Source: Streptomyces sp. I6
GTDB taxonomy: Bacteria > Actinomycetota > Actinomycetes > Streptomycetales > Streptomycetaceae
Direction of reading: 5' to 3'
DNA length: 64,000 nucleotides
NCBI GenBank assembly: GCA_003725745.1
Contig: RHDP01000001.1
Location: forward strand, 1 to 64,000
Both the position numbers and the translations under genes were made by a program. Positions 1-64,000 of the stretch are shown one piece after another. Every line of letters starts with the position of its first letter. The stretch's first letter is position 1. The notes under the pieces were generated by a model that saw nothing but the letters and a program-made list of their open reading frames with translations, was not told where the DNA came from and ran no database searches.

Positions 1-9
1 CCCGATCCC

Positions 10-919
10 TCACTGCCGCTCGTCGCCCCTTCGGGAGTCCGTTTCGATCGATCGGGTTGGCAACGTCCGGCCGCCGGTCGGATCTCGCACCGGAGTACGA
101 CGCAGGGGCTCACCGATCCTTTGCGGAGCGGCGACCGATCGGGCGACTCCGGTCACACCGGCCAGGGCACGCAGTTCCGTCAGCGTGCCGCGGTAGACAC
201 TACGGTCGACGTCATCCGGAATGCCCGGGTCTGCGCCTGATCGGTGTACTGCCAGAACGTCCATGTCTGATCCGTTCCGGGAAGTGGATGAGGTTTGGCA
301 CCCCAACTTGCGAGCCACTGCAGATGCCCCCTGAAAACCGCGGCATTCCCCGCCAGACAACTGACGACAAAGGAATACTCGGTGTACACGATCGGCTTGA
401 CGCCGAACGCCTCCTCGACGGCACGGAGAAAGATCGCGAGTTGACGGGCGTCGACACCGGGCGGGCAGGTGGGCCGGTGGTGCCTCCACCCGCTCTCCGC
501 ATCGAGAACTGGCGGCAGTTCCCCCGGATTCCGCCCGTGTAGCCGGCGGCGCGTGCCGTACGGACGAAGTGTGCAGCCTGAGCCTCGGCGTCCCCTGGGG
601 ATTGCGAGTCGAAGAAGTGGTAGGGGGCCCGGTAAAGACTCGTGCGAGACGCCCCGCCAAGTCCCTCGCAAACCACGGGTCCTCGTACTGCGTGCCTTGG
701 GTGGCCTTCATGAAGACGAAGGAGTTACGGGTCGCGACCCCGTCCCAGTCGATGGGCTCATCACCGTCCCGTGGTTGAACTCGCTGGTGTCCACCCTCTG
801 GGGCCCGGCGGGATCGAAGTCCCGGAAGTCACCCATATGGCGGAACAAGGGGCGGTCACCAGCACTGCGGCAATCACTACGGCGCTCACCGAGCGCCCGG
901 CGGATGCACGACGCGGCAT
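10..919 (-). CDS. Secreted GH25 lysozyme (muramidase), reading frame broken five times
   Basis: Glycoside hydrolase family 25 proteins cleave the MurNAc-GlcNAc bond of peptidoglycan outside the cell. The translation, pieced together over three frames, has an N-terminal signal peptide, the GVDTSEFN start of the barrel, FVFMKATQGT, YRAPYHFF, and PPVLDAES with the catalytic Asp/Glu pair. It ends in DRSVYRGTL. It is a paralogue of the intact GH25 gene at 50821-51759 and follows it along its length. Frame changes lie near 795, 745, 650, 520 and 230; each is repaired by one base at a G or C run. The repaired length is 304 residues, against 312 for the intact copy. Start chosen at MPRR by analogy with the intact copy. 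The family assignment is firm. Whether the gene is truly broken is doubtful; sequence error is the better explanation. Confidence 0.8.
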
Positions 920-1104
920 GATGCACTCTCCCATGGCGACGCCGGCACCGGCCGTGCTCCGCCAGTACGCATTTCCGGAGCCCGGGAAACACAAGGAAGG
1001 AGACCTGGATATGGCGGAATCGTATGCGGGCCGTTCCGGAGACGCACTTCGGCGGATGCCGCGCGGGGAATCGTATCGACGCGCTTTCCCTATCGCCCCG
1101 GAGC

Positions 1105-1140
1105 CCGCACCCGCACCCGCACCCGCACCCGCACCCGCAC
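1105..1140. repeat. Hexanucleotide array (CCGCAC)x6
   Basis: Six perfect copies of CCGCAC lie in the gap between the GH25 gene and the M1 peptidase. Such an array is prone to slippage. The rest of the 920-1270 gap holds no gene I can support. Confidence 0.9.
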
Positions 1141-1200
1141 CCGCGGATCATCCGTCCTCATCCCGTCCGCCGGACATCGCGTCCGCCTCACGCTCCCCGC

Positions 1201-1280
1201 CACCGCCCCGCCACCGCCCGTCTCCCTCCGCCACCACCCGTCACTGCCCGTCACCGTCCGTTACCGCCCGTTACCGCCCG
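1201..1280. repeat. Imperfect 10-bp tandem array at the 3' end of the M1 peptidase gene
   Basis: About eight units with an exact 10-bp period and consensus near TYACCGCCCG. The last units cover the TAA stop codon of the peptidase at 1271-1273. A longer array with the same period and a similar unit follows the LAL regulator at 58131-58310. Confidence 0.8.
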
Positions 1281-2746
1281 TTCGGCGGCGGCGTCGCCTT
1301 CCAGTCCGGATGGTTCGGCATAGGCGGCGTCTCGGTCCCCTTGAGCCAGGACTCGAGAAACCCCTTCACTCCCTGCCCTGGAGCGATGCGATCGGCGTGC
1401 GCGATGTAGTCGTCCGTACTGGCGGACCCGCCCTCGTACACCGTGAGGAACGACCGTTCGATCTGCCTGAACTTGGCCTTCCCGACCTTCTGCTCCAGTG
1501 CGTACAGCACCAGGGGGCCTCCCCGGTAGACCTGCTCGCTGAACAGCGATTCCTTCGTGGGCCTGGCGACCGGACCGTACTGCGCACGGTAGACGTCACC
1601 GCTCCGGTAGAAGTCCGCCATCACCGACTCCATGGAGCCGTGCCTGCCGTCGTTGGTGGTCCAGCCCTGGGCGAACCGGTATGTGAGGCCGTAGTAGTTG
1701 GCGTGGCCCTCACTGATCCAGTTGTCCGCCCAGGTCTTCGGTGTGACACTTCCGCCGAACCATGAGTGCACGAGCTCGTGCATCATATGCGGGGCGACGC
1801 TCTCGACTGGGGTGGACGACAGATAGGAGGGATCGTAGACGGTGAGCGTGTGCGTTTCCAGGGCATGGAACCCGAACGGGACCTCTTCGTCCGTGTCGAG
1901 GGGCATCAGACCATACGCCTCCAGCGGAAACGGCCCCAGTTCTCCCACTGCCCACTTCATCTGCTCCACGGCCATGTCGAGTTGGCCGAACCGGTCGGCG
2001 GATCCCTCGGCAGGACGAGACTGATAGGCACCCCGTCGACCGTGCCTATCTCCTCCGTCTCATACCGGCCGACTGCGATCTGCACGAGTTCCGGTGCCAC
2101 CGGATGCACGGTCCCGTAGGTGTACGTCGTGTACGCGCCACGGGTCTCGGGGTTCTTCAGCGGAAGTCCGCTGGCTACGGCAACGGCATCACTGCCGCGG
2201 GTATCGAGACACGGAAGGTGAAGTCCGCCTTGTCCCAGGGAACGTCGTTGCACGGAAAAACCGTGTGCGCCTTGTCGGGTTGCGGGGCGAGAGCGAAGCC
2301 CTTTCCCGTGTCCACCCAGCCGCTGGCTCCGGAACTACGCGGGTCCACGTCGTACCGGACGTTGATCCGCATCACGTGATTCGGCGCCACCGAGGAAGCC
2401 GGAGAGATCTGCAGCTTCTTCTTCGCCAGGGTGAAACGGGCATCCTCCCCGTCCACCGCCACGGACTTCACGTGCATTTTCTGCGCGTCCAGCGAGAACT
2501 TCTGCAATTCGGCCGAAGAGCGCGCTGTGATCACCGCCTCCGCCTCGACGGGTACCTTCGGTTCTTCTGGACGGTACACAAAGTCAAGGTCATACGATTC
2601 CACCTCGTATCCGGGGTTACCGAGTCCAGGGAACACCGGATCAGCCGGAACCGGGGGTCTGCCGTCGTCACACCGATCGAAGCGATGAGCAGGGTCGCGG
2701 TGAACGCCGCCAGAAGACTCGTCCTGCATCCACCGATCCGGATCAT
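1271..2746 (-). CDS. Secreted M1-family zinc metallopeptidase, three frameshifts
   Basis: M1 (gluzincin) aminopeptidase-like enzyme, probably exported. The start at 2746 has the SD AGGGAGA and opens a signal peptide (MIRIGGCRTSLLAAF...). The frame then changes near 2655 into the N-terminal beta domain (GYEVESYDLDF). It changes again near 2195 and near 1995 into the catalytic part. The zinc site is HELVH followed 18 residues later by the third ligand in NWISEGHA, the exact HExxH-x18-E spacing of family M1. The usual GAMEN exopeptidase motif is not seen and may fall in a diverged stretch. Each frame change is repaired by one G, giving 492 residues. The stop codon lies inside a 10-bp repeat array. 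Confidence 0.85.
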
Positions 2747-3166
2747 CCCCGTCTCCCTGCGCCATAGACGACAGACCGCGCCCCGGCATTGTTTCGCCGA
2801 AGGTGACCGTGTGTGAGGAGGGTGCCCCGTGGGCGGAGAATTCTCGGGCCTCTCGACGGTAGAGCAGTGCGCGGCGTCAGATGAGGTGCATCGCGGGAGA
2901 GGCCGTGGGCTCAACGCTCCGGACAGTCGCCACCTTGCCCGGTCGTCATCACCGAAGAGCGGGACCGGGCCGCGGGCGAAGCGTCCCGGCATACCAGAAA
3001 AACGCTACCGGCAGCACCTGAATGCCGCAATCACAGCGATCTCCTCCGTCGGAGATCAGCGACTTCGCCGCAGTGCACGGGCGCCGGCCGATCAGGGACG
3101 CCTCCCTCACTCCGGCATCACGTCGGCCTCACGTCCTCCTCCCTGCCCCAGACGGCTTTGTGTGAT
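2747..3166. other. Intergenic region, no gene seen
   Basis: Spacer between the divergent M1 peptidase and the small membrane protein. The only structure noted is a short perfect hairpin, GATCTCC at 3038-3044 and GGAGATC at 3051-3057. It should hold the promoters of both neighbours, but I cannot pick out clear -35/-10 boxes. Confidence 0.5.
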
Positions 3167-3551
3167 CATGCGGACACGGCCCGAGGGAGCGCGCCACGGC
3201 AGACTGAGAGGCGAGGAGCACGGTGCGGGCGCGGGTGGGGAGCGGAACGGCTCGTCCATGTCCGACGAGGAGTGGGAGCGGTTCCTGCACGATGCGGTGA
3301 CGGGTGCCGCCGATGCGCCAGGGGAACCGTCGGCCCGCGCACGGCGATCGGCGCACGACCGGGGATGGCCGCCCCTCCGGCAGGGTGGCGCACCTACACG
3401 CCGCACGCCCCAGGCGGCGGAAGGGCTGGTACCCGGCGGTTCTGTTCGCAGCGGTGGTGCTGCTGGCCGTCGCTCTCGCCCCGGCGCTGATGGTCGATCT
3501 GCTCGGCGGTGGCCATCGACAGGGTGGTGTGCCTGTACCAGGCCCGGTTGA
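3167..3551 (+). CDS. Small single-pass membrane protein, frame broken
   Basis: Resembles a small conserved Streptomyces protein type of unknown function. It has an N-terminal MSDEEWERFLHDAV and EPSARAR segment, then GWRTYTPHAP and RRRKGWYP just before one hydrophobic helix (AVLFAAVVLLAVALAP). These pieces sit in three frames; adding one base near 3378 and one near 3403 joins them. A third change after LLGG would give the stop at 3549-3551, so the C-terminus is uncertain. The start may be ATG 3167 or ATG 3258 (at MSDEEW); neither has a good SD. It converges on staC, 32 bp away. Confidence 0.5.
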
Positions 3552-3583
3552 GCAGGCCCTGGCCGCGGCCCTGCCGGCGGCGG

Positions 3584-5221
<1,638 letters not shown>

Positions 5222-5325
5222 CTCGTTCCTGCCTCTCCTCGTCGATCCGTCCTGCTCGTTCGGCTCACGGCCCGTCCGGACCGCGCGGGAGGGTGTGCGG
5301 GTGCGTCCTCCCCGCGCGCACCCGG

Positions 5326-6168
5326 TCAGGGGCGTTCGGCAGTGACCAGGAGGCAGCCGAAGTCGTCGGCTCCCGCCAGGTCGGACGGCTTGAAGGCGTC
5401 GTCGCCGAAGTCGAAGTTGCCCTCGTCCATGGCCACGGGGCGGTCCTCGACGGCCGCCAGCTTCCCCAGTTCGTCGGCGAGGCGCAGCGTGGTCTGCTCG
5501 GTGACGTCGAGGATCTCGCGCAGCCGCAGGCCGGAGCGGTGGAGCAGCGCGACGTAGTCGTCGATGTCCGCCGTGGTCGACATCAGGTCGTGGCAGAACT
5601 TGTCGATGCCCGGGTGCCGCACCGCCTTTCGCGGGTGACGTTCGAACACGTCGGTCAGGACGATCCGGCCGCCGGGCCGGAGCACCCGGCACACCTCGGT
5701 GAACACCTGCTGCCGGTCCGGCATGTGGCAGACGGACTCGAGGGCCATCACGGCGTCGAACGACGCGTCCTCGAAGGGGAGTTGCATCGCGTCGCCGTGC
5801 CGGAAGACGGCACGGCCGGTGAGCCCGGCCTCGGCCGCGAGTCGTGCCGCGGTCTTGATCTGCTCCTCGCTGATGCTGATGCCGGTGACCCGTGCTCCCG
5901 TGTGCGTCACGACCCGCAGACCGGGGCCGCCCACCCCGCAGCCCAGGTCGAGGACGTGGGAGGAGTCGTCCACCCTCATCCGCTCGATGAAGACGTCGGT
6001 GAGCCGGTCCATCGCCTCCTCGATCGTGGTCTGGGAGTCCGGTGTGTCCCAGTAGCCGATGTGCACGTTGGGGTTGAAGGTTCCGTCGTTCATCGCGCTC
6101 AGCGTCAGCCGGTCGTACAGCTTGCCGACGGCTTCCGGCTCGGGCAGGGTCTGGACGGGGTCGGTCAT
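5326..6168 (-). CDS. staMB: StaMB, sugar O-methyltransferase
   Basis: SAM-dependent class I methyltransferase of 280 residues, uninterrupted. Motif I is VLDLGCGVGGPGLRV near residue 67, followed by the acidic GISISEEQ strand and DAVMALESVCHM. The RebM/StaMB type methylates the 4'-oxygen of the attached sugar late in the pathway, giving staurosporine from O-demethylstaurosporine. The start at 6168 has a GAGG site 8 bp upstream. There is a second methyltransferase in the cluster (10723-11549); the O- versus N-methyl assignment follows the known gene order and is not shown by this sequence alone. Confidence 0.88.
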   Translation of the reverse strand: MTDPVQTLPEPEAVGKLYDRLTLSAMNDGTFNPNVHIGYWDTPDSQTTIEEAMDRLTDVFIERMRVDDSSHVLDLGCGVGGPGLRVVTHTGARVTGISISEEQIKTAARLAAEAGLTGRAVFRHGDAMQLPFEDASFDAVMALESVCHMPDRQQVFTEVCRVLRPGGRIVLTDVFERHPRKAVRHPGIDKFCHDLMSTTADIDDYVALLHRSGLRLREILDVTEQTTLRLADELGKLAAVEDRPVAMDEGNFDFGDDAFKPSDLAGADDFGCLLVTAERP

Positions 6169-6323
6169 GGAGACAGCCTCTCTGGTTGGCAGGTGCAGGT
6201 AGCAGGCGGGCGGGTCGCGGCCCGGCCGGCCACGGCATTGAGGTGGGCGGGCCACCGGGCGGGAGCGCTGGTCAGGACCCACTCGTCCGCGTGGGGACGG
6301 GCGTCCGCCACGGCCGGGCGGAC

Positions 6324-6342
6324 GGGCGGGCGGGCGGGCGGG
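6324..6342 (+). other. Predicted G-quadruplex motif between staE and staMB
   Basis: Five GGG triplets separated by single C bases, a canonical G4 with 1-nt loops. It lies in the 239-bp gap between staE and staMB on the strand opposite the genes, so the mRNA would carry the C-rich complement. Confidence 0.7.
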
Positions 6343-6407
6343 CGCCGGACAACCCGTGCGCTCCCGGGTGCCCCGGGGTACACGAACCTCGAGTGGTCGC
6401 GCAGGCG

Positions 6408-7025
6408 TTACGGCACGGGTCTCGCCGGCGCGAGCCCCCTCTCGATCCGCAGGCAGCGGGCGTAGTCCGGCAGCAGGCCGTTCCGCTGCGCCTCGGCGAG
6501 GGTGATCGCCGCGCGGTCCCGCTCGGAGAGGATCGGTTCGGTGTCCGTGGTGATCGGCAGTGCGAGGGCCGGGTCGAGGACGGAGAGGGAGAGTTCGTTC
6601 TCGGCGACGTAGCTCTCGGAGAGCATGTAGGACATGACGGTGTCGTCCTCCAGCGCCAGGAACGCGTGGCCCACTCCCACGGGTATGAAGCTGGCCCGGT
6701 GGTCGCTCTGGTCCATCAGCACGGCGTCCCAGCGGCCGAACGTGGGTGAGCCGACCCTGATGTCGACGACGATGTCCAGCGCACTGCCGCGGGAGCAGTG
6801 GACGTACTTCGCGGTACCAGGTGGCGTCACCGTGTAGTGGATGCCGCGTACGACGCCGCGCCGGGACACGCTGTGGTTGGTCTGCGCGACGGGGAAGAGC
6901 GGGGCGCCGTGGGCCTCGACGAACGCCTGCTCCTGGTACGGCGAGATGAACTCGCCCCGGTCGTCGGGGAAGACACGGGGGGTGAACTCGATGGCTCCCT
7001 CGACGGTGAGTGCGCGTGCTTTCAC
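6408..7025 (-). CDS. staE: StaE, dTDP-4-keto-6-deoxyhexose 3,5-epimerase
   Basis: RmlC-like cupin epimerase of 205 residues, uninterrupted. It epimerises the 4-keto sugar nucleotide toward the L-configuration of the staurosporine amino sugar. The family signature is visible: DDRGEFISPY near the N-terminus, NHSVSRRGVVRGIHY with the catalytic His, KYVHCSRGSALDIVVD with the Asp partner, and SYMLSESY. The start is GTG at 7025, with GGGAGAAG just upstream; no ATG with an SD lies near. It sits 55 bp after staI and 239 bp before staMB in the minus-strand operon. Confidence 0.9.
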   Translation of the reverse strand: MKARALTVEGAIEFTPRVFPDDRGEFISPYQEQAFVEAHGAPLFPVAQTNHSVSRRGVVRGIHYTVTPPGTAKYVHCSRGSALDIVVDIRVGSPTFGRWDAVLMDQSDHRASFIPVGVGHAFLALEDDTVMSYMLSESYVAENELSLSVLDPALALPITTDTEPILSERDRAAITLAEAQRNGLLPDYARCLRIERGLAPARPVP

Positions 7026-7080
7026 ATCTTCTCCCGTGGCTCGGTGGTCGGCTCGGCGGAACGCGGCGGGCGGCTGGGGG

Positions 7081-8190
7081 TCACAGCGTCCCCAGTACCT
7101 CGCGCACGGCATGGATGACCTTGTCCTGGAGGTCGGGGGCGAGTGAGGGGTACATCGGCAGCGAGAAGATCTCGCCGGCCAGCGCTTCGGTGACCGGGAG
7201 CGACCCCTCGGCGTATCCGAGGTGGGCGAATCCGGTCATGGTGTGCACCGGCCACGGATAGCTGATGTTGAGGTGGATGTCGTACGCCTTGAGTCGCTCG
7301 ATGATGTCGTCGCGCCGGGGGTGGCGGACCACGTACACGTAGTACACGTGCTCGTTGCCGGGCACGGTGCGCGGCAGGACGAGGTCGGTGTCGGCGAGAC
7401 CGTCGGCGTAGCGCCGGGCGACCGCCCGGCGTCCGGCGATGTAGGTGTCGAGCCGCCCCAGCTTGCGGCGGAGGATCTCGGCGTGGAGCTCGTCGAGGCG
7501 GCTGTTGTGGGCGGGGGTCTCCAGGGTGTAGTAGCGCTCGTCCATGCCGTAGTAGCGCAGTCGGCGCAGTCGTTTCGCCACGGAGGGGTCCGAGGTGATC
7601 GTGGCGCCGCCGTCGCCGTAGGCGCCGAGTACCTTGGTCGGGTAGAAGGAGAAGGCGGCGGCGTCACCGGTGGTGCCGGCCACGGTCCCGCCCTGCCGGG
7701 CGCCGTGGGCTTGGGCGCAGTCCTCCAGGACGGCCAGTCCGTGCCGGGCGGCGAGTTCCTCCAACGGGCCCATGTCCACGCACTGGCCGTACAGGTGGAC
7801 GGGGAGGAGGCACCGGGTGCGTGCGGTGACGGCCGCGCCGACCTGGTCGGTGTCCATGAGGTAGTCGTCCTCGCGGACGTCGACGAAGACGGGAGTGGCG
7901 CCGGTAGAGTCGATGGCGACGACGGTGGGGGCCGCGGTGTTCGACACCGTGATCACCTCGTCGCCGGGGCCGATGCCGAGGGCCTGCAGTCCCAGCTTGA
8001 TCGCGTTCGTCCCGTTGTCGACGCCCACGCAGTGGCCCACCGAGTGGTAGGCGGCGAACTCCTCCTCGAAGCCGCGCACGCTCGCGCCGAGCACCAGCCG
8101 GCCCGAGGAGAAGACCGTCTCAACGGCGTCCAGGATGTCCGGGCGCTCGGCCTCGTACTCCGCCAGGTAGTCCCATACACGCGTCGTCAT
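7081..8190 (-). CDS. staI: StaI, PLP-dependent sugar aminotransferase
   Basis: DegT/DnrJ/EryC1 family aminotransferase of 369 residues, uninterrupted. It installs the 3-amino group of the deoxysugar (TDP-L-ristosamine in staurosporine biosynthesis). The PLP lysine is K186 in [32 protein letters not shown] and [11 protein letters not shown] are the other family blocks. The start at 8190 has GGAAAGG-like purines upstream. It lies between staK (66 bp upstream) and staE. Confidence 0.92.
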
Positions 8191-8256
8191 CTTCCAGCCT
8201 TTCCAGAACGGCGGCGCACTGCGGTGCGCCTGCGGTAGGTGGGTGTCGGGGGTGCG

Positions 8257-9243
8257 TCACCGGGGGTCGTCCCGCTCGCGGGCCAGGGCGGTCACGGTGC
8301 GGCGCACTCCTTCGGGCAGCGGGATCCGGGGGTGCCAGCCGGTGGCCGCGCGGAACGGTGCGGAGTCGAGGGTCACGCTGCGGAAGTCCGTCGCGGGGGC
8401 GTGCGCGGGTGGCTCGACGGACACCACGTCGACCGGGGGCCGTCCCCGTACGTCGGCCACGGTGCGGGCGACGAGCCGAAAGACGTCGCCGAGTGAGTCG
8501 CCGCGGCCTGCGCCGATCAGCCAGTGGCCGCCCACCAGGGAGTCCGGGTGGTTCAGGGCGGCCGTGAACGCCGCCGCGACGTCGTCGACGTGGACCAGGT
8601 CGCGGCGCACCGTGCCGTCGTGCCACATGGTGAGCGTCCGGCCGTCGAGCGCCCGCCGCGCCATGGCGGACACGACACCCCGGTCGCCCGCACCGGGCGC
8701 CGCGCTCTCGCCGAACACCGTGGGCAGACGCAGGCTGACGCCACGTACCCGGCCCTCGGCCGTGGCCTTCAGCAGGAGCTGCTCGGCGGCCAGTTTCTGC
8801 CGGTCGTAGGCGGTTTCGGGGCGGTCGGGTTCGGTGCCGTCGAGCGGCTCCCGCCGCGGCACACCGACCTGGGAGGCGGCACCGCCGTACACGACCAGCG
8901 GCGGCGTCACCTCACCGGGGGCCGGCCGCAGTACGTCGACGAGGTCCCGCATGACCCCGACGTTGACGCGCTCGGCCCCGGGGTCGCTCTCGGCGGCCCG
9001 CCAGCCGCCCTCCCCCAGCAGCAGGTGGATCACCGCGTCCGAGCCGGCGACCGCCTCGGCGAGGGCCTGGCGGTCGGTGAGGTCGGCGGTGACGACGGTG
9101 GTCTCGGCCGGGCCCGGAGCGGGTGCGCTCGGCCTGCGCGCAACGGCCCGCAGCCGGATCCGGCGGCTCGCCAGGGCGCGGGTGACGGACGATCCGACGA
9201 AGCCGGAGGCACCGAGTACGGTGACCAGGGGTGTGCGCTTCAC
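8257..9243 (-). CDS. staK: StaK, NDP-hexose 4-ketoreductase
   Basis: Extended short-chain dehydrogenase of about 328 residues. It begins with the nucleotide-binding VTVLGASGFVGSSVTRAL and carries the catalytic AYDRQK (YxxxK). It reduces the C-4 ketone of the amino-dideoxyhexose, a late step before glycosyl transfer. Two starts are possible: GTG 9243, with GAGGAG 7 bp upstream, and ATG 9282, which also has a GGGGAGGGGAG site but overlaps the end of staJ. I prefer GTG 9243 because it starts just before the Rossmann strand, as in relatives. Confidence 0.87.
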   Translation of the reverse strand: MKRTPLVTVLGASGFVGSSVTRALASRRIRLRAVARRPSAPAPGPAETTVVTADLTDRQALAEAVAGSDAVIHLLLGEGGWRAAESDPGAERVNVGVMRDLVDVLRPAPGEVTPPLVVYGGAASQVGVPRREPLDGTEPDRPETAYDRQKLAAEQLLLKATAEGRVRGVSLRLPTVFGESAAPGAGDRGVVSAMARRALDGRTLTMWHDGTVRRDLVHVDDVAAAFTAALNHPDSLVGGHWLIGAGRGDSLGDVFRLVARTVADVRGRPPVDVVSVEPPAHAPATDFRSVTLDSAPFRAATGWHPRIPLPEGVRRTVTALARERDDPR

Positions 9244-9262
9244 GGCGCTCCTCTTCTCGATG

Positions 9263-10705
9263 TCAGCGGTGCCCTCCTCCATGGCGCTCCCCTCCCCGTG
9301 ACCGCGCCACGGAGGCGTTGAGGCAGGCCAGGAGCGTGCGGGCCTCCACGTTCAGGTAGTGGCCGTGCCGGGTGAGGGTCCTGAGCTGCGCCGGGGTGGC
9401 CCAGGTGTAGGCGGGGGCGGGTCGAGCGGGGCGTCGTCGGCTTCGACGACGAGGTACCGGCTCCTCGCGTTGAGGAAGCGCCCGCCCTCCTCGGAGAGGA
9501 CGGCCTGGTAGTGGATGTGCGACGGCGGGGCGTTGAGCACGGCGTCGAGGAACGGCGGGCGGTCCGCCGGGGCAGATGGGTGTAGTTGCCGGGTGTGCAC
9601 TGGACGGTCGGGCCAGCTCGACGGTGTCCAGGAAGCCGCCTTCGGCCCGGGCGTGCACCAGCACATGGGGTACTCCGTCGATCGCGCGCACGAGGAACGC
9701 GGCGACCCCCAGCCCCACGGGCTCGACCAACGGCTGGTCCCAGCTGACCACTTCGCGGTTGCCGGCCCGCACGGAGACGGCGACGACCCTGAAGTAGCGC
9801 CCGGCCTCGTGCTCGATGGCCTCGGCGCCGCGCTTCCAGCCGCGCACGCCGGCGAGCGGTATGCGTTCGGCGCACACGTCGTGGCGGGAGCGCTCGCCCG
9901 TGAACCAGGAGAGGAGTTGTGCGTCCGACAGCAGTGCGCCGGGGGACGTGTCCCGGTACGGCACGCACGACAGCACGGTCCTGGCGTTCATGTTGACCAT
10001 GTCGTCCTCGTGCAGCAGCTCGGCGATCTGGCCGAGGGTGAGCCAGCGGAAGTCGTCCAGCTCGGGGACGTCGCCGACGGTCTCCACGATCATGTTGCGG
10101 TTGGTCTTGCGGTAGAACCACGAGCCCTGTTCGGACTGGAGGACGTCGACGACGACGCGGTCGGGGTCGGGCCGGAAGAAGTGGTCGATGAGCGTGACGT
10201 CCGTACCCCGGTGGGCCCCGGTATAGTTGCTGCGGGTGGCCTGCACGGTCGGGGAGAGCTGGAGCAGGTTGGCGTTGCCCGGCTCCATCTTGGCCTGCAT
10301 CAGGAAGTGCAGCACCCCGTCGAACTCCTTGGCCAGGATCCCGAGGATGCCCACTTCGGGCTGTCTGACGACCGGCTGCTGCCACTCCCGGTACGGGCCG
10401 TCGCCGGAGGGCCCGTCGAGCTCCACCACATGCATGCCCTCGACGGTGAAGAACCGCCCGCTGCGGTGCACGAGATTGCCGGTGCCCGGCTCGAAGCGCC
10501 ACTGGCCCAGCTCCGCGAACGGTATCCGCTCCACGTGGAACACGTGGGCCCGGCGACGCTCGGCCAGCCAGGCGCGCACGTCCTCGGTCCGCACCCGGGC
10601 CCCGCGCCCGGTCGCGGCCGACAGGGCGATGCGGTCGGCCAACCGGCCGTCCTCGCGCGGGCGTACGGCCGGGACGGCGGGCGGTGGAACGATCCGAGTC
10701 GACAT
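9263..10705 (-). CDS. staJ: StaJ, NDP-hexose 2,3-dehydratase, three frameshifts
   Basis: Large NDP-hexose 2,3-dehydratase, starting 2-deoxygenation of the sugar. The family is built of two similar halves, and both are visible: RFFTVEGMHV, PEVGILGILAKEFDGVLHFLMQAKMEPGN and QATRSNYTGAHRG, then GRYFRVVAVSV, LGVAAFLVRAIDGVPHVLVHAR and QCTPGNYTHL. The start at 10705 has GAGGAGC upstream. Frame changes near 9610, 9565 and 9420 are each repaired by one base; the repaired protein has 481 residues. It starts 17 bp after staMA ends. Confidence 0.88.
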   Translation of the reverse strand: MSTRIVPPPAVPAVRPREDGRLADRIALSAATGRGARVRTEDVRAWLAERRRAHVFHVERIPFAELGQWRFEPGTGNLVHRSGRFFTVEGMHVVELDGPSGDGPYREWQQPVVRQPEVGILGILAKEFDGVLHFLMQAKMEPGNANLLQLSPTVQATRSNYTGAHRGTDVTLIDHFFRPDPDRVVVDVLQSEQGSWFYRKTNRNMIVETVGDVPELDDFRWLTLGQIAELLHEDDMVNMNARTVLSCVPYRDTSPGALLSDAQLLSWFTGERSRHDVCAERIPLAGVRGWKRGAEAIEHEAGRYFRVVAVSVRAGNREVVSWDQPLVEPVGLGVAAFLVRAIDGVPHVLVHARAEGGFLDTVELARPSSAHPATTPICPGGPPAVPRRRAQRPAVAHPLPGRPLRGGRALPQREEPVPRRRSRRRPARPAPAYTWATPAQLRTLTRHGHYLNVEARTLLACLNASVARSRGGERHGGGHR

Positions 10706-10722
10706 CGAGGGCTCCTCGCCGG

Positions 10723-11549
10723 TCAGGACCGCTTCGCGGTGATCAGGACATAGCCGGTGTGCGGGTGCCTCCCGACGTCCTCCATCAGGTCGGCCGCCGC
10801 AGCCATCTGCTCCGCCGCGCCGGAGTCGAGGGACTCGGCGAGCCCCGGAAGGCCGCGGCGGCGTGCCCGTAGCTGGAGCGGACCTGCTCACCGATGTCCG
10901 TCAGCTCCAGCAGTTCCCAGCCTGCTGCCGCCAGATGGGCGCGGTGCTGGTCGGGCGTGTTGATCCCGGCGATCTCGTACATGCGCAGCATCCCGTCCAG
11001 TACCGCCCTGTCGTCACCGCTGAACGGCTGCCGCAGGCACAGGTCGGCGACGGCGAGCCGGCCGCCCGGCCGGACGACTCGGTGGAGTTCCTTGAGCGCG
11101 CGGGTCTGGTCGGTCATGTGCAGCAGCGACTCGATCGCGAAGGCACCGTCGAAGGAGCCGTCCTGGAAGGGGAGATCAGTGGCGTCCGCCAGCCGGAAGG
11201 AGACCCGGCCCCCGAGGCCGGCCCCCACCGCCCGCTCCGCCGCCTCGGCGACCTGCTGCCGGCTTACGGTGATGCCGGTGACGTGCACGTCGTGCGCCAC
11301 CGCGATGCGCAGGGCCGGTACCCCGATGCCGCAGCCCACGTCCAGCAGGTGCCGGCCCGGCCGGAGGTCGAGGCGGTCGGCGACCAGGTCGGTGAGACGG
11401 TCGGTGGCCTCGGCGAGCGGAACACCGGGGTCGTCGTCCCAGTAGCCCACGTGGATGTTGCCGCCCATGGCGGTGGTGGCTCCGGCGTCGGAGAACTGGC
11501 CGTACACCTCGGCCACCGAGTCGGCGGTGGTGTCGGACTTCTGCGTCAT
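10723..11549 (-). CDS. staMA: StaMA, amino-sugar N-methyltransferase, one frameshift
   Basis: SAM-dependent methyltransferase related to StaMB. Motif I is LLDVGCGIGVPALRI near residue 70, followed by GITVSRQQ and LHMTDQTRAL. In the pathway StaMA methylates the 3'-amino group of the attached sugar. After AAAAFRG the frame is lost near 10850 in a run of four G; one added G restores LAESLDSG and leads to ITAKRS and the stop at 10723. The repaired length is 275 residues, near that of StaMB (280), which supports the repair. N-specificity is inferred from gene order. Confidence 0.88.
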
Positions 11550-11592
11550 GGCTGTGCCTTCCTGTTGTGCGTCGTCGATGCCGCGCTGCGGG

Positions 11593-12851
11593 TCACGGAA
11601 GGTCGGACAGGTCGAGGACCAGCCGGGTCGGGCCGTGGAAGACCAGGTCGTCGGCGTACTCGACCCGGTGACGGCCGCGGCCGAGTCCGGGGATTTCGTC
11701 GAGCAGGGTCCTGAGGCCGATCTCGGCCTCGGCGCGGGCCAGCGTGGCGCCCAGGCAGTAGTGGATTCCGAGGCCGAAGCCCAGGTGCCGGTCGGCGGCG
11801 CGGTGGACGTCCGGGACGTCGGGGTCCGGGAAGCGCGCGGGGTCCCGGTTCGCCGAGCCCAGCAGGGCCACCACGCGGCTGCCGCGCGGCACGTCGTACC
11901 CGCCGAGGTGCGCGTCCTCGTACGCCCAGCGCGTCACCGCCTGCACCGGTGGGTCGTAGCGCATCAGTTCCTCGACCGCGGGCGGCGTCACCTCGGGCGT
12001 GGCACGCAGCTCCGCCAGGATCTCGGGGTGCGCCCGCAGGGCCAGCACGGCCTTGGCCAGGAAGTTGGTGGTGGTCTCGTGTCCGGCGGTGAGCAGATGG
12101 ACGCACGTCCCGACGATCCCGTCCACACTCAGCCGTGCGCCGGTGTCCCGGGCCCGGACGAGGAGGGTGAGCAGGTCGGCACCGCCGCCCCGCTCCGCCG
12201 GTCCACCTGCTGCCGGAAGTAGCGCGCGAAATCCCGGGAGGCCGCCTCGGCCCGGGCGTAACCGCCGGCGCCGCGTGATCGGGTGGTGCTGGCCTCCTGG
12301 AGGGCGACCGCGCCGGCGCGGAGCCATGCGCGGTCCTTTTCGGGGAGGCCGAGCAGTTCGGAGATGACGAGGACGGGGAAGGGCGCGGCGAAGCCCTCGA
12401 CGAGGTCTGCCTCGCGGTGCCCTCCCAGCCGTTCGACGAGTTCCTGCGCGAGCCGGGTGATGCGTGGCCGGAGATCGGTGACGATCGAGGGCGAGAACCG
12501 GGTGTTGAGCAGGGAGCGCAGTTCGGTGTGGCGCGGCGGGTCGAGGAAGACCAGCCAGTTCTCGACGATGGTCCGCAGGGCCCGGTGTTCGGCGGGGATC
12601 GGGACGGGGGCCGTGCGGGTGCCGGTGTCGCCGGACGCCACGCGCGCGCTGCGTCCGAACCGCCGGTCGGACAGGACGCGGACGACGTCGTCGTACGTGA
12701 AGAGGTAGAAGGTGTCCGGGCCGCCCGTGCCCGATGCGGTGCGATGGACCGGCGCGGCCTCCCGGTAGCGCCGGTACACGGGGTACGGGTTGCTGATGTC
12801 CTCCCCGTCCCAGCCCATGAGGTCGAACCGCGGCAGCGTCGCGCGGGGCAT
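11593..12851 (-). CDS. staP: StaP, cytochrome P450 for aryl-aryl coupling, one frameshift
   Basis: P450 of 419 residues after repair. StaP couples the two indole rings of chromopyrrolic acid oxidatively to make the indolocarbazole core. I-helix [12 protein letters not shown]-helix AVEELMR and the heme loop [15 protein letters not shown] are all present. One frame change near 12185 in a run of four G separates the N-terminal part ([23 protein letters not shown]) from the catalytic part; one G restores [13 protein letters not shown]. Neighbours are staD upstream (79-bp gap) and staMA downstream (43 bp). Distinguished from StaN (19366-20586) by its place next to staD. Confidence 0.88.
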
Positions 12852-12930
12852 GCGATCTCCTTCGGTCGGCAGTGCGGCGGTGTGGTCGGGGCGTCCTCCG
12901 GCCGCGGGACGGCCGGAGGGGGGCCGGCCG

Positions 12931-15900
12931 CTAGCGGCCCGGCGGCCGGAAGTGGTCGGCCCAGAACGCGCTCATCTCGCCGACGCGCGCGGGCACGACG
13001 GGATGTTTGCCGCACTCCGCCGCGAGGTCGTCGAGGCGCCGGGCGATACCGCGCCGGGCCACGTCGGGGCGGGAGACGGCCATCGGCTCCTCGGGGAGTT
13101 CGAACGACGGTCCGGCGGTCATGCCCCGGCGCCCCGACGGCATGGTGACGAGCAGTTCCGCCAGCGGGCGCATCAGGCCCGTCATCATGTCTATCGCCGC
13201 GTTCATCAGGTCGGACCGCCGCAGGGCGGCGTCGGGGCACTCACCGAAGTGCTGGGCCATGAGCTGAAGCGCCATGAAGTAGGCGCGGTTGAACAGCTTC
13301 ATCACCGCCCGGGCGGCGGCATCGGTGACCGTCTCCATCGCCGGGTCGCCCGCACCGAGGGTCGGGTTCCGCAGGACCGGGTAGGCAGGGTTCCACCGTT
13401 CGGCACCCGGGTGCGGCCCGTCGGTCGGCGCGCTGCGGAGCAGCTCGGAGATCCGCAGGAACGCGTGGTAGTGGGAGGTCTCGCCGCCTCGCGGGCCGAG
13501 CACACCCCCCTCCCCTGCTCGGTGATGACGTCGATGGCGAACAACGCGCTGGCGAGGTCGTCGACTTCGAGCTGGTAGTCGGGGTGCGTCCGGTTGAGGG
13601 ACTTCCGGAGGAAGAGGTGGTGCTCACCGCCTCCCCTGCCCTGGTCCACCATGAAGAGGTCCGGGACGCTCTGCAGTCCCTCCCTGAGGTCCGCGTAGAG
13701 CTCGCTCAGCGACCCGTACGGGTGCCGTTCGTCGTACGCGGCAGGGCCGCCGGTCCGTCGCCGCGCCGTACCTCCCCGACAAGGCCCTCCGGACGCTCGA
13801 TCTGCACGAACCGCTCCACGCTGCCGGGCCCCAGCCGCTCCAAGGAGAAGTCCAGCGGGACCGCCAGCTCGTGGTTGACGGTGCGGAAGTCGACGCGAGG
13901 CACATGGAACGGTTCGCCCACCGCCATGAGGATGTTGTTGACGAGCAGGAAGTGGATCATCTCCTCGCGGGCGATGTCCAGCAGCATGCTGCGGATGCCC
14001 TCGTCGAGGGTCTCCCCGCCGTCACCGCAGGCGAGTCGAAGCTGCCCGGGCGTCCACAGTCCCCGCCGCACGTACTCGGCGCCGGCGCCGTGGGTGGGCA
14101 CCGAGTAGGCGGCGTACAGGTACTGGAGCATGACGGCCAGTTCGATCGCGGCGGCGTCGCGCAGCACCTTGACCAGTCGGTCCCGGGTGGTGGTCCTGCG
14201 GCTTCTGCGACTGGTGGCCCGCACCGCCGACAGGACTTCGTCGGGCTTCTGCTGGGACCGGAGGAACCTCAGCAGGAGCTGCGCCTTCGGTTCGGAAAGC
14301 TCCCGGGTGGGCGGCATGTAGTAGGTCTTCGACTTGTTGAGCGGATCGCACATCTGCCAGATCAGCTTGGCGTACGTCTCGACCTTGCAGCGGTCCGCGA
14401 GGCTGAAGACCTCCGCCTTCATGAACGAGTACATGTGCTCGTAGAACGCGAAGACCTCTTCGTACACCAGCTCGAAGGTCACCTCGTCCTGGCCCGTCCC
14501 GGCCAGCCGCCAGTCGTCGGGCAGCACCCGCACCGCCAGATACCCGGCGCCGGGCCAGTAGCCGAGCGTGTCGTCGTGGTCGTAGCCCAGCGTGGCGGAG
14601 CCGGGCCGGTCCGGGTCGCACGGCAGGTCGTCCGGGCCGGTGGACAGCAGGATCCGGGCCGTCCCGGACGCCGCGCCCCGCAGGGTGAACCAGCCCCGGC
14701 CCGCGTCATCCGTGCCCAGAACACACGTACCCGACCATCCGCCGTCACCGTCCCGCCGTCCGGCACGCACCCGGACCACGTCGACGTCCGAGCACCGCGC
14801 GCCGGGGGACGCCGCGACCGGGTCACGCGGCAGGGCACGGGGGTTGAAGAACTGCCGCACACCGATCCCGCCGACGGCGGCCGGACGGCCCCGCACGAAG
14901 GACCGCACCAGCACCTCGACGTCGTGGTCCGCGTCGTCGGCGTCCCGGGGGTGCTCCAGGATGAGGGCCGCGTCGTCGGCCTGGACGTTGACCTCCTTCT
15001 CGCGCAGGTGCACCACGGGGCCGCCGGGCCCGGTCCCGACCAGGTGCAGCGCCTCCTCGGCGGCCTCCCTCGCCGGCATCTCGACGGGGACCGTCACCAG
15101 GCCGCCGGCGAGGGCGTACGTCTCCCCTAGATAGCTCTGCCGGGGCACCCGGGCGACCAGTCGACCGCTGTCCGCCGTCCGCAGTTCGAGATCGCCGATG
15201 TCGAGGGGCACCGGCTCGGACCGGCCGTCCCGCACCGGGCCGGAGGCGGGCATCGCGGTGATCATGTTGAGCACGGCGTGGTCGTCCGTCAGCTCGACGG
15301 TGAGGTTGTGCGGCCCGCCGGTCCCGGGGCGGCTCGGGACGAGCAGACGGCCCGCCGGGTAGGTGCGCGGCTCGCCCGGCCGCCAGGGAGCGATGGTGCC
15401 GCGCAGCCGCCAGCGGCCGGGCCGGTCGGGGACCTCGGGTGCGGACGGATGGCTCAGCGAGAACTGCACGACCAGCCCTCCCGCTTCCCCGCGGGCCACC
15501 GTGTCCCGCAGGAGCCGTACGGCCGGTGAGACGGCGGCCTCGTCGAGCCAGGTCGGTTCGCCGTCCCCGGCCACGACGAACTGGTGGACCACGGAACGGC
15601 GCAGCCGCTTGGCCAGCCAGTGCTCCCCGACGTCCCGGACGTGGTGGGTGTTGTGCCACCTCGGGGGGTGGAAGCCGTGGACGGCGCCGGTGGACATGTA
15701 GCCGACGTCGTGGGAGCGGCCGTCGCGCCCGAAGCAGAACTGTCCGACCATGAGGGTCGTCGTCCAGTCGGAGGCCGGGTCGACGTCGAAGACCCGTGCC
15801 CGGTTGACCGTGGTGCCGAGGTACTCGTTGTAGTGCCCCCACATGTCGACGGCGCGCCCGATCACCGGGTCCCCGGTGTCCAGCTCGCCCGCGCGGCACT

Positions 15901-16195
15901 CGACTCCGACGATCCGCGCGTCGACGGCGAAGTGCCCGTTGCCGGCGAAGTCCTCGCCCTTGGCCGCGCTGAAGGGGCCGTCGGGCGCCGGACGGCCGGT
16001 GCCGTCGTACCGCGGCCCGATCAGGTCGAGGTGGTCGTGGTACTCGCCCGGTGGACGGTGGGGCGGGAAGGGCTGCCCGTCGGCGGTGAGTGCCGTGTTG
16101 GTGGCCAGGTCGACGAGTCCGCTTCGGGCGCCGGTGGGAGCATGGGTCGTGGCGGTTCCGGAGAAGTGCAGCCGGGGCAGGTCGAAGACGCTCAC
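12931..16195 (-). CDS. staD: StaD, chromopyrrolic acid synthase, two frameshifts
   Basis: RebD/VioB-type enzyme that dimerises two indole-3-pyruvate imine units into chromopyrrolic acid. It begins [16 protein letters not shown], typical of the family, and carries the C-terminal ferritin-like region rich in His and Glu ([29 protein letters not shown]). GTG 16195 overlaps the staO stop in a GTGA, so translation is probably coupled. Frames change near 13740 and at 13501-13513; the second is a run of six G where seven are needed. Repaired length is 1088 residues. The two breaks fall in a well-conserved C-terminal domain with no loss of residues, which argues for sequence error. Confidence 0.9.
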
Positions 16196-17706
16196 GCCGA
16201 CCGGTCCGAGCGGCTCGGTCGGGAGGCGGCGAACACGCGCCTGGCACGCGGCTCGTACCACTCGATCTCGTGCGCGGCGTCGATCGCCGACTCGATGGCG
16301 CCCTCGATCCACGCGGGCTTCGACGAGCAGTGCTCGCCGGCGAAGAAGAGGCCCCGCTGCGGCCGGGCGGCCTCGCGACGTTCGGCCTCGCGGAGGGCGG
16401 CCTCCTGGCCCCATCGGACCGTGGCCGCTCCCCAGGACCATCGGCGTGCGCCCCAGGCCCGGCCCGCCACGCCCAGGATCATGCCCGGTCTGCGCAACTC
16501 CGGGTGCATCACGCTGAGTTCCCTGGTGACGAGGGCGTTCCGCTCGGCCTCGCCGAGCCGGGCGAGGGCGTCGGCGTCCGGGCCGATGGTGTAGCTGGCG
16601 AGCAGCACCGCGCCGAGCGCGGGGTCGCCGTCGGCGGGCGGGTAGTACGTCTGCCTGACGTGGCCGCCGGTGAAGGAGGCGCCCCCGCTGATGCCGTCCT
16701 TCTCCCAGAAGGCCTCGCGGCAGTGGAAGGCGATCTTCGTTGCCGGCCAGTACTTCGTCTGGTGGACGATATCCAGTTTGTCCTGGTCGAAGCCGGTCAG
16801 CCGCATCCTCCGGAGTACGGTGAACGGAATGGTGCACACCACGTAGTCACAGGTCCTGGTGACCGTCGTGACGCCCTGGCGGATCCGCAGGGCCACTGCG
16901 TCGTCGCGCACGTCGATGCCCACGACCTCCTGGCCCAGCGAGATCCTGCCGCGGATCCGTGCGGCGAGCCGCTGGGGCAGCGCGTCCATGCCGTCCCGCA
17001 GCCGCACGATGCTGGAGCTGGTCTCGTCGAGCACATCGTCGAGGAAGCGCTCCAGCCGGAGCGGGCAGGACGACCGTATCCGTGGGTGGTCGGCGAAGAA
17101 GGCGTGCAGGTCGATCCTGTTGTGCGCGGTACCGCACCGGTACGGCGTCAGGTCGATGTGGTCGACGAGGTCGAGCAGTTCCACGCCGATGTCGTTGTGC
17201 AGCCCGTCGTAGAACTGGCGGGGTGCGATGGCCCTGATGCTGGCGTCCAGCCAGGCCCCGAACAGCAGGGTGTCCAGCCGGTAGTGCGCGCTCGGCAGTC
17301 CGGCGGCGAAATCGTCGACCAGGGTGTCGTGCGCCTCGCGCACACGAAGGTATCCGGTGGGACCGGGCAGATAGGCGGCGTCGTCGGAGAACAGCGTCCG
17401 GAACTCGCGGACCTGGTTCTGCAGGCCGAGTTCGGCGATGTAGTGCATGGTCAGCCGGTGCCCGGCGGGGATGCGCATCGCGCCGAGCTCGGCGAACGGC
17501 CCGGCCTCAGCGGCACCGGCGAAGCGGTGCGTGTGAATCCGGCCGCCCACCTCGCGGCTTCCCTCGATGATCTGGACGTCATGTCCGAGGCGTTCCAGTT
17601 CATAGGCCGTCACCAGACCGGCGATGCCGGCGCCGATGACGGTCACCTTCTTCGGTCCACCGATGGCGCCGTCCGGACCGTCACTGTCCTGCAAGGGTGC
17701 CGTCAC
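16192..17706 (-). CDS. staO: StaO, FAD-dependent L-tryptophan oxidase
   Basis: Flavin monoamine oxidase of 504 residues, uninterrupted. It oxidises L-tryptophan to the imine of indole-3-pyruvate, the first committed step. The N-terminal dinucleotide fold is VTVIGAGIAGLVTAYEL near residues 21-37, followed by EVGGRIHT. The C-terminal FAD contact is GLFFAGEHCSSKPAWIEGAI. The GTG start at 17706 has a strong GGAGGAA site. It is the first gene of the minus-strand operon and overlaps staD by 4 bp. Confidence 0.92.
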   Translation of the reverse strand: MTAPLQDSDGPDGAIGGPKKVTVIGAGIAGLVTAYELERLGHDVQIIEGSREVGGRIHTHRFAGAAEAGPFAELGAMRIPAGHRLTMHYIAELGLQNQVREFRTLFSDDAAYLPGPTGYLRVREAHDTLVDDFAAGLPSAHYRLDTLLFGAWLDASIRAIAPRQFYDGLHNDIGVELLDLVDHIDLTPYRCGTAHNRIDLHAFFADHPRIRSSCPLRLERFLDDVLDETSSSIVRLRDGMDALPQRLAARIRGRISLGQEVVGIDVRDDAVALRIRQGVTTVTRTCDYVVCTIPFTVLRRMRLTGFDQDKLDIVHQTKYWPATKIAFHCREAFWEKDGISGGASFTGGHVRQTYYPPADGDPALGAVLLASYTIGPDADALARLGEAERNALVTRELSVMHPELRRPGMILGVAGRAWGARRWSWGAATVRWGQEAALREAERREAARPQRGLFFAGEHCSSKPAWIEGAIESAIDAAHEIEWYEPRARRVFAASRPSRSDRSA

Positions 17707-18055
17707 GGGTTTCCTCCAGTACGCGAAGTCCAAGGCCGGGCTGTGTGGGATGAACGCGGCGCCTTTCCGTGTTTCGGAAGGGGCGATGCCGGGGATTGCG
17801 CATCGGCAATTCTTCGGGTGACGGAGTGGTGTCCGCATCCCCGGCAGACCTGCGCACGAGTGGTTCGACGAGCCGTCCGTCGGCGTGATCGGGGCGGCGC
17901 GGCGGCGCCATCCTGCGCGAGTGCGCGGGGTTTTCCCACCGCCGCCATCCAGCCCTTCGGCAGGGTGATGCTGGCGTGCGAGGACGGTCGGCCCCGGCCC
18001 CGCGGGTACCTGGGGCCACCGACGAAACCCGTGACGCGAGACGCCTGAGGAGGCG
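17707..18055. promoter_or_regulatory. Divergent promoter region of the two sta operons with nested inverted repeats
   Basis: The 349 bp between staO (minus) and staG (plus) must carry the promoters for both biosynthetic units. Two overlapping inverted repeats stand out: GATGC at 17785-17789 with GCATC at 17800-17804, and ATTGC at 17795-17799 with GCAAT at 17806-17810. They are candidates for binding by StaR, but no binding site is known to me for comparison. I see no convincing -35/-10 pair. Confidence 0.5.
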
Positions 18056-19369
18056 ATGTTGACGCGCGTGTTGATCGCTACCACACCGGCACAGGGACAC
18101 GTCGTGAGCATGCTCGAGGTCGCATGCGAACTGGTCCGGCGCGGCCACGAGGTGCGGTGGTACACCGGCCGGGCCTTCCAGCGGCAGGTGGAGCAGGCCG
18201 GGGCGCACTTCGAACCCATGCACCCCGAAGTCGACTTCGGCGGCAGGAGCCGCGAGGAGGCCTACCCCCACCACGCCGGGCTGACCGGACTCGCCAACTT
18301 CACCACCGGAGTCCGTGACATCTTCTACCGGACCGCACCCCGCCAGATGGACGACCTCCTGGCGGTCCTCGAACGGTTCCCGGCCGACTGCGTCCTCGCC
18401 GACGACATGTGCTACGGCGCCTGTTTCGCGAGCGAACGCACCGGCATCCCGCTGGCCTGGCTGGCCAATTCGGTCTACATCCTCGCCAGCAGGGACACCG
18501 CCCCGCTCGGCCGGGGGCTGGGGCCGAGTTCGTCCCGGCTCGGCCGGGTACGCAACGCGCTGCTCCGCTTCGTCTCGGACCATGTGGTGATGCGGGAACT
18601 GCGCCGGGAGGCCGACCGGGTCCGGGCCTCCGTGGACCTGCCGAGGCTGGACACCCCTGCCATGGAGAACATCGCCCGTCCGCCGGCGCTCTATCTGCTG
18701 GGCACCGTACCGTCCTTCGAGTTCCCCCGCAGCGACCTGCTCCGGGGCACCCATTTCGTGGGGCCCCTCCTCGGGCTGCCCCCGGAGGACTTCGACCCGC
18801 CCGCCTGGTGGGAGGACCTGCAGGGCGGCCGGCCGGTGGTGCTGATCACCCAGGGCACCACCGCCAACGACGTCGAGGGGATGCTCGTGCCGGCCGTGCG
18901 GGCCCTGGCCGAACAGGACGTCCTCTTCGTGGTCACCACCGGGACCGACCTGGACGTGGACCGGCTCCGGCCGCTTCCGGACAACGTACGGCTGGAGCGG
19001 TTCATCCCCTACCACCATCTGCTGCCGCACGTGGACGTGATGGTGACCAACGGCGGCTACAACGGCGTCAACGCGGCCCTCGCCCAGGGGGTGCCCCTGG
19101 TCGTCGTACCGGGCTCGGAGGAGAAGCCCGACGTGGCCGCGCGGGTCAAGTGGGCCGGCGCCGGTGTGGTCCTCGATCGGCCCGTGTCGAGCGCCGGCCT
19201 GCGGGACGCGGTGGCCACCGTGCTGAACGACGGCGGCCACCGGCGGAGGGCACGCGCACTGGCCCGGGAGCACCAGAGCTGCGACGCCCCGCGGCGGGCC
19301 GCCGATCTCATCGAGTCCCTGGCCGATTCCCAGGGCCAGATCCCCACCGGAGGAGGTATCACACGGTGA
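18056..19369 (+). CDS. staG: StaG, indolocarbazole N-glycosyltransferase
   Basis: GT1-family (GT-B fold) glycosyltransferase of 437 residues, uninterrupted. It moves the activated L-amino sugar onto one indole nitrogen of K252c. The N-terminal acceptor domain begins LIATTPAQGHVVSMLEVA. The C-terminal donor domain has PHVDVMVTNGGYNGVNAAL and GVPLVVVPGSEEK. GAGGAGG lies 4-5 bp before ATG 18056. The stop overlaps the GTG of staN (GTGA), so StaG and StaN, which make the two bonds to the sugar, are probably translationally coupled. Confidence 0.92.
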   Translation: MLTRVLIATTPAQGHVVSMLEVACELVRRGHEVRWYTGRAFQRQVEQAGAHFEPMHPEVDFGGRSREEAYPHHAGLTGLANFTTGVRDIFYRTAPRQMDDLLAVLERFPADCVLADDMCYGACFASERTGIPLAWLANSVYILASRDTAPLGRGLGPSSSRLGRVRNALLRFVSDHVVMRELRREADRVRASVDLPRLDTPAMENIARPPALYLLGTVPSFEFPRSDLLRGTHFVGPLLGLPPEDFDPPAWWEDLQGGRPVVLITQGTTANDVEGMLVPAVRALAEQDVLFVVTTGTDLDVDRLRPLPDNVRLERFIPYHHLLPHVDVMVTNGGYNGVNAALAQGVPLVVVPGSEEKPDVAARVKWAGAGVVLDRPVSSAGLRDAVATVLNDGGHRRRARALAREHQSCDAPRRAADLIESLADSQGQIPTGGGITR

Positions 19370-20586
19370 ACACTGCGAAGACCGACCTCAAGGAAGCCCC
19401 CGAGACCAGCATGCCCGTGGACCCGGGTCCCTTCGACTGCATGCCGGAGCTGCTGGCCGCAGCGCGCGTGGCGCCGGTCGTCCGCATCCCCTACCTCGGC
19501 GAGCACGCCTGGGTCGTCTGCGACCCCGAGCTGGTGCGGACCGCTCTCGCCCACCCCAAGATGGCCAAGGACATCACCCTGGTCCCCGAGTTCATGCGCC
19601 GGCCCGGTCTGATGGTGGGATCGCAGCCGCCCCCGGAGTACGCCCGCGCCATGATCATGAGTGATGGCGCGGACCATGCCCGGATCCGGCGGGTGCACCA
19701 GCCGGTGCTGAGCCCGCGCAACACCGAGAAGTGGGGGGAACGGGTCGGCGTCAAGGTCGGTGGATTCCTCACCGAGCTGGAGCAGTCGCGGGCCGCGGGG
19801 TCCGCCGGGGTCGACGTGGTCACCGACTACACCCACCGGGTCCCGCTGGCCTTCATCTCCGAGATGCTCGGCCTGCCCCTGGAAGCCGAGCGGCGGCTGC
19901 GGAGCATCACCGACGTCATGCTCTACTCCTCCGACTACCCCGCACGCCGCGAGGCGGTCGGTGCGCTGTTCGGGGCGGTCGAGGGCTGGGTCAAGGACCC
20001 GGCCCCGCTGCGGGAGGGTGTGATCACGGGTTTCCTGGCCGCCGCGGACGGGCCGGACGCGGTCACCGAGGGCGAGGCCGTCGTCTGGACCGTGGGCATG
20101 ATCATCACTGGCTACGAGACGACGGGGAGCCTGATCTCCGCCTCGCTGTACGAGGCGCTGCGCCGGCCTCCGGAGGAGCGGCCGCGGTCCGAGGAGGACG
20201 TCAAGGGCTGGATCGAGGAGACCCTCCGGGTCCACCCGCCGTTCCCGCACCCGACGTGGCGCTTCCCCACCGAGGACATCGAACTCGGCGGCTATCTGAT
20301 CCCCAGGGGTGCCCCGGTGCAGGTCAGCATCGCGGCGGCGAACCGGAAGCCGGGCGAGGGAGCCGACAGCTTCGAGGCGGAACGCGCCGGGCACGGCCAC
20401 CTCAGCTTCGGCCTCGGCATGCACTACTGCATCGGCGCCTCGTTGGTCCGCCTGGAGGCACAGATCGCCGTACGGGAGTTCCTGCGGCGCTTCCCGAAGG
20501 CGCGCCTCAGCGGCGAGGACGCCGTAGTGTGGGAGTCGGAGTGGATGATCCGGCGGCTGAGCGCCCTGCCCGCCGTACTGAACTGA
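19366..20586 (+). CDS. staN: StaN, cytochrome P450 forming the second C-N bond
   Basis: P450 of 406 residues, uninterrupted. StaN closes the bond from C-5' of the sugar to the second indole nitrogen, which distinguishes staurosporine from singly linked indolocarbazoles. The I-helix reads IITGYETTGS, the ExxR is EETLR, and the heme loop is FGLGMHYCIGASLVRLEA with Cys near residue 355. GTG 19366 is preceded by GGAGGAGG and overlaps the staG stop. A 201-bp gap follows before staA, so staA-staB may have a promoter of their own. Confidence 0.9.
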   Translation: MNTAKTDLKEAPETSMPVDPGPFDCMPELLAAARVAPVVRIPYLGEHAWVVCDPELVRTALAHPKMAKDITLVPEFMRRPGLMVGSQPPPEYARAMIMSDGADHARIRRVHQPVLSPRNTEKWGERVGVKVGGFLTELEQSRAAGSAGVDVVTDYTHRVPLAFISEMLGLPLEAERRLRSITDVMLYSSDYPARREAVGALFGAVEGWVKDPAPLREGVITGFLAAADGPDAVTEGEAVVWTVGMIITGYETTGSLISASLYEALRRPPEERPRSEEDVKGWIEETLRVHPPFPHPTWRFPTEDIELGGYLIPRGAPVQVSIAAANRKPGEGADSFEAERAGHGHLSFGLGMHYCIGASLVRLEAQIAVREFLRRFPKARLSGEDAVVWESEWMIRRLSALPAVLN

Positions 20587-20746
20587 CAACGTGCCCACCC
20601 GCGCCCTTCCCACCTCCCGACGCCGGGAGGCGGGGGACGCCCGTACGGGGCGCCCCGCCCCGAGCCGACCGCCCCGAGGCCCGGCCACCGGGCGCTCACC
20701 GGGGGCGGCCCGGGCAACCAGCCCTTCCACACACGTTGGGGAGACG

Positions 20747-20791
20747 ATGACTCCTGCCTTTGCGGCCGACGTACCGGCGGGGCGCCGATGA
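20747..20791 (+). CDS. 14-residue mini-ORF overlapping the staA start
   Basis: ATG 20747 follows a good SD (GGGGAGACG) and encodes MTPAFAADVPAGRR. Its TGA overlaps the staA ATG as ATGA. It may be a leader that couples translation to staA, whose own SD is weak. Nothing in the peptide suggests attenuation (no codon run). It could be chance. Confidence 0.4.
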   Translation: MTPAFAADVPAGRR

Positions 20792-21852
20792 AGGCGCTCG
20801 TGCTCGCCGGCGGCTCCGGTTCCCGGCTGCGGCCGATCACCCATACGTCGGCGAAACAGCTCGTGCCCGTCGCCAACAAGCCGGTCCTCTTCTACGGCCT
20901 CGAATCGATCGCCCTGGCGGGCGTCCGCGAGGTCGGCATCGTCGTCGGCGACACGGCCGCCGAGATCGAATCCGCGGTCGGCGACGGCTCGCGCTTCGGT
21001 CTGGACGTCACCTACCTCCCGCAGGAGGCGCCGCTGGGGCTCGCCCACGCCGTACGGACCGCCCGGGACTACCTCGGCGACGACGACTTCGTGATGTACC
21101 TGGGCGACAACTTCATCGTCGGCGGCATCGGCACACTCGTGGACCGCTTCCGGGCGAACCGCCCGGACGCCCAGATCCTGCTGACCCGGGTGTCGGACCC
21201 GCGTGCGTTCGGCGTGGTGGAACTCGACGACAGCGGCCGGGTGATCGGCCTGGAGGAGAAGCCGGAGCACCCGAAGAGCGACCTCGCGCTGGTCGGCGTC
21301 TACATGTTCACCGCCCGGGTGCACGACGCGGTGGACCGTCTCAAGCCGTCGTGGCGGGGGGAGTTGGAGATCACGGACGCGATCCAGGAGCTGATCGACT
21401 CGGGCTGCCGGGTGGAGTCCACGCCCGTCTCCGGCTACTGGAAGGACACCGGCAACGTCGCCGACATGCTGGAGGTCAACCGTCTGGTCCTGGACGGCGT
21501 CGAGACCGACTGCTCGGGCGAGGTCGAGTCCAGCGAGCTGATCGGGCGGGTGGTGATCGAGGCGGGCGCGACCGTCACGGGATCGCGGATCGTCGGCCCC
21601 GCGGTCGTCGCGGCGGGTGCACGCATCCACAACTCCTACATCGGTCCGTTCACTTCCATCGACACCGGCTGCTCGGTCGTCGACAGCGAGGTCGAGTACT
21701 CCATCGTGCTGCGCGGGGCGTCCATCACCGGGGTGCGGCGCGTGGAGCGCTCGCTGATCGGACGCGAGGTCGAGGTGACGTCGTCACCCCGCGTCCTGCG
21801 GGCCCACCGCCTCGTCCTCGGCGACCACAGCAAGGTGCAGGTGGCGTCATGA
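20788..21852 (+). CDS. staA: StaA, glucose-1-phosphate thymidylyltransferase
   Basis: Nucleotidyltransferase of 354 residues making dTDP-glucose for the sugar branch. The signature LAGGSGSRLRPITHTSAKQL, the substrate loop YLGDNFIVGGI, and EEKPEHPKSDLALVGVY are in place. The C-terminus has hexapeptide-like repeats (GATVTGSRIVGPAVVAAGA), as in the long antibiotic-cluster forms rather than short RmlA. It overlaps staB by 4 bp (ATGA) and follows a 14-residue mini-ORF. Confidence 0.92.
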   Translation: MKALVLAGGSGSRLRPITHTSAKQLVPVANKPVLFYGLESIALAGVREVGIVVGDTAAEIESAVGDGSRFGLDVTYLPQEAPLGLAHAVRTARDYLGDDDFVMYLGDNFIVGGIGTLVDRFRANRPDAQILLTRVSDPRAFGVVELDDSGRVIGLEEKPEHPKSDLALVGVYMFTARVHDAVDRLKPSWRGELEITDAIQELIDSGCRVESTPVSGYWKDTGNVADMLEVNRLVLDGVETDCSGEVESSELIGRVVIEAGATVTGSRIVGPAVVAAGARIHNSYIGPFTSIDTGCSVVDSEVEYSIVLRGASITGVRRVERSLIGREVEVTSSPRVLRAHRLVLGDHSKVQVAS

Positions 21853-22802
21853 GAATCCTCGTGACCGGCGGTGCCGGCTTCATCGGCTCCCACTTCGTAC
21901 GGTCCTTCGCCGACGAGGACGAGCTGACCGTCGTCGACAAGCTGACCTACGCCGGGAACCCGGCCGGCCTGGCGCCCGTAGAGGACCGCCTCGCGTTCGT
22001 GCACGGCGACATCTGCGACGCGGCGCTCATGGCCGAGGTGGTGCCCGGCCACGACGCCGTCGTCAACTTCGCCGCCGAGTCCCACGTGGACCGGTCGATA
22101 GCCGGCGCGGAGGAGTTCGTCCGCAGCAACGTCCTCGGCGTACAGACCCTCATGCAGGCCTGCCTCGACGCGGGCGTCCCGAGAATCGTCCACGTCTCCA
22201 CCGACGAGGTGTACGGCAGCATCGACAGCGGGTCCTGGGACGAAACCGCCCCGCTCAGCCCCAACTCCCCCTACGCCGCCTCCAAGGCCGGCGGCGACCT
22301 GATCGCCCTCGCCTACGCCCGCACCCACGGGCTGCCGGTCAGCATCACCCGCTGCGGCAACAACTACGGGCCGTACCAGTACCCGGAGAAGGTCGTCCCG
22401 CTCTTCGTCACCAACCTCCTCGACGGCCTGGCCGTCCCGCTCTACGGTGACGGCACCAACGTGCGCGACTGGATCCATGTGGCCGACCACTGCCGAGCCG
22501 TTCGGCTGGTCGCCGACCGCGGGGAACCCGGTGAGGTCTACCATGTCGCCGGCACCGCCGAGCTGACCAATCTGGAGCTCACGGCCCGGCTGCTCGACGC
22601 ACTGGGCGCCGACCGGCGAATGATCGAGCGGGTCCCTGACCGCAAGGCCCATGACCGCCGCTACTCCTTGACCGACGCCAAGTTGCGGGCACTCGGGTAC
22701 GCCCCGTCGACCCCCTTCGACCAGGGTCTGGCCGAGACCGTGGAGTGGTACACGACCCACCGCGAGTGGTGGGAGCCGCTGAAGAAGCGCGGAGCTCCCT
22801 GA
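21849..22802 (+). CDS. staB: StaB, dTDP-glucose 4,6-dehydratase
   Basis: Extended SDR of 317 residues, uninterrupted, making dTDP-4-keto-6-deoxyglucose. The NAD site is ILVTGGAGFIGSHFV at the N-terminus. The catalytic block is HVSTDEVYG, with the Tyr-Lys in SPYAASKAGGD. RCGNNYGPYQYPEK and GDGTNVRDWIHV are typical of RmlB. ATG 21849 overlaps the staA stop. It is the last gene of the plus-strand unit and converges on staR across a 299-bp gap. Confidence 0.93.
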   Translation: MRILVTGGAGFIGSHFVRSFADEDELTVVDKLTYAGNPAGLAPVEDRLAFVHGDICDAALMAEVVPGHDAVVNFAAESHVDRSIAGAEEFVRSNVLGVQTLMQACLDAGVPRIVHVSTDEVYGSIDSGSWDETAPLSPNSPYAASKAGGDLIALAYARTHGLPVSITRCGNNYGPYQYPEKVVPLFVTNLLDGLAVPLYGDGTNVRDWIHVADHCRAVRLVADRGEPGEVYHVAGTAELTNLELTARLLDALGADRRMIERVPDRKAHDRRYSLTDAKLRALGYAPSTPFDQGLAETVEWYTTHREWWEPLKKRGAP

Positions 22803-22870
22803 GGTACGAAGGCCCGACGGCGGAACGGGGCCGTGACGACCGGCTGCTCCGCAGCGGGGGTCCCTTGGGC

Positions 22871-23000
22871 GCGAGCCCGGTCGAAGGCGGAGGGAGCGAA
22901 CGCCGTCGAAAGCGGAGGGAGCGAGCGCGGTCGACCGCAGGAGGAGCGAACGCCGTCGAAAGCGGAGGGAGCGAGCGCGGTCGACCGCAGGAGGAGCGAA
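22871..23000. repeat. 50-bp direct tandem repeat between convergent staB and staR
   Basis: Two identical 50-bp units at 22901-22950 and 22951-23000, preceded by a partial 30-bp unit at 22871-22900. Each unit contains the 12-bp palindrome GCGGTCGACCGC and is itself made of two related halves (GGAGGGAGCGA / GGAGGAGCGA). It lies in the 299-bp gap at the two 3' ends, where a bidirectional terminator is expected; the palindromes could serve as one. Confidence 0.85.
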
Positions 23001-23101
23001 CGCGCACGACGGACCGGATGCCGCCCCGCCACACGGGGGCGCCGCCGCCCGGCGACACGCACCTGCGTACCGGACGGCTGTCGCGGCCCCGCGGCGAAGC
23101 G

Positions 23102-25906
23102 CTACGCCCTGAGACGGATCAGTGCCGTGCGGGACCGGATCCCCAGCTTGCGGTAGATCTGCCGCAGATGGAACCCCACCGTGTGCGGGGAGATGAACAG
23201 ATGGCGGGCGGCCTGCTGGTTGGTGAGGCCGCCGGCCACCAGTTCGGCCACCTTCCGCTCGGTCTTGGTGAGGCTCTCCCAGCCGGAGACCGGCCGCTTG
23301 GCGTGCTTCCAGTGCCGGCGCCGTACCCCGAGCCCGCGCAGACGGGCACGGACCCGGGCGGCGTCCCGCTCGCCGCCGAGTGCGCCGTAGGCGCTCATGG
23401 CCCGGTCCAACTCGCTGATCGCGTTCTCGTGGTCCCCGCGGTCGAGCAGGAGAGCGGCGTGGTCCTCGGCCGCGGCGGCCTGTGCCCACGGGTTGCGGTG
23501 CAGCCGGCCGGCGCGGGCCAGGGCCTTGGGGTCGGCCTCGGCGAGCGCCCGGGCGTGCATAGCGGTGGCGAGCACCGAGGGGAGGCGAGGGTTGCGGACA
23601 AGGACGTCCTGGGTCGTGCCGATCACCATCTCGACGAGATCCGGCCGGTCGGCTGCGAGCATGGAGCGCACACACCAGGCCGCGGCGGCCGGGTCCTCCA
23701 GGACGGCTTCGCGTAGCGAACCTGCCTGAGCCCCGATCTCCGCGAGCACCTCCGCCGCCGCAAGGGGGCCGGCCTGGGCCTCGGCCAGTCGGGCGTTCAT
23801 CAGGAGGCGCGCCGCCCACCAGGGGCTGGAGGCGTGCTGGGGGAAGTCCTTCTTCAGGGCCCTGACGTGGTCCTCGGCCTGGGTGAGCGTCCCCCGGCGC
23901 AGCGCGACGGAGGCCAGGACCAGCCATGCCTGCGGTGCGAGCATCGGTATGTGGCGGCCGCCGGTGCCCACACCGGTCCTGGCCTCCGCCTCGGCCTCGT
24001 CCAGTCGGCCCTGGGCGAGGTGCAGTTGGGCGCGGAGAACGGCCGGGACGGCGGTGGTCAGCGCCGCGGTCTCCGGGGCGCTCGTCTCGGCGGAACTCCG
24101 GATGACGGCCGCTGCCTGCTCGTACTCGTCGGTCCTGGTGAGGGCGAAGGCCAGGAACCAGCGAGGATCGAGCATCTGCCCCTCCTCGCTCGTGCGGTCG
24201 AGCGCGACCGCCTCGCGCAGGGTGCTCACCGCCTCCCCCACCTCGCCTTCGCGCCACTGGCCGAAGGCGCGGAAGGTCATCGCACCGGCCACCACGGCCC
24301 GTGTGTGGCGGTCGGGGGCGTCGAGGATCTGCTGTGCACGGTCCATCGAGGTACCGTCGCCGGTCAGATAGGAGGCGGCGAGGTGGGCGATCACGGCTTC
24401 ACGGTGCTGGTCCCCGGCCCGTCGCGCCGCCAGCGCGTCGCCCGCGGCACGACGCGCCGACTGCACGTTTCCGAGCAGCAGCAGCGCGGTCGACATCGAC
24501 GCCTTCAGCGCGGCCACGTCCTCTGCGAACTCCGCAGGTAACGGGGGAGCCAGAGGCGCCGCGTCGTCGATCGCGGCCCTGGCCAGGGTGATCGCCCGCT
24601 CCAGGTGGCCCGCCTTGGTGCACGCCTCGACCGCCGTGCGCGCCAGACGCAGGCGTTCGGCCTGACCGGGGGCCAGCAGTTCCATGCAGCGGGTCGCCAG
24701 CGACGCCGCCGTGGACGGATCGGCGACGAGCAGCTTCCGCGCGCCGTCGGAGATGACGCGGATCTCCTCCGCGTTCCCGGGCTGGGCGACGTGGATCAGT
24801 TGAAGGGCGGCGCGTTCGACGCCGCCGGGACGCGGCAGCAGCATCTTCGCCGCCTGCCGGCGCAACAGGGCGCACACCGGTTGCGGTACGGAGTCGAGCA
24901 GGACACGCCAGATCGGCTCGGTCCTGAAGGCGAGGTCGTGTTCACCACAGACCAGCAGCCCCCGGTCGACCGCTTCGTCCACCGCCGTGAGCAGGCCGAC
25001 GGGTGCTTCGCCGAGCAGGGCCGACAGGTCCTCGGGTGCGAACGGCGATCCGAGCACCGCGGCCAGCCTGAGCGCCTTCAGGGTGGGCTCGGAGAGTGAC
25101 CTGAGATCTTGCTGGATGAGCGCGGAGAAGCGTTTCGGCACCGGCGCGGGCACACCGCCCCCGAGGAGGGCGGCGCCGGGCGGGCCGAGTTGCAGCCGGG
25201 AGGTACCGTCGACCACGCACAGGTCGTCGTCCGCGAGCCCGCGCATGAGCTCGATCACGGCACGGGGCGTGTCGTTGACGCTCTCCGCCAGGGCGAGGAG
25301 GGCCGGGTCGGGGGCGGCCCCGGTGCAGTCGGCGACCAGATGCACCAGCGCCTCGCCCTCGATGGGCCCCAGCTCCCGTACGTCTTCCACCGGAAGCCCG
25401 GCACGGAGCGTGCCGAGACAGTCCTTCAGCGGCTCGTGCAGCGCGTCGCCCCGGTCCGTGCTGAGGGCGATCAGCCAGAGGATCGGGAGCCCCTTGAGTG
25501 CGACCACGAGGTCGCACAATGCCGTCAGGGCGGGGAGGCTCGCCAGGTGCAGATCGTCGAGCACGACGACCGTACGGGCGCGGCCGGCATGGCGAAGCCG
25601 TGTCCGTGCCGCCTCGATCGCGGCGTCGGAGCCGGCCGGGACACCGCCCACGACCACGAAGCCGTCGGCGTCGGCGAGCTTGGCGGCTTCCGCCAGGAGG
25701 CGGGTCTTCCCCGCGCCGGGTGCCGCCTCCACCAGGAGGACCGCGCTGCGCCCACCGCGCGCCACTCGACGCAACTGCGCGCCGGTCTGGGCCAGCTGCT
25801 TTTCCCGGCCGCGCACCTCGGCTCGGGAAATGGGATCCCACGGGCGAACCGGGCCAGAAATCGCATTCTCTCTTCTCTCTATTACCGACCGCGAAGAGGT
25901 GTGCAT
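23102..25906 (-). CDS. staR: StaR, LAL-family (LuxR/MalT-type) pathway activator
   Basis: Large ATP-binding LuxR regulator of about 934 residues, uninterrupted. It has a Walker A AAPGAGKT near residue 61, a Walker B VVVLDDLH, a long helical middle part, and a C-terminal LuxR helix-turn-helix (TKTERKVAELVAGGLTNQQA, then FISPHTVGFHLRQIYRKLGI). RebR and StaR of this type activate indolocarbazole clusters. The frame is open to a GTG at 25945, but ATG 25906 has AGGGAGAAA directly upstream and is preferred, though the spacing is short. It is transcribed toward staB. Confidence 0.9.
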   Translation of the reverse strand: MHTSSRSVIERRENAISGPVRPWDPISRAEVRGREKQLAQTGAQLRRVARGGRSAVLLVEAAPGAGKTRLLAEAAKLADADGFVVVGGVPAGSDAAIEAARTRLRHAGRARTVVVLDDLHLASLPALTALCDLVVALKGLPILWLIALSTDRGDALHEPLKDCLGTLRAGLPVEDVRELGPIEGEALVHLVADCTGAAPDPALLALAESVNDTPRAVIELMRGLADDDLCVVDGTSRLQLGPPGAALLGGGVPAPVPKRFSALIQQDLRSLSEPTLKALRLAAVLGSPFAPEDLSALLGEAPVGLLTAVDEAVDRGLLVCGEHDLAFRTEPIWRVLLDSVPQPVCALLRRQAAKMLLPRPGGVERAALQLIHVAQPGNAEEIRVISDGARKLLVADPSTAASLATRCMELLAPGQAERLRLARTAVEACTKAGHLERAITLARAAIDDAAPLAPPLPAEFAEDVAALKASMSTALLLLGNVQSARRAAGDALAARRAGDQHREAVIAHLAASYLTGDGTSMDRAQQILDAPDRHTRAVVAGAMTFRAFGQWREGEVGEAVSTLREAVALDRTSEEGQMLDPRWFLAFALTRTDEYEQAAAVIRSSAETSAPETAALTTAVPAVLRAQLHLAQGRLDEAEAEARTGVGTGGRHIPMLAPQAWLVLASVALRRGTLTQAEDHVRALKKDFPQHASSPWWAARLLMNARLAEAQAGPLAAAEVLAEIGAQAGSLREAVLEDPAAAAWCVRSMLAADRPDLVEMVIGTTQDVLVRNPRLPSVLATAMHARALAEADPKALARAGRLHRNPWAQAAAAEDHAALLLDRGDHENAISELDRAMSAYGALGGERDAARVRARLRGLGVRRRHWKHAKRPVSGWESLTKTERKVAELVAGGLTNQQAARHLFISPHTVGFHLRQIYRKLGIRSRTALIRLRA

Positions 25907-25922
25907 TTTCTCCCTCATCGAC

Positions 25923-25935
25923 CAAATTTGATCAA
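25923..25935. promoter_or_regulatory. Overlapping palindromes at the staR start
   Basis: CAAATTTG (25923-25930) and TTGATCAA (25928-25935) overlap just upstream of the preferred staR ATG, in a notably AT-rich stretch. They could be an operator for staR control; there is no direct evidence. Confidence 0.3.
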
Positions 25936-26742
25936 GCCATTTCACATCCGATCATAAGACCGCCCGGCGGGCAAGACCACCCATACCGCCTCTTTACCGA
26001 GGCGTCGCCGTCGGGAAATCGCCAAGAAACCGCCCGGAAATCCAGTCGGCGAAAATGAGCAGCACGTCGTCAGGCACTGGCCCACGAGCCATCCTGCAGG
26101 CCCACCACCCCATGAACGCAAGGGATTCAGCCCCCGGGCGCGCCGCATGGAACCCGATCACTGCGGCGACCCTCCTGTTCGGAGAGCCGCTCACTCTTGA
26201 CTGGAGCCCTACCGAAGATGAACCGCAGCGACGACTGTTTTCTCGCCATCTTTGGCGAGTTCTTGCGCGCGTCCTGACCGCGCACCTCCGCCGGACTCGG
26301 GTTCGACGTGATTCGGCGGCCCGGAGTCGCGAATGCGAGGTCCGGCCAGGGCGGACATGCGTGTGCCCACCTGGAGGGCATTCCTCCGGTTGCTGTCCCG
26401 TAAATGATCTACGGCATGCCGATTGGCCGGCTCCTTTCCCTGCCACCCGGCGAGGGGGGTGTTGGTCACTTCCATGACGGCCGCGGGTGGACCTGACGAG
26501 GTGCCGGTACCCGCCCAAGCGGCCACCGCCCAGGCTCCCGCTCCCGCCGCCCGGTCGCCTGCAAGGTCAACTTCGGCCAACTGAAGTGCAGCGCACGGAG
26601 ATTGCAGTGACACGTATGGGGAAGTGGTGAAGAGTTGACGCACGATTTCCGGTACCCGGATGCAGCAACGGAGCTTCGGAGAGCCCATTCGGCGCTTCGG
26701 CACGAACCGGGTGCCAGACAAGCGATGGGAGACCAACCGACA
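25936..26742. other. Intergenic region between staR and the Endo H-like gene
   Basis: About 800 bp with lower GC content than the genes on either side. Several reading frames up to 180 residues cross it on both strands, but none has the expected codon bias, a good start or a recognisable domain. It should carry the staR promoter and the promoter of the downstream glycosidase. It also marks the right boundary of the sta cluster. Confidence 0.5.
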
Positions 26743-27648
26743 ATGTTCGATCATGTACGGAACAGAGTGCGGACAGCCGCGCTCGCGCTCTCGGCCGTCA
26801 CGGCCCTCACCTTCGGTACGGCCGGAGCAGCGGCGGACACCGCTCCCGCCAAGCAGGGGCCGATCTCGGTGGCCTACGTCGAGGTGAACAGCAACAGCAT
26901 CCTGAACGTCGGCAAGTACACGCTCGCCGACGGCGGCAACGTCTTCGACGTCGCCGTGATCTTCGCGGCGAACATCAACTACGACACGAGCACGAAGTCG
27001 GCGTACCTGTATTTCAACGAGAACGTGCAGCGCGTCCTCGACAACGCAGCCACGCAGATACGGCCGCTGCAGCAGCAGGGCATCAAGGTCGTGCTCTCAG
27101 TGCTCGGCAACCACCAGGGTGCAGGGTTCGCCAACTTCACCTCTCAGCAGGCGGCGTCGGCTTTCGCGAAAGAGATGTCGGACGCGGTGGCCCAGTACGG
27201 CCTCGACGGCATCGACTTCGACGACGAGTACGCCGAGTACGGCAAGAACGGCACGGCCCAGCCCAACGACAGTTCGTTCGTGCACCTGGTGACAGCACTG
27301 CGAGCGAACATGCCGGACAAGATCATCAGCCTCTACAACATCGGCCCGGCAGCCTCGCGCCTGTCCCATGGCGGCGTCGACATCTCCTCCACGTTCGACT
27401 ACGCCTGGAACCCGTACTACGGCACCTGGGGGGTCCCCCGCGTCGCACTACCCAAGTCGCAGTTGTCGCCGGCGGCCGTCTGGATCGGCCACACCTCGCC
27501 GAGCACATCCGCCTACCTCGCCCGCCGCACCGTCTCCGAGGGCTACGGTGTCTATCTCACCTACGACCTCGACGGCACCGATCGCAGCGCCGACGTCTCC
27601 GCGTTCACCAGGGAGCTGTACGGCAGTGACGCCGTCTACACGCCGTAG
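26743..27648 (+). CDS. Secreted endo-beta-N-acetylglucosaminidase, Endo H type (GH18)
   Basis: Close in sequence to Streptomyces Endo H, which cuts between the two core GlcNAc residues of high-mannose N-glycans outside the cell. 301 residues: signal peptide (MFDHVRNRVRTAALALSAV... AGAAA-DT), then QGPISVAYVEVNSN and IFAANINYD. The GH18 active site is GLDGIDFDDEYAEYG, with the acid Glu near residue 162, followed by YNIGPAASRLS and FDYAWNPYYGTW. ATG 26743 is chosen because the signal peptide starts there, as in Endo H; a GGGAG lies about 12 bp upstream. Not an obvious part of the sta pathway. Confidence 0.93.
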   Translation: MFDHVRNRVRTAALALSAVTALTFGTAGAAADTAPAKQGPISVAYVEVNSNSILNVGKYTLADGGNVFDVAVIFAANINYDTSTKSAYLYFNENVQRVLDNAATQIRPLQQQGIKVVLSVLGNHQGAGFANFTSQQAASAFAKEMSDAVAQYGLDGIDFDDEYAEYGKNGTAQPNDSSFVHLVTALRANMPDKIISLYNIGPAASRLSHGGVDISSTFDYAWNPYYGTWGVPRVALPKSQLSPAAVWIGHTSPSTSAYLARRTVSEGYGVYLTYDLDGTDRSADVSAFTRELYGSDAVYTP

Positions 27649-27759
27649 GCCACCCGCGCGTCCCCGCACGCGCCCCGCTCCCCGGCGAGCCCTCCCCGTC
27701 CCATAGGTCCGCACCCGTACGGGACCGCACCGTGACAACGATGTCGGCAGGGAGGTCGT

Positions 27760-27800
27760 GCGCCTGTCTGCTGCCTCGCAACGGGGCAGCAGACAGGCGC
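27760..27800. terminator. Strong 16-bp perfect hairpin downstream of the Endo H gene
   Basis: GCGCCTGTCTGCTGCC (27760-27775) pairs perfectly with 27785-27800 across a 9-nt loop, 112 bp after the Endo H stop. There is no T-run, as is usual in Streptomyces terminators. It also borders the IS3 remnant, so it might be part of a mobile element end. Confidence 0.6.
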
Positions 27801-27969
27801 CTGCGCATCGTTGAACTTGCCTTCCGTCCTCGTGCTCGGCCGCCGGGCACGGAAGCTTCGGCAGTGGGAAGGCAACCGCCGGGCGGCAGGGCCTCACCGA
27901 TGCCTGCCTCACAGCCGACGCGCAGGGCCGCACCCGGGCCGAACAGTTGAGGCGTCAGAGGGCGCGGTC

Positions 27970-28255
27970 GGCCGTTCTCCGCGCGCAGCCGGGCCAGTTC
28001 CTCATCCCGGCTCCCCGCGCTCTGCTCGCCCTGGCTGTGAGCGCGGCCGGCGTGCTCGTCGGCCTGGCGGCCCCAGCTCGGCAGCGTCTCGCCGGTCACC
28101 CCGTCATCCACCGCAACCGCCGCGTACCTGCGCTTCCCGCCCGCCGCGCGGTACAACGCGACCGCGTCGTTCCTGAACTCCGCCGGATACGAAGACGTGC
28201 GTCCCAGCAGAACACCTTCCCTCGGATCTGCACGATCCACGGTCAGGGTGTCCAT
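27970..28255 (-). pseudogene. IS3-family transposase OrfA remnant
   Basis: The translation from 28195 reads SYPAEFRNDAVALYRAAGG, GVTGETLPSW, and EELARLRAENGR. These are the helix-turn-helix and leucine-zipper start of an IS3 OrfA. After the RAENGR zipper the similarity stops, and no OrfB or terminal inverted repeats are seen. It is a fragment of an inactive element. Confidence 0.65.
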
Positions 28256-28354
28256 GTCACGGTGATCGCCTCAGCCCGAACCCATCAGTGGACCGGGACC
28301 ACCCGCCCCGGTTCGGGTGCGGGGGCGACCGCCCCGCACCCGAACCGGCCAGTC

Positions 28355-28711
28355 CTACGCGGTGAGTGGCGAACGCTCCCGCATGTAGCTGATCACGACC
28401 TCCCCGACGGCTTTGGTGACCCCTCCCGCGATCAGTGCCTTGATGCCCCAGCCCACGACGGGAAACCACACCAGCGCGGCTTCCGACGCGCCGCGCCCGG
28501 CCACGGCCCCTCCGATGGCCGCACTGACTCCTTCGATACTGAACGACTGCACCCGGTAGACCTTGGCCACGTCGTTCACCATCTTCATGTCCGCCATGCC
28601 GAGCACGAACGTGCTGCCCGGCACCCAGCTCACGGCCGTGGCCGCCGCGCACCAGCCGTGCACGATGTTTCGAGCCTTCCGGTCCGCTTCCTCGATCGTC
28701 TTCACTGCCAT
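28355..28711 (-). CDS. Small DUF697-like membrane-associated protein
   Basis: 118 residues. The pattern NIVHGWCAAATAVSWVPGS, then ADMKMVNDVAKVYRV, then glycine-rich helices (SAAIGGAVAGRG, WFPVVGWGIKALIAGG) matches the layout of DUF697/YcjF-type domains, usually found fused to or near GTPases. Here it stands alone. ATG 28711 has GGAGTCTC upstream. It is 100 bp downstream of the acidic-protein gene at 28812-29069, same strand, and lies between IS3 and IS256 remnants. No function can be stated. Confidence 0.6.
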   Translation of the reverse strand: MAVKTIEEADRKARNIVHGWCAAATAVSWVPGSTFVLGMADMKMVNDVAKVYRVQSFSIEGVSAAIGGAVAGRGASEAALVWFPVVGWGIKALIAGGVTKAVGEVVISYMRERSPLTA

Positions 28712-28811
28712 GAGACTCCAGTCCTTGCCAATGCCGCAGCCGTGCGGGCGGCACCGAGCCCGGTCGGGCCTGCGGCACGCGGTGGGTGGGAAAGTGGCGA
28801 AGCCCCGGACC

Positions 28812-29069
28812 TCAGAAGAAGTCGTCGTCCATATCGTCCATGGCGTCTACGTCGTTTGACGGGTCGTAGTCGGTGGAGTCGGACTCGTCGGAGTCGTCGT
28901 GGCCGGCCGTCGGGACATCGGTGCCCGCGGCGGTGTCCGCGTCCGTGACGGGGCCGGACTGCGACTGAAAGGCATCCTGGCGGTCGTAGAACTCCTCCGC
29001 GTCCGCGAGCATCTTGTCGCTGAACGCCTGGTATTCGTCTGGCGTCATGCTGCCTGGATCGACCGACAT
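28812..29069 (-). CDS. Very acidic 85-residue protein of unknown function
   Basis: Begins MSVDPGSMTPDEYQAFSDKM with a predicted helical first half, then a tail made largely of Asp, Ser and Glu, ending DDMDDDFF. ATG 29069 has the SD AGGGGG. It is likely co-transcribed with the DUF697-like gene downstream. Not recognised as any family. The acidic tail suggests a basic or nucleic-acid-binding partner, or protein-protein contact; this is a guess. Confidence 0.55.
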   Translation of the reverse strand: MSVDPGSMTPDEYQAFSDKMLADAEEFYDRQDAFQSQSGPVTDADTAAGTDVPTAGHDDSDESDSTDYDPSNDVDAMDDMDDDFF

Positions 29070-29339
29070 GACCACCCCCTCTGCTAGTGGCCCCCGCCGA
29101 GGCTCCGCTTGCCCCGGCGGAAGTATCGGCACATCGTGTATGCCACCGGCCTGTGCCGGTCAAACTCTCCTTCATCGGGCTACGTTGGGATACCCATGGA
29201 TACGACCGCCACTCAGACAGGTGGAGAGTTGCGGGACCGCCGGATCCCAGCCGTCCCGGTCGGATTCGTTCCGAGTTCTCGGGCCTCGGCTCGTGTCTCG
29301 TGATCCATTGCGCGTCAGACCGCAGGAGCGCGTCGCCGT

Positions 29340-29425
29340 CGGGGAGTACCTGGACGACGCCGGAGGGTTGTCTCGCGGTTGATCCGCTCCAGTGGGTTGG
29401 TGGACTGGATCACGATCTCGGTGAG
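29340..29425 (-). pseudogene. IS256-family transposase C-terminal fragment (minus strand)
   Basis: The minus-strand translation contains EIVIQSTNPLERINRE, the well-known STNPLERxNxE block near the C-terminus of IS256 transposases. It is flanked by unrelated sequence. It is opposite in strand to the fragment at 29484-29815, so the two come from different insertions or a rearranged one. Confidence 0.6.
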
Positions 29426-29483
29426 CCCGCCCGCTCGTACGCGTCCGCCCCGTCGCCTTCGTTGACGCGTCGCCTTCGTGAAC

Positions 29484-29815
29484 GCGTCGCCTTCGTGAAT
29501 GCCGTCAACGTGAGAATTCGCGATGGCAAGGTAGCCGACCGCCCCATCTACGTAGCCATGGCCGTCACCGTCGAGGGCATCCGCGATGTCCTCGGGATCC
29601 GGGCAGGCGACGGCGGCGAGGGCGCCGAGCACTGGCTCCGGGTTCTTCACCGGGCTAGAAACGCACAGTTGGAGACGCCCCCTGATGCTCGTCCGTGACG
29701 GGTGAAGGGGCTGCCCGACGCGGTCGAGACGGTCTGGTCCCGAACCGCCGTCCGGACGCGCATCGTTCACTCGATTCGCAACCGCGCCCGCTACTGCGCT
29801 CGTCAGGACAGCGAA
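29484..29815 (+). pseudogene. IS256-family transposase internal fragment (plus strand)
   Basis: The plus-strand translation FVNAVNVRIRDGKVADRPIY, then DVLGIRAGDGGEGAEHWLRV, then LMLVRDG and, one base out of frame, KGLPDAVETVWSRTAV with IVHSIRN covers the DDE catalytic core region of an IS256 (mutator-type) transposase. N- and C-terminal parts are missing and no terminal repeats are seen. The rest of 29070-30046 holds nothing I can assign. Confidence 0.7.
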
Positions 29816-30046
29816 CCGAACCTGTGCACGGAGCAGTTACACCCAGGGGTGGTCGTGGCGGGAGCGAGCACAGCAGGGATGGTCGACTCCTCCGACAGCG
29901 GGTCTCCTTGCCCGTGACCGGCCTCAACGACCAGTCACCACCGGGGGGCCGTTGCTTCATACCCACGACCACATCGGCATCTCCGCCCGAATGATCACCC
30001 GTGTGCGCCGCACGCTTCGATCGAGATCCGGTTTGCCGCAGCGCGC

Positions 30047-31000
30047 TCACAACGGCTTCTGATCGTAGGCGGCTTGGAGGCCGGCGTACGAGGAATTCAG
30101 GCGCGCTGATTCCGTTTCGTCCAAGGGGAGGACGAGGCACCGCTCAGCGCCTGACGCCCCCACCACACAGGGCAGGGAGACGACCGTCCCGGGCGGAAGG
30201 CCGTAGCCCGACGCGGCCAGGCACGAAACAGGCAGGATGTGCTTCTCGTCCCGTACCACCGACTGCACCAGCGCCGCGACCGCCGTAGCCGTCCCGAAGC
30301 TCGTATAGCCCTTCCGCCGGTGGATCTCCGCTCCCCGGGAATGGGTGAAGGACTCCAGATCCTTCTTCACCTCGTCCCATCCGGCGCCGTGGCCGGCAGG
30401 GAATGCCGTGACCGGGACGCCGCCGACGAGAGCCGACGACCAGACGACGAACGCGCTCTGTCCGTGCTCCCCGATGACATAGGCGTGGACGTTGGCGTGG
30501 TCGACGCCGATCCGCCGTCCCAACGCGTACCGGAGGCGAGCCGTGTCGTTCACCGTCCCGCTGCCCAGCACCAGATTCGGTGGGCGGTGCGTGTGCTCCA
30601 GCATGACCCTGGTCAGCAGTTCGACGGGATTGCTGACGATGACGACGACCGCCTCGGGCACCACCGCATCGAGTGATGCCACCACGTCCCTGATGATGGG
30701 GGCGTTCACGCCGAACAGCTCAAGCCTGTCCTGGCCGGTGGCCACGGTGGGCCCCACTGCCACCACCACGACGCCCACCTCGGACAGGTGGCGCAGGTCG
30801 TCCGTGACCCTCACGTCCTGCTCCCGTAGATGCGACACCGCGTCCGCGATGTCCCAGCCTTCGCCCTCGGCACGCGCGAGCACGCGGTCGTACAGCACCA
30901 CCCGGCGGGTCACCTCCCGCAGGACGAGAGCATTGGCGATCGCGGAGCCCAGATGCCCGGCACCCACCACGCCCACCGCTGTGCTTGGCACAGCCCCCAT
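30047..31000 (-). CDS. Lactate/malate dehydrogenase-family oxidoreductase
   Basis: NAD-dependent 2-hydroxyacid dehydrogenase of the LDH/MDH superfamily, 317 residues, uninterrupted. GVVGAGHLGSAIANAL is the NAD site, VIVSNPVELLTRVML and GSGTVNDTARLRYALG the substrate Arg region, and VIGEHGQSAFVVWSSA contains the catalytic His. LDH usually has LD rather than ND in the TVxDTAR block, so the substrate may be a branched 2-hydroxyacid. ATG 31000 has a strong AGGAGG. It stands alone between IS256 remnants and the epoxide hydrolase. Confidence 0.85.
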   Translation of the reverse strand: MGAVPSTAVGVVGAGHLGSAIANALVLREVTRRVVLYDRVLARAEGEGWDIADAVSHLREQDVRVTDDLRHLSEVGVVVVAVGPTVATGQDRLELFGVNAPIIRDVVASLDAVVPEAVVVIVSNPVELLTRVMLEHTHRPPNLVLGSGTVNDTARLRYALGRRIGVDHANVHAYVIGEHGQSAFVVWSSALVGGVPVTAFPAGHGAGWDEVKKDLESFTHSRGAEIHRRKGYTSFGTATAVAALVQSVVRDEKHILPVSCLAASGYGLPPGTVVSLPCVVGASGAERCLVLPLDETESARLNSSYAGLQAAYDQKPL

Positions 31001-31410
31001 GGACCTGCCTCCTCTCCGAGGAGCCGGCTCCTTGATCCAGGATACCGTCGGCACGGTCGGCACGCCTTGCGGTGTCGTGTCGCCCGTCGCGGTGCACGCG
31101 TCCCTCTGCAAGCGGGTGGAACGCCGTTGCACCTCACCGACGCGGGGTGCGCGGAAGGGGCGCTTCCGGCGTCTGAACGCCCCGGACCACGGCCGTCGAA
31201 CTCCGGCCGCTCGCACCGAAGCCGCCACCACCCACTCCGAGAGGACCATGAGACGGATGCACGGACGCGCCGGACGCGACCTTCCCCCGGCACCGCATCC
31301 TCCTGCCCTGACCACTACCCGGCGCCACCACCCGCTACGGGCCAGAGCCGCTCGTTCGGCAGATCCTCCGGCCTCCAAGCCCTGACGTACAGTCAGGAAA
31401 CTCAGGAAAC
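31001..31410. other. Intergenic region with short direct repeats
   Basis: No gene seen. Three copies of CTCAGGAAA-like 10-mers run into the epoxide hydrolase stop codon (about 31390-31418). The promoter of the dehydrogenase gene must lie in the low-numbered part. Confidence 0.5.
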
Positions 31411-32553
31411 TCAGGAAATGCTGCGGAAGAAGGTGCGGATGTCGTCCGCGAGCAGCTCCGTCTCCTCCATCGCGGGGAAGTGACCGCCCTCGGTGAACTC
31501 GCTCCAGTGGCCGATCGTCTTCCCCGGGTCTATCACACGGCGCATGAGCGGGTGGGTGTCGAACACGGCCCATCCGGACGGCACGCCGTGTGCCATGACC
31601 AGGTCGAGTCCGGAGTGCTCGGACTCGTAGTAGAACTGCGCGCTCGACGCGCCACTGCGGGTGAACCAGTACAGGCTGATGCCGGTGAGGAGCTGGTCGC
31701 GGTCGACCGACTCGTCCGGCGTCCGGTAGGCCCCGCCGGCCCTGGTCTTGAACTTCTCGGCGATCCAGGCGAGCTGACCGACCGGCGAGTCGGTGAGCGC
31801 CGCGCCGATCGTGTCGGGACGGTGGTTCTGCATCTCGAGATACCCGCGCTCGGCCGCATCCTCGGTGCGCACTGCCTCGATCTGGGCGATCTCGTCATCG
31901 GACAGACCGTCGGGGCGGGGGAACCTGTCGCCGAGCAACCCGAGCCAGCGGGGGTCGCTGCCGATGTGCGCGCCGATGACGCGCTCCGGGAAGAGCGCCG
32001 CGAGGCGGCCGGTGGTCCCCGCACCGATGTCGGTACCGTGGGCCGCGAACCTCTCGTAGCCGAGCCGCGTCATGATCTCGGCGTAGGCCTCCGTCGTCCG
32101 CGCCAGCTCCCAGCCGGTCCCTGACAGCGGGGTGGAGAAGCCGAAGCCCGGCAACGAGGGGACGATCACGTGGAACTCGTCGGCCAGCAGCGGGATGAGT
32201 CGCTGGTAGTCGACGAACGAGCTCGGCCAGCCGTGGTTCAGGACCAGCGGGACGGCCTCCGGGTTCGTCGATCGGACGTGGACGACGTGGAACGTCTGGC
32301 CGTCGACGACCGTCGTGAACTGTTCGTACTCGTTGAGCTTCTCCTCCTGCGCACGCCAGTCGAACCCGTCGCGCCAGTACGCGGCGAGCTCCTTCAGGTA
32401 CGCCAGCGGGATGCCGCGGCTGAAGTCGGTGCGATCGTCTCGGCCCGGCACGGGGAGGGGCCAGCGCGTGTGTGCCAGCCGGTTGCGCAGGTCCTCGATG
32501 TCGGCCTGCGGGATGTCGACGCGGAACGGTGTGAGTCCGTTGTTCTCGTTCAT
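31411..32553 (-). CDS. Epoxide hydrolase (alpha/beta hydrolase)
   Basis: Microsomal-type epoxide hydrolase of 380 residues, uninterrupted. The N-terminal EHN region (FRVDIPQADIEDLRNRL, YWRDGFDWRAQEEKLN) comes before the fold. The oxyanion motif is LNHGWPSS, and the nucleophile Asp lies in AAHGTDIGAG. The acid/base His is probably in EFTEGGHFPAMEE near the C-terminus. It opens epoxides to diols. The gene is divergent from the WYL regulator, 64 bp away, which probably controls it. Confidence 0.88.
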   Translation of the reverse strand: MNENNGLTPFRVDIPQADIEDLRNRLAHTRWPLPVPGRDDRTDFSRGIPLAYLKELAAYWRDGFDWRAQEEKLNEYEQFTTVVDGQTFHVVHVRSTNPEAVPLVLNHGWPSSFVDYQRLIPLLADEFHVIVPSLPGFGFSTPLSGTGWELARTTEAYAEIMTRLGYERFAAHGTDIGAGTTGRLAALFPERVIGAHIGSDPRWLGLLGDRFPRPDGLSDDEIAQIEAVRTEDAAERGYLEMQNHRPDTIGAALTDSPVGQLAWIAEKFKTRAGGAYRTPDESVDRDQLLTGISLYWFTRSGASSAQFYYESEHSGLDLVMAHGVPSGWAVFDTHPLMRRVIDPGKTIGHWSEFTEGGHFPAMEETELLADDIRTFFRSIS

Positions 32554-32572
32554 GACAACCGACGTTCCCAGG

Positions 32573-32600
32573 CAATGCGGCAGGCCGGCTTCCGCAATTG
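32573..32600. promoter_or_regulatory. Inverted repeat between the epoxide hydrolase and WYL genes
   Basis: CAATGCGG (32573-32580) and CCGCAATTG (32592-32600) form an almost perfect dyad, with centres about one and a half to two helical turns apart, in the 64-bp divergent gap. A plausible operator for the WYL regulator. Confidence 0.4.
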
Positions 32601-32617
32601 CCGAGATGATGGAGAAC

Positions 32618-33580
32618 ATGTTGGAGACCTCGGCCCGCCTGCTCGAACTGCTGTCATTGCTCCAGCTGAAACGCGACTGGACGAGTACCGAACTCGCCGG
32701 CCGGCTCGGTGTGAGCACGAGGACGGTGCGCGCCGACATCGGCAAGCTGCGGTCGCTCGGCTATCCCGTGGACGCGCGCCCCGGCGTCGCGGGCGGGTAC
32801 CGGCTGGCGGCCGGGACCGCGATGCCCCCACTGCTGCTCGACGACGACGAGGCCGTCGCCGTCGCGGTCGGGCTGGGTGCGGTCGCGACCCAAAGGCTCG
32901 GCGTCGAAGAGACATCGCTCACCGCGCTCGCGAAGCTGGAGCACGTGCTGCCCTCGCGACTGCGTCGGCGCGTCGAGGCGGTACGCGAGGCCACGAGCGT
33001 CGTTCCGGGAGCTGAACCGCCGCTCGATCTCTCGGTTCTCGGTGCAGTGGCCGCCGCGATCCGCGGCCACGAACGGCTCCGGTTCGGATACACGAAGCCC
33101 CAGGGCAGCGAAGGGTCCCGCCACGTCGAACCGCAAGGTCTGGTGAGCTGGGGGCCGCTCTGGTACCTGCTCGCGTGGGATCTCGACCGTGATGACTGGC
33201 GGGTCTTCCGCGTCGACCGCATGGTTGCGCGCACACCGACGGGTGCGCGGTTCCGGCCGCGCGTGATCCCGGAGGGCGATGTCGTCGAGTACGTCGTCGG
33301 ACGCGTCAGCAAGGCGGCCTGGAAGTACCGCGCCCGGGTACGCGTACGTGCTCCCGCCGCCAAGGTCGCCGCGAGGATCCCCGTCCCGGTCGATATCGAG
33401 GTGGTCGACGAGGCCACGTGCCGTATCGAGCTGGGCGCCGACGATCCGGACCGGCTCGCACTGTGGATGGCTCAGCTCGACGTCGACATCGAGGTGATCG
33501 ACGGAGACGAGCTCGCGGTGGCGTTCGATCGCCTCGCGAGAAGGTTCCGCCGCGCGGCGGGTGGCGCCGCCACGACGTGA
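32618..33580 (+). CDS. WYL-domain transcriptional regulator with N-terminal HTH
   Basis: About 320 residues: an HTH_11/DeoR-like winged helix (LLELLSLLQLKRDWTSTELA, GVSTRTVRADIGKLRSLGYP) followed by a WYL domain (GSRHVEPQGLVSWGPLWYLL, DWRVFRVDRM) and a C-terminal extension. Members sense a ligand through WYL and bind DNA as dimers. ATG 32618 is used because MLETSARLLELL is the usual start; ATG 32606 is possible. Divergent from the epoxide hydrolase. Confidence 0.88.
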   Translation: MLETSARLLELLSLLQLKRDWTSTELAGRLGVSTRTVRADIGKLRSLGYPVDARPGVAGGYRLAAGTAMPPLLLDDDEAVAVAVGLGAVATQRLGVEETSLTALAKLEHVLPSRLRRRVEAVREATSVVPGAEPPLDLSVLGAVAAAIRGHERLRFGYTKPQGSEGSRHVEPQGLVSWGPLWYLLAWDLDRDDWRVFRVDRMVARTPTGARFRPRVIPEGDVVEYVVGRVSKAAWKYRARVRVRAPAAKVAARIPVPVDIEVVDEATCRIELGADDPDRLALWMAQLDVDIEVIDGDELAVAFDRLARRFRRAAGGAATT

Positions 33581-34066
33581 ATCCCGGCCGTCGGGCATTC
33601 GACGATGGCGTCGAGGGCCGGTGTCGGGGGCCCTTGAGCACCCTGCCGTCGGCTCGGCGCAGGCCCCGGCCGTCCGCGGCCCGCTTGCTCACCCTGGGCC
33701 GGGGACCTCGACGACGGCGGCCGGTAGGCCGATCCCCGGCGCGTCCGCGGCGCCGTACACGGCGCAGAGGACATCGGCCGGCTCCCCGGCTACTGCCCAC
33801 CAGGGCCGGGACGTCGCGCTCTGCCCCGGTACCCGCAGCGACGGCGGCACCGGCCCGCCGCGGCGCCGGCCCAGATTCCTCCCCGCGACCGCCTCCCGGC
33901 AGGAGCGGCTCACGCTGGTGAAGGGGCCCTGCCGGCAAGACGGCCGGGAAGACCGCCGACGACCCGCTGGACAGGGCCCGTTCCGCCGTGGAGTCCGGAG
34001 TACGTGTGCCGTGGTGAGCGCCTTCCCGTCCGCGCCCAGGGGAGCGCCCTTCGTGAGGAGGGAACG
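33581..34066. other. Intergenic region, no gene supported
   Basis: Open frames on both strands lack starts, SD sites and recognisable domains. It separates the convergent WYL and VOC genes. Confidence 0.45.
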
Positions 34067-34831
34067 TCAGGGCGTGTCCGCCGCCGGTGCTTCCGTCGTC
34101 CCGGTGCGCCGCATGCGGAGGTCTTCGGCGTTGCTCAGGCCCTCCAGGGCGTGGCGGCGTTCGCTGTCGGTGAGGTCGAGGGCGGTCAGTCGGCGGTGCC
34201 ATTCCTCGACGCCGCCGGTATCGTCCAGGGCGGTCGCGAGCCCGATCAGGGTGGCGAGCGTGCGGGCCACGTCCACGGGCGGGGAGCCGGTCTCGTGCCT
34301 GCGCAGAGCCGTGGTGAGAACGCGGAGAGCGGCGTGGTCGTCGTTCTTGAACTCGGACAGGATCCGGGCGTTGTCCAGGGCCTTGGCCAGGCCGGTGAGG
34401 TTCTTCGAACCGCCGTACTCCAGCTGCGCGGGCTCGTCGCGCTGGATGAAGATGATCGAGTTCCCGGACGGGTCAACGAGGGTGAACCGGCTCGCCCCGG
34501 GCCGGAATCGGGTGATGCGGGGCCTGCCCTTGGCGAGGATCTTGCCGTAGGCGGCGCGCATGGCCCGGGTGAGCTCCGCGTGGTACGGCGCGATTGCGTC
34601 GACGAAGACCAGGCAGGTGCCGGCGTCCTCCCGGCTCGGGTCGATGTTCTCGGGCGGCGCCCCGAAGTGCAGCGCGAAGCCGCTCCATTCCAGCGCCAGG
34701 TAGATGTAGGGCCGGGTCTGCCGGTAGGCGACGCCGAACCCCAGCGCCTGGTAGAACTCCAGCGTCTCCTCAACCGAGGCGCACGGCATCACCGGCACCG
34801 TCGTCTCGTTCGCCCGGACCATGGCTTCCGT
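34067..34831 (-). CDS. VOC-superfamily (glyoxalase/bleomycin-resistance-like) protein with helical C-terminus
   Basis: 254 residues. The N-terminal half is a VOC fold (TVPVMPCASVEETLEFYQAL, GFALHFG, FTLVDPSGNSIIFIQ). The C-terminal half (about residues 150-254) is helical and not part of the VOC fold (ALDNARILSEFKNDDHAALR, SERRHALEGLSNAEDLRMRR). GTG 34831 with GGAG 5 bp upstream is a better start than ATG 34822. Substrate unknown; such proteins may bind drugs or metals. Confidence 0.75.
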   Translation of the reverse strand, partial: TEAMVRANETTVPVMPCASVEETLEFYQALGFGVAYRQTRPYIYLALEWSGFALHFGAPPENIDPSREDAGTCLVFVDAIAPYHAELTRAMRAAYGKILAKGRPRITRFRPGASRFTLVDPSGNSIIFIQRDEPAQLEYGGSKNLTGLAKALDNARILSEFKNDDHAALRVLTTALRRHETGSPPVDVARTLATLIGLATALDDTGGVEEWHRRLTALDLTDSERRHALEGLSNAEDLRMRRTGTTEAPAADTP

Positions 34832-35609
34832 CACGATCTCCACCTCTCGGCGTCCGTCCTGAAATGAAGTTGCTCCGAGACTGCCGCAGAATCGCTTCCG
34901 GCGCCCATGGATTCTTCGGCGCCTGTGTCTGTGCGGGTCAACGGCGGTCACACCCGGGTCGCACTCACCACGCCCCGTGCCCGCGGGAGCCGGGCTCGCC
35001 CGGGGAAGCGGGGCTCGCCCGGGGAAGCGGGTGGGCCCCGCGTCCGCACCGCAGTTCCCGACTGCGCAAGGGGCCGGACCGGCGCCGCGGTGGGCGGTTC
35101 GGACGGGTGCGGGCGGACTCTCCGCGGCGAGGTCGCCCTCGGTGAGGGCGTGCAGGCGCGCATGGCCGGGCGCGGTCATCGTGCCGGTCTCCTTGCAGGC
35201 TTCGGCACTTCGAAGACCAGCCGGTGGCCGTTGGTCCGTGCGGGCCTCACCCTGACGCCGGAGCAGATCCCCGAATCAGATCGAACCCGTACAGAACAGC
35301 CCTGGATGCAACCGCCGGTGCACCCGTCGCACCGTCCAGCGGTATCCGTCCGGAGTCCTCAGCCCTGTCCGGGAGGCGTGACGGACAGGGCTCCATGCGC
35401 CCGGATCGCATACCACTTTTCCCTGACATGCCGTCACCAAATTCCTCACGCTCAGTGTTGTCATCTGAATGAAACATTCGGCTACCTAGCGGTAACCCGT
35501 CGGCCTGTGCCACCTTTTCCGACGCCACCGGCCGGTGTTCTTCCCCATCCCCCACCCACACCGCGCTCCCGCACGGGGCGAGGTGTGGCCGAACGCTGGA
35601 GACAGCCCT
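34832..35609. other. Intergenic region with possible gene fragments and the lipase promoter
   Basis: On the minus strand an ORF end (ARTNGHRLVFEVPKP...) overlaps a small ORF start (MTAPGHARLHALTEGDL) at 35179 as ATGA, which looks like the remains of two genes; neither can be named. A 19-bp direct repeat (GGCTCGCCCGGGGAAGCGG) occurs twice near 34990-35030. Upstream of the lipase the sequence turns AT-rich, with TTGTCA at 35458-35463 and the dyad GAATG-AAA-CATTC at 35467-35479, a likely promoter/operator. Confidence 0.4.
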
Positions 35610-36280
35610 ATGAAGCGCTCCGTTCGCACCGTGGCCCTCGGCGCCGTGGCCGCCGCCATCACTCCTCTCCTCGCGGCGTCGCCCGCACAGGCCGACACCC
35701 GCAACCCGGTCATCTTCGTCCACGGCCTGAGCAGCTCGGCCAGCACCTGGAACACCTGGGTGGGCAAGTTCAAGGCCGACGGCTACGACTCCTCGGAGCT
35801 GTTCACCTGGTCCTACGACTGGAAGCAGTCGAACAAGACCACGGCGTCCCAACTCGCCGCCAAGGTCGCCCAGGTGCGCGCCGCGACCGGCGCGGCGAAG
35901 GTCGATATCGTCACCCATTCCATGGGAGCCATCAACGCCCGCTGGTACGTGAAGTTCAACGGCGGCACCTCGTACGTCGACGACTTCGTCTCGGTGGCCG
36001 GCGTCAACCACGGCACGGACATCAGCGTCCTGTGCGCCTTCTACACCTCGTGCTGGGAGATGGTCGCCGGCAGCAGCTTCCTCAAGACCCTGAACTCCGG
36101 TGACGAGACCCCGGCAGCGTCAACTACCTGGCGCTGTACTCGACGTGCGACGCCCTGATCAACCCGGACTCGTCGGCGAAACTGAACGGCGCGACGAACG
36201 TGTCCGTCGGCTGCATCAGCCACAACAACATGAACGACAGCGCGAGCAACTACACCAAGGTGCGGGACTTCATCGCCTGA
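35610..36280 (+). CDS. Secreted lipase (alpha/beta hydrolase, class 2), one frameshift
   Basis: Extracellular lipase/esterase. Signal peptide [20 protein letters not shown]... ending SPAQA-D, then [19 protein letters not shown] and the nucleophile elbow [12 protein letters not shown]. Cys pairs in [12 protein letters not shown] and SVGC suggest disulfides. The frame is lost near 36110 at CCCCGG; one added G gives [16 protein letters not shown] and runs to the stop at 36280, a 223-residue protein. ATG 35610 has GGAGA upstream. A hairpin terminator follows at 36336-36366. Confidence 0.85.
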
Positions 36281-37075
36281 TCCGGGCTCCCGTAGGGCCG
36301 CCCACCGCGTCCGCCGAGGCGCGCGGGCACCCCGTCCGGGATCAGGTCCGGGCGGCCTGATCCCGGATCCCGGAGGAACGGTTCCGGGCCGCGACCGACG
36401 AGGACGGCCCGGAACCGCTGCCGGTTCCCCCGCTGACTCTGGGCACCGGCACCTCGCCCGGTCCGCTGAGCCGCACCCGCCGCACACGCCGGTCCGAGCC
36501 CCGCAGGGGTCCTCAGAGGTGCCTCATCGCTCCATCGCGTCCCCGGGGCGATCCCGGCTCCGCGCACGAGGCGGACGGTATCGGCGCTCTGACGGTACGG
36601 GCCGGGATCGAGGTCATCGGGCGGTTCTCCGCGGTCGACGGTCCGATCACCGGCGGGGAGGACATGCTCCTCACCCCGTCGCGGTCCTCGGCGACGGCGG
36701 GGTCGCCGTCGAGGACCCCCGGCGGCTTCGTCACCGGCGGGCGCTCGCGGCGCTCTCCGTCCCTCGCGCCCAACCTCCTCTCAGAAACGGACCAAGCGCC
36801 CGACGGTGTCCACCACGCTGTCGGCCGCGTCCCTGGCGCGGCGCGAGCGTTCGGCGAGATCCTCCTCACCCGAGGCGCGGTGAAGAGGGCGCCTGGCCCC
36901 GGCCCGGCCCGGCCCCGGCGAGCGGTACGGCCGGGCGAGGATGGCCGTCTCCGCCCCTTCGCTGGGGCCGGACGCAGGAGGACGGAGTCACCGGCAGTGC
37001 CCGGACGACCGCCGGCACGGTGGGGCCGGGCGTTGCGGCCGGATCGGCCGGGCCTGACGCCGTCCCGGCGGAGCG
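36281..37075. other. Intergenic region, no gene supported
   Basis: Apart from the lipase terminator I see no supported gene in about 800 bp. Open frames on both strands are long only because of high GC and show no domain or coding bias. Confidence 0.45.
36336..36366 (+). terminator. Hairpin terminator of the lipase gene
   Basis: CCGGGATCAGG (36336-36346) and CCTGATCCCGG (36356-36366) form an 11-bp perfect stem with a 9-nt loop, 56 bp after the lipase stop codon. No T-run. Confidence 0.7.
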
Positions 37076-37789
37076 CTACGGGGTCGAGGATCTCGATGGT
37101 CCGGAGGCGGTCCTGGTCGCGGACGGCGTCGTGAAGAGCTCCGCGAGGGTGTCGCTGTCCGGGGTGGCCGACGGGTCGGGCAGCCGTCCGAGTGCGGCGG
37201 CTCCGAAGGCCACCGAGGACGCGGTGTTCGTGGCGTAGGCGTCCAGGTCGTGCGGCCATGTCTCGGGCGGCTGCTGTGCGATCAGGGCCACCGATCCGTG
37301 CAGTCCGGCGCAGATGGTGCGGGTCAGCTCTGCGACGTCGCCGCGCAGAGCGCCGGACGTGACACACGGCTCGACCGCTTCGGCGAGGTAGCGGAAGCAG
37401 TCAGCGGCCACCTGCCGGCTCGCCTCGGTGGCCCGACCGTCCATGACGAGGCGGTACCGCAGGGGGTGCTCGAGTCCGAAGGCGATGTAGGTGACGCAGC
37501 GGCGATGGAGTGCCGAGAACGGGTCGTCGACGCCGGAGGCGGCTTCGCTCATGGATCGGCCCAGTTCGGCCCAGACTCCCAGGCACACGGCGTGCAGCAG
37601 TTCGAGTCTGCTCGCGAAGTGCAGGTACACCGAGGGCGTGGTGACTCCCACCGCGGCGGCGACCCCGCGTACGGTCACCGCGTCCTCCCCTTCGGCGTCC
37701 AGGATCCGCTCCGCTGCGGCGAGGAGTTCGGTGCGCAGACGCGCTCCTTCCCCGGGCCGTGCCCGCTTGCGCCCGCCGGCGCCGGTCAT
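37076..37789 (-). CDS. TetR-family regulator
   Basis: 237 residues. The HTH is AAAVGVTTPSVYLHFASRLELL near residues 46-67. The C-terminal ligand domain reads FGLEHPLRYRLVMDGR and AELTRTICAGLHGSVALIAQ (WHG-type). Its ATG overlaps the stop of the alcohol dehydrogenase gene (ATGA), so the two are one operon and the regulator probably controls that operon. Confidence 0.87.
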   Translation of the reverse strand: MTGAGGRKRARPGEGARLRTELLAAAERILDAEGEDAVTVRGVAAAVGVTTPSVYLHFASRLELLHAVCLGVWAELGRSMSEAASGVDDPFSALHRRCVTYIAFGLEHPLRYRLVMDGRATEASRQVAADCFRYLAEAVEPCVTSGALRGDVAELTRTICAGLHGSVALIAQQPPETWPHDLDAYATNTASSVAFGAAALGRLPDPSATPDSDTLAELFTTPSATRTASGPSRSSTP

Positions 37790-38807
37790 CGGCGGCTCCC
37801 GGCGAACACGGGCTTGCCCGCGGGAGGATCGAGCAGGACATCGGGGGCGTCGTCGTAGCTGTAGGGCCCGGCGATGAGCGGGCTCGGGTCGAGGGCCCCG
37901 GAGGCGATCAGCTGCAGGACCTCGGGGGCGAAGGGGGTGATGTGCGGAGGCCCCGTCACGAAGGTGACTCCGCTGGAGTAGAGCTCCAGGTAGGGCAACG
38001 CGGGTTCGGCGAAGAACACCGACCGGGACACGCAGGTCCCTCCGGGCCGGGCGGAGACCAGCGCGCAGCGCAGTCCCTTCGGATGGGCCGAAGCGTCCAC
38101 GGTCAGGTCGTAGGGGCCCTGGATCCGCTCGGAGTAGGAATCGATCAGCGTCGCCCTGGCGCCCAGGGCGGCCGCCTGCTCCACGGAGCGGGGATCGCGG
38201 TCGACGTAGTGCACCGCGGTGCTGCCGAGTGCCGTGCAGGCGAGGACCGTCAGCAGTCCGAACGTGGGGGTCCCCCGACGACCAGTACGGCGGCGTCCGG
38301 ATCGGCGTGGAGCGTGGGGCTGACCGTACGGTAGGCGTCGACCAGATTGTCCGAACAGGACGCCGCCGTCACCGGGTCCAGGCCGGGCGGCAGCGGTACG
38401 AGGCTGTGCTCGGCCCACGGCACGCGGACCAGTTCGTCGAAGAGCCCTCCCCAGGAGCCGCCCGCGGGGGTGCCGTAGCTCGCGAAGGGCGGGACGGCGC
38501 TGCACGCGCCCGGCATCGACCGGCTGCACTCCGCGCACACACCGCAGTTGACGTGGCACGGGATGACGACCCGGTCGCCCGGCTTCAGACCGCTGACGGC
38601 GCTGCCGACGTCCACGACCTCGCCGACGGCCTCGTGCCCCAGGGCGTAGGGCGGTTCGAGCGGGCTCGCGTGCACCAGATGGCGGTCCAGGTCGCACACG
38701 GCGGATGCGACGGGGCGCACGAGAGCGTCCGTGGCCTCACGGAGTGAGACGGGCGGCAGGTCTCTCCATTCGACCCGCCGCGGACCCAGCACAGTCAGAC
38801 TTCGCAT
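37786..38807 (-). CDS. Zinc-dependent alcohol dehydrogenase-like oxidoreductase, one frameshift
   Basis: Medium-chain dehydrogenase. GHEAVGEVVDVGSAVSGL and PGDRVVIPCHVNCGVCAECS, with four Cys of the structural zinc site, lie in the first half. The Rossmann half follows a frame change near 38275 at a run of five G: one added G joins AAVLVVGG to GTPTFGLLTVLACTALG. The repaired protein has 340 residues. The substrate is unknown. ATG 38807 has only a weak SD. It is in an operon with the TetR gene. Confidence 0.82.
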
Positions 38808-39324
38808 CGCGATCACCCGAGCCCTTCGGCAGCAGCGGGGCCTCGCCCCGTCCCGTGACACGCCGCGCTCCTGCCGCAAGCACGGCGGGGCGCGGTCACC
38901 GATGGCTAGGTTGACATGTCAGGCTGACGGTGACAAGTAGCCGGTCGCCCGACCGCGCGGGGACGGCCGGCGGCAGCGCGCACGACCCCGGGGAAGGCGC
39001 CTCGCCCTTCGCGTCCCGGTTCCCGCGGCTCCGTGCGGTGCCGGGCCATCGGGAGGATCCACAGGCTCCCGGAGGCAGCCCGGCCCTTTGGTACCCTCTG
39101 GTAGTCCGTCCGAGGGGGTCCGTGATGCCGGCTCAAGCGTCCGCACCGCCCGTGCCGGTGGACGGCCGGGGATCCACCGGGCCCGGCGATCGCCCGGTCG
39201 TCCGATCGGGGCGGGGACGACTCAGGGAGAGAAGGGAGTGGCCGTGTTCCGCAACGGCGAACCGCTGCCCTCCCACGCGCCGACCGCCCGTCCGCGGGAT
39301 CCGCTGAAGAAGCTGGGCTGAGAC
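38808..39324. promoter_or_regulatory. Divergent control region with palindrome TGACATGTCA
   Basis: The gap between the dehydrogenase (minus) and the duplicated tetR (plus). A perfect 10-bp palindrome, TGACATGTCA, at 38912-38921 overlaps a -35-like TTGACA (38911-38916). On the minus strand TTGTCA lies about 20 bp from CAACCT. It may be an operator for the dehydrogenase-linked TetR. Confidence 0.4.
39244..39321 (+). CDS. Chimeric 25-residue ORF ahead of the duplicated tetR
   Basis: GTG 39244 has the SD AAGGGAG and reads to TGA 39321, 3 bp before the tetR ATG. Its last residues, LKKLG, come from the 3' end of the DJ-1 gene carried along in the inverted duplication. Probably an accident of the duplication, but well placed to affect tetR translation. 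Confidence 0.35.
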   Translation: MFRNGEPLPSHAPTARPRDPLKKLG

Positions 39325-39873
39325 ATGGACGCCGACCGGCTCTCCGAAGTCCTCGACGCGACGTACGCCTGCCTGGTCCGGCACGGAGTACGGCGTACCA
39401 CGATGGACGACATCGCCTCCGCGATGGGAGTGTCCCGGTCGGCGGTCTACCAGTACGTCCGCAACAAGGACGACGCCTTCCGCAAGCTCGCCGAACGCCT
39501 CCACGCCCAGGCACTCCAGCGCGCCCGGCAGGCAGCAGCCCAGGACGCCCCCGACGCCCACCGCATCCGGGGCGTCCTGGCCGCCAAACACGACCTGGCC
39601 CTCCAACTCATCGGCGACTCACCCCACACCGCCGAACTCATGGACGCCAAAGCCCGGCTCTTCGCCGAAACCTGCTCCACCTTCACCACCGAGCTGCACG
39701 CCCTCCTCACCGACCTGTTCACCCAAGCCGGAACCACCGACCCCGCACGAGCCACCGAAGCAGCCGACATCTGCCTCGCCCTCGTCATCGGACTGGAAAC
39801 CGCACCCGACAGCCGGCGCCTCCTCCCCCGCGCCACGGACGCCCTCATCACCGGCCTCCTCCAGCAGAACACC
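39303..39873 (+). repeat. Left arm of a 571-bp inverted duplication (tetR)
   Basis: This segment recurs in reverse at 41566-42136 with no net insertion or deletion, and appears identical wherever I compared it. It covers the last 18 bp of the DJ-1 gene and nearly all of tetR. The arms flank an MFS transporter on a 1692-bp spacer. Confidence 0.9.
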
Positions 39874-39927
39874 ACGACGGTGGTGACGGACCCCGGGCCC
39901 GCCGGGGCCCTCACCGCTCCCGCGTAG
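39325..39927 (+). CDS. TetR-family regulator, inverted duplicate copy
   Basis: 200 residues. The HTH is IASAMGVSRSAVYQYVRNKD near residues 32-51. Residues 1-182 equal those of the copy at 41488-42114; the C-terminus differs (TTVVTDPGPAGALTAPA), since the duplication ends at 39873. The upstream DNA differs from that of the other copy beyond 39303, so it has lost the DJ-1 operon context. Probably the derived copy. Confidence 0.88.
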   Translation: MDADRLSEVLDATYACLVRHGVRRTTMDDIASAMGVSRSAVYQYVRNKDDAFRKLAERLHAQALQRARQAAAQDAPDAHRIRGVLAAKHDLALQLIGDSPHTAELMDAKARLFAETCSTFTTELHALLTDLFTQAGTTDPARATEAADICLALVIGLETAPDSRRLLPRATDALITGLLQQNTTTVVTDPGPAGALTAPA

Positions 39928-40028
39928 GGGCGGCACCGCTCAGACGTGGGGGCAGCGTGTGCGGCCCCGGCCCGGCCCCGACGGCGTCAGCCCGACGGAG
40001 GGGAGCCGGGAGGACCGGGTGGGGCGCT

Positions 40029-41327
40029 TCAGCCGATGCAGGAGTGTTCCGTGCCGGTGGCCGGCGGGGACGCAGTGGCCGTGCCGGTGTGGTGTGCGAG
40101 GGTACGGCGGTAGGCCAGGAGGCCCGCGAGGGCGAGGGCGGCCAGCGCGATGACCGCGGTACCGTAGCGGGCTGCCGTGGTGGGCAGGTCGCCGGAGCGG
40201 ACGACGGCCGCGCCGCCGAGCACCGCGGGGATGCCCATGCCGAGGTAGGACACGGTGTGCAGCAGGGACAGGACGCCCGCCCGCTCGCCGGACGCCGCCA
40301 GGGGGACGACCATGCGGATGCCGCCGTGGAGCCCACCGCCGAAGCCGATTCCGGCGACGGCGGTGCCGATGAGGAATCCCGCCGTCCAGCCTGTGGTGAT
40401 CGAGGCGATGGTCACCGCCGTCCCGGTGATCACGGCGAGGACCGCGGTACGGAGTACGGCGAGGGCCGGCAGCCCGCGCAGCAGGAGGACCGAGACCGCG
40501 GCCGCGGCGGCGAGCGTGAACAGGCTCAGCCCGCGGTAGACGGCTGAGTCGGAGTGTGCGAGGCGGGTGGTGAGGGCCGGCCCGAGTGAGCCGTGGAAGC
40601 CGGCCAGTGCCCAGACGGCGAGCAGCACCGGAGCGGTGATCGCGACGGGGCGCAGAAGATGCCGAGGCAGCACCGGCCGGGGCACGAGGGACGCGAGTGC
40701 GCCCGGTGTGGGGCGTACGGTCTCCGGCAGGAGGAGTACGCCCACGGCTTGCAGCGCGAAGACGGCGAGGAGCAGCAGGTAGACCAGGCGGCCGGGGGCG
40801 GGCAGGTACTGGACGATCAGCGCGGAGGCCAGGGAGCCGGTGGCGGTGCCGGCGAGCGGGGCGACCGCGTTGGCGAGGGTGCCCCTGGACCGGTCGACGT
40901 CCACCAGGGCCGCGCCGACGGCGGCCATCGCGCTGCCGGTGGACAGGCCCTGGACGATCCGGGCGGCGAGCAGGGCCGTCACGTTTCCGGCGTCGGCGAA
41001 GACGAGCATGGCGACTGCCTGACCGGCCAGTGCCGCCCACAGCACGGGCCGCCGTCCGAGGTGGTCGGAGATTCTCCCGAACACGAGCAGTGCGGCAAGG
41101 ACGGCGATGGCGTAGGCACCGAACACCACGGTCGTGGTGAGCGGTGTGAATCCCCATTGGGCTTGGTAGTGGGCGTACAGCGGGGTGGGTGCGCTGGACG
41201 CGGCCAGGAAGGACACGATGATCGAGGCCAGCAGGGCCAGGGACGCGGCGTTCGGGAGCCGGCGGTGGCCGGGCGCCTGGGCGGCTGACTCGGTGAGGGT
41301 GTCGGGGACGGCGGTGGGATTCTTCAT
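40029..41327 (-). CDS. MFS transporter
   Basis: 432 residues with about 12 hydrophobic helices, uninterrupted. The major facilitator motif GRISDHLGRRPVL is between helices 2 and 3. LAARIVQGLSTGSAMAAVG and MGIPAVLGGAAVV are typical of drug/sugar efflux members. ATG 41327 follows GGAG at some distance. It is enclosed by the two inverted tetR copies, which are likely regulators of its expression. Confidence 0.88.
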   Translation of the reverse strand: MKNPTAVPDTLTESAAQAPGHRRLPNAASLALLASIIVSFLAASSAPTPLYAHYQAQWGFTPLTTTVVFGAYAIAVLAALLVFGRISDHLGRRPVLWAALAGQAVAMLVFADAGNVTALLAARIVQGLSTGSAMAAVGAALVDVDRSRGTLANAVAPLAGTATGSLASALIVQYLPAPGRLVYLLLLAVFALQAVGVLLLPETVRPTPGALASLVPRPVLPRHLLRPVAITAPVLLAVWALAGFHGSLGPALTTRLAHSDSAVYRGLSLFTLAAAAAVSVLLLRGLPALAVLRTAVLAVITGTAVTIASITTGWTAGFLIGTAVAGIGFGGGLHGGIRMVVPLAASGERAGVLSLLHTVSYLGMGIPAVLGGAAVVRSGDLPTTAARYGTAVIALAALALAGLLAYRRTLAHHTGTATASPPATGTEHSCIG

Positions 41328-41487
41328 GGCAGCGGCTCCAGGCGGGCATTGGCACGGGGCCCTGCCGACGGGCGGGTGGAGAGGGGTGGGCGTTCGGGTA
41401 CGCCGCACGGGCCTGGCACGGTTCCGTGTCAGGGGCGTGCGGCGCTCAGCGCCGGGCGTGCCGACGCGGCGGCGCCGGTCGGTCCGG

Positions 41488-42114
41488 TCAGCGGGCGGCT
41501 GCACCCGGGTGGGCGCCGTCCGGGAGCTCGGCGCCCTGGTCGTCCCTTCCGGCGGGCGGACGCCGGGTGTTCTGCTGGAGGAGGCCGGTGATGAGGGCGT
41601 CCGTGGCGCGGGGGAGGAGGCGCCGGCTGTCGGGTGCGGTTTCCAGTCCGATGACGAGGGCGAGGCAGATGTCGGCTGCTTCGGTGGCTCGTGCGGGGTC
41701 GGTGGTTCCGGCTTGGGTGAACAGGTCGGTGAGGAGGGCGTGCAGCTCGGTGGTGAAGGTGGAGCAGGTTTCGGCGAAGAGCCGGGCTTTGGCGTCCATG
41801 AGTTCGGCGGTGTGGGGTGAGTCGCCGATGAGTTGGAGGGCCAGGTCGTGTTTGGCGGCCAGGACGCCCCGGATGCGGTGGGCGTCGGGGGCGTCCTGGG
41901 CTGCTGCCTGCCGGGCGCGCTGGAGTGCCTGGGCGTGGAGGCGTTCGGCGAGCTTGCGGAAGGCGTCGTCCTTGTTGCGGACGTACTGGTAGACCGCCGA
42001 CCGGGACACTCCCATCGCGGAGGCGATGTCGTCCATCGTGGTACGCCGTACTCCGTGCCGGACCAGGCAGGCGTACGTCGCGTCGAGGACTTCGGAGAGC
42101 CGGTCGGCGTCCAT
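41488..42114 (-). CDS. TetR-family regulator, copy in the DJ-1 operon
   Basis: 208 residues. It shares residues 1-182 with the copy at 39325-39927, then ends RRPPAGRDDQGAELPDGAHP and a few more residues. ATG 42114 is 3 bp after the DJ-1 stop, so the two form an operon. This is probably the original copy because its operon context is intact. Confidence 0.88.
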   Translation of the reverse strand: MDADRLSEVLDATYACLVRHGVRRTTMDDIASAMGVSRSAVYQYVRNKDDAFRKLAERLHAQALQRARQAAAQDAPDAHRIRGVLAAKHDLALQLIGDSPHTAELMDAKARLFAETCSTFTTELHALLTDLFTQAGTTDPARATEAADICLALVIGLETAPDSRRLLPRATDALITGLLQQNTRRPPAGRDDQGAELPDGAHPGAAAR

Positions 42115-42136
42115 GTCTCAGCCCAGCTTCTTCAGC
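41566..42136 (-). repeat. Right arm of the 571-bp inverted duplication (tetR)
   Basis: Reverse copy of 39303-39873; coordinates pair as the sum 81439 throughout. Ends abruptly at both borders. Confidence 0.9.
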
Positions 42137-42813
42137 AGCTCCCGCGCAGCGTCGAGGGACGACGCGGGGTTCTGGCCGGTGACCAGGTTGCGGTCGACGA
42201 CGACGTTCGGCGCCCAGGCGTCGCCTTCCTGGAAGTGCGCGCCGATCCCGGTGAGACGGTCCTGGAGCAGCCACGGGGCCTTGTCGGCGAAACCGGCCTG
42301 CTCCTCCTCGACGTTGGTGAAGCCGGTCACCTGGAAGCCGGCGAAGACGTTGGTGCCGTGCTCGTCGACGGCGGGGAGCATGGCGGCCGGGCCGTGGCAC
42401 ACGATGCCGAGGGGCTTACCCGATCGCATGGCGGACACCAGCAGGTGGGCGGAGTCCTTGTCCACCGCCAGGTCCTCCATCGGGCCGTGGCCGCCGGGGT
42501 AGTAGACAGCCGCGTAGTCGTCCAGGGTTACGTCCTCGATGCGGATCGGGTTCCGCAGCTGGGCGATGTCGGCGAGCCGCTGCCGGAACCTGTCGGCGTT
42601 CTCCTGCCCGCCGGCCATCTCCGGGGCGAGGCTGCGCTGATCCACGGTCGGGGTCACGCCACCCGGCGTGGCGACGGTGATCTCGTGCCCTGCTGCCGTG
42701 AACTCGTCGAACGGGGCCACGACCTCCTCGGCCCAGTAGCCGGTCGGGTGCTGCGTGCCGTCCTTGAGGGTCCAGGACTGGGCCCCGCTCACAACAAAAA
42801 GGATCTTCGACAT
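42118..42813 (-). CDS. DJ-1/PfpI-family (type 1 glutamine amidotransferase-like) protein
   Basis: 231 residues, uninterrupted. The nucleophile Cys lies in GKPLGIVCHGPAAML, the supporting Glu in PGGHGPMEDL, and the fold start is SKILFVVSG with WTLKDG. It resembles Hsp31-like chaperone/glyoxalase III members, which act on damaged proteins or methylglyoxal. ATG 42813 has AGAGGAAGG. It is first in an operon with tetR (3-bp gap). Confidence 0.87.
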   Translation of the reverse strand: MSKILFVVSGAQSWTLKDGTQHPTGYWAEEVVAPFDEFTAAGHEITVATPGGVTPTVDQRSLAPEMAGGQENADRFRQRLADIAQLRNPIRIEDVTLDDYAAVYYPGGHGPMEDLAVDKDSAHLLVSAMRSGKPLGIVCHGPAAMLPAVDEHGTNVFAGFQVTGFTNVEEEQAGFADKAPWLLQDRLTGIGAHFQEGDAWAPNVVVDRNLVTGQNPASSLDAARELLKKLG

Positions 42814-42919
42814 GATCGAACCTTCCTCTGGCGCGGACCTCGGCGGTCCGTCGTACCTCCACTCTACAGAATGACAGTCTGGGCGCAAAACGTCAGAGCG
42901 TCAGTACATCTCGGCGTGC

Positions 42920-43110
42920 TCGTCCAGGCGGGGAACCCCGCGCGCGGGCACGGCGGGACGCCCGGCGGACCGGCGAGCAGTACCGGCTGACGGAGAAGGG
43001 GCTGGACCTCCACCCGGTGCCGATGGCGCTGCGCACCCGGGGGGACGCTGCGTACCCGGGGGGACAGCGAGATGGCCCCGGACGGCCCCCCGTCGAGTCC
43101 GCCAGGGCCC
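42920..43110 (+). pseudogene. HxlR-type regulator fragment
   Basis: The translation from 42975 reads EQYRLTEKGLDLHPVPMALR, the characteristic HxlR wing and following helix, then degenerates. The HTH part is out of frame or missing. The rest of the 42814-43407 gap holds no other gene. Confidence 0.55.
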
Positions 43111-43407
43111 TTGCGAAGGGGCGGCGGAGATCCGCCACATGCGCGATCACTGCGGCCAGGCGTCGAAGGCCGGGGACCTCACCCCTGTGCCCGGCTCCGG
43201 AGCAGCCTCCGGTCGGCAGCCGGGAAGCTCCCGAAGGCGACCCGGCAAGCGGCATGCAACCGTGCGAAGCCGGGCGCCGCGGCGGCTCTCCGCCTGGAAG
43301 GAGGGGCGGCACCCCGGCGGTGACGAACCCGGCCGCCGCGGCCGGGCCGGGCAGCCGGGTGATGTCCCGGACGACGGCAAGCGCCCGGGGAAAGCGCCCG
43401 CTGCCGC

Positions 43408-44718
43408 TCAGAACAGCGCCAGGTCCTCACCGCCGTCCGCGATGACCGGCCGGAACCGGGTGGGCAGACCCTCCAGGCTGTCGGGCCCGGCCGCGGCGGC
43501 CACGGCAGGAGCGGTCTCGGCCAGCCAGGCGCCGAACCGCTCGACGGCTTCACGGTAGGGGACTCGCGCCAGGACACGGTGCTCACCGGAAGGGCAGAAG
43601 TCGACGGCAACAGTGAGCAGGCAGGAACGGGGTGTGTTCTGACTGCCCGTCCAGGACACGCGCAGCACACCGCAGGGCCTGCGGGCGCGAGAGCCGCGGG
43701 GTTCCCGGTGGGTCGGGCGCAGTGCTCGGCAGGATATGCGGGCGGTCCATGCGGCGAGGTGCGGCAGTGGGAGGGTGGTGCGGGTTCGGCAGCCGGGGCA
43801 GCGGTGCCAGTGGCGGAGCCAGTCGGCCGTGTGGGTGTGGAAGAGGGGGGTGTAGTGGTCGGCCACGCGGATGTCGTTGCCGTACAGGTGGTCGGGACGT
43901 TCTTGTGTGTTGCAGGAGTGGCAGACGGGGGCGCGGACGTAGCCGTGTTCATGGCAGTGGTCGAGTACGGCGGCGGGTGCGGTGCGGCAGACGGCGCACC
44001 TCCACCCGGCCACCTTGCGGGAGATGCCGGGTTTCCTGCTGAGTACCGAGTAGACATGGCCTTGGAGTTCCCCGTCGTACGCGCGCGGTGGAGCGGTCGG
44101 GTGCCGAGGGCTCGTCGCCTGCCGGCCGCCGGCGGCCGAGGCTTCCCGGCGGCCCGGTGCGGCTCGCAGCCACCGCGCCTCGGCGTGCTCGGCCGCGTCC
44201 AGCAGCCTGACCACCGCGCGCGGCAGCCACCACGTCCGCTCCGTGTGGTCGCGGGTTCGTGCCACGAGTACCCGCCGCCAGTCGATCCCCGCCAGATGGT
44301 GCGGCCGGCCGCCCTCATGCCGTCCCGTCCGCTCGAGGGTGCCCGACTCCCGCAGTTCCCGGGTGATCTGCGGGCGCCATCGCAGCGGCGGGCCATCCAT
44401 GCGCTCCCGCTTCGGTGCGCCGCGGAACGGACCGATGCGGACCAGGTCCCGGCGGTCCATCGCCACCGCGTTCAGTTCCGCTGCCGCCCGGCGCACCTCG
44501 GCCTCCGGAACACTCCACAGCCCGCCGCCCGCCTGCACCGTCGCCACCACACGGCTGCCCAGCAGGACGTACCCCGACCGCGCATCGGCAGACGGGGAGG
44601 TGAAGGCCGCGGAAGCAGCCGGCACTTCGCTGCCGTTCGTCAAGCCGGCCCACAGAGCGTCCGCTGCGCCCAAAGTGATCAGGCCGCCCGCACGGCCCGG
44701 GATGACACGATCTGACAT
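43408..44718 (-). CDS. Endonuclease VII-like (beta-beta-alpha metal) protein
   Basis: 436 residues, uninterrupted. The centre carries CAVC (241-244), LDHCHEHGYVRAPVCHSCN with D253-H256, C266 and C269, and a following GND. This is the zinc-and-active-site signature of phage T4 endonuclease VII, a Holliday-junction resolvase, and its relatives. The first 220 residues (LWAGLTNGSEVP, GTLERTGRHEGGRPHHLAGI) and the last 100 (VDFCPSGEHRVLARVPYREA) match nothing I recognise. A second CPGC pair lies after the nuclease motif. ATG 44718 has a weak SD. It stands alone, with no phage genes nearby. Confidence 0.7.
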   Translation of the reverse strand: MSDRVIPGRAGGLITLGAADALWAGLTNGSEVPAASAAFTSPSADARSGYVLLGSRVVATVQAGGGLWSVPEAEVRRAAAELNAVAMDRRDLVRIGPFRGAPKRERMDGPPLRWRPQITRELRESGTLERTGRHEGGRPHHLAGIDWRRVLVARTRDHTERTWWLPRAVVRLLDAAEHAEARWLRAAPGRREASAAGGRQATSPRHPTAPPRAYDGELQGHVYSVLSRKPGISRKVAGWRCAVCRTAPAAVLDHCHEHGYVRAPVCHSCNTQERPDHLYGNDIRVADHYTPLFHTHTADWLRHWHRCPGCRTRTTLPLPHLAAWTARISCRALRPTHREPRGSRARRPCGVLRVSWTGSQNTPRSCLLTVAVDFCPSGEHRVLARVPYREAVERFGAWLAETAPAVAAAAGPDSLEGLPTRFRPVIADGGEDLALF

Positions 44719-45157
44719 ACCGGCAGGCTAGCGAGCGGCACCGGCATGCCGACAGCGGGCGATCGACGCACCCCTGCACGGCCACCGCCTCCTCCGCCGC
44801 CGGTGCCATCCGCCCCCCGCGGCGGGCGCCTCGCCCCTGTCCGTCGCCGTCGCGGCACCGCCGCGGGAGCCGTCGGGCCCGAGACGGGTCCGCGCCCGGG
44901 CGGAGCGGCCGATCCCCCGCGACGGCCTGGTGTGCGCGCCTGGGCTTGCCCCTGCCGGGCCACCGGCAGCCGGGTGTCCACCGCACGGGACGGCGCCGCT
45001 GCCGGTAGGCGGCTCCACGAGCCGGCCCTCGGCCCGGGCCTGCCCGATCCGGCGCGCCCGGCGACGGCGGCCACGCCGGGGGCGACGGGGGCGACGGCGT
45101 CGAGGCGATCCGGCCCGCACCAAGGGGCACCGGCCGGCGGCCTTCCCACAGCCGGCG
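44719..45157. other. Intergenic region, no gene supported
   Basis: GC-rich spacer between the endonuclease-like gene and the flavocytochrome. Frames open on both strands show no domain or SD-linked start. Confidence 0.45.
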
Positions 45158-46492
45158 TCAGGCCAGGCTGAACTTCTCGGCGTGCACCTGCCGGTGGGGT
45201 ACCTTCAGCGTCCGCAGTGCGCCGAGCACGGCCGAGGTCATGGCCGGCGGCCCGCAGACATACACGTCCCGTTCAGTGATGTCGGTGACCAGGGCCCGGA
45301 GGTGGTCCGGCTCGAACGGCCTGGTCCCCGCAGCGGTCCGGCCGGTGAGCAGGTGCAGCCGGCCTCCGCGGGCGGCGAGCAGTTCCCTTACCTCGCCCGT
45401 CAGCACGGCGTCTTGGGCGCTGCGCACCCGGTAGAGCACCACGACGTCGCCGGCCGTGTGCTCCTCCAGCAGGGCCCGGATGGGTGTGATCCCCACACCG
45501 CCCGCGATCAGCAGGGCACCCGGCCGTGTCCGGTGCAGCGAGGTGAACGCTCCGTACGGTCCTTCCATGAAGACGCGGGTCCCGACGGCGAGGTGCCGCA
45601 GGCCCGCGCTGGTCCTGCCGACCGCTCTCGCCGTCAGGCGCAGCGACCGGCCGTCAGGTGCCGCCGAGAGCGAGAACGGGTTCGCCAGCCACCAGTGGTG
45701 ATGCCCGGGAAAGCGCCAGACGGAGAACTGGCCGGCCCGAGCGGGCAGCCGGTCGAGGTGGCGTCCGGTGACGTAGACCGACACCGCCGTGTCCGACTCC
45801 GGCACCACCGCCGCGACCCGGAACCGGTGGTAGGCGTTGCGCCACACCGGCACCGCGACCCGCCCGAACACCAGAGCACCGAAGGCGAGCAGCCACAGGG
45901 CCCACCAGTAGAACCACGCGAACCCGGACGCACCGAAGGTCGTGGTCTCCAGCAGCTGGTGGACGAACGACAGCCCGATGGCCAGGTACAGCAGCAGGTG
46001 GAGGGCGTGCCAGGTCTCGTACCGCAGCCGCCGCCGCAGGTACCGGGTGGACACCGCGGCGACCAGGACGACGACGGCCGCGGCGAGTATGCCCAGCAGG
46101 GAAGCCGGCACCCCGCTCAGCGCGAGGAGCGTCGCCGGCATCGACGCCCCGTCCAGCCTCGCGTATCCGAGCACGACCAGCGCGGCATGGGTGAGGACGG
46201 TCCACAGCAGGGTGAAGCCGACCCGTCGGTGCCACACCGTCAACCGGTCCATGCCGATGCGGCGGTCCAGCCACGGCAGCCGTGCCACCAGCAGCAGCTG
46301 AAACAGCATCAGCAACGCGGCGTGCAGGCCGAAGAACTTGGCGGTCGTGAGAGTCCCGTTCTTGCCGGTGCCGCCGGTGAGGAACAGCGCCTCGACGACC
46401 ACCACGTTGACGATGACGAACGTCCACAGTGCCCGCTGCGCCGCAACACGCGGGAGTACGCCACCTCTCCGGACCCGATAACCCGTCGCCAC
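45158..46492 (-). CDS. Ferric-reductase-like membrane flavocytochrome
   Basis: 444 residues: six transmembrane helices with heme-type histidines (HRRVGFTLLWTVLTHAALVV, ETWHALHLLLYLAIGLSFVH), then a ferredoxin-reductase module with the FAD site (RAGQFSVWRF, NPFSLSAAP) and NAD site (GGVGITPIRALLEE, VYVCGPPAM). It carries electrons from NAD(P)H across the membrane; the acceptor is unknown. GTG 46492 with AGAGG 9 bp upstream is preferred; the frame is open to 46726 but that part is low in hydrophobics and lacks an SD. Confidence 0.85.
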   Translation of the reverse strand: MATGYRVRRGGVLPRVAAQRALWTFVIVNVVVVEALFLTGGTGKNGTLTTAKFFGLHAALLMLFQLLLVARLPWLDRRIGMDRLTVWHRRVGFTLLWTVLTHAALVVLGYARLDGASMPATLLALSGVPASLLGILAAAVVVLVAAVSTRYLRRRLRYETWHALHLLLYLAIGLSFVHQLLETTTFGASGFAWFYWWALWLLAFGALVFGRVAVPVWRNAYHRFRVAAVVPESDTAVSVYVTGRHLDRLPARAGQFSVWRFPGHHHWWLANPFSLSAAPDGRSLRLTARAVGRTSAGLRHLAVGTRVFMEGPYGAFTSLHRTRPGALLIAGGVGITPIRALLEEHTAGDVVVLYRVRSAQDAVLTGEVRELLAARGGRLHLLTGRTAAGTRPFEPDHLRALVTDITERDVYVCGPPAMTSAVLGALRTLKVPHRQVHAEKFSLA

Positions 46493-46817
46493 TCTCGCAC
46501 CTCTCGTTCGCCGCGCTGCCTCGCTCCCGGTCCCCCACCCGCGATGTCGCGGAACCCGGGGCCGCCGGCCTGTCGGGGAACCCGCCGGCTCAGCGGCACC
46601 GGGCCCGGTCACGTTCACGCTACCCCTGACGCGCCACGCCCCCAGCCGGTTCTCGAACGCCCTCGCGCACCCGTGGATCAGTGCCTCCACGGTACGGAGG
46701 ATGCCCGGGGCCAGGGTTCGGCTCATCCCGCCCGGTCCCCGAGCGACCCTCCGGCCGGGACGGCGGAAAGGACGTCCGGCCGCCCCGAGGCACGGACGGC
46801 CAGACGCTTCCGGGCGT

Positions 46818-47519
46818 CTACGCCGCCTCCGCCGGGGCGGCCGGATCCGGGAGCGGCCCGGCCTTCAGCCGGCGGGTGAAGACCCCCGCCAGCAACCCCA
46901 CGAACAGCAGGATCGGCAGCGCCTCCGCGGGTGCCAGCTCGGGGAGGGCCACGCCTGCCACGGTGACCAGCACGAAGGTTCCCGCCGCCACGATCGCGGC
47001 GCGCAGCATCCGGTCGTGCGCGGGAAGCGCCAGGGCGAGGAAGGCGATGCCCGTGGTGGCGGCGGCGGTCTTGAGCTGAGCGATCACGTACAGGGTCGTC
47101 GTCGGCGCCGTCGTCAGCGGTTCCACCGCCCATGCCTGGGCCGCGTGGACGGCAAGCACGGCGTTCTCCACCATGTCCAGGGCGCCGGCCGTGACCATCG
47201 CGCCGAGGCTGAGCGCGCCGAGGGTGCGGGAGACGGTCAGGGCCCTGGCCGCGGCGAAGGTCGTCAGGTACGCGATGACGAAGACGGTGTCGAAGGCCAT
47301 CCACAACAGCACGGCCTCCGGCCTGTCGTTGAGGGGCCGCAGGAACGCGTCGGCGGGCAGCGGCACATCGGTGGGCTGGAGATGCACATCCGTGTGTACG
47401 GCAGAGAGGACCTGAAAGGCCACCGCGCAGGCGAAGGTCACCAGAGCCCCGGTGAGGCCGGCACGGTAGAGCACCCGGACCGCGGGCGCCGGGGGCACGG
47501 CGATCGGACGCGCGGTCAT
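46818..47519 (-). CDS. Multi-pass membrane protein of unknown function
   Basis: 233 residues with about six hydrophobic helices (AGLTGALVTFACAVAFQVL, LLWMAFDTVFVIAYLTTFAA, MLRAAIVAAGTFVLVTVAGV). It resembles DUF4386-type proteins only in layout. Its ATG overlaps the merR stop by 4 bp, so it belongs to the MerR operon and is a likely target of the same signal. Confidence 0.75.
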   Translation of the reverse strand: MTARPIAVPPAPAVRVLYRAGLTGALVTFACAVAFQVLSAVHTDVHLQPTDVPLPADAFLRPLNDRPEAVLLWMAFDTVFVIAYLTTFAAARALTVSRTLGALSLGAMVTAGALDMVENAVLAVHAAQAWAVEPLTTAPTTTLYVIAQLKTAAATTGIAFLALALPAHDRMLRAAIVAAGTFVLVTVAGVALPELAPAEALPILLFVGLLAGVFTRRLKAGPLPDPAAPAEAA

Positions 47520-47962
47520 ACGGCGTTCTCCGTCCCGGAGGCATGGAAGACCATGCCGGCGGTGAAGTCGTCCCCGTCCCGGTGCGACTCCATCCGCTCG
47601 ACGGCGTGCACCAGCCGGTCGCGCAGCCCGGCGAGCTCCGCCAGTTGCCGCTCCACGTGCGCGATGCGCCCGCGCAGCAGCTCGACGGCGTGGGCCACCG
47701 GGCAGTCCGGAGTCCGCTCGCAGGCGTCCGCCAGCTCCTTGATCTCCTCCAGCCTCAGGCCGAGGCGCTGACCGACGCGGATGAAGCCGAGCCGGTCGAG
47801 CGCCTCAGGAGGATACCGGCGGTGGTCGCCGCTGGTCCTCTCCGCGGGTGGGAGGAGCCCTTCTCGCTCGTAGAAACGGATGGCATCCACCGAGACACCA
47901 CCGGCGCGCGCCAGTGCTCCCGTGCTGAACCGGGATATTCCCGGCAGGATCGCTGTGGTCAT
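47516..47962 (-). CDS. MerR-family regulator
   Basis: 148 residues. The HTH is FSTGALARAGGVSVDAIRFY and REGLLPPAERTSGDHRRYPP. A long coiled-coil dimer helix follows, then a short C-terminal effector part with Cys in CERTPDCPVAHAV. Two cysteines nine or fewer residues apart suggest a metal or redox signal, though CadR/ZntR spacing is not exact. First gene of an operon with the membrane protein. Its promoter is described at 47969-48000. Confidence 0.87.
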   Translation of the reverse strand: MTTAILPGISRFSTGALARAGGVSVDAIRFYEREGLLPPAERTSGDHRRYPPEALDRLGFIRVGQRLGLRLEEIKELADACERTPDCPVAHAVELLRGRIAHVERQLAELAGLRDRLVHAVERMESHRDGDDFTAGMVFHASGTENAV

Positions 47963-47968
47963 GTCCCG

Positions 47969-48000
47969 ACGCTAGATCCTGGACACGGCTCCAGCTTCAA
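47969..48000 (-). promoter_or_regulatory. MerR-type promoter of the merR operon
   Basis: On the minus strand a -35 TTGAAG (48000-47995) and a -10 TAGCGT (47974-47969) are 20 bp apart, the overlong spacer typical of MerR-controlled promoters. The spacer holds the dyad CTGGA-N6-TCCAG (47979-47994). The start of transcription would fall on or very near the merR ATG at 47962, so the mRNA is probably leaderless. Confidence 0.75.
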
Positions 48001-48398
48001 CCCCCCGGTCCGTGACCCCCACCACACCCCATCGGGGCCGCACCGGAGTCCGGCACCGGACCCGAGTCCGCCGAGGTTCCCGTGGCCCGTGGCCCGTGGC
48101 CCGGCGGCGGTGACCGGTGTCAGCGCGGCGTGGCCCGGTCGCCCCGCCGCGGGCCGATGTGCTCCGGCCGGTTCCAACGGACCGGCCGGGACACCGCCGA
48201 ACGCTCCTGCCGCCGGTCCGGGGCAAGGCCGGGTGCGTCGGCCTCGGCCACTCCGGCGGTGGAGTTCCGGCGGGGTACTTCCGGCGCTCCGGTTCCTCCC
48301 GGAGTCGTCTCGCCTCCGCGTCCCGCCGCCGAGAGCTCCTACGCCGCGGCGGCGCCCCGGGCCGGCAGCACGCCGGGCCGAGTTGGCCGCGTACCGCC
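48001..48398. other. Intergenic region, no gene supported
   Basis: About 400 bp between the merR promoter and the amidohydrolase stop codon. No domain, SD-linked start or clear hairpin seen. Confidence 0.45.
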
Positions 48399-49151
48399 TC
48401 ACACCCGGTAGAAGGCCGCCGCGTTGCCGTACATGACGCCGTCCAGGTGCTCTTCGGCCACCTCCGCCACGAGTTCGAGGTCGCTCTCGGCGAAGGGGCG
48501 CCGGGCCCGGGTGGAAGGCAGGTCGGTGCCGGCCATCAGGGCGGTCGGGTCGACGTCCAGCACGGCGCGGAGCGCTTGGGGGACATCGAGTTCGACCCTG
48601 CCGAAACCGGTGGCCTTCACGCGGACACCTCGCTCGACGAGCTCCAGCAGCTGCGGCAGGCCGTCCGCGTGCAGGCCCAGGTGGTCGACGCTCACCGCAG
48701 GCAGTGCGGCCAGGATCCCGGCGAGTTCGGGAAGGTCGCGGGCGTCGGCGTACAACTCGACGTGCATGCCGGCCACGTCGTGAATGCGGCGTGCCAGGGT
48801 GCCGAGGTGCTCCACCCGCGCGGAACCACCGCGGCGCAGGTTGAAGCGCACACCGCGCACACCCCGTTCGGCCAGAAGGGCGACCTGCTCGTCGGGAAGA
48901 TCGTGGGGGATCTGGGTGACACCGACGAAGCCGGGACCCAGCTGCGACAGTGCGTCCAGCAGGCAGGTCTGGTCGAAGCCCTGGAACGATCCCGAGACGA
49001 CCGCGCCGCCGGCGACGTCCAGCGCGGCGGTGCGCTCCCGGTACTGCCTGACCGTGAAGTCGCCCGGCAGGTAGCCGTCCTGCTCGATCAGCGGGAAGCG
49101 GCTGTCGATCACATGGAAGTGGGCGTCGAAGAACGGGCGCGTGTTCGCCAT
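48399..49151 (-). CDS. Amidohydrolase 2-family metal-dependent hydrolase
   Basis: TIM-barrel hydrolase of 250 residues, uninterrupted, resembling LigI-type lactonases. The metal HxH is in PFFDAHFHVID, and VRFNLRRGG, VDHLGLHADG and MAGTDLPS are further active-site blocks. ATG 49151 has AAGGAAG upstream. Its true substrate cannot be read from the sequence. It follows the MFS gene, on the same strand with a 269-bp gap. Confidence 0.82.
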   Translation of the reverse strand: MANTRPFFDAHFHVIDSRFPLIEQDGYLPGDFTVRQYRERTAALDVAGGAVVSGSFQGFDQTCLLDALSQLGPGFVGVTQIPHDLPDEQVALLAERGVRGVRFNLRRGGSARVEHLGTLARRIHDVAGMHVELYADARDLPELAGILAALPAVSVDHLGLHADGLPQLLELVERGVRVKATGFGRVELDVPQALRAVLDVDPTALMAGTDLPSTRARRPFAESDLELVAEVAEEHLDGVMYGNAAAFYRV

Positions 49152-49420
49152 CACGCTTCCTTTCCGAGGGGCCCGCCGGGAGCCGGCCGCCGGCCGCCGT
49201 TCCATCGTCGCCCCCGGCCGGTCTCTCCCGCCACAACGGCAGGGGCACCGGCCGGGGCGACCGGCCCGGGGCCGCGGAGCCGGGTGGGCGAGGGCAAGGC
49301 CCTTCGCGGCGGTGGACCGGGACGGGCGGTGGGCGGTCCGTCGCGGGCGGCGGGTGCCGGCCCCACGCCCGAACGGCGTCCGCGGCGTCGGGCGGCCCGG
49401 CCGGGTGGACCGACGCGCCG

Positions 49421-50637
49421 TCATGGGGCGGAAGCCTTCAGGAGCCCCCGGCCGCCCGCGAGCACCCCGGCGAGCAGCAGAGCGGATCCGATCTGGAAGA
49501 CCGAGCGGAGACCGAGCGCATGGGCGGTGAGCCCTCCGGCTGCCGCTCCCAGTGTGGCCGCGGCGCGCACGAGGGTCCGGTGCGTCATGGTCACCCGCCC
49601 CATGTACTCCAGGGGCACGCAGTCCTGGCGTACCGTCGTCACGGTGACCGTCCAGAGGGTCATCGACGCCCCGTAGACGGCCGTGAAGCAGCCCGCCACC
49701 CAGCCGGAGTCCGACAGGCCGATGCCCAGCGCGGCGGCGGAGGCCGCGACCATGGCCGCGTACAGGATCCGCCCCCTGCCCAGGAGGAAGACCAGTCGCC
49801 CCTCCAGCAGGGACGCCACCAGACTGCCCAGCCCGTACGCCGCCGCCAGGGCGCCGTAGAGGCTGGCGCTCAGGCCCAGGTCGTGCCTGACGAACAGGAC
49901 ACCGATCGCGAGCTGCGCCGCCCCGACGAAATTGCACAGCGCGGACAGCAGGGCGATCCGGCGCAGCAGCAGCTGGTGCCACAGCAGGCCGAACCCGGCG
50001 GCCGCCTGCCGGTAGACGTCCGCCGGAGCGCGGGGGCCCGGCTCCGTCGCCGTCCGGAAACTCCCCTTGAGCAGGCCGATCAGGGCGGCCGCGACCGCGA
50101 AGGACAACGCGTCGAAGGTGAACGGGAGCGCCGGGTCGACGTCGTACAGCACCGCGCCCAAGGGATTGCCGACCACCATCCCGGCCACCACGGATCCGCC
50201 CTTGAGTGCCGCGTTGCCCCGGTCCCGTCCGGCCGGCGGCACGATGGCGGGCACGATCCCCCCCAGGCTCCGTAATAGAACTTCTGGCCGAGGTCCAGCG
50301 CCGCGGCGACCGCCATGAGGAGGAGGAGCGTCGCGTCCCCCAGGGCGACGGCGACGGCCAGCGCGCCGGCCACCGCGGCACGGATCATGTTCACGGTGTA
50401 CATCAGACGGCGCCGGTCCACCCGGTCGGCGATCACTCCGGCCGACAGCATGACGAGCGGCCAGGGCAGTTGACCGGCGAGGAACACCAGGGAGACCTTG
50501 CGGGGGTCCGACGTGAGGTCGGCGGCGAGCAGGGGCAGCGCCACGTAGCGCATGCCGCTGCCGAGGCCCGAGACGACCACGGAGGTCCAGAACAGCCCGA
50601 ACCCCGGACCGTAGCCGGGATCACGTCCCCACTTCAC
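49421..50637 (-). CDS. MFS transporter, one frameshift
   Basis: 405 residues after repair, with about 12 helices. The MFS loop GVIADRVDRRRLMYTV lies after helix 2. At 50257-50263 a run of seven G (minus strand) ends the first part at YYGAWGG; eight are needed to join IVPAIVPPAGRDRGN and the rest (GMVVGNPLGAVLYDVD). GTG 50637 has GGAGGAGGGG about 13 bp upstream. Likely an efflux permease of the enterobactin/macrolide type. Confidence 0.84.
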
Positions 50638-50820
50638 GGCTCTGCAACCCCTCCTCCGCGGGCCGGTGGCGAGCTGCGACTGTAGTGCGTCAGCCTCTCG
50701 GTCGCGGCGTTGCCGCGCTGAGGTCTCACCCCGCGGGATGCGGCCGCGGCGCGGTCGGAACGCGCCCCGGGTCGCGGCCACGGCTCACGGCCGGTGCCCA
50801 CCGGGCGCCCGGCACCGCTG

Positions 50821-51759
50821 TCAGCGGGCGAGGTCGGCCACGCTCCCGAGTGCGGTGTCGTTCTCGGCCGGGGTGTTGATGACGGCGGTGCCCAGGCGGG
50901 TGTGGACCGAGGCGGACAACCGCACCCGGCGGGTCGCCGCGTGGCCGATGATCTGCTCGTGGGTGCGGCCGGCCGTGCTGAAGCACGTGATGCCGGCCAT
51001 GGCGCGCAGTTGCTGCAGGCTGCCGCGGTAGACGCTGCGGTCGACCGGACCCGGGATTCCCGGCACTCGCGCCCTGTCGGTGTACTGCCAGAACGCCCAC
51101 TCCCGATCGGTTCCGGGCAGACCGCGCGGTTCCTCCTCGTACCCCGGGAGCCACAGCTGATAGCCCTTCAGGACCCGGGCGTCCCCGGCCAGGCACAGGG
51201 CGACGAAGGAGTGGTCCGTGTACACGACCGGCCTGACACCGAAGTCCGCCTCGACGTGCCTCAGCAGGGCGGCGATCTGGCGGGCGCCCGCGTGGGGAGG
51301 GCACACCGCGCGGCCGTTCACCCACGTGCTCTCGACATCGACGACCGGCGGCAGTTCCCCCGGCTTCTGCCCGGTGTATCCGGCGGCGCGCGCCGTACGG
51401 GCGAAGTGCCGGGCCTGGGCCGCGGCGTCGTGCGGGCCCCGCGCGTCGAAGAAGTGGTACGGGGCCCGGAGCAGGGACGTGCGGGACGCCGTGGCGAAGT
51501 CCTCGGCGAACCACGGGTCCCGGTACCGCGTCCCCTGAGTGGCCTTCATGAAGACGAAGGCGTTGCCGCCGGCGGCCCGCTCCCAGTCGATGGGCTCACC
51601 ACCGCCGCCGTGGTTGAACGCGCTGGTGTCCACTCCCCTGGGCCCGTCGGGCGCGGGCGCGGCCGACGGGCCCGGCACTTCGGGGTGGGGTCCGAGCACG
51701 AGCGCCACGGCAACCGCCGCGATGCTCATCAGGCGCTTCACGACAGGGCGACGCGGCAT
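50821..51759 (-). CDS. Secreted GH25 lysozyme (muramidase)
   Basis: 312 residues, uninterrupted. Signal peptide (MPRRPVVKRLMSIAAVAVAL...), then GVDTSAFNHGG, FVFMKATQGT, LRAPYHFFDAR, and PPVVDVES with the catalytic Asp-x-Glu pair, then DREWAFWQYTDRA and PVDRSVYRGSL. The last 80 residues (HEQIIGHAATRRVRLSASVH) are beyond the GH25 barrel. ATG 51759 has GGAGGGT. A near relative is at 10-919, at the far left. Confidence 0.92.
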   Translation of the reverse strand: MPRRPVVKRLMSIAAVAVALVLGPHPEVPGPSAAPAPDGPRGVDTSAFNHGGGGEPIDWERAAGGNAFVFMKATQGTRYRDPWFAEDFATASRTSLLRAPYHFFDARGPHDAAAQARHFARTARAAGYTGQKPGELPPVVDVESTWVNGRAVCPPHAGARQIAALLRHVEADFGVRPVVYTDHSFVALCLAGDARVLKGYQLWLPGYEEEPRGLPGTDREWAFWQYTDRARVPGIPGPVDRSVYRGSLQQLRAMAGITCFSTAGRTHEQIIGHAATRRVRLSASVHTRLGTAVINTPAENDTALGSVADLAR

Positions 51760-52284
51760 GACGCACCCTCCGGCGACGTGGCGGTACCGGCGACGCTTCC
51801 TCAGGGCCCGGGCTGCCGGGGCCGGGGCCCTCAGGCCACCCGCCGTGAGCACGGACGCGTATCCCTGAAGTCCAGCCGCCGACCCGTAGTCGCTCCGCCT
51901 CGCGCGGATGAGACGGATGGGCCGCAGGGGCGTCACCTCCGCCCCCGGCGGGGCTGCGCCGCCGGGAGGAGTGCGCGACCGGCCGGCCGGAGCCCCGGTC
52001 GCGTTCCCCTTCGTGCGAGGCCGGATCCGCGCACCGGACGGCGCGGGCGCCGCGGCTGCCTTCGCACACCGCGCCGAGAGCGCACAGCCTCGACGGGCAT
52101 CTGGTACCCCCGGCCCCCGGGCCTCCAACCCCTGCCCGGCCCCGCCCCCGGTCCTCAGCATCATCACCGACAGGGACGGGTAGCGATTCCATCGCCATGA
52201 CAATTGATTCATGTGTTGAAGCTTGGCAATGCGACGGAATCGTTTGTATGGTCGGCCGGAAACGTCACACAGGAGGTCGTACTC
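51760..52284. other. Intergenic region with the aminotransferase promoter
   Basis: No gene seen. The last 80 bp before the aminotransferase turn AT-rich (TTGATTCATGTGTTGAAG, then TTGTATGG) and probably hold its promoter and AsnC sites. Confidence 0.45.
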
Positions 52285-53649
52285 ATGTCCATGCCCATCG
52301 CACGCACCCGTCTTCGGGAACTGCTCGCCCGTGAGGCCGCCGAGGCGACGGCCCGCAATCCGCGCTCGAAGGCCGCGTACGAGGCCGCCGACCACCTCTT
52401 CGGCCGGGTGCCGATGACCTGGATGAACAAGAACGCCAGCGCCTTCCCCCGCTATCTCGCCGGCGCCCGCGGCGCCCGGGTGACCGACATCGACGGCCAT
52501 GAGTACATCGACTTCTGCCTCGGCGACACCGGCGCCATGGCCGGCCACTCCCCGGCCCCCGTCGCCGACGCCGTACAGCGCCGATTCCGCGAGCAGGGCG
52601 GCGCCACGGCGATGCTGCCCACCGAGGACGCCGAGTGGGTGGGCGCCGAACTCGCGCGCCGCTTCGGCCTGCCGCGCTGGTCGTTCTCCCTCACCGCCAC
52701 GGACGCCAACCGCTGGGCCATCCGGCTCGCCCGGGCCGTCACCGGCCGCCGGAAGATCCTCTTCAACAGCTACTGCTACCACGGCAGCGTCGACGAGTCC
52801 CTGGTCGTCACCGGTCCCGGCGGACGCGGCGCCACCAGCCGGCCCGGCAACGTCGGCGCTCCGTGCGAGGTGACGCTGACCAGCCGTGCCGCCGAGTTCA
52901 ACGACCTGGAGGGGCTGGAGCGGGAACTGGCACACGGGGACGTCGCAGCGGTCCTCATGGAGCCCGCGCTCACCAACATCGGCATCGTGCTGCCGGAGCC
53001 CGGCTACCTCGCCGGCGTCCGCGAGCTGACCCGCAGACACGGCGTGCTGCTCATCAACGACGAGACCCACACCTTCTCCGCAGGACCCGGTGGCGCCACC
53101 GCCGCCTGGGCCCTGGAACCCGACGTCCTCACCATCGGCAAGGCGATCGCCGGCGGCGTCCCGGCCGGCGCCTACGGCCTGTCCGCCGACCTCGCCGACC
53201 GGCTGCTGCGCCGGGGCGACCTCGACCTCGTCGACATGGGCGGGGTCGGCGGCACCCTCGCCGGCAACGCCCTGTCCGTCGCCGCCATGCGGGCCACCCT
53301 GGAACACGTACTCACCGACAGCGCCTTCACGGCCATGTCCGCTCTCTCGGCCCGCTTCGAGCGGGGCGTCCGGAGCGGCATCGACAAGCACGGTCTGCCC
53401 TGGTCGGTCAGCCGCCTCGGCGCGCGCACGGAGTACCGCTTCAGCTCGCCCGCGCCGCGCACCGGCACCGAGTCCGCCGCCGTATCCGACCCGGAACTCG
53501 AGGACTTCCTGCACCTGTGGATGGCCAACCGCGGCGTCCTCATGACGCCGTTCCACAACATGGCGCTGATGTGCCCCGCCACCACCGAGGCCGACGTCGA
53601 CACCCACACCGCCCTCTTCGCCGGCGCACTGGCCGAACTGGCAGGCTGA
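52285..53649 (+). CDS. Class III aminotransferase (glutamate-1-semialdehyde aminomutase-like)
   Basis: 454 residues, uninterrupted. PLP-binding K286 lies in VLTIGKAIAGGVPAGAYG, with INDETHTFSAGPGG and YCYHGSVDES as family blocks. AWALEP and DLVDMGGVGGT follow. HemL itself is shorter and is found with heme genes, so this is more likely an amino acid or amine transaminase. ATG 52285 has a perfect AGGAGGTC. It is in an operon with the AsnC regulator 5 bp downstream. Confidence 0.87.
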   Translation: MSMPIARTRLRELLAREAAEATARNPRSKAAYEAADHLFGRVPMTWMNKNASAFPRYLAGARGARVTDIDGHEYIDFCLGDTGAMAGHSPAPVADAVQRRFREQGGATAMLPTEDAEWVGAELARRFGLPRWSFSLTATDANRWAIRLARAVTGRRKILFNSYCYHGSVDESLVVTGPGGRGATSRPGNVGAPCEVTLTSRAAEFNDLEGLERELAHGDVAAVLMEPALTNIGIVLPEPGYLAGVRELTRRHGVLLINDETHTFSAGPGGATAAWALEPDVLTIGKAIAGGVPAGAYGLSADLADRLLRRGDLDLVDMGGVGGTLAGNALSVAAMRATLEHVLTDSAFTAMSALSARFERGVRSGIDKHGLPWSVSRLGARTEYRFSSPAPRTGTESAAVSDPELEDFLHLWMANRGVLMTPFHNMALMCPATTEADVDTHTALFAGALAELAG

Positions 53650-53654
53650 CCCCC

Positions 53655-54095
53655 GTGGACGACATCGACCGCGCCATCCTCCGCGAACTCCAGACGGACG
53701 GCCGCATCCCCTACGCCGACCTGGGCCCCAAGGTGGGGCTCTCCCCCTCCGCCGCACGGCAGCGGCTGCAGCGCCTCGTCGACACGAGGGTCGTCCAGGT
53801 CGTGGGCGTCACCGACCCCATGGCCATGGGCGGCCAGACCATGGCCATGCTCGGCGTCCTCGTCGACGGCGATCCGCGCGCCGTCGCCGACGCCCTGTCG
53901 ACCCGTGAGGAGGTCGTCTACGCCGTCCTCACCGCCGGGCGGTACGCGCTCTTCGCCGAGGTCGTCAGTCCCGGGCCGTCCGACCTGCTCGACTTCGTCA
54001 ACGACGCCGTCCGCCCCGTCGACGGGGTGGTGGGCGTCGACACCTTCCCGTACTTCGGCATCCACACCCACCGCTTCCTCTGGGACGTCGGCTGA
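53655..54095 (+). CDS. Lrp/AsnC-family regulator
   Basis: 146 residues: an N-terminal HTH (DIDRAILRELQTDGRIPYAD, KVGLSPSAARQRLQRLVDTR) and an RAM ligand domain (VLVDGDPRAVADALSTREEV, TAGRYALFAEVV). GTG 53655 is used. It lies 5 bp after the aminotransferase and probably controls it in response to an amino acid. Confidence 0.9.
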   Translation: MDDIDRAILRELQTDGRIPYADLGPKVGLSPSAARQRLQRLVDTRVVQVVGVTDPMAMGGQTMAMLGVLVDGDPRAVADALSTREEVVYAVLTAGRYALFAEVVSPGPSDLLDFVNDAVRPVDGVVGVDTFPYFGIHTHRFLWDVG

Positions 54096-54158
54096 TCGGT
54101 TCTTCGCGACGGTCGCCGATCCGGCGTCACACACCCGCGCCGCAGGGAAGCACGGCGT

Positions 54159-54197
54159 CCGGGCTTCTCCGGACCGGCCCGCCCCGGAGAAGCCCGG
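54159..54197 (+). terminator. Hairpin terminator of the aminotransferase-asnC operon
   Basis: CCGGGCTTCTCCGG (54159-54172) pairs perfectly with 54184-54197, a 14-bp stem with an 11-nt loop, 63 bp after the asnC stop. Confidence 0.75.
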
Positions 54198-54428
54198 CGA
54201 GCCCGGGCACTCGGCACTGCCGGGTGATCGGCCCGCCACGGCAATCCGCCCTCGACACAGGACGCGCGGTTCCTCGAGGGAGTGCTGTCACCGATGCTGC
54301 TCCGGCTCGTCGCCGAACGCGGGCCGGCCGGGACGCCGGATCCCCCGTGCTGTACGAGGAGGGTGCGCGTAGAGGCGGATCAGGAGCACGGCGCCGGGGA
54401 TGACGGTCGCGCCGGGGCCCGGACCGGT

Positions 54429-54473
54429 GCACAGCGGCGGAGGGGCCGGACGAGGACCCCTCCGCCGCTGTGC
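54429..54473. terminator. 17-bp perfect hairpin, terminator of the secreted coiled-coil gene
   Basis: GCACAGCGGCGGAGGGG (54429-54445) pairs perfectly with 54457-54473 across an 11-nt loop. It lies 91 bp past the end of the minus-strand gene at 54565 and can stop transcription from both sides. The rest of 54096-54564 holds no gene. Confidence 0.75.
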
Positions 54474-54564
54474 GGCCGCACCACGGGCTGTGCCACCGGC
54501 CGCCCGGCCGGCGGCACAGCCCACGCGGAGGGCCCCGCGTCCACGGGCCGCGGACGTGCGGTTC

Positions 54565-55014
54565 TCAGCCGTGCGCGCGCCCCGGTCCCCCGCCCCGGCC
54601 TCCGGGCAGCACACCCTCCTTCGCGGCCTCGAGGACGGCGTCCGCCTGCTCCTGGGTGAGCTTCCCCTCCGACACCGCCTTCTCCAGGCGTTCCGAGAGC
54701 CGCTCCTCGCGCTCTGCCTTGCGCTCCTGCTGCTTCTCGCCGCGGATCTTCTCCAGCGCCGCCTTCACCTTGTCCTCGGACACGCCGAGTTCCTCCGCGA
54801 GGGCGGCCGCCAGCTCGTCCTGGCGCTCCTCCATGCGCTCCTTGCGCGACTCACGCCGTTCCTCCCGCGGATCGGCCGTGTCACCGGAGGATGCGGCCGA
54901 GTCCGTCGCGGAGGCCGGCGTGCCGTCCTCCGCGAGGGCCACCGCCGGGAACAGCAGTCCGATGCTCGCGACTCCTGCGGCGGCAAGACCCACTCGAGCT
55001 CTCTTGGTCACCAT
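54565..55014 (-). CDS. Secreted charged coiled-coil protein of unknown function
   Basis: 149 residues: a signal peptide (MVTKRARVGLAAAGVASIGL... VALA-ED), then a long run of charged helices (REERRESRKERMEERQDELA, ELGVSEDKVKAALEKI, KLTQEQADAVLEAAKEG) and a glycine-rich end. No family recognised with certainty. ATG 55014 has GGAGGAA. Divergent from the LAL regulator over 305 bp, in which no clear promoter boxes are seen. Confidence 0.75.
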   Translation of the reverse strand: MVTKRARVGLAAAGVASIGLLFPAVALAEDGTPASATDSAASSGDTADPREERRESRKERMEERQDELAAALAEELGVSEDKVKAALEKIRGEKQQERKAEREERLSERLEKAVSEGKLTQEQADAVLEAAKEGVLPGGRGGGPGRAHG

Positions 55015-55319
55015 GGAACGTTCCTCCGTATCCGGGAGCTGTGTCGTGGTCGAGCATCGTGCGCCTGCCTGTGGCAGGGCTGGGAACAGGATGAGAATCC
55101 TCTGGGAACCATGCCGCGGGCCCGCACCGGTACGTCCCGTCGCGCCGGTCACCCGGGGGCACGTCGCCTCGGCGGCCGTGTTCGGCACCGGCCGGGGCTC
55201 GGGTTCCGCCCCGCCGCCGGCCGGCATCCCGGCCGGTCGGTCCGCACCGGCGATGGGGCAGACTTGGGCGACACCACGGCCGGAGCGGCGGGGCGACCGA
55301 CAGTGAGGGGGAAGGCAGC

Positions 55320-58126
55320 ATGAGCACGCCGGTCTGGGAGGGCAGACTGCGACGGACTCTCGTATCGGAGACCGCCGAGCCGGTGCTCGTTCTGGCGGCG
55401 GGAGCGGCCGGTACCGGGAAGAGCCACCTCGTGCGCCGTCTCGCCGCTCTCCCCGAGGCCGCCCATGCCGAAGTGAGGACGTGGGTCTGCGGCGAGGAAC
55501 GCGCTGCACCGGAACTCGCGGGTGACGGGCCGGTCCTGCTGCTGGTGGACGATCTGCACCGGGCGGACGCCGCCGAACTCGGCGCACTTCGCCGGCTGCT
55601 GGAGCGGTCCCGGCCCCCGCACGCCACCGTGCTGCTGTACCGCCCCGAGGAACTGCCCCGGCCCGGACTGCCGCTGGGCACACCGCCGGTGCGCTATCCG
55701 CGAGAGCTGCTCGTCCTCGAGCACCGGGTCAGCCCCTGGGCCACCGAGCAGGTGCAGCGGACCGCGGCGACCGCCCTCGGCGAGCGCTGCACACCGGAGG
55801 CCGTGGAGCGGCTGCACGCGCAGTCCGGCGGGGTCGCGCAGGTGGTCGTCGACCTGCTCGCGGTGCTGCGGGAGAACGACCTGCCGCGGTACACCGCCGC
55901 CGACGTCGACGGTGCGGGTGTGCCCGTTCGCCTCGCCGAACTGGCGCTGGGCCGGTTGGCCTCGCTGCCCGCCTCGCAGAGGGCCGTGGTGTGGGCCGCA
56001 GCGGTGCTGGGCGAGCCGGCGACGCGGGAGGAACTGCTGGCGGTCGCCGCGGGAGCGGTGCCCCGCCGGCCGCCTGGGGGCGCCCCGCGGACAGGGCCGG
56101 GCGGAGCCGGGCACTCGACGATGCGCTGGTCGCGGCACTCGACGCGGCCGTCCTCGCCGAGTACCCCGGCCGCCGGTACGGGTTGTTCGTCCCGCTCGCG
56201 GCCCGCGCCGTGCGGCGGGTGCTGCCCGGTCCCGTACGGCGGGAGCTGCACGCGAGAGCCGCCGACGTGCTGGTGCGCAGGCAGCCCGTGCCGTGGACGG
56301 CGCTCGCGGGGCACCGCCGGGAGGCCGGCCGGATGCGGGCCTGGCTGCGCGCCGTGGAGCAGGCCGCCGCGCTGGCCACCGGCGCCGGAGACCACCAGCA
56401 CGCCATCACGTTGCTGGAGCAGGCCCTCGCGTCCCCCGACATACCCCGGGACGCCCGGGCCGAGCTGGCGCCGCTGCTGGCTGACATCGCTGTCAACGGG
56501 CTGCGTTCGGATCAGACCGTCGAGGTGCTGTCGCAGATCGTGGAGGACGAGAGCCTTCCCGCCGTGCTGCGCGGCGAGATCCGCCTCGACCTCGGGCTGC
56601 TGCTGTGCAACCAGGTCGGGATGGGCGGCACCGGCTGGACCGAGTTGGAGCGGGCCGCCGCCGAACTCCGCAGCGAACGACCCGGATTGTCCGCCCGCGC
56701 CATGTCGGCCCTCGCCATGCCGTACTGGCCGGGCTCCTCCATCGACGTCCACCGCGCCTGGCTCGAGGGTGCGGCGGTGGCCGCGGAGGACAGCGGGGAC
56801 GAGGTCGTCCGCACGGCGGTGCGGGCCAACCGCGCCGGACTGGCCATGAGTTGCGGGGACCCTGAGGGCTGGGACCTGCTGAAGTCGCTGCCCACCGACC
56901 ACCCTGACCCCGGCATCCGCCGGCACGCGGCCCGCGGGCTGTGCAACGCGGCCGATTCGGCGGTGTGGCTCGGCCACTTCGAAGGGGCCGAGGACCTGCT
57001 GCGCGAGGGGCTCGAGCTGTCGGCCCGCAGCGGCGCCCCGTACACCGAGCACACCGCCCTGGGTGCGAGGCTGCTGCTGGAGTGGTTCACCGGGCGCTGG
57101 ACCGGACTGGCCGAGCGCTGCGAGGAGTTCGTCGCCGCGACCGCCGACATGCCGGTCATCAGTGCGGATGCCCGCATGGTCCGCGGAATGCTCGCTCTCT
57201 CCCAGGGCGACTGGGGCGCCTCGCTGTCATGGCTGGCGGGCCCGGACGCGTCGTCGGCCGAGCACGCCGCCGCCCCGCTCGCCGCCGCCACGTCCGGCGC
57301 CCTGGTCCGGTTGGCGCTGGCCCGCCAGGACGTGACCGCGGCGGCCGAGGAGTCCAGGAGCGCCTGGAGGAAGGCCGCGGCGAAGGGCGTGTGGGTGTGG
57401 GCGGCGGAACTGGTCCCCTGGGCCGTCGAGGCGGTGGCCCGGGCGGGTGACGCGGAAGGCGCCCGTGCCATGCTCGAGGAGCTGTCGTCCGGCCTGGCCG
57501 AGGTCGACGCGCCGTCCGCGACCGCCGCGTTGAGCTGGGGCCGGGCGGTGCTGGCCGAGGTGGAAGGCCACCCGCTGGAAGCCGTACCCCTGTACCGGGA
57601 GGCCGCGGCCGTGTTCGATCGCGCGCCGCGTCCCTACGCGCAGGCGCTGACCGCCGAGGGTGCGGCGCGCTGCACGCTCGCGGCCGTGGCGGCAGGCGGC
57701 CGGGCAGCGGCCGAGCGGCAGGGGGAGGCGGTCGTGGACGCCTCCCGCGCCGCCGACGAACTGGCGGGCTGCGCCACGCGGTTCACCGAGTTGGGGGCGG
57801 TGTGGGACGCCGCGCGCGCCCGCGCCGAACTCCGCCGCCATCAGCCGGCCAAGGAAGGCCGTCCGCCGGGGCGCCCCGCGTACGGCGGCCTGCTCTCCCC
57901 GCGCGAACGGGAGGTCGCCGAACTCGCGTCGGCCGGGCTCACCAACAAGGAGATCGCGGCGACGCTGCATCTGTCGCCGCGGACGGTCGAGCAGCATGTC
58001 GCCCGCGCCATGCGGAAGCTGGGGACGCCCTCGCGCCAGGAACTCGCCGAGCGGCGGGAGCCAGCCGGTCCGGAGGCGCCGGAGCGGATGACCGGCGCTC
58101 CGGTCGGCACAGACGGCACGGAGTGA
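55320..58126 (+). CDS. LAL-family (LuxR/MalT-type) regulator, one frameshift
   Basis: About 935 residues after repair. Walker A GAAGTGKSHLVRRL near residues 28-41, Walker B VLLLVDDLHRAD, a long helical region, and a C-terminal HTH (LSPREREVAELASAGLTNKE, HLSPRTVEQHVARAMRKLG). The frame is lost near 56085 in a run of five G; one more G joins VPRRPPGG to RPADRAGRSRALDDAL. ATG 55320 has GGGGAAGG. It is a second large regulator of the StaR type in the window, but no biosynthetic cluster lies next to it. Confidence 0.87.
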
Positions 58127-58130
58127 CCGA

Positions 58131-58310
58131 TTCCGCTCGCACCCGTCCGCACCCGTCCGCACCCGCCCGTTCCCGTCCGTTCCCGTCCGTGCCCGCCTGT
58201 TCCCGCCTGTTCCCGCCCGTGCCCGTCCACACAGGCTCGCACCCGTCTGCACCCGCTCGCACCCGTCCGTTCCTGCATGTTCCCGCACGTTCCCGCACGT
58301 GCCCGTCCGC
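58131..58310. repeat. 10-bp tandem array (about 18 units) after the LAL regulator
   Basis: Units of exactly 10 bp, consensus near NCCCGTCCGN, begin 4 bp after the regulator stop and run for about 180 bp. It resembles the shorter array at 1201-1280. No spacers, so not CRISPR. The rest of 58127-58699 holds the S8 protease promoter region; no gene is seen. Confidence 0.85.
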
Positions 58311-58699
58311 TCCTCTGCCGCCTCTCCCTGCCGCACCCCGCCGCGGGAACCGGTCGCGCGACGAGGCAACCCACACACCGGGTGATCAATCGGACGGGCA
58401 CGTACCTGCTCAGGGGTTAATCACGTATCCGTAGTACCCGCCTCCCGGATGTTCACGTGCGGACTATCGGCCATACGTTCCGTTCTGCTTGCCCGGTCGA
58501 ACCGCGCATCCGCCGCGAGGCGTTCCCCGATGCGCGTGCCGGCCGGCTGGCACCCGCGTGCGGGGGCCTCCCGAGGGGCCTCCGCACGACCCGGCCGCCC
58601 CCCACCCCACCCTGATGCGGCCGCAGGGCGGCTTGTCATGAACCGAACGGAACTGAGTCAGTTCATGGCAAGCCGGAAACAGACCGGAAAGGCAGCACC

Positions 58700-60508
58700 T
58701 TGAACGGTTCAAGACCCTTTCGTATATCCGTGCTCGCGGTGACCGCCACCGCACTGCTCGCCACGGGAGCCGCAACCTCCGCCGCCGCCACACCGTCCCC
58801 GGCACCCGCCGCGTCCCCGGCGACGCCCTCCTCCGCCGCCGACACACCCGTCGAGAGGCTGATCGTCGGCTACAAGTCCCGCGCGGCAGAGGCCGCATCG
58901 GACTCCGCCGCGGACAAGGACGCCAAGACCAAGGGGAAGAAGGCCGGGGAGTCGCTCGGCTTCGACCGCCGCCTCGGCACCGGCGCCGCCCTGCTCGACC
59001 TCGGCGGCAAGCTGGACAAGGGCGATGCCGCCGACGTCATGGAGGCCTTCCGCGCCGACCCCGACGTCGCCTACGTCGTCCCGGACACCCGCATGTACGC
59101 CACGGCCGTCTCCCCCAACGACCCGGACTACGGCCGCCAGTGGGACCTCTTCGAGAGCACCGCGGGCATGAACGTTCCCGCGGCCTGGGACAAGGCCACC
59201 GGACAGGGCGTCAAGGTCTCCGTGATCGACACCGGTTACGTCGCGCACTCGGACCTCGCCGCCAACATCGTGAGCGGGTACGACTTCATCTCCGACCCGT
59301 TCATCTCGCAGGACGGCGGCGGCCGGGACAGCAACGCGGCCGACCCCGGCGACTGGATGAACCGCGGCGAGTGCGGGGTGGACGAGGACGGCCTGCCCGT
59401 GCCCGAGGAGAACACCAACAACTCCTGGCACGGCACGCATGTCGCCGGCACGATCGCCGCCGCCGCGAACAACGGCAAGGGCGTGGCGGGCATCGCCTAC
59501 GACGCGACCATCCAGCCCGTGCGCGTGCTCGGCAAGTGCGGCGGGATGACCTCCGACATCATCGACGCCATCACCTGGGCGTCCGGGGGCTCCGTGCAGG
59601 GCGTGCCGAGCAACGCGAACCCCGCGGACGTCATCAACATGAGCCTCGGCGGCGAGGGCGGCTGCGACGCCGGCACCCAGAGCGCGATCAACTCCGCCGT
59701 GGGCCGGGGAACGACGATCGTCGTGGCGGCGGGCAACGACAACGCCAACGCCGCCAACTTCAACCCGGCCAGTTGCAGCAACGTCATCACCGTCGCCGCC
59801 AGCGACCGCCAGGGCAACCGCGCCTACTACTCCAACTACGGCAGCGTCGTGGACATCACCGCACCCGGCGGTGAGACCCCGGTGAGCAGCTCCAACGGAA
59901 TCCTCTCCACCCTCAACACCGGCACCCGCAGCGTGGGCAGCGAGAGCTACGCCGCCTACCAGGGCACCAGCATGGCCGCTCCGCACATCGCCGGACTCGC
60001 CGCGCTGATGGTGGACGCCAACCCGTCCCTGACGCCCGCGCAGATCGAGTCGACGATCAAGAGCAAGGCCCGTTCGCTGCCGGGCTCGTGCTCCGGTGGC
60101 TGCGGTGCGGGCCTCGCCGACGCGGGGGCCGCCCTCGGCTCCAGCGGCACCACGCCCACGGGCTCGAACGTGTTCCGCAACACCACCGACGTCAGCATCC
60201 CGGACACCGGCTCCTGGGTGACCTCGTCCGTGACGGTGACCGGCCGCAGCGGCAACGCGCCGTCGAGCCTGAAGATCGACGTGGACATCAAGCACCCCTA
60301 CCGCGGTGACCTGGTCATCGAGATCATCGCGCCGGACGGCTCGTCCGCACGGCTGAAGGACTCCTCCAACGACAGCACGGCGAACCTGCTGACCACGTAC
60401 ACCGTCGACGCCTCCGATGTCGCGGCCAACGGCACCTGGAAGCTGCGGGTGGCCGATGTCTACTCCGGCGACACCGGCTACATCGACTCCTGGGGCCTGA
60501 CCTTCTGA
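58700..60508 (+). CDS. Secreted subtilisin-like (S8) serine protease with C-terminal P-domain
   Basis: 602 residues, uninterrupted. Signal peptide, an inhibitor-like prodomain (VERLIVGYKSRA...), then the catalytic domain with Asp177 (SVIDTGYV), His244 (SWHGTHVAG) and Ser424 (YQGTSMAAPHIAG). A proprotein convertase P-domain (IDVDIKHPYRGDLVIEI ... GYIDSWGLTF) ends it. The start is TTG 58700 with GGAAAGG 8 bp upstream; no other start fits the signal peptide. A hairpin terminator follows at 60523. Confidence 0.93.
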   Translation: MNGSRPFRISVLAVTATALLATGAATSAAATPSPAPAASPATPSSAADTPVERLIVGYKSRAAEAASDSAADKDAKTKGKKAGESLGFDRRLGTGAALLDLGGKLDKGDAADVMEAFRADPDVAYVVPDTRMYATAVSPNDPDYGRQWDLFESTAGMNVPAAWDKATGQGVKVSVIDTGYVAHSDLAANIVSGYDFISDPFISQDGGGRDSNAADPGDWMNRGECGVDEDGLPVPEENTNNSWHGTHVAGTIAAAANNGKGVAGIAYDATIQPVRVLGKCGGMTSDIIDAITWASGGSVQGVPSNANPADVINMSLGGEGGCDAGTQSAINSAVGRGTTIVVAAGNDNANAANFNPASCSNVITVAASDRQGNRAYYSNYGSVVDITAPGGETPVSSSNGILSTLNTGTRSVGSESYAAYQGTSMAAPHIAGLAALMVDANPSLTPAQIESTIKSKARSLPGSCSGGCGAGLADAGAALGSSGTTPTGSNVFRNTTDVSIPDTGSWVTSSVTVTGRSGNAPSSLKIDVDIKHPYRGDLVIEIIAPDGSSARLKDSSNDSTANLLTTYTVDASDVAANGTWKLRVADVYSGDTGYIDSWGLTF

Positions 60509-60522
60509 CGGCTGCGCACACC

Positions 60523-60555
60523 GATCTGCCGGTGCTCGGGGGGCACCGGCAGATC
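60523..60555 (+). terminator. Hairpin terminator of the S8 protease gene
   Basis: GATCTGCCGGTGC (60523-60535) pairs perfectly with 60543-60555, a 13-bp stem with a 7-nt loop, 14 bp after the stop codon. Confidence 0.85.
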
Positions 60556-60722
60556 ACGCGTTTCCCGGCCACGGCGGGCGGACCCGCGGACCGCGGTACG
60601 GGCGGCCGGCCGCCGGGATCCGGGAGCGCCTCTGCACCGGGCGGGCACCACGGCACCGCAGCTGCGGCCGCGATGCGCTGCGCCCGCTCCGTCCGGCCCG
60701 CTACACACACCCCGGCCGGTCG

Positions 60723-61070
60723 TCAGCCGGCCGACCGGGTCCCTTCCGCGGCGGTGAGAGCGACCGCGGCGCTGCGCGTCCAGGAGTACCGCGCCCTCGT
60801 GCGCGCCGCCAGGTCGTCGAAGGCCGGGTAGCCGAAGGCCCCGTCGGTGTCCTGGTGCGCGATCAGGAAGGCCACGGCGTCCCGGGTGACGCGGTGGTGT
60901 CCCCAGCCGCCGTGCACAAGGCTGCGGACCGTGGCCGCGAGCCGTCCCAAGTGGTAGCTCTCGCGGGCTTCGCACAGGGCGACGGGCGCCTCCTGGGGCA
61001 CCGTCTCGACCGGATCGCCGCGAGGAGTGGCCCTGCTCCGAGCCGGCTCGGACCTGGCGGCCGTCGTCAT
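60723..61070 (-). CDS. Short protein with a terpenoid-cyclase-like repeat (DUF6895-like)
   Basis: 115 residues. AVAFLIAHQDTDGAFGYPAF followed by ARYSWTRSAAVALT resembles the (alpha-alpha)6 repeat unit of DUF6895-type proteins of Streptomyces. Those are usually some 300 residues long, so this is probably a C-terminal fragment or truncated gene. ATG 61070 lacks a good SD. Confidence 0.45.
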   Translation of the reverse strand: MTTAARSEPARSRATPRGDPVETVPQEAPVALCEARESYHLGRLAATVRSLVHGGWGHHRVTRDAVAFLIAHQDTDGAFGYPAFDDLAARTRARYSWTRSAAVALTAAEGTRSAG

Positions 61071-61226
61071 GGCCGAGCAGGAGCCACCGCCGGGATGACC
61101 GGTACGGGTGTGCGGGGTTCGCGGCGCGCCGGAGGGTGCTGCCGCGCACGGCTCATCGGGCCGGGCGGCCGGGCAGTCCGGTCGGGCACGGCACGCCGGG
61201 ACGGCCGGCCCGCCGGGACGGCGACG

Positions 61227-61967
61227 TCACCGCCGCCGGGTGGGGCCGCCGGGTGTGTCGCTGCCCGGCGAGCGCCGTGCGCCGTGCTGCGGCGGAGCAG
61301 GTCTCCCCGGCCGGGAGGCGGGCGACTCGCCGACGCGGGCCGCGGCCGTGCGCCAGGCGGCCGTCACCGCTGCGCGGGCCTGCGTGGTACGGGCAGGCAG
61401 GTCGCCGCTCAGCAGGACCGGCGTCCCGACATGGACGTGGAGGGCCGGGCGGCGCAGCGGCGCGGTGGTCAGCCCGCCGATCTGCTTGGCGGCGCTCCCC
61501 GAGGCGAGGCGGCGGGCTCCTGCCTGGCCTACGGGGACGATCGGCGCTCCGGTCCGCTCGGCGAGGCGGGCCAGGCCGCTGCGGAAGGCGAGCGGCGGGG
61601 ACTCGGCGGCGTCCGTGCGGAGTGGGAGTCCGCCTTCACCGTAGACGAGGACCAGCCGTCCCTCGCCGAGCGCGGCCGCGGCGAGGTCGAGGCACCGGGC
61701 GGCGCGCCGGTCGTTGCGGTGCACGGGTATGTGGCCTCCGCGGGCCAGCGCGCGGCGCAGCAGGGGGATGCGCCACAGACCCGCGGCCGCCATGACGACC
61801 GGTTCGGCGCCGAGGCGGTGCAGGGCGGCGAGGACGACGGCCGGGTCGGCGAGCGAGGTGTGGTTGGCGGCGACGATGCTGCCCGGGACGAGGGCGGCAC
61901 GGGTGTCGGTGGTCACGGTGAGCCGTCCGACGGCCGGCACCAGGACCTCCGCGAGGCGGCTGAGCAT
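61227..61967 (-). CDS. 1-Acyl-glycerol-3-phosphate acyltransferase (PlsC-like)
   Basis: 246 residues. The catalytic HX4D is ANHTSLADP near residue 35, and VLVYGEGGLPLRTD is the second acyltransferase block. VHRNDRRAARCLDLAA lies between. It acylates lysophospholipid or a related acceptor at the membrane. ATG 61967 has AGGGAGACCGC. The last 35 residues are low complexity. Confidence 0.85.
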   Translation of the reverse strand: MLSRLAEVLVPAVGRLTVTTDTRAALVPGSIVAANHTSLADPAVVLAALHRLGAEPVVMAAAGLWRIPLLRRALARGGHIPVHRNDRRAARCLDLAAAALGEGRLVLVYGEGGLPLRTDAAESPPLAFRSGLARLAERTGAPIVPVGQAGARRLASGSAAKQIGGLTTAPLRRPALHVHVGTPVLLSGDLPARTTQARAAVTAAWRTAAARVGESPASRPGRPAPPQHGARRSPGSDTPGGPTRRR

Positions 61968-62347
61968 GCGGTCTCCCTGTCTCGACGAAGCTGCTCCTCA
62001 TCGTCGGGGCCGGGATGGGGCCGGGGCCTGAGCACCCGTACTCACCGCCGCCGTACCGGATACCCGGAACGGCGGCGGCCGTACCCAGGAGCGGTCCCGC
62101 CGCCGTCGGCGACGGCTCCGTCCGTGCCACCGGCGGCGGGTCGGCGCCACGGCCGGTCCTGCCCGACGGCCGCGGCCGGGGCGGGCGGGGAGCCGGGGCG
62201 GGCGGGAGCGGTGCTACTCGCCGCCCGGCTGCGCCGGGGACGACGGACCCGTCCGCCGTTCGTCCCCGCCGGGGGCCCCGCCGGCGGGCCGGCCGGTGAA
62301 CGCCCGCAGGCAGGCCGGTTGCCCGAAGGGCGCGGACACCTCGACGA
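61968..62347. other. Intergenic region, no gene supported
   Basis: GC-rich spacer. Open frames show no domain, and no clear promoter or hairpin was noticed. Confidence 0.4.
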
Positions 62348-62875
62348 TCAGAGACGGAGGGCCGCGTCGAGTCGGTGGTACAGCGTGTCCAGGCGGCTGC
62401 GACCGGGGCTGCGAGCCGGCATCCGCTGCACGAGTCGCCGGACTGCCGCGGGAGCGTGCTCGATCGCCCACCGGATCTCCTCGTCGCCGGCCACGGCGTC
62501 GTCGCCCGCCGCGAGTTCGCAGGCCCGCGCCTGCTGGACGGCGGGTCCGAGGATGTGCCTCGACTGGTGGGCGGTGGCCAGTGGGTGGAGGTAGGGGGTC
62601 GCCGCCGCGTAGCACGCGGCGCGGGCGGCGGCCGCGGCCGCCGGGTCGCCCGCGTCGCGCGCGGCCGCGTGAGCCGCCCAGGCGAGGGTGCGCAGCAGCC
62701 GGGTCCGCTCCCCCTCGCGCGCGAAGGCACGGATGCCGTCGATCGCCTCGCGCGGCCGGAAGTCACCGGGTGCCTCCGCCTCGAACAGCGGAAGCGCCCG
62801 CGCGGCGCAGTCGGCGGCCCAGAGTGCGAGAAGCCGGCGGTCCTCGTCGCTGATCAGCACCTCGTCCACCCGCAC
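62348..62875 (-). CDS. Putative immunity-like alpha-helical protein
   Basis: 175 residues, all helical and Ala-rich. The pattern LWAADCAARALPLFEAEAPG, then DFRPREAIDGIRAFAR, AAHAAARDAG and AARAACYAAAT matches proteins labelled as putative immunity proteins (Imm-5-like). These are common in Streptomyces, often with no toxin nearby, as here. The function is not established. Confidence 0.6.
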   Translation of the reverse strand: MRVDEVLISDEDRRLLALWAADCAARALPLFEAEAPGDFRPREAIDGIRAFAREGERTRLLRTLAWAAHAAARDAGDPAAAAAARAACYAAATPYLHPLATAHQSRHILGPAVQQARACELAAGDDAVAGDEEIRWAIEHAPAAVRRLVQRMPARSPGRSRLDTLYHRLDAALRL

Positions 62876-63037
62876 ATCATGCCCGGTTCGGGTGCTCCCC
62901 GCCGTTGCCCGCAGCCTTCGGGCGGCCCCGGTCAGCCCCGTGCGCGAGGCGGCGTGGGATCCGGCTCGGCAGGCGGGCCGGGTCCCACGGCCCCGGCGTG
63001 CGGCTGCGCCATGCGGGGCCGTGCATGGCGCACCCGG

Positions 63038-63571
63038 TCAGCCGCCAGCCGGTCCCCGGTCCGGTCGCGGCGCTCCTCCGCCGGGAAGGCCGGGCCCACG
63101 GGGCGGGTGGCAGGCGCCCTCGGTGTCCGGACCGCCGGCGCCGCGGGCGTCCGCGGCGGCCGGCCCGGAGCAGCAGGCGCCGCCCCGCTGCCCGGCCGGG
63201 GGTCCGGCGTCGGCCTTGACGACGTACACCTCCCAGGGCTCCCGGCCGGGGCCGCGGACCCAGACCTTGTCCTGGAGAGCGTGGCAGCAGGTCGTGTCGT
63301 ACTCCTCGGTGGTGGCCAGGCCCGCCTCGCCCAGCCGGGCGGTGGCGGCACGGACGGCTTCGGAGGTGTCGACCTCGACGCCGAGGTGGTCGATGCGGGT
63401 CGCCTCGCCCTCGCCGCCCTCGGTCAGGACGAGCTTGAGCGGGGGCTCGGCGATGGCGAAGTTCGCGTAGCCGTCGCGGATCTTGTCGGGCCCGGTGGCG
63501 AAGAACCCGGTGTAGAAGGCGACCGACGCGGCCAGGTCCGGTACGCGGAGGGCGAGTTGCAGGCGGGACAT
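63038..63571 (-). CDS. ArsI/CadI-like VOC protein (organoarsenical lyase type)
   Basis: 177 residues. SRLQLALRVPDLAASVAFYT, GYANFAIAEPPLKLVL and IDHLGVEVD form the VOC fold. The Cys pair C95-C96 in YDTTCCHALQDKVWV and the following PWEVYVVKAD are as in ArsI (C-As bond lyase) and CadI. A Gly/Pro-rich tail with another Cys pair (GGACCSG) follows. ATG 63571 has GGGAGG. It follows the flavoprotein gene by 34 bp, a typical arsenic operon arrangement. Confidence 0.85.
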   Translation of the reverse strand: MSRLQLALRVPDLAASVAFYTGFFATGPDKIRDGYANFAIAEPPLKLVLTEGGEGEATRIDHLGVEVDTSEAVRAATARLGEAGLATTEEYDTTCCHALQDKVWVRGPGREPWEVYVVKADAGPPAGQRGGACCSGPAAADARGAGGPDTEGACHPPRGPGLPGGGAPRPDRGPAGG

Positions 63572-63605
63572 GATCGGGCCTCCCTGCCTGGTTGGGGGGA
63601 CGGTG

Positions 63606-64000
63606 TCAGCAGCCACCGGATCCGGCCGGGGCTCCGGCACCGATCCGGAGGGTTGCGGGGGTGGTGGCGCAGCAGCCGCCGTCCTCGCCGGCCGGGGCGG
63701 CGCCGGGCTCGTCGAAGAGGCCGGATCCGCCGCAGACACCCGTCTCGGGGAGGGTGAGCTCGACGCGTGCGGCGGCCTCGTGGTCGCCGGCCAGCGCGGC
63801 GGCGACGGAGCGGACCTGCTCGAAGCCGGTCATGGCGAGGAACGTGGGGGCGCGGCCGTAGGACTTCATGCCGACGAGGTAGACGTCCTTCTCCGGGTGC
63901 GCGAGCTGCCCAGCGCCGTGGGGGTAGACGGTTCCGCAGGAGTGGACGTTCGGGTCGATCAGGGGTGCCAGCTCGACGGGGGCCTGGAGGCGCTCGTCGA
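63606..64000 (-). CDS. FAD-dependent oxidoreductase, C-terminal part (cut by window edge)
   Basis: Only the last 130 residues or so are in the window. They read DPNVHSCGTVYPHGAGQLAH, then VYLVGMKSYGRAPTFLAMTG and VELTLPETGVCGG, typical of flavoproteins in Streptomyces arsenic-resistance operons. Cysteines at CGG, GGCC and the C-terminus may bind metal. The frame continues beyond base 64000, so start and length are unknown. Confidence 0.75.
   Translation of the reverse strand, partial: DERLQAPVELAPLIDPNVHSCGTVYPHGAGQLAHPEKDVYLVGMKSYGRAPTFLAMTGFEQVRSVAAALAGDHEAAARVELTLPETGVCGGSGLFDEPGAAPAGEDGGCCATTPATLRIGAGAPAGSGGC

What the first reader, a model, noticed from the sequence alone, without database searches (positions are those of the whole stretch)
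1..58126. At least 22 frameshifts in 11 genes, all repaired by one added base
GH25 (5), M1 (3), staC (3), staJ (3), staD (2), and one each in staMA, staP, the lipase, the alcohol dehydrogenase, the MFS transporter at 49421 and the LAL regulator at 55320. In each case I could restore conserved sequence by adding one base, nearly always G or C at a G or C run (for example 6 to 7 G at 13508, 7 to 8 G at 50260). All repaired lengths become multiples of three. Real decay would show insertions and deletions of all sizes plus stop codons.
Basis: seen in the sequence. Interest (0 to 1): 0.75.

Follow-up and report, generated by a model that had tools for sequence, protein, structure and literature searches.

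The report
Genome-wide assembly errors breaking genes
The broken genes in this stretch of a Streptomyces-like chromosome are almost certainly sequencing mistakes, single dropped bases that occur across this assembly and even cut its RNA polymerase beta gene into three frames, so this is an ordinary data-quality problem and not biology.

Summary
The frameshifts are in the deposited sequence. ADH and MFS are each one family split over two frames; a reference-free scan flags the lipase; a third M1 site is weak; a fifth GH25 site was not found.

The cause is not local. The two-contig assembly scores 87.4% complete. In the core, 21 of 73 genes carry shifts, 24 losses and 2 gains in 79 kb; the same pipeline finds 1 loss in 71-73 kb in each of two relatives. 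Hit genes include rpoB (only copy found, three frames), ribosomal L3 and L15, purH and pcrA, which a live cell cannot all lack. In the core 21 of 24 losses touch a G/C run of 4 or more; in the window 10-11 of 18 do.

The parts
37..792 (-). GH25 family glycosyl hydrolase gene, first copy, broken by about 4 one-base losses
   Evidence: DNA comparison with second copy at 51.0-51.7 kb
1283..3105 (-). M1 family peptidase gene, broken by 2 (perhaps 3) one-base losses
   Evidence: Pfam PF01433; homologues; alignments
3590..5219 (-). staC (name recalled from the staurosporine cluster), 3 one-base losses; open in relatives L078, L086 and others
9287..10703 (-). staJ, NDP-hexose 2,3-dehydratase gene, 3 one-base losses that together restore the frame
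   Evidence: Pfam PF03559
10726..11565 (-). staMA (name recalled), 1 one-base loss
11596..12849 (-). staP (name recalled), 1 one-base loss within the gene
12934..16367 (-). staD, 2 one-base losses
   Evidence: Pfam PF12902 in part
35496..36277 (+). class 2 lipase gene, probably 1 one-base loss
   Evidence: Pfam Lipase_2 truncated at 165 of 219; reference-free scan near 36.1 kb
37789..38918 (-). alcohol dehydrogenase gene split over two frames (ADH_N and ADH_zinc_N)
49424..50781 (-). MFS transporter gene split over two frames
54719..58057 (+). LAL-type regulator gene, 1 one-base loss
16195..17704 (-). staO, amine oxidase gene, intact (internal control)
   Evidence: 0 shifts with references L075 and L077

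Best explanation
The frameshifts are consensus errors of an assembly that was not, or not well enough, corrected at short runs: single bases, mostly in G/C runs, were dropped. They occur throughout the assembly (chromosome, second contig, essential genes) and are denser in the first 14 kb of contig 1, probably because read depth falls at a contig end. The organism's genes are most likely whole. Shown: the losses, their direction, their spread into genes that cannot be lost, their absence at this rate from relatives run through the same pipelines. Inferred: long-read origin and low depth at the end, since no reads were available.
For: Assembly in 2 contigs with completeness 87.42%. Core test with reference genes open in three relatives: 15 of 84 genes shifted in this genome against 0 of 77 in G034; controls G005 2 of 76, G015 1 of 75. 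Frame-aware core test: 26 events in 79,014 nt, 24 losses and 2 gains, 21 of 73 genes; controls 1 loss and 3 gains in 71,496 nt and 1 loss and 6 gains in 72,672 nt. Ten of the 21 hit genes were named: rpoB, L3, L15, purH, a folD-type gene, pcrA, succinate-CoA ligase alpha, succinic semialdehyde dehydrogenase, NAD(P)H-hydrate epimerase/dehydratase, alanine racemase. rpoB found only as three adjacent pieces in three frames, 97-99% identical to the relative's protein, one PF00562 match in the genome. 21 of 24 core losses touch a G/C run of 4 or more. Window: 17 firm sites, all losses. Second contig: 30 losses to 1 gain. Precedent: Streptomyces PacBio-only assemblies needed 70-335 corrections, the vast majority single-base insertions in homopolymers (PMC6923854, passages).
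Against: No reads were available. About half of the window sites, and none of the three M1 sites, lie at a G/C run of 4 or more. The clustering before 14 kb is only inferred to be low depth; the other end of the contig is not clearly enriched (0.62 per kb in the last 20 kb against 0.53 in the 100 kb before). The reference-free scan has a high background on chromosome ends: one finished relative, G009, scores 0.588 per kb, more than the window's 0.374. The run-length spectrum of the genome is not visibly depleted.
Confidence: 0.96

Rival explanations
1. Mixed case: the assembly is error-rich, but the two terminal genes (GH25 copy 1 and M1) are genuine pseudogenes at a chromosome end, where decay is common.
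For: These two genes hold 6-7 of the 18 aligned window sites within 3 kb, four or five of these not at a G/C run of 4 or more; their codon-position GC contrast is weaker than in the sta genes (third-position GC 0.75-0.81 against 0.91-0.94); GH25 copy 1 differs from copy 2 nearly as much at codon positions 1 and 2 as at 3 (0.21, 0.24, 0.32).
Against: No in-frame stop in 236 and 530 aligned codons, no supported insertion; sta genes just inside have the same kind of losses; core essential genes too. Their references are only about 46-47% identical, so site placement is rough.
Confidence: 0.1
2. Real decay of the whole region: the staurosporine cluster and neighbours are pseudogenes.
For: At least eight genes in the window have broken frames.
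Against: No stops in 4,655 aligned codons and one-base losses only; the same losses in rpoB, L3 and L15; third-position GC stays at 0.91-0.94 over the broken sta genes; other genes of the same cluster are open.
Confidence: 0.02
3. Programmed or tolerated frameshifting: runs slip during transcription or translation and full proteins are made.
For: Many sites are at short G/C runs.
Against: The same genes are open in one frame in relatives, for example staD in 10 of 11 and staP in 10 of 11 other cluster loci; no site is shared; runs lengths are ordinary for the genus; up to three sites in one gene.
Confidence: 0.01
4. Hypermutable or phase-variable strain with slippage at runs.
For: Loss bias and run association.
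Against: The polymerase beta subunit is hit twice with no other copy found; gains almost absent, whereas slippage gives both.
Confidence: 0.01

Closest known systems
Homopolymer indels in long-read-only Streptomyces assemblies (PMC6923854; passages seen)
   Same: High-GC Streptomyces; corrections were mostly single added bases in G/C runs; judged by broken against whole protein matches.
   Different: Those PacBio-only assemblies held 70-335 differences each; the core rate here (0.22-0.33 per kb coding) implies on the order of 1,500 over 7 Mb, an extrapolation.
Gene-fragmenting errors in long-read drafts (Kastor, PMC12007338; passages seen)
   Same: Mostly false deletions, commonest at runs of four to five, with some non-run deletions; low completeness score despite few contigs.
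   Different: There A/T runs dominated in a 59% GC genome; here G/C runs.
Nanopore consensus homopolymer indels before R10.4 (PMC9262707; passages seen)
   Same: Indels in homopolymers that cause frameshifts and fragmented gene calls.
   Different: The platform of this assembly is unknown to me.

Membership tests
Long-read consensus indel artefact | Spread over the whole assembly, essential genes included | tested here: met
Long-read consensus indel artefact | One direction: one-base losses far outnumber gains | tested here: met
   core 24 to 2; window 17 to 0 firm
Long-read consensus indel artefact | Sites at homopolymers | tested here: inconclusive
   core met, 21 of 24; window 10-11 of 18, enriched but not general
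Long-read consensus indel artefact | Low marker completeness in a nearly closed assembly | tested here: met
   2 contigs, 87.42%; most listed relatives score 98-100
Long-read consensus indel artefact | Disappears in accurate reads | not testable with these tools
   no reads held
Pseudogenes (real decay) | In-frame stops and shifts of mixed size and sign | tested here: not met
   0 stops in 4,655 codons, one-base losses only; the aligner penalises stops and knows only one-base shifts, so a two-base loss would show as a gain
Pseudogenes (real decay) | Confined to dispensable genes | tested here: not met
   rpoB, L3, L15 hit
Programmed frameshifting | Site conserved in orthologues | tested here: not met
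   orthologues open in one frame

The most novel reading that the evidence does not exclude
The genes nearest the chromosome end (GH25 copy 1 and M1) are truly broken, and the terminal 14 kb is a zone of real, loss-biased small-indel mutation lying under a background of assembly errors.
Probability: 0.05. Interest if true: 0.4.

Novelty: not a real feature. Interest (0 to 1): 0.06.

Why it matters
As biology it does not. As a caution it does: gene counts, pseudogene calls and any statement that the staurosporine cluster is dead would be wrong if taken from this assembly, and other frame-based oddities from the same genome should be checked for base-dropping first.

Tried and rejected
Plain tblastn of sta references gave only 5 frame switches in 23 reference ORFs (some of them antisense, one switch counted twice that way) and missed staJ altogether, because its three losses add up to a whole codon; the frame-aware aligner replaced it. 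Control cluster loci in the same call: 4 switches in 11 loci (about 272 kb of matched coding sequence), two of them in the same staMA reference ORF that also breaks in the window.

Shifts not counted: those from over-long reference ORFs or poor references, e.g. upstream of staP at 12.9 kb (2 of 4 references), upstream of staO (2 of 4), staR N-terminus (1 of 4), GH18 N-terminus (2 of 4, at different places), TetR start (2 of 4, insertion), GH25 copy 2 (1 of 4, insertion), all. In the core list the two gains and two of the losses lie near the start of over-long ORFs (positions 57, 21, 12 and 17 of the proteins) and may not be coding; this is my reading, from expected protein lengths that I recall.

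G-run depletion as a sign of lost bases was rejected after comparison with relatives. A codon-usage scan without references was trained on four relatives; it is noisy on chromosome ends (G009 ends 34 losses and 16 gains, 0.588 per kb; G005 ends 18 and 3; G015 ends 9 and 11), missed the GH25 and M1 sites and gave window calls near 9.3, 16.2, 37.8 and 64.0 kb that nothing else supports. It is used only for direction and for the lipase. An attempt to see terminal repeats gave one 162-bp match only.

Full report
The setting. The window is bases 1-64000 of contig 1 (6.94 Mb) of a two-contig, 7.05-Mb assembly with a completeness of 87.42%. I take the organism to be Streptomyces or close to it, by inference: 12 of the 18 loci found with the StaO protein are in Streptomyces records. 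The staurosporine-type cluster runs from about 3.6 to 26 kb; Pfam finds the sugar, dehydratase, amine oxidase, glycosyltransferase and regulator genes. Sta gene names are recalled from the known cluster.

The observation. I aligned open reading frames of relatives to the window with a protein-to-DNA aligner that allows one-base shifts. These 17 firm sites are all losses of one base. The first-choice references together align 4,655 codons with no in-frame stop (the aligner penalises stops). ADH and MFS show one protein family in two overlapping frames. The lipase is likely. So 17 of 22 are firm, 2 are supported by split families, 2 are weak or likely, and 1 was not found. Other genes are open: staMB, staE, staI, staK, staO, staG, staN, staA, staB, staR, GH18, the DJ-1 gene, the ferric reductase, the class III aminotransferase and the subtilase show no shift with their best references (for staR and GH18 one and two of four references place one at the very N-terminus).

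The decisive test: is it local? I took 400 kb around rpoB from this genome and 200 kb from each of four relatives. With reference genes open in G006, G015 and G005, 15 of 84 genes are frame-switched in this genome and 0 of 77 in G034; leave-one-out controls give 2 of 76 (G005) and 1 of 75 (G015). With the frame-aware aligner and the near relative G034 as reference, 73 genes (79,014 nt) hold 24 losses and 2 gains in 21 genes. The same pipeline on two relatives gives 1 loss and 3 gains in 71,496 nt, and 1 loss and 6 gains in 72,672 nt. NCBIfam names for ten of the 21 genes include rpoB, ribosomal proteins L3 and L15, purH, pcrA and alanine racemase. Searching the whole assembly with the relative's RpoB returns three adjacent pieces in three frames and nothing else, and PF00562 has one match. 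L3 likewise comes back as two pieces in two frames. A growing cell cannot lack these proteins (established knowledge), so these shifts are not in the organism.

Context. In the core, 21 of 24 losses leave a G/C run of 4 or more touching the gap. Many fall where G034 itself has no long run; the simplest reading, my inference, is that this genome had a run of five or more there and one base was dropped. In the window the link is weaker: 10-11 of 18 sites, 21 of 39 site-by-reference rows against 7.7 expected. The M1 sites and one each in GH25, staC, staJ and LAL are not at such runs. The run-length spectrum of the assembly is close to that of relatives, so most runs are right.

Unevenness. The reference-free scan gives 11 events in 10.8 kb of coding sequence there against 8 in 37.3 kb for the rest (p 0.0009). 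That scan is noisy on chromosome ends: a finished relative, G009, scores higher (0.588 per kb) than the window (0.374). Falling read depth at a contig end would explain the crowding, but I could not see reads, and the far end of the contig is only slightly raised (0.62 against 0.53 per kb). Direction in the scan: window 17 losses to 1 gain, second contig 30 to 1, five mid-chromosome stretches 27 to 1, core 82 to 20; cores of four relatives 4 to 7, 6 to 11, 6 to 12 and 7 to 5.

Literature (passages seen only). PacBio-only Streptomyces assemblies needed 70-335 corrections, the vast majority single-base insertions in homopolymers (PMC6923854). In a long-read draft most indel errors were false deletions, commonest at runs of four to five, with a few elsewhere (PMC12007338). 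Nanopore consensus before R10.4 kept homopolymer indels that break gene calls (PMC9262707).

Conclusion. What stays open is whether the two outermost genes are in addition real pseudogenes.

Noticed in passing
39293-39873 and 41566-42146: A perfect 581-bp inverted repeat, each arm carrying a TetR-family regulator gene.
   Followed up: no
158-812 and 50993-51651: Two GH25 copies, 74% identical in DNA, 50 kb apart; the first broken, the second open.
   Followed up: partly
30813-30974: A 162-bp stretch with a 93% match near the other end of the same contig (6847357-6847518); no longer match between the window and the last 120 kb, so no terminal inverted repeat is seen there.
   Followed up: partly
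L186 (contig 1, 1.00-1.02 Mb): The reference-free scan is high here (11 losses in 16.1 kb of coding sequence), so the error density may vary along the chromosome.
   Followed up: no
unnamed relative G103: A one-contig genome listed at 78% complete, possibly with the same kind of errors.
   Followed up: no
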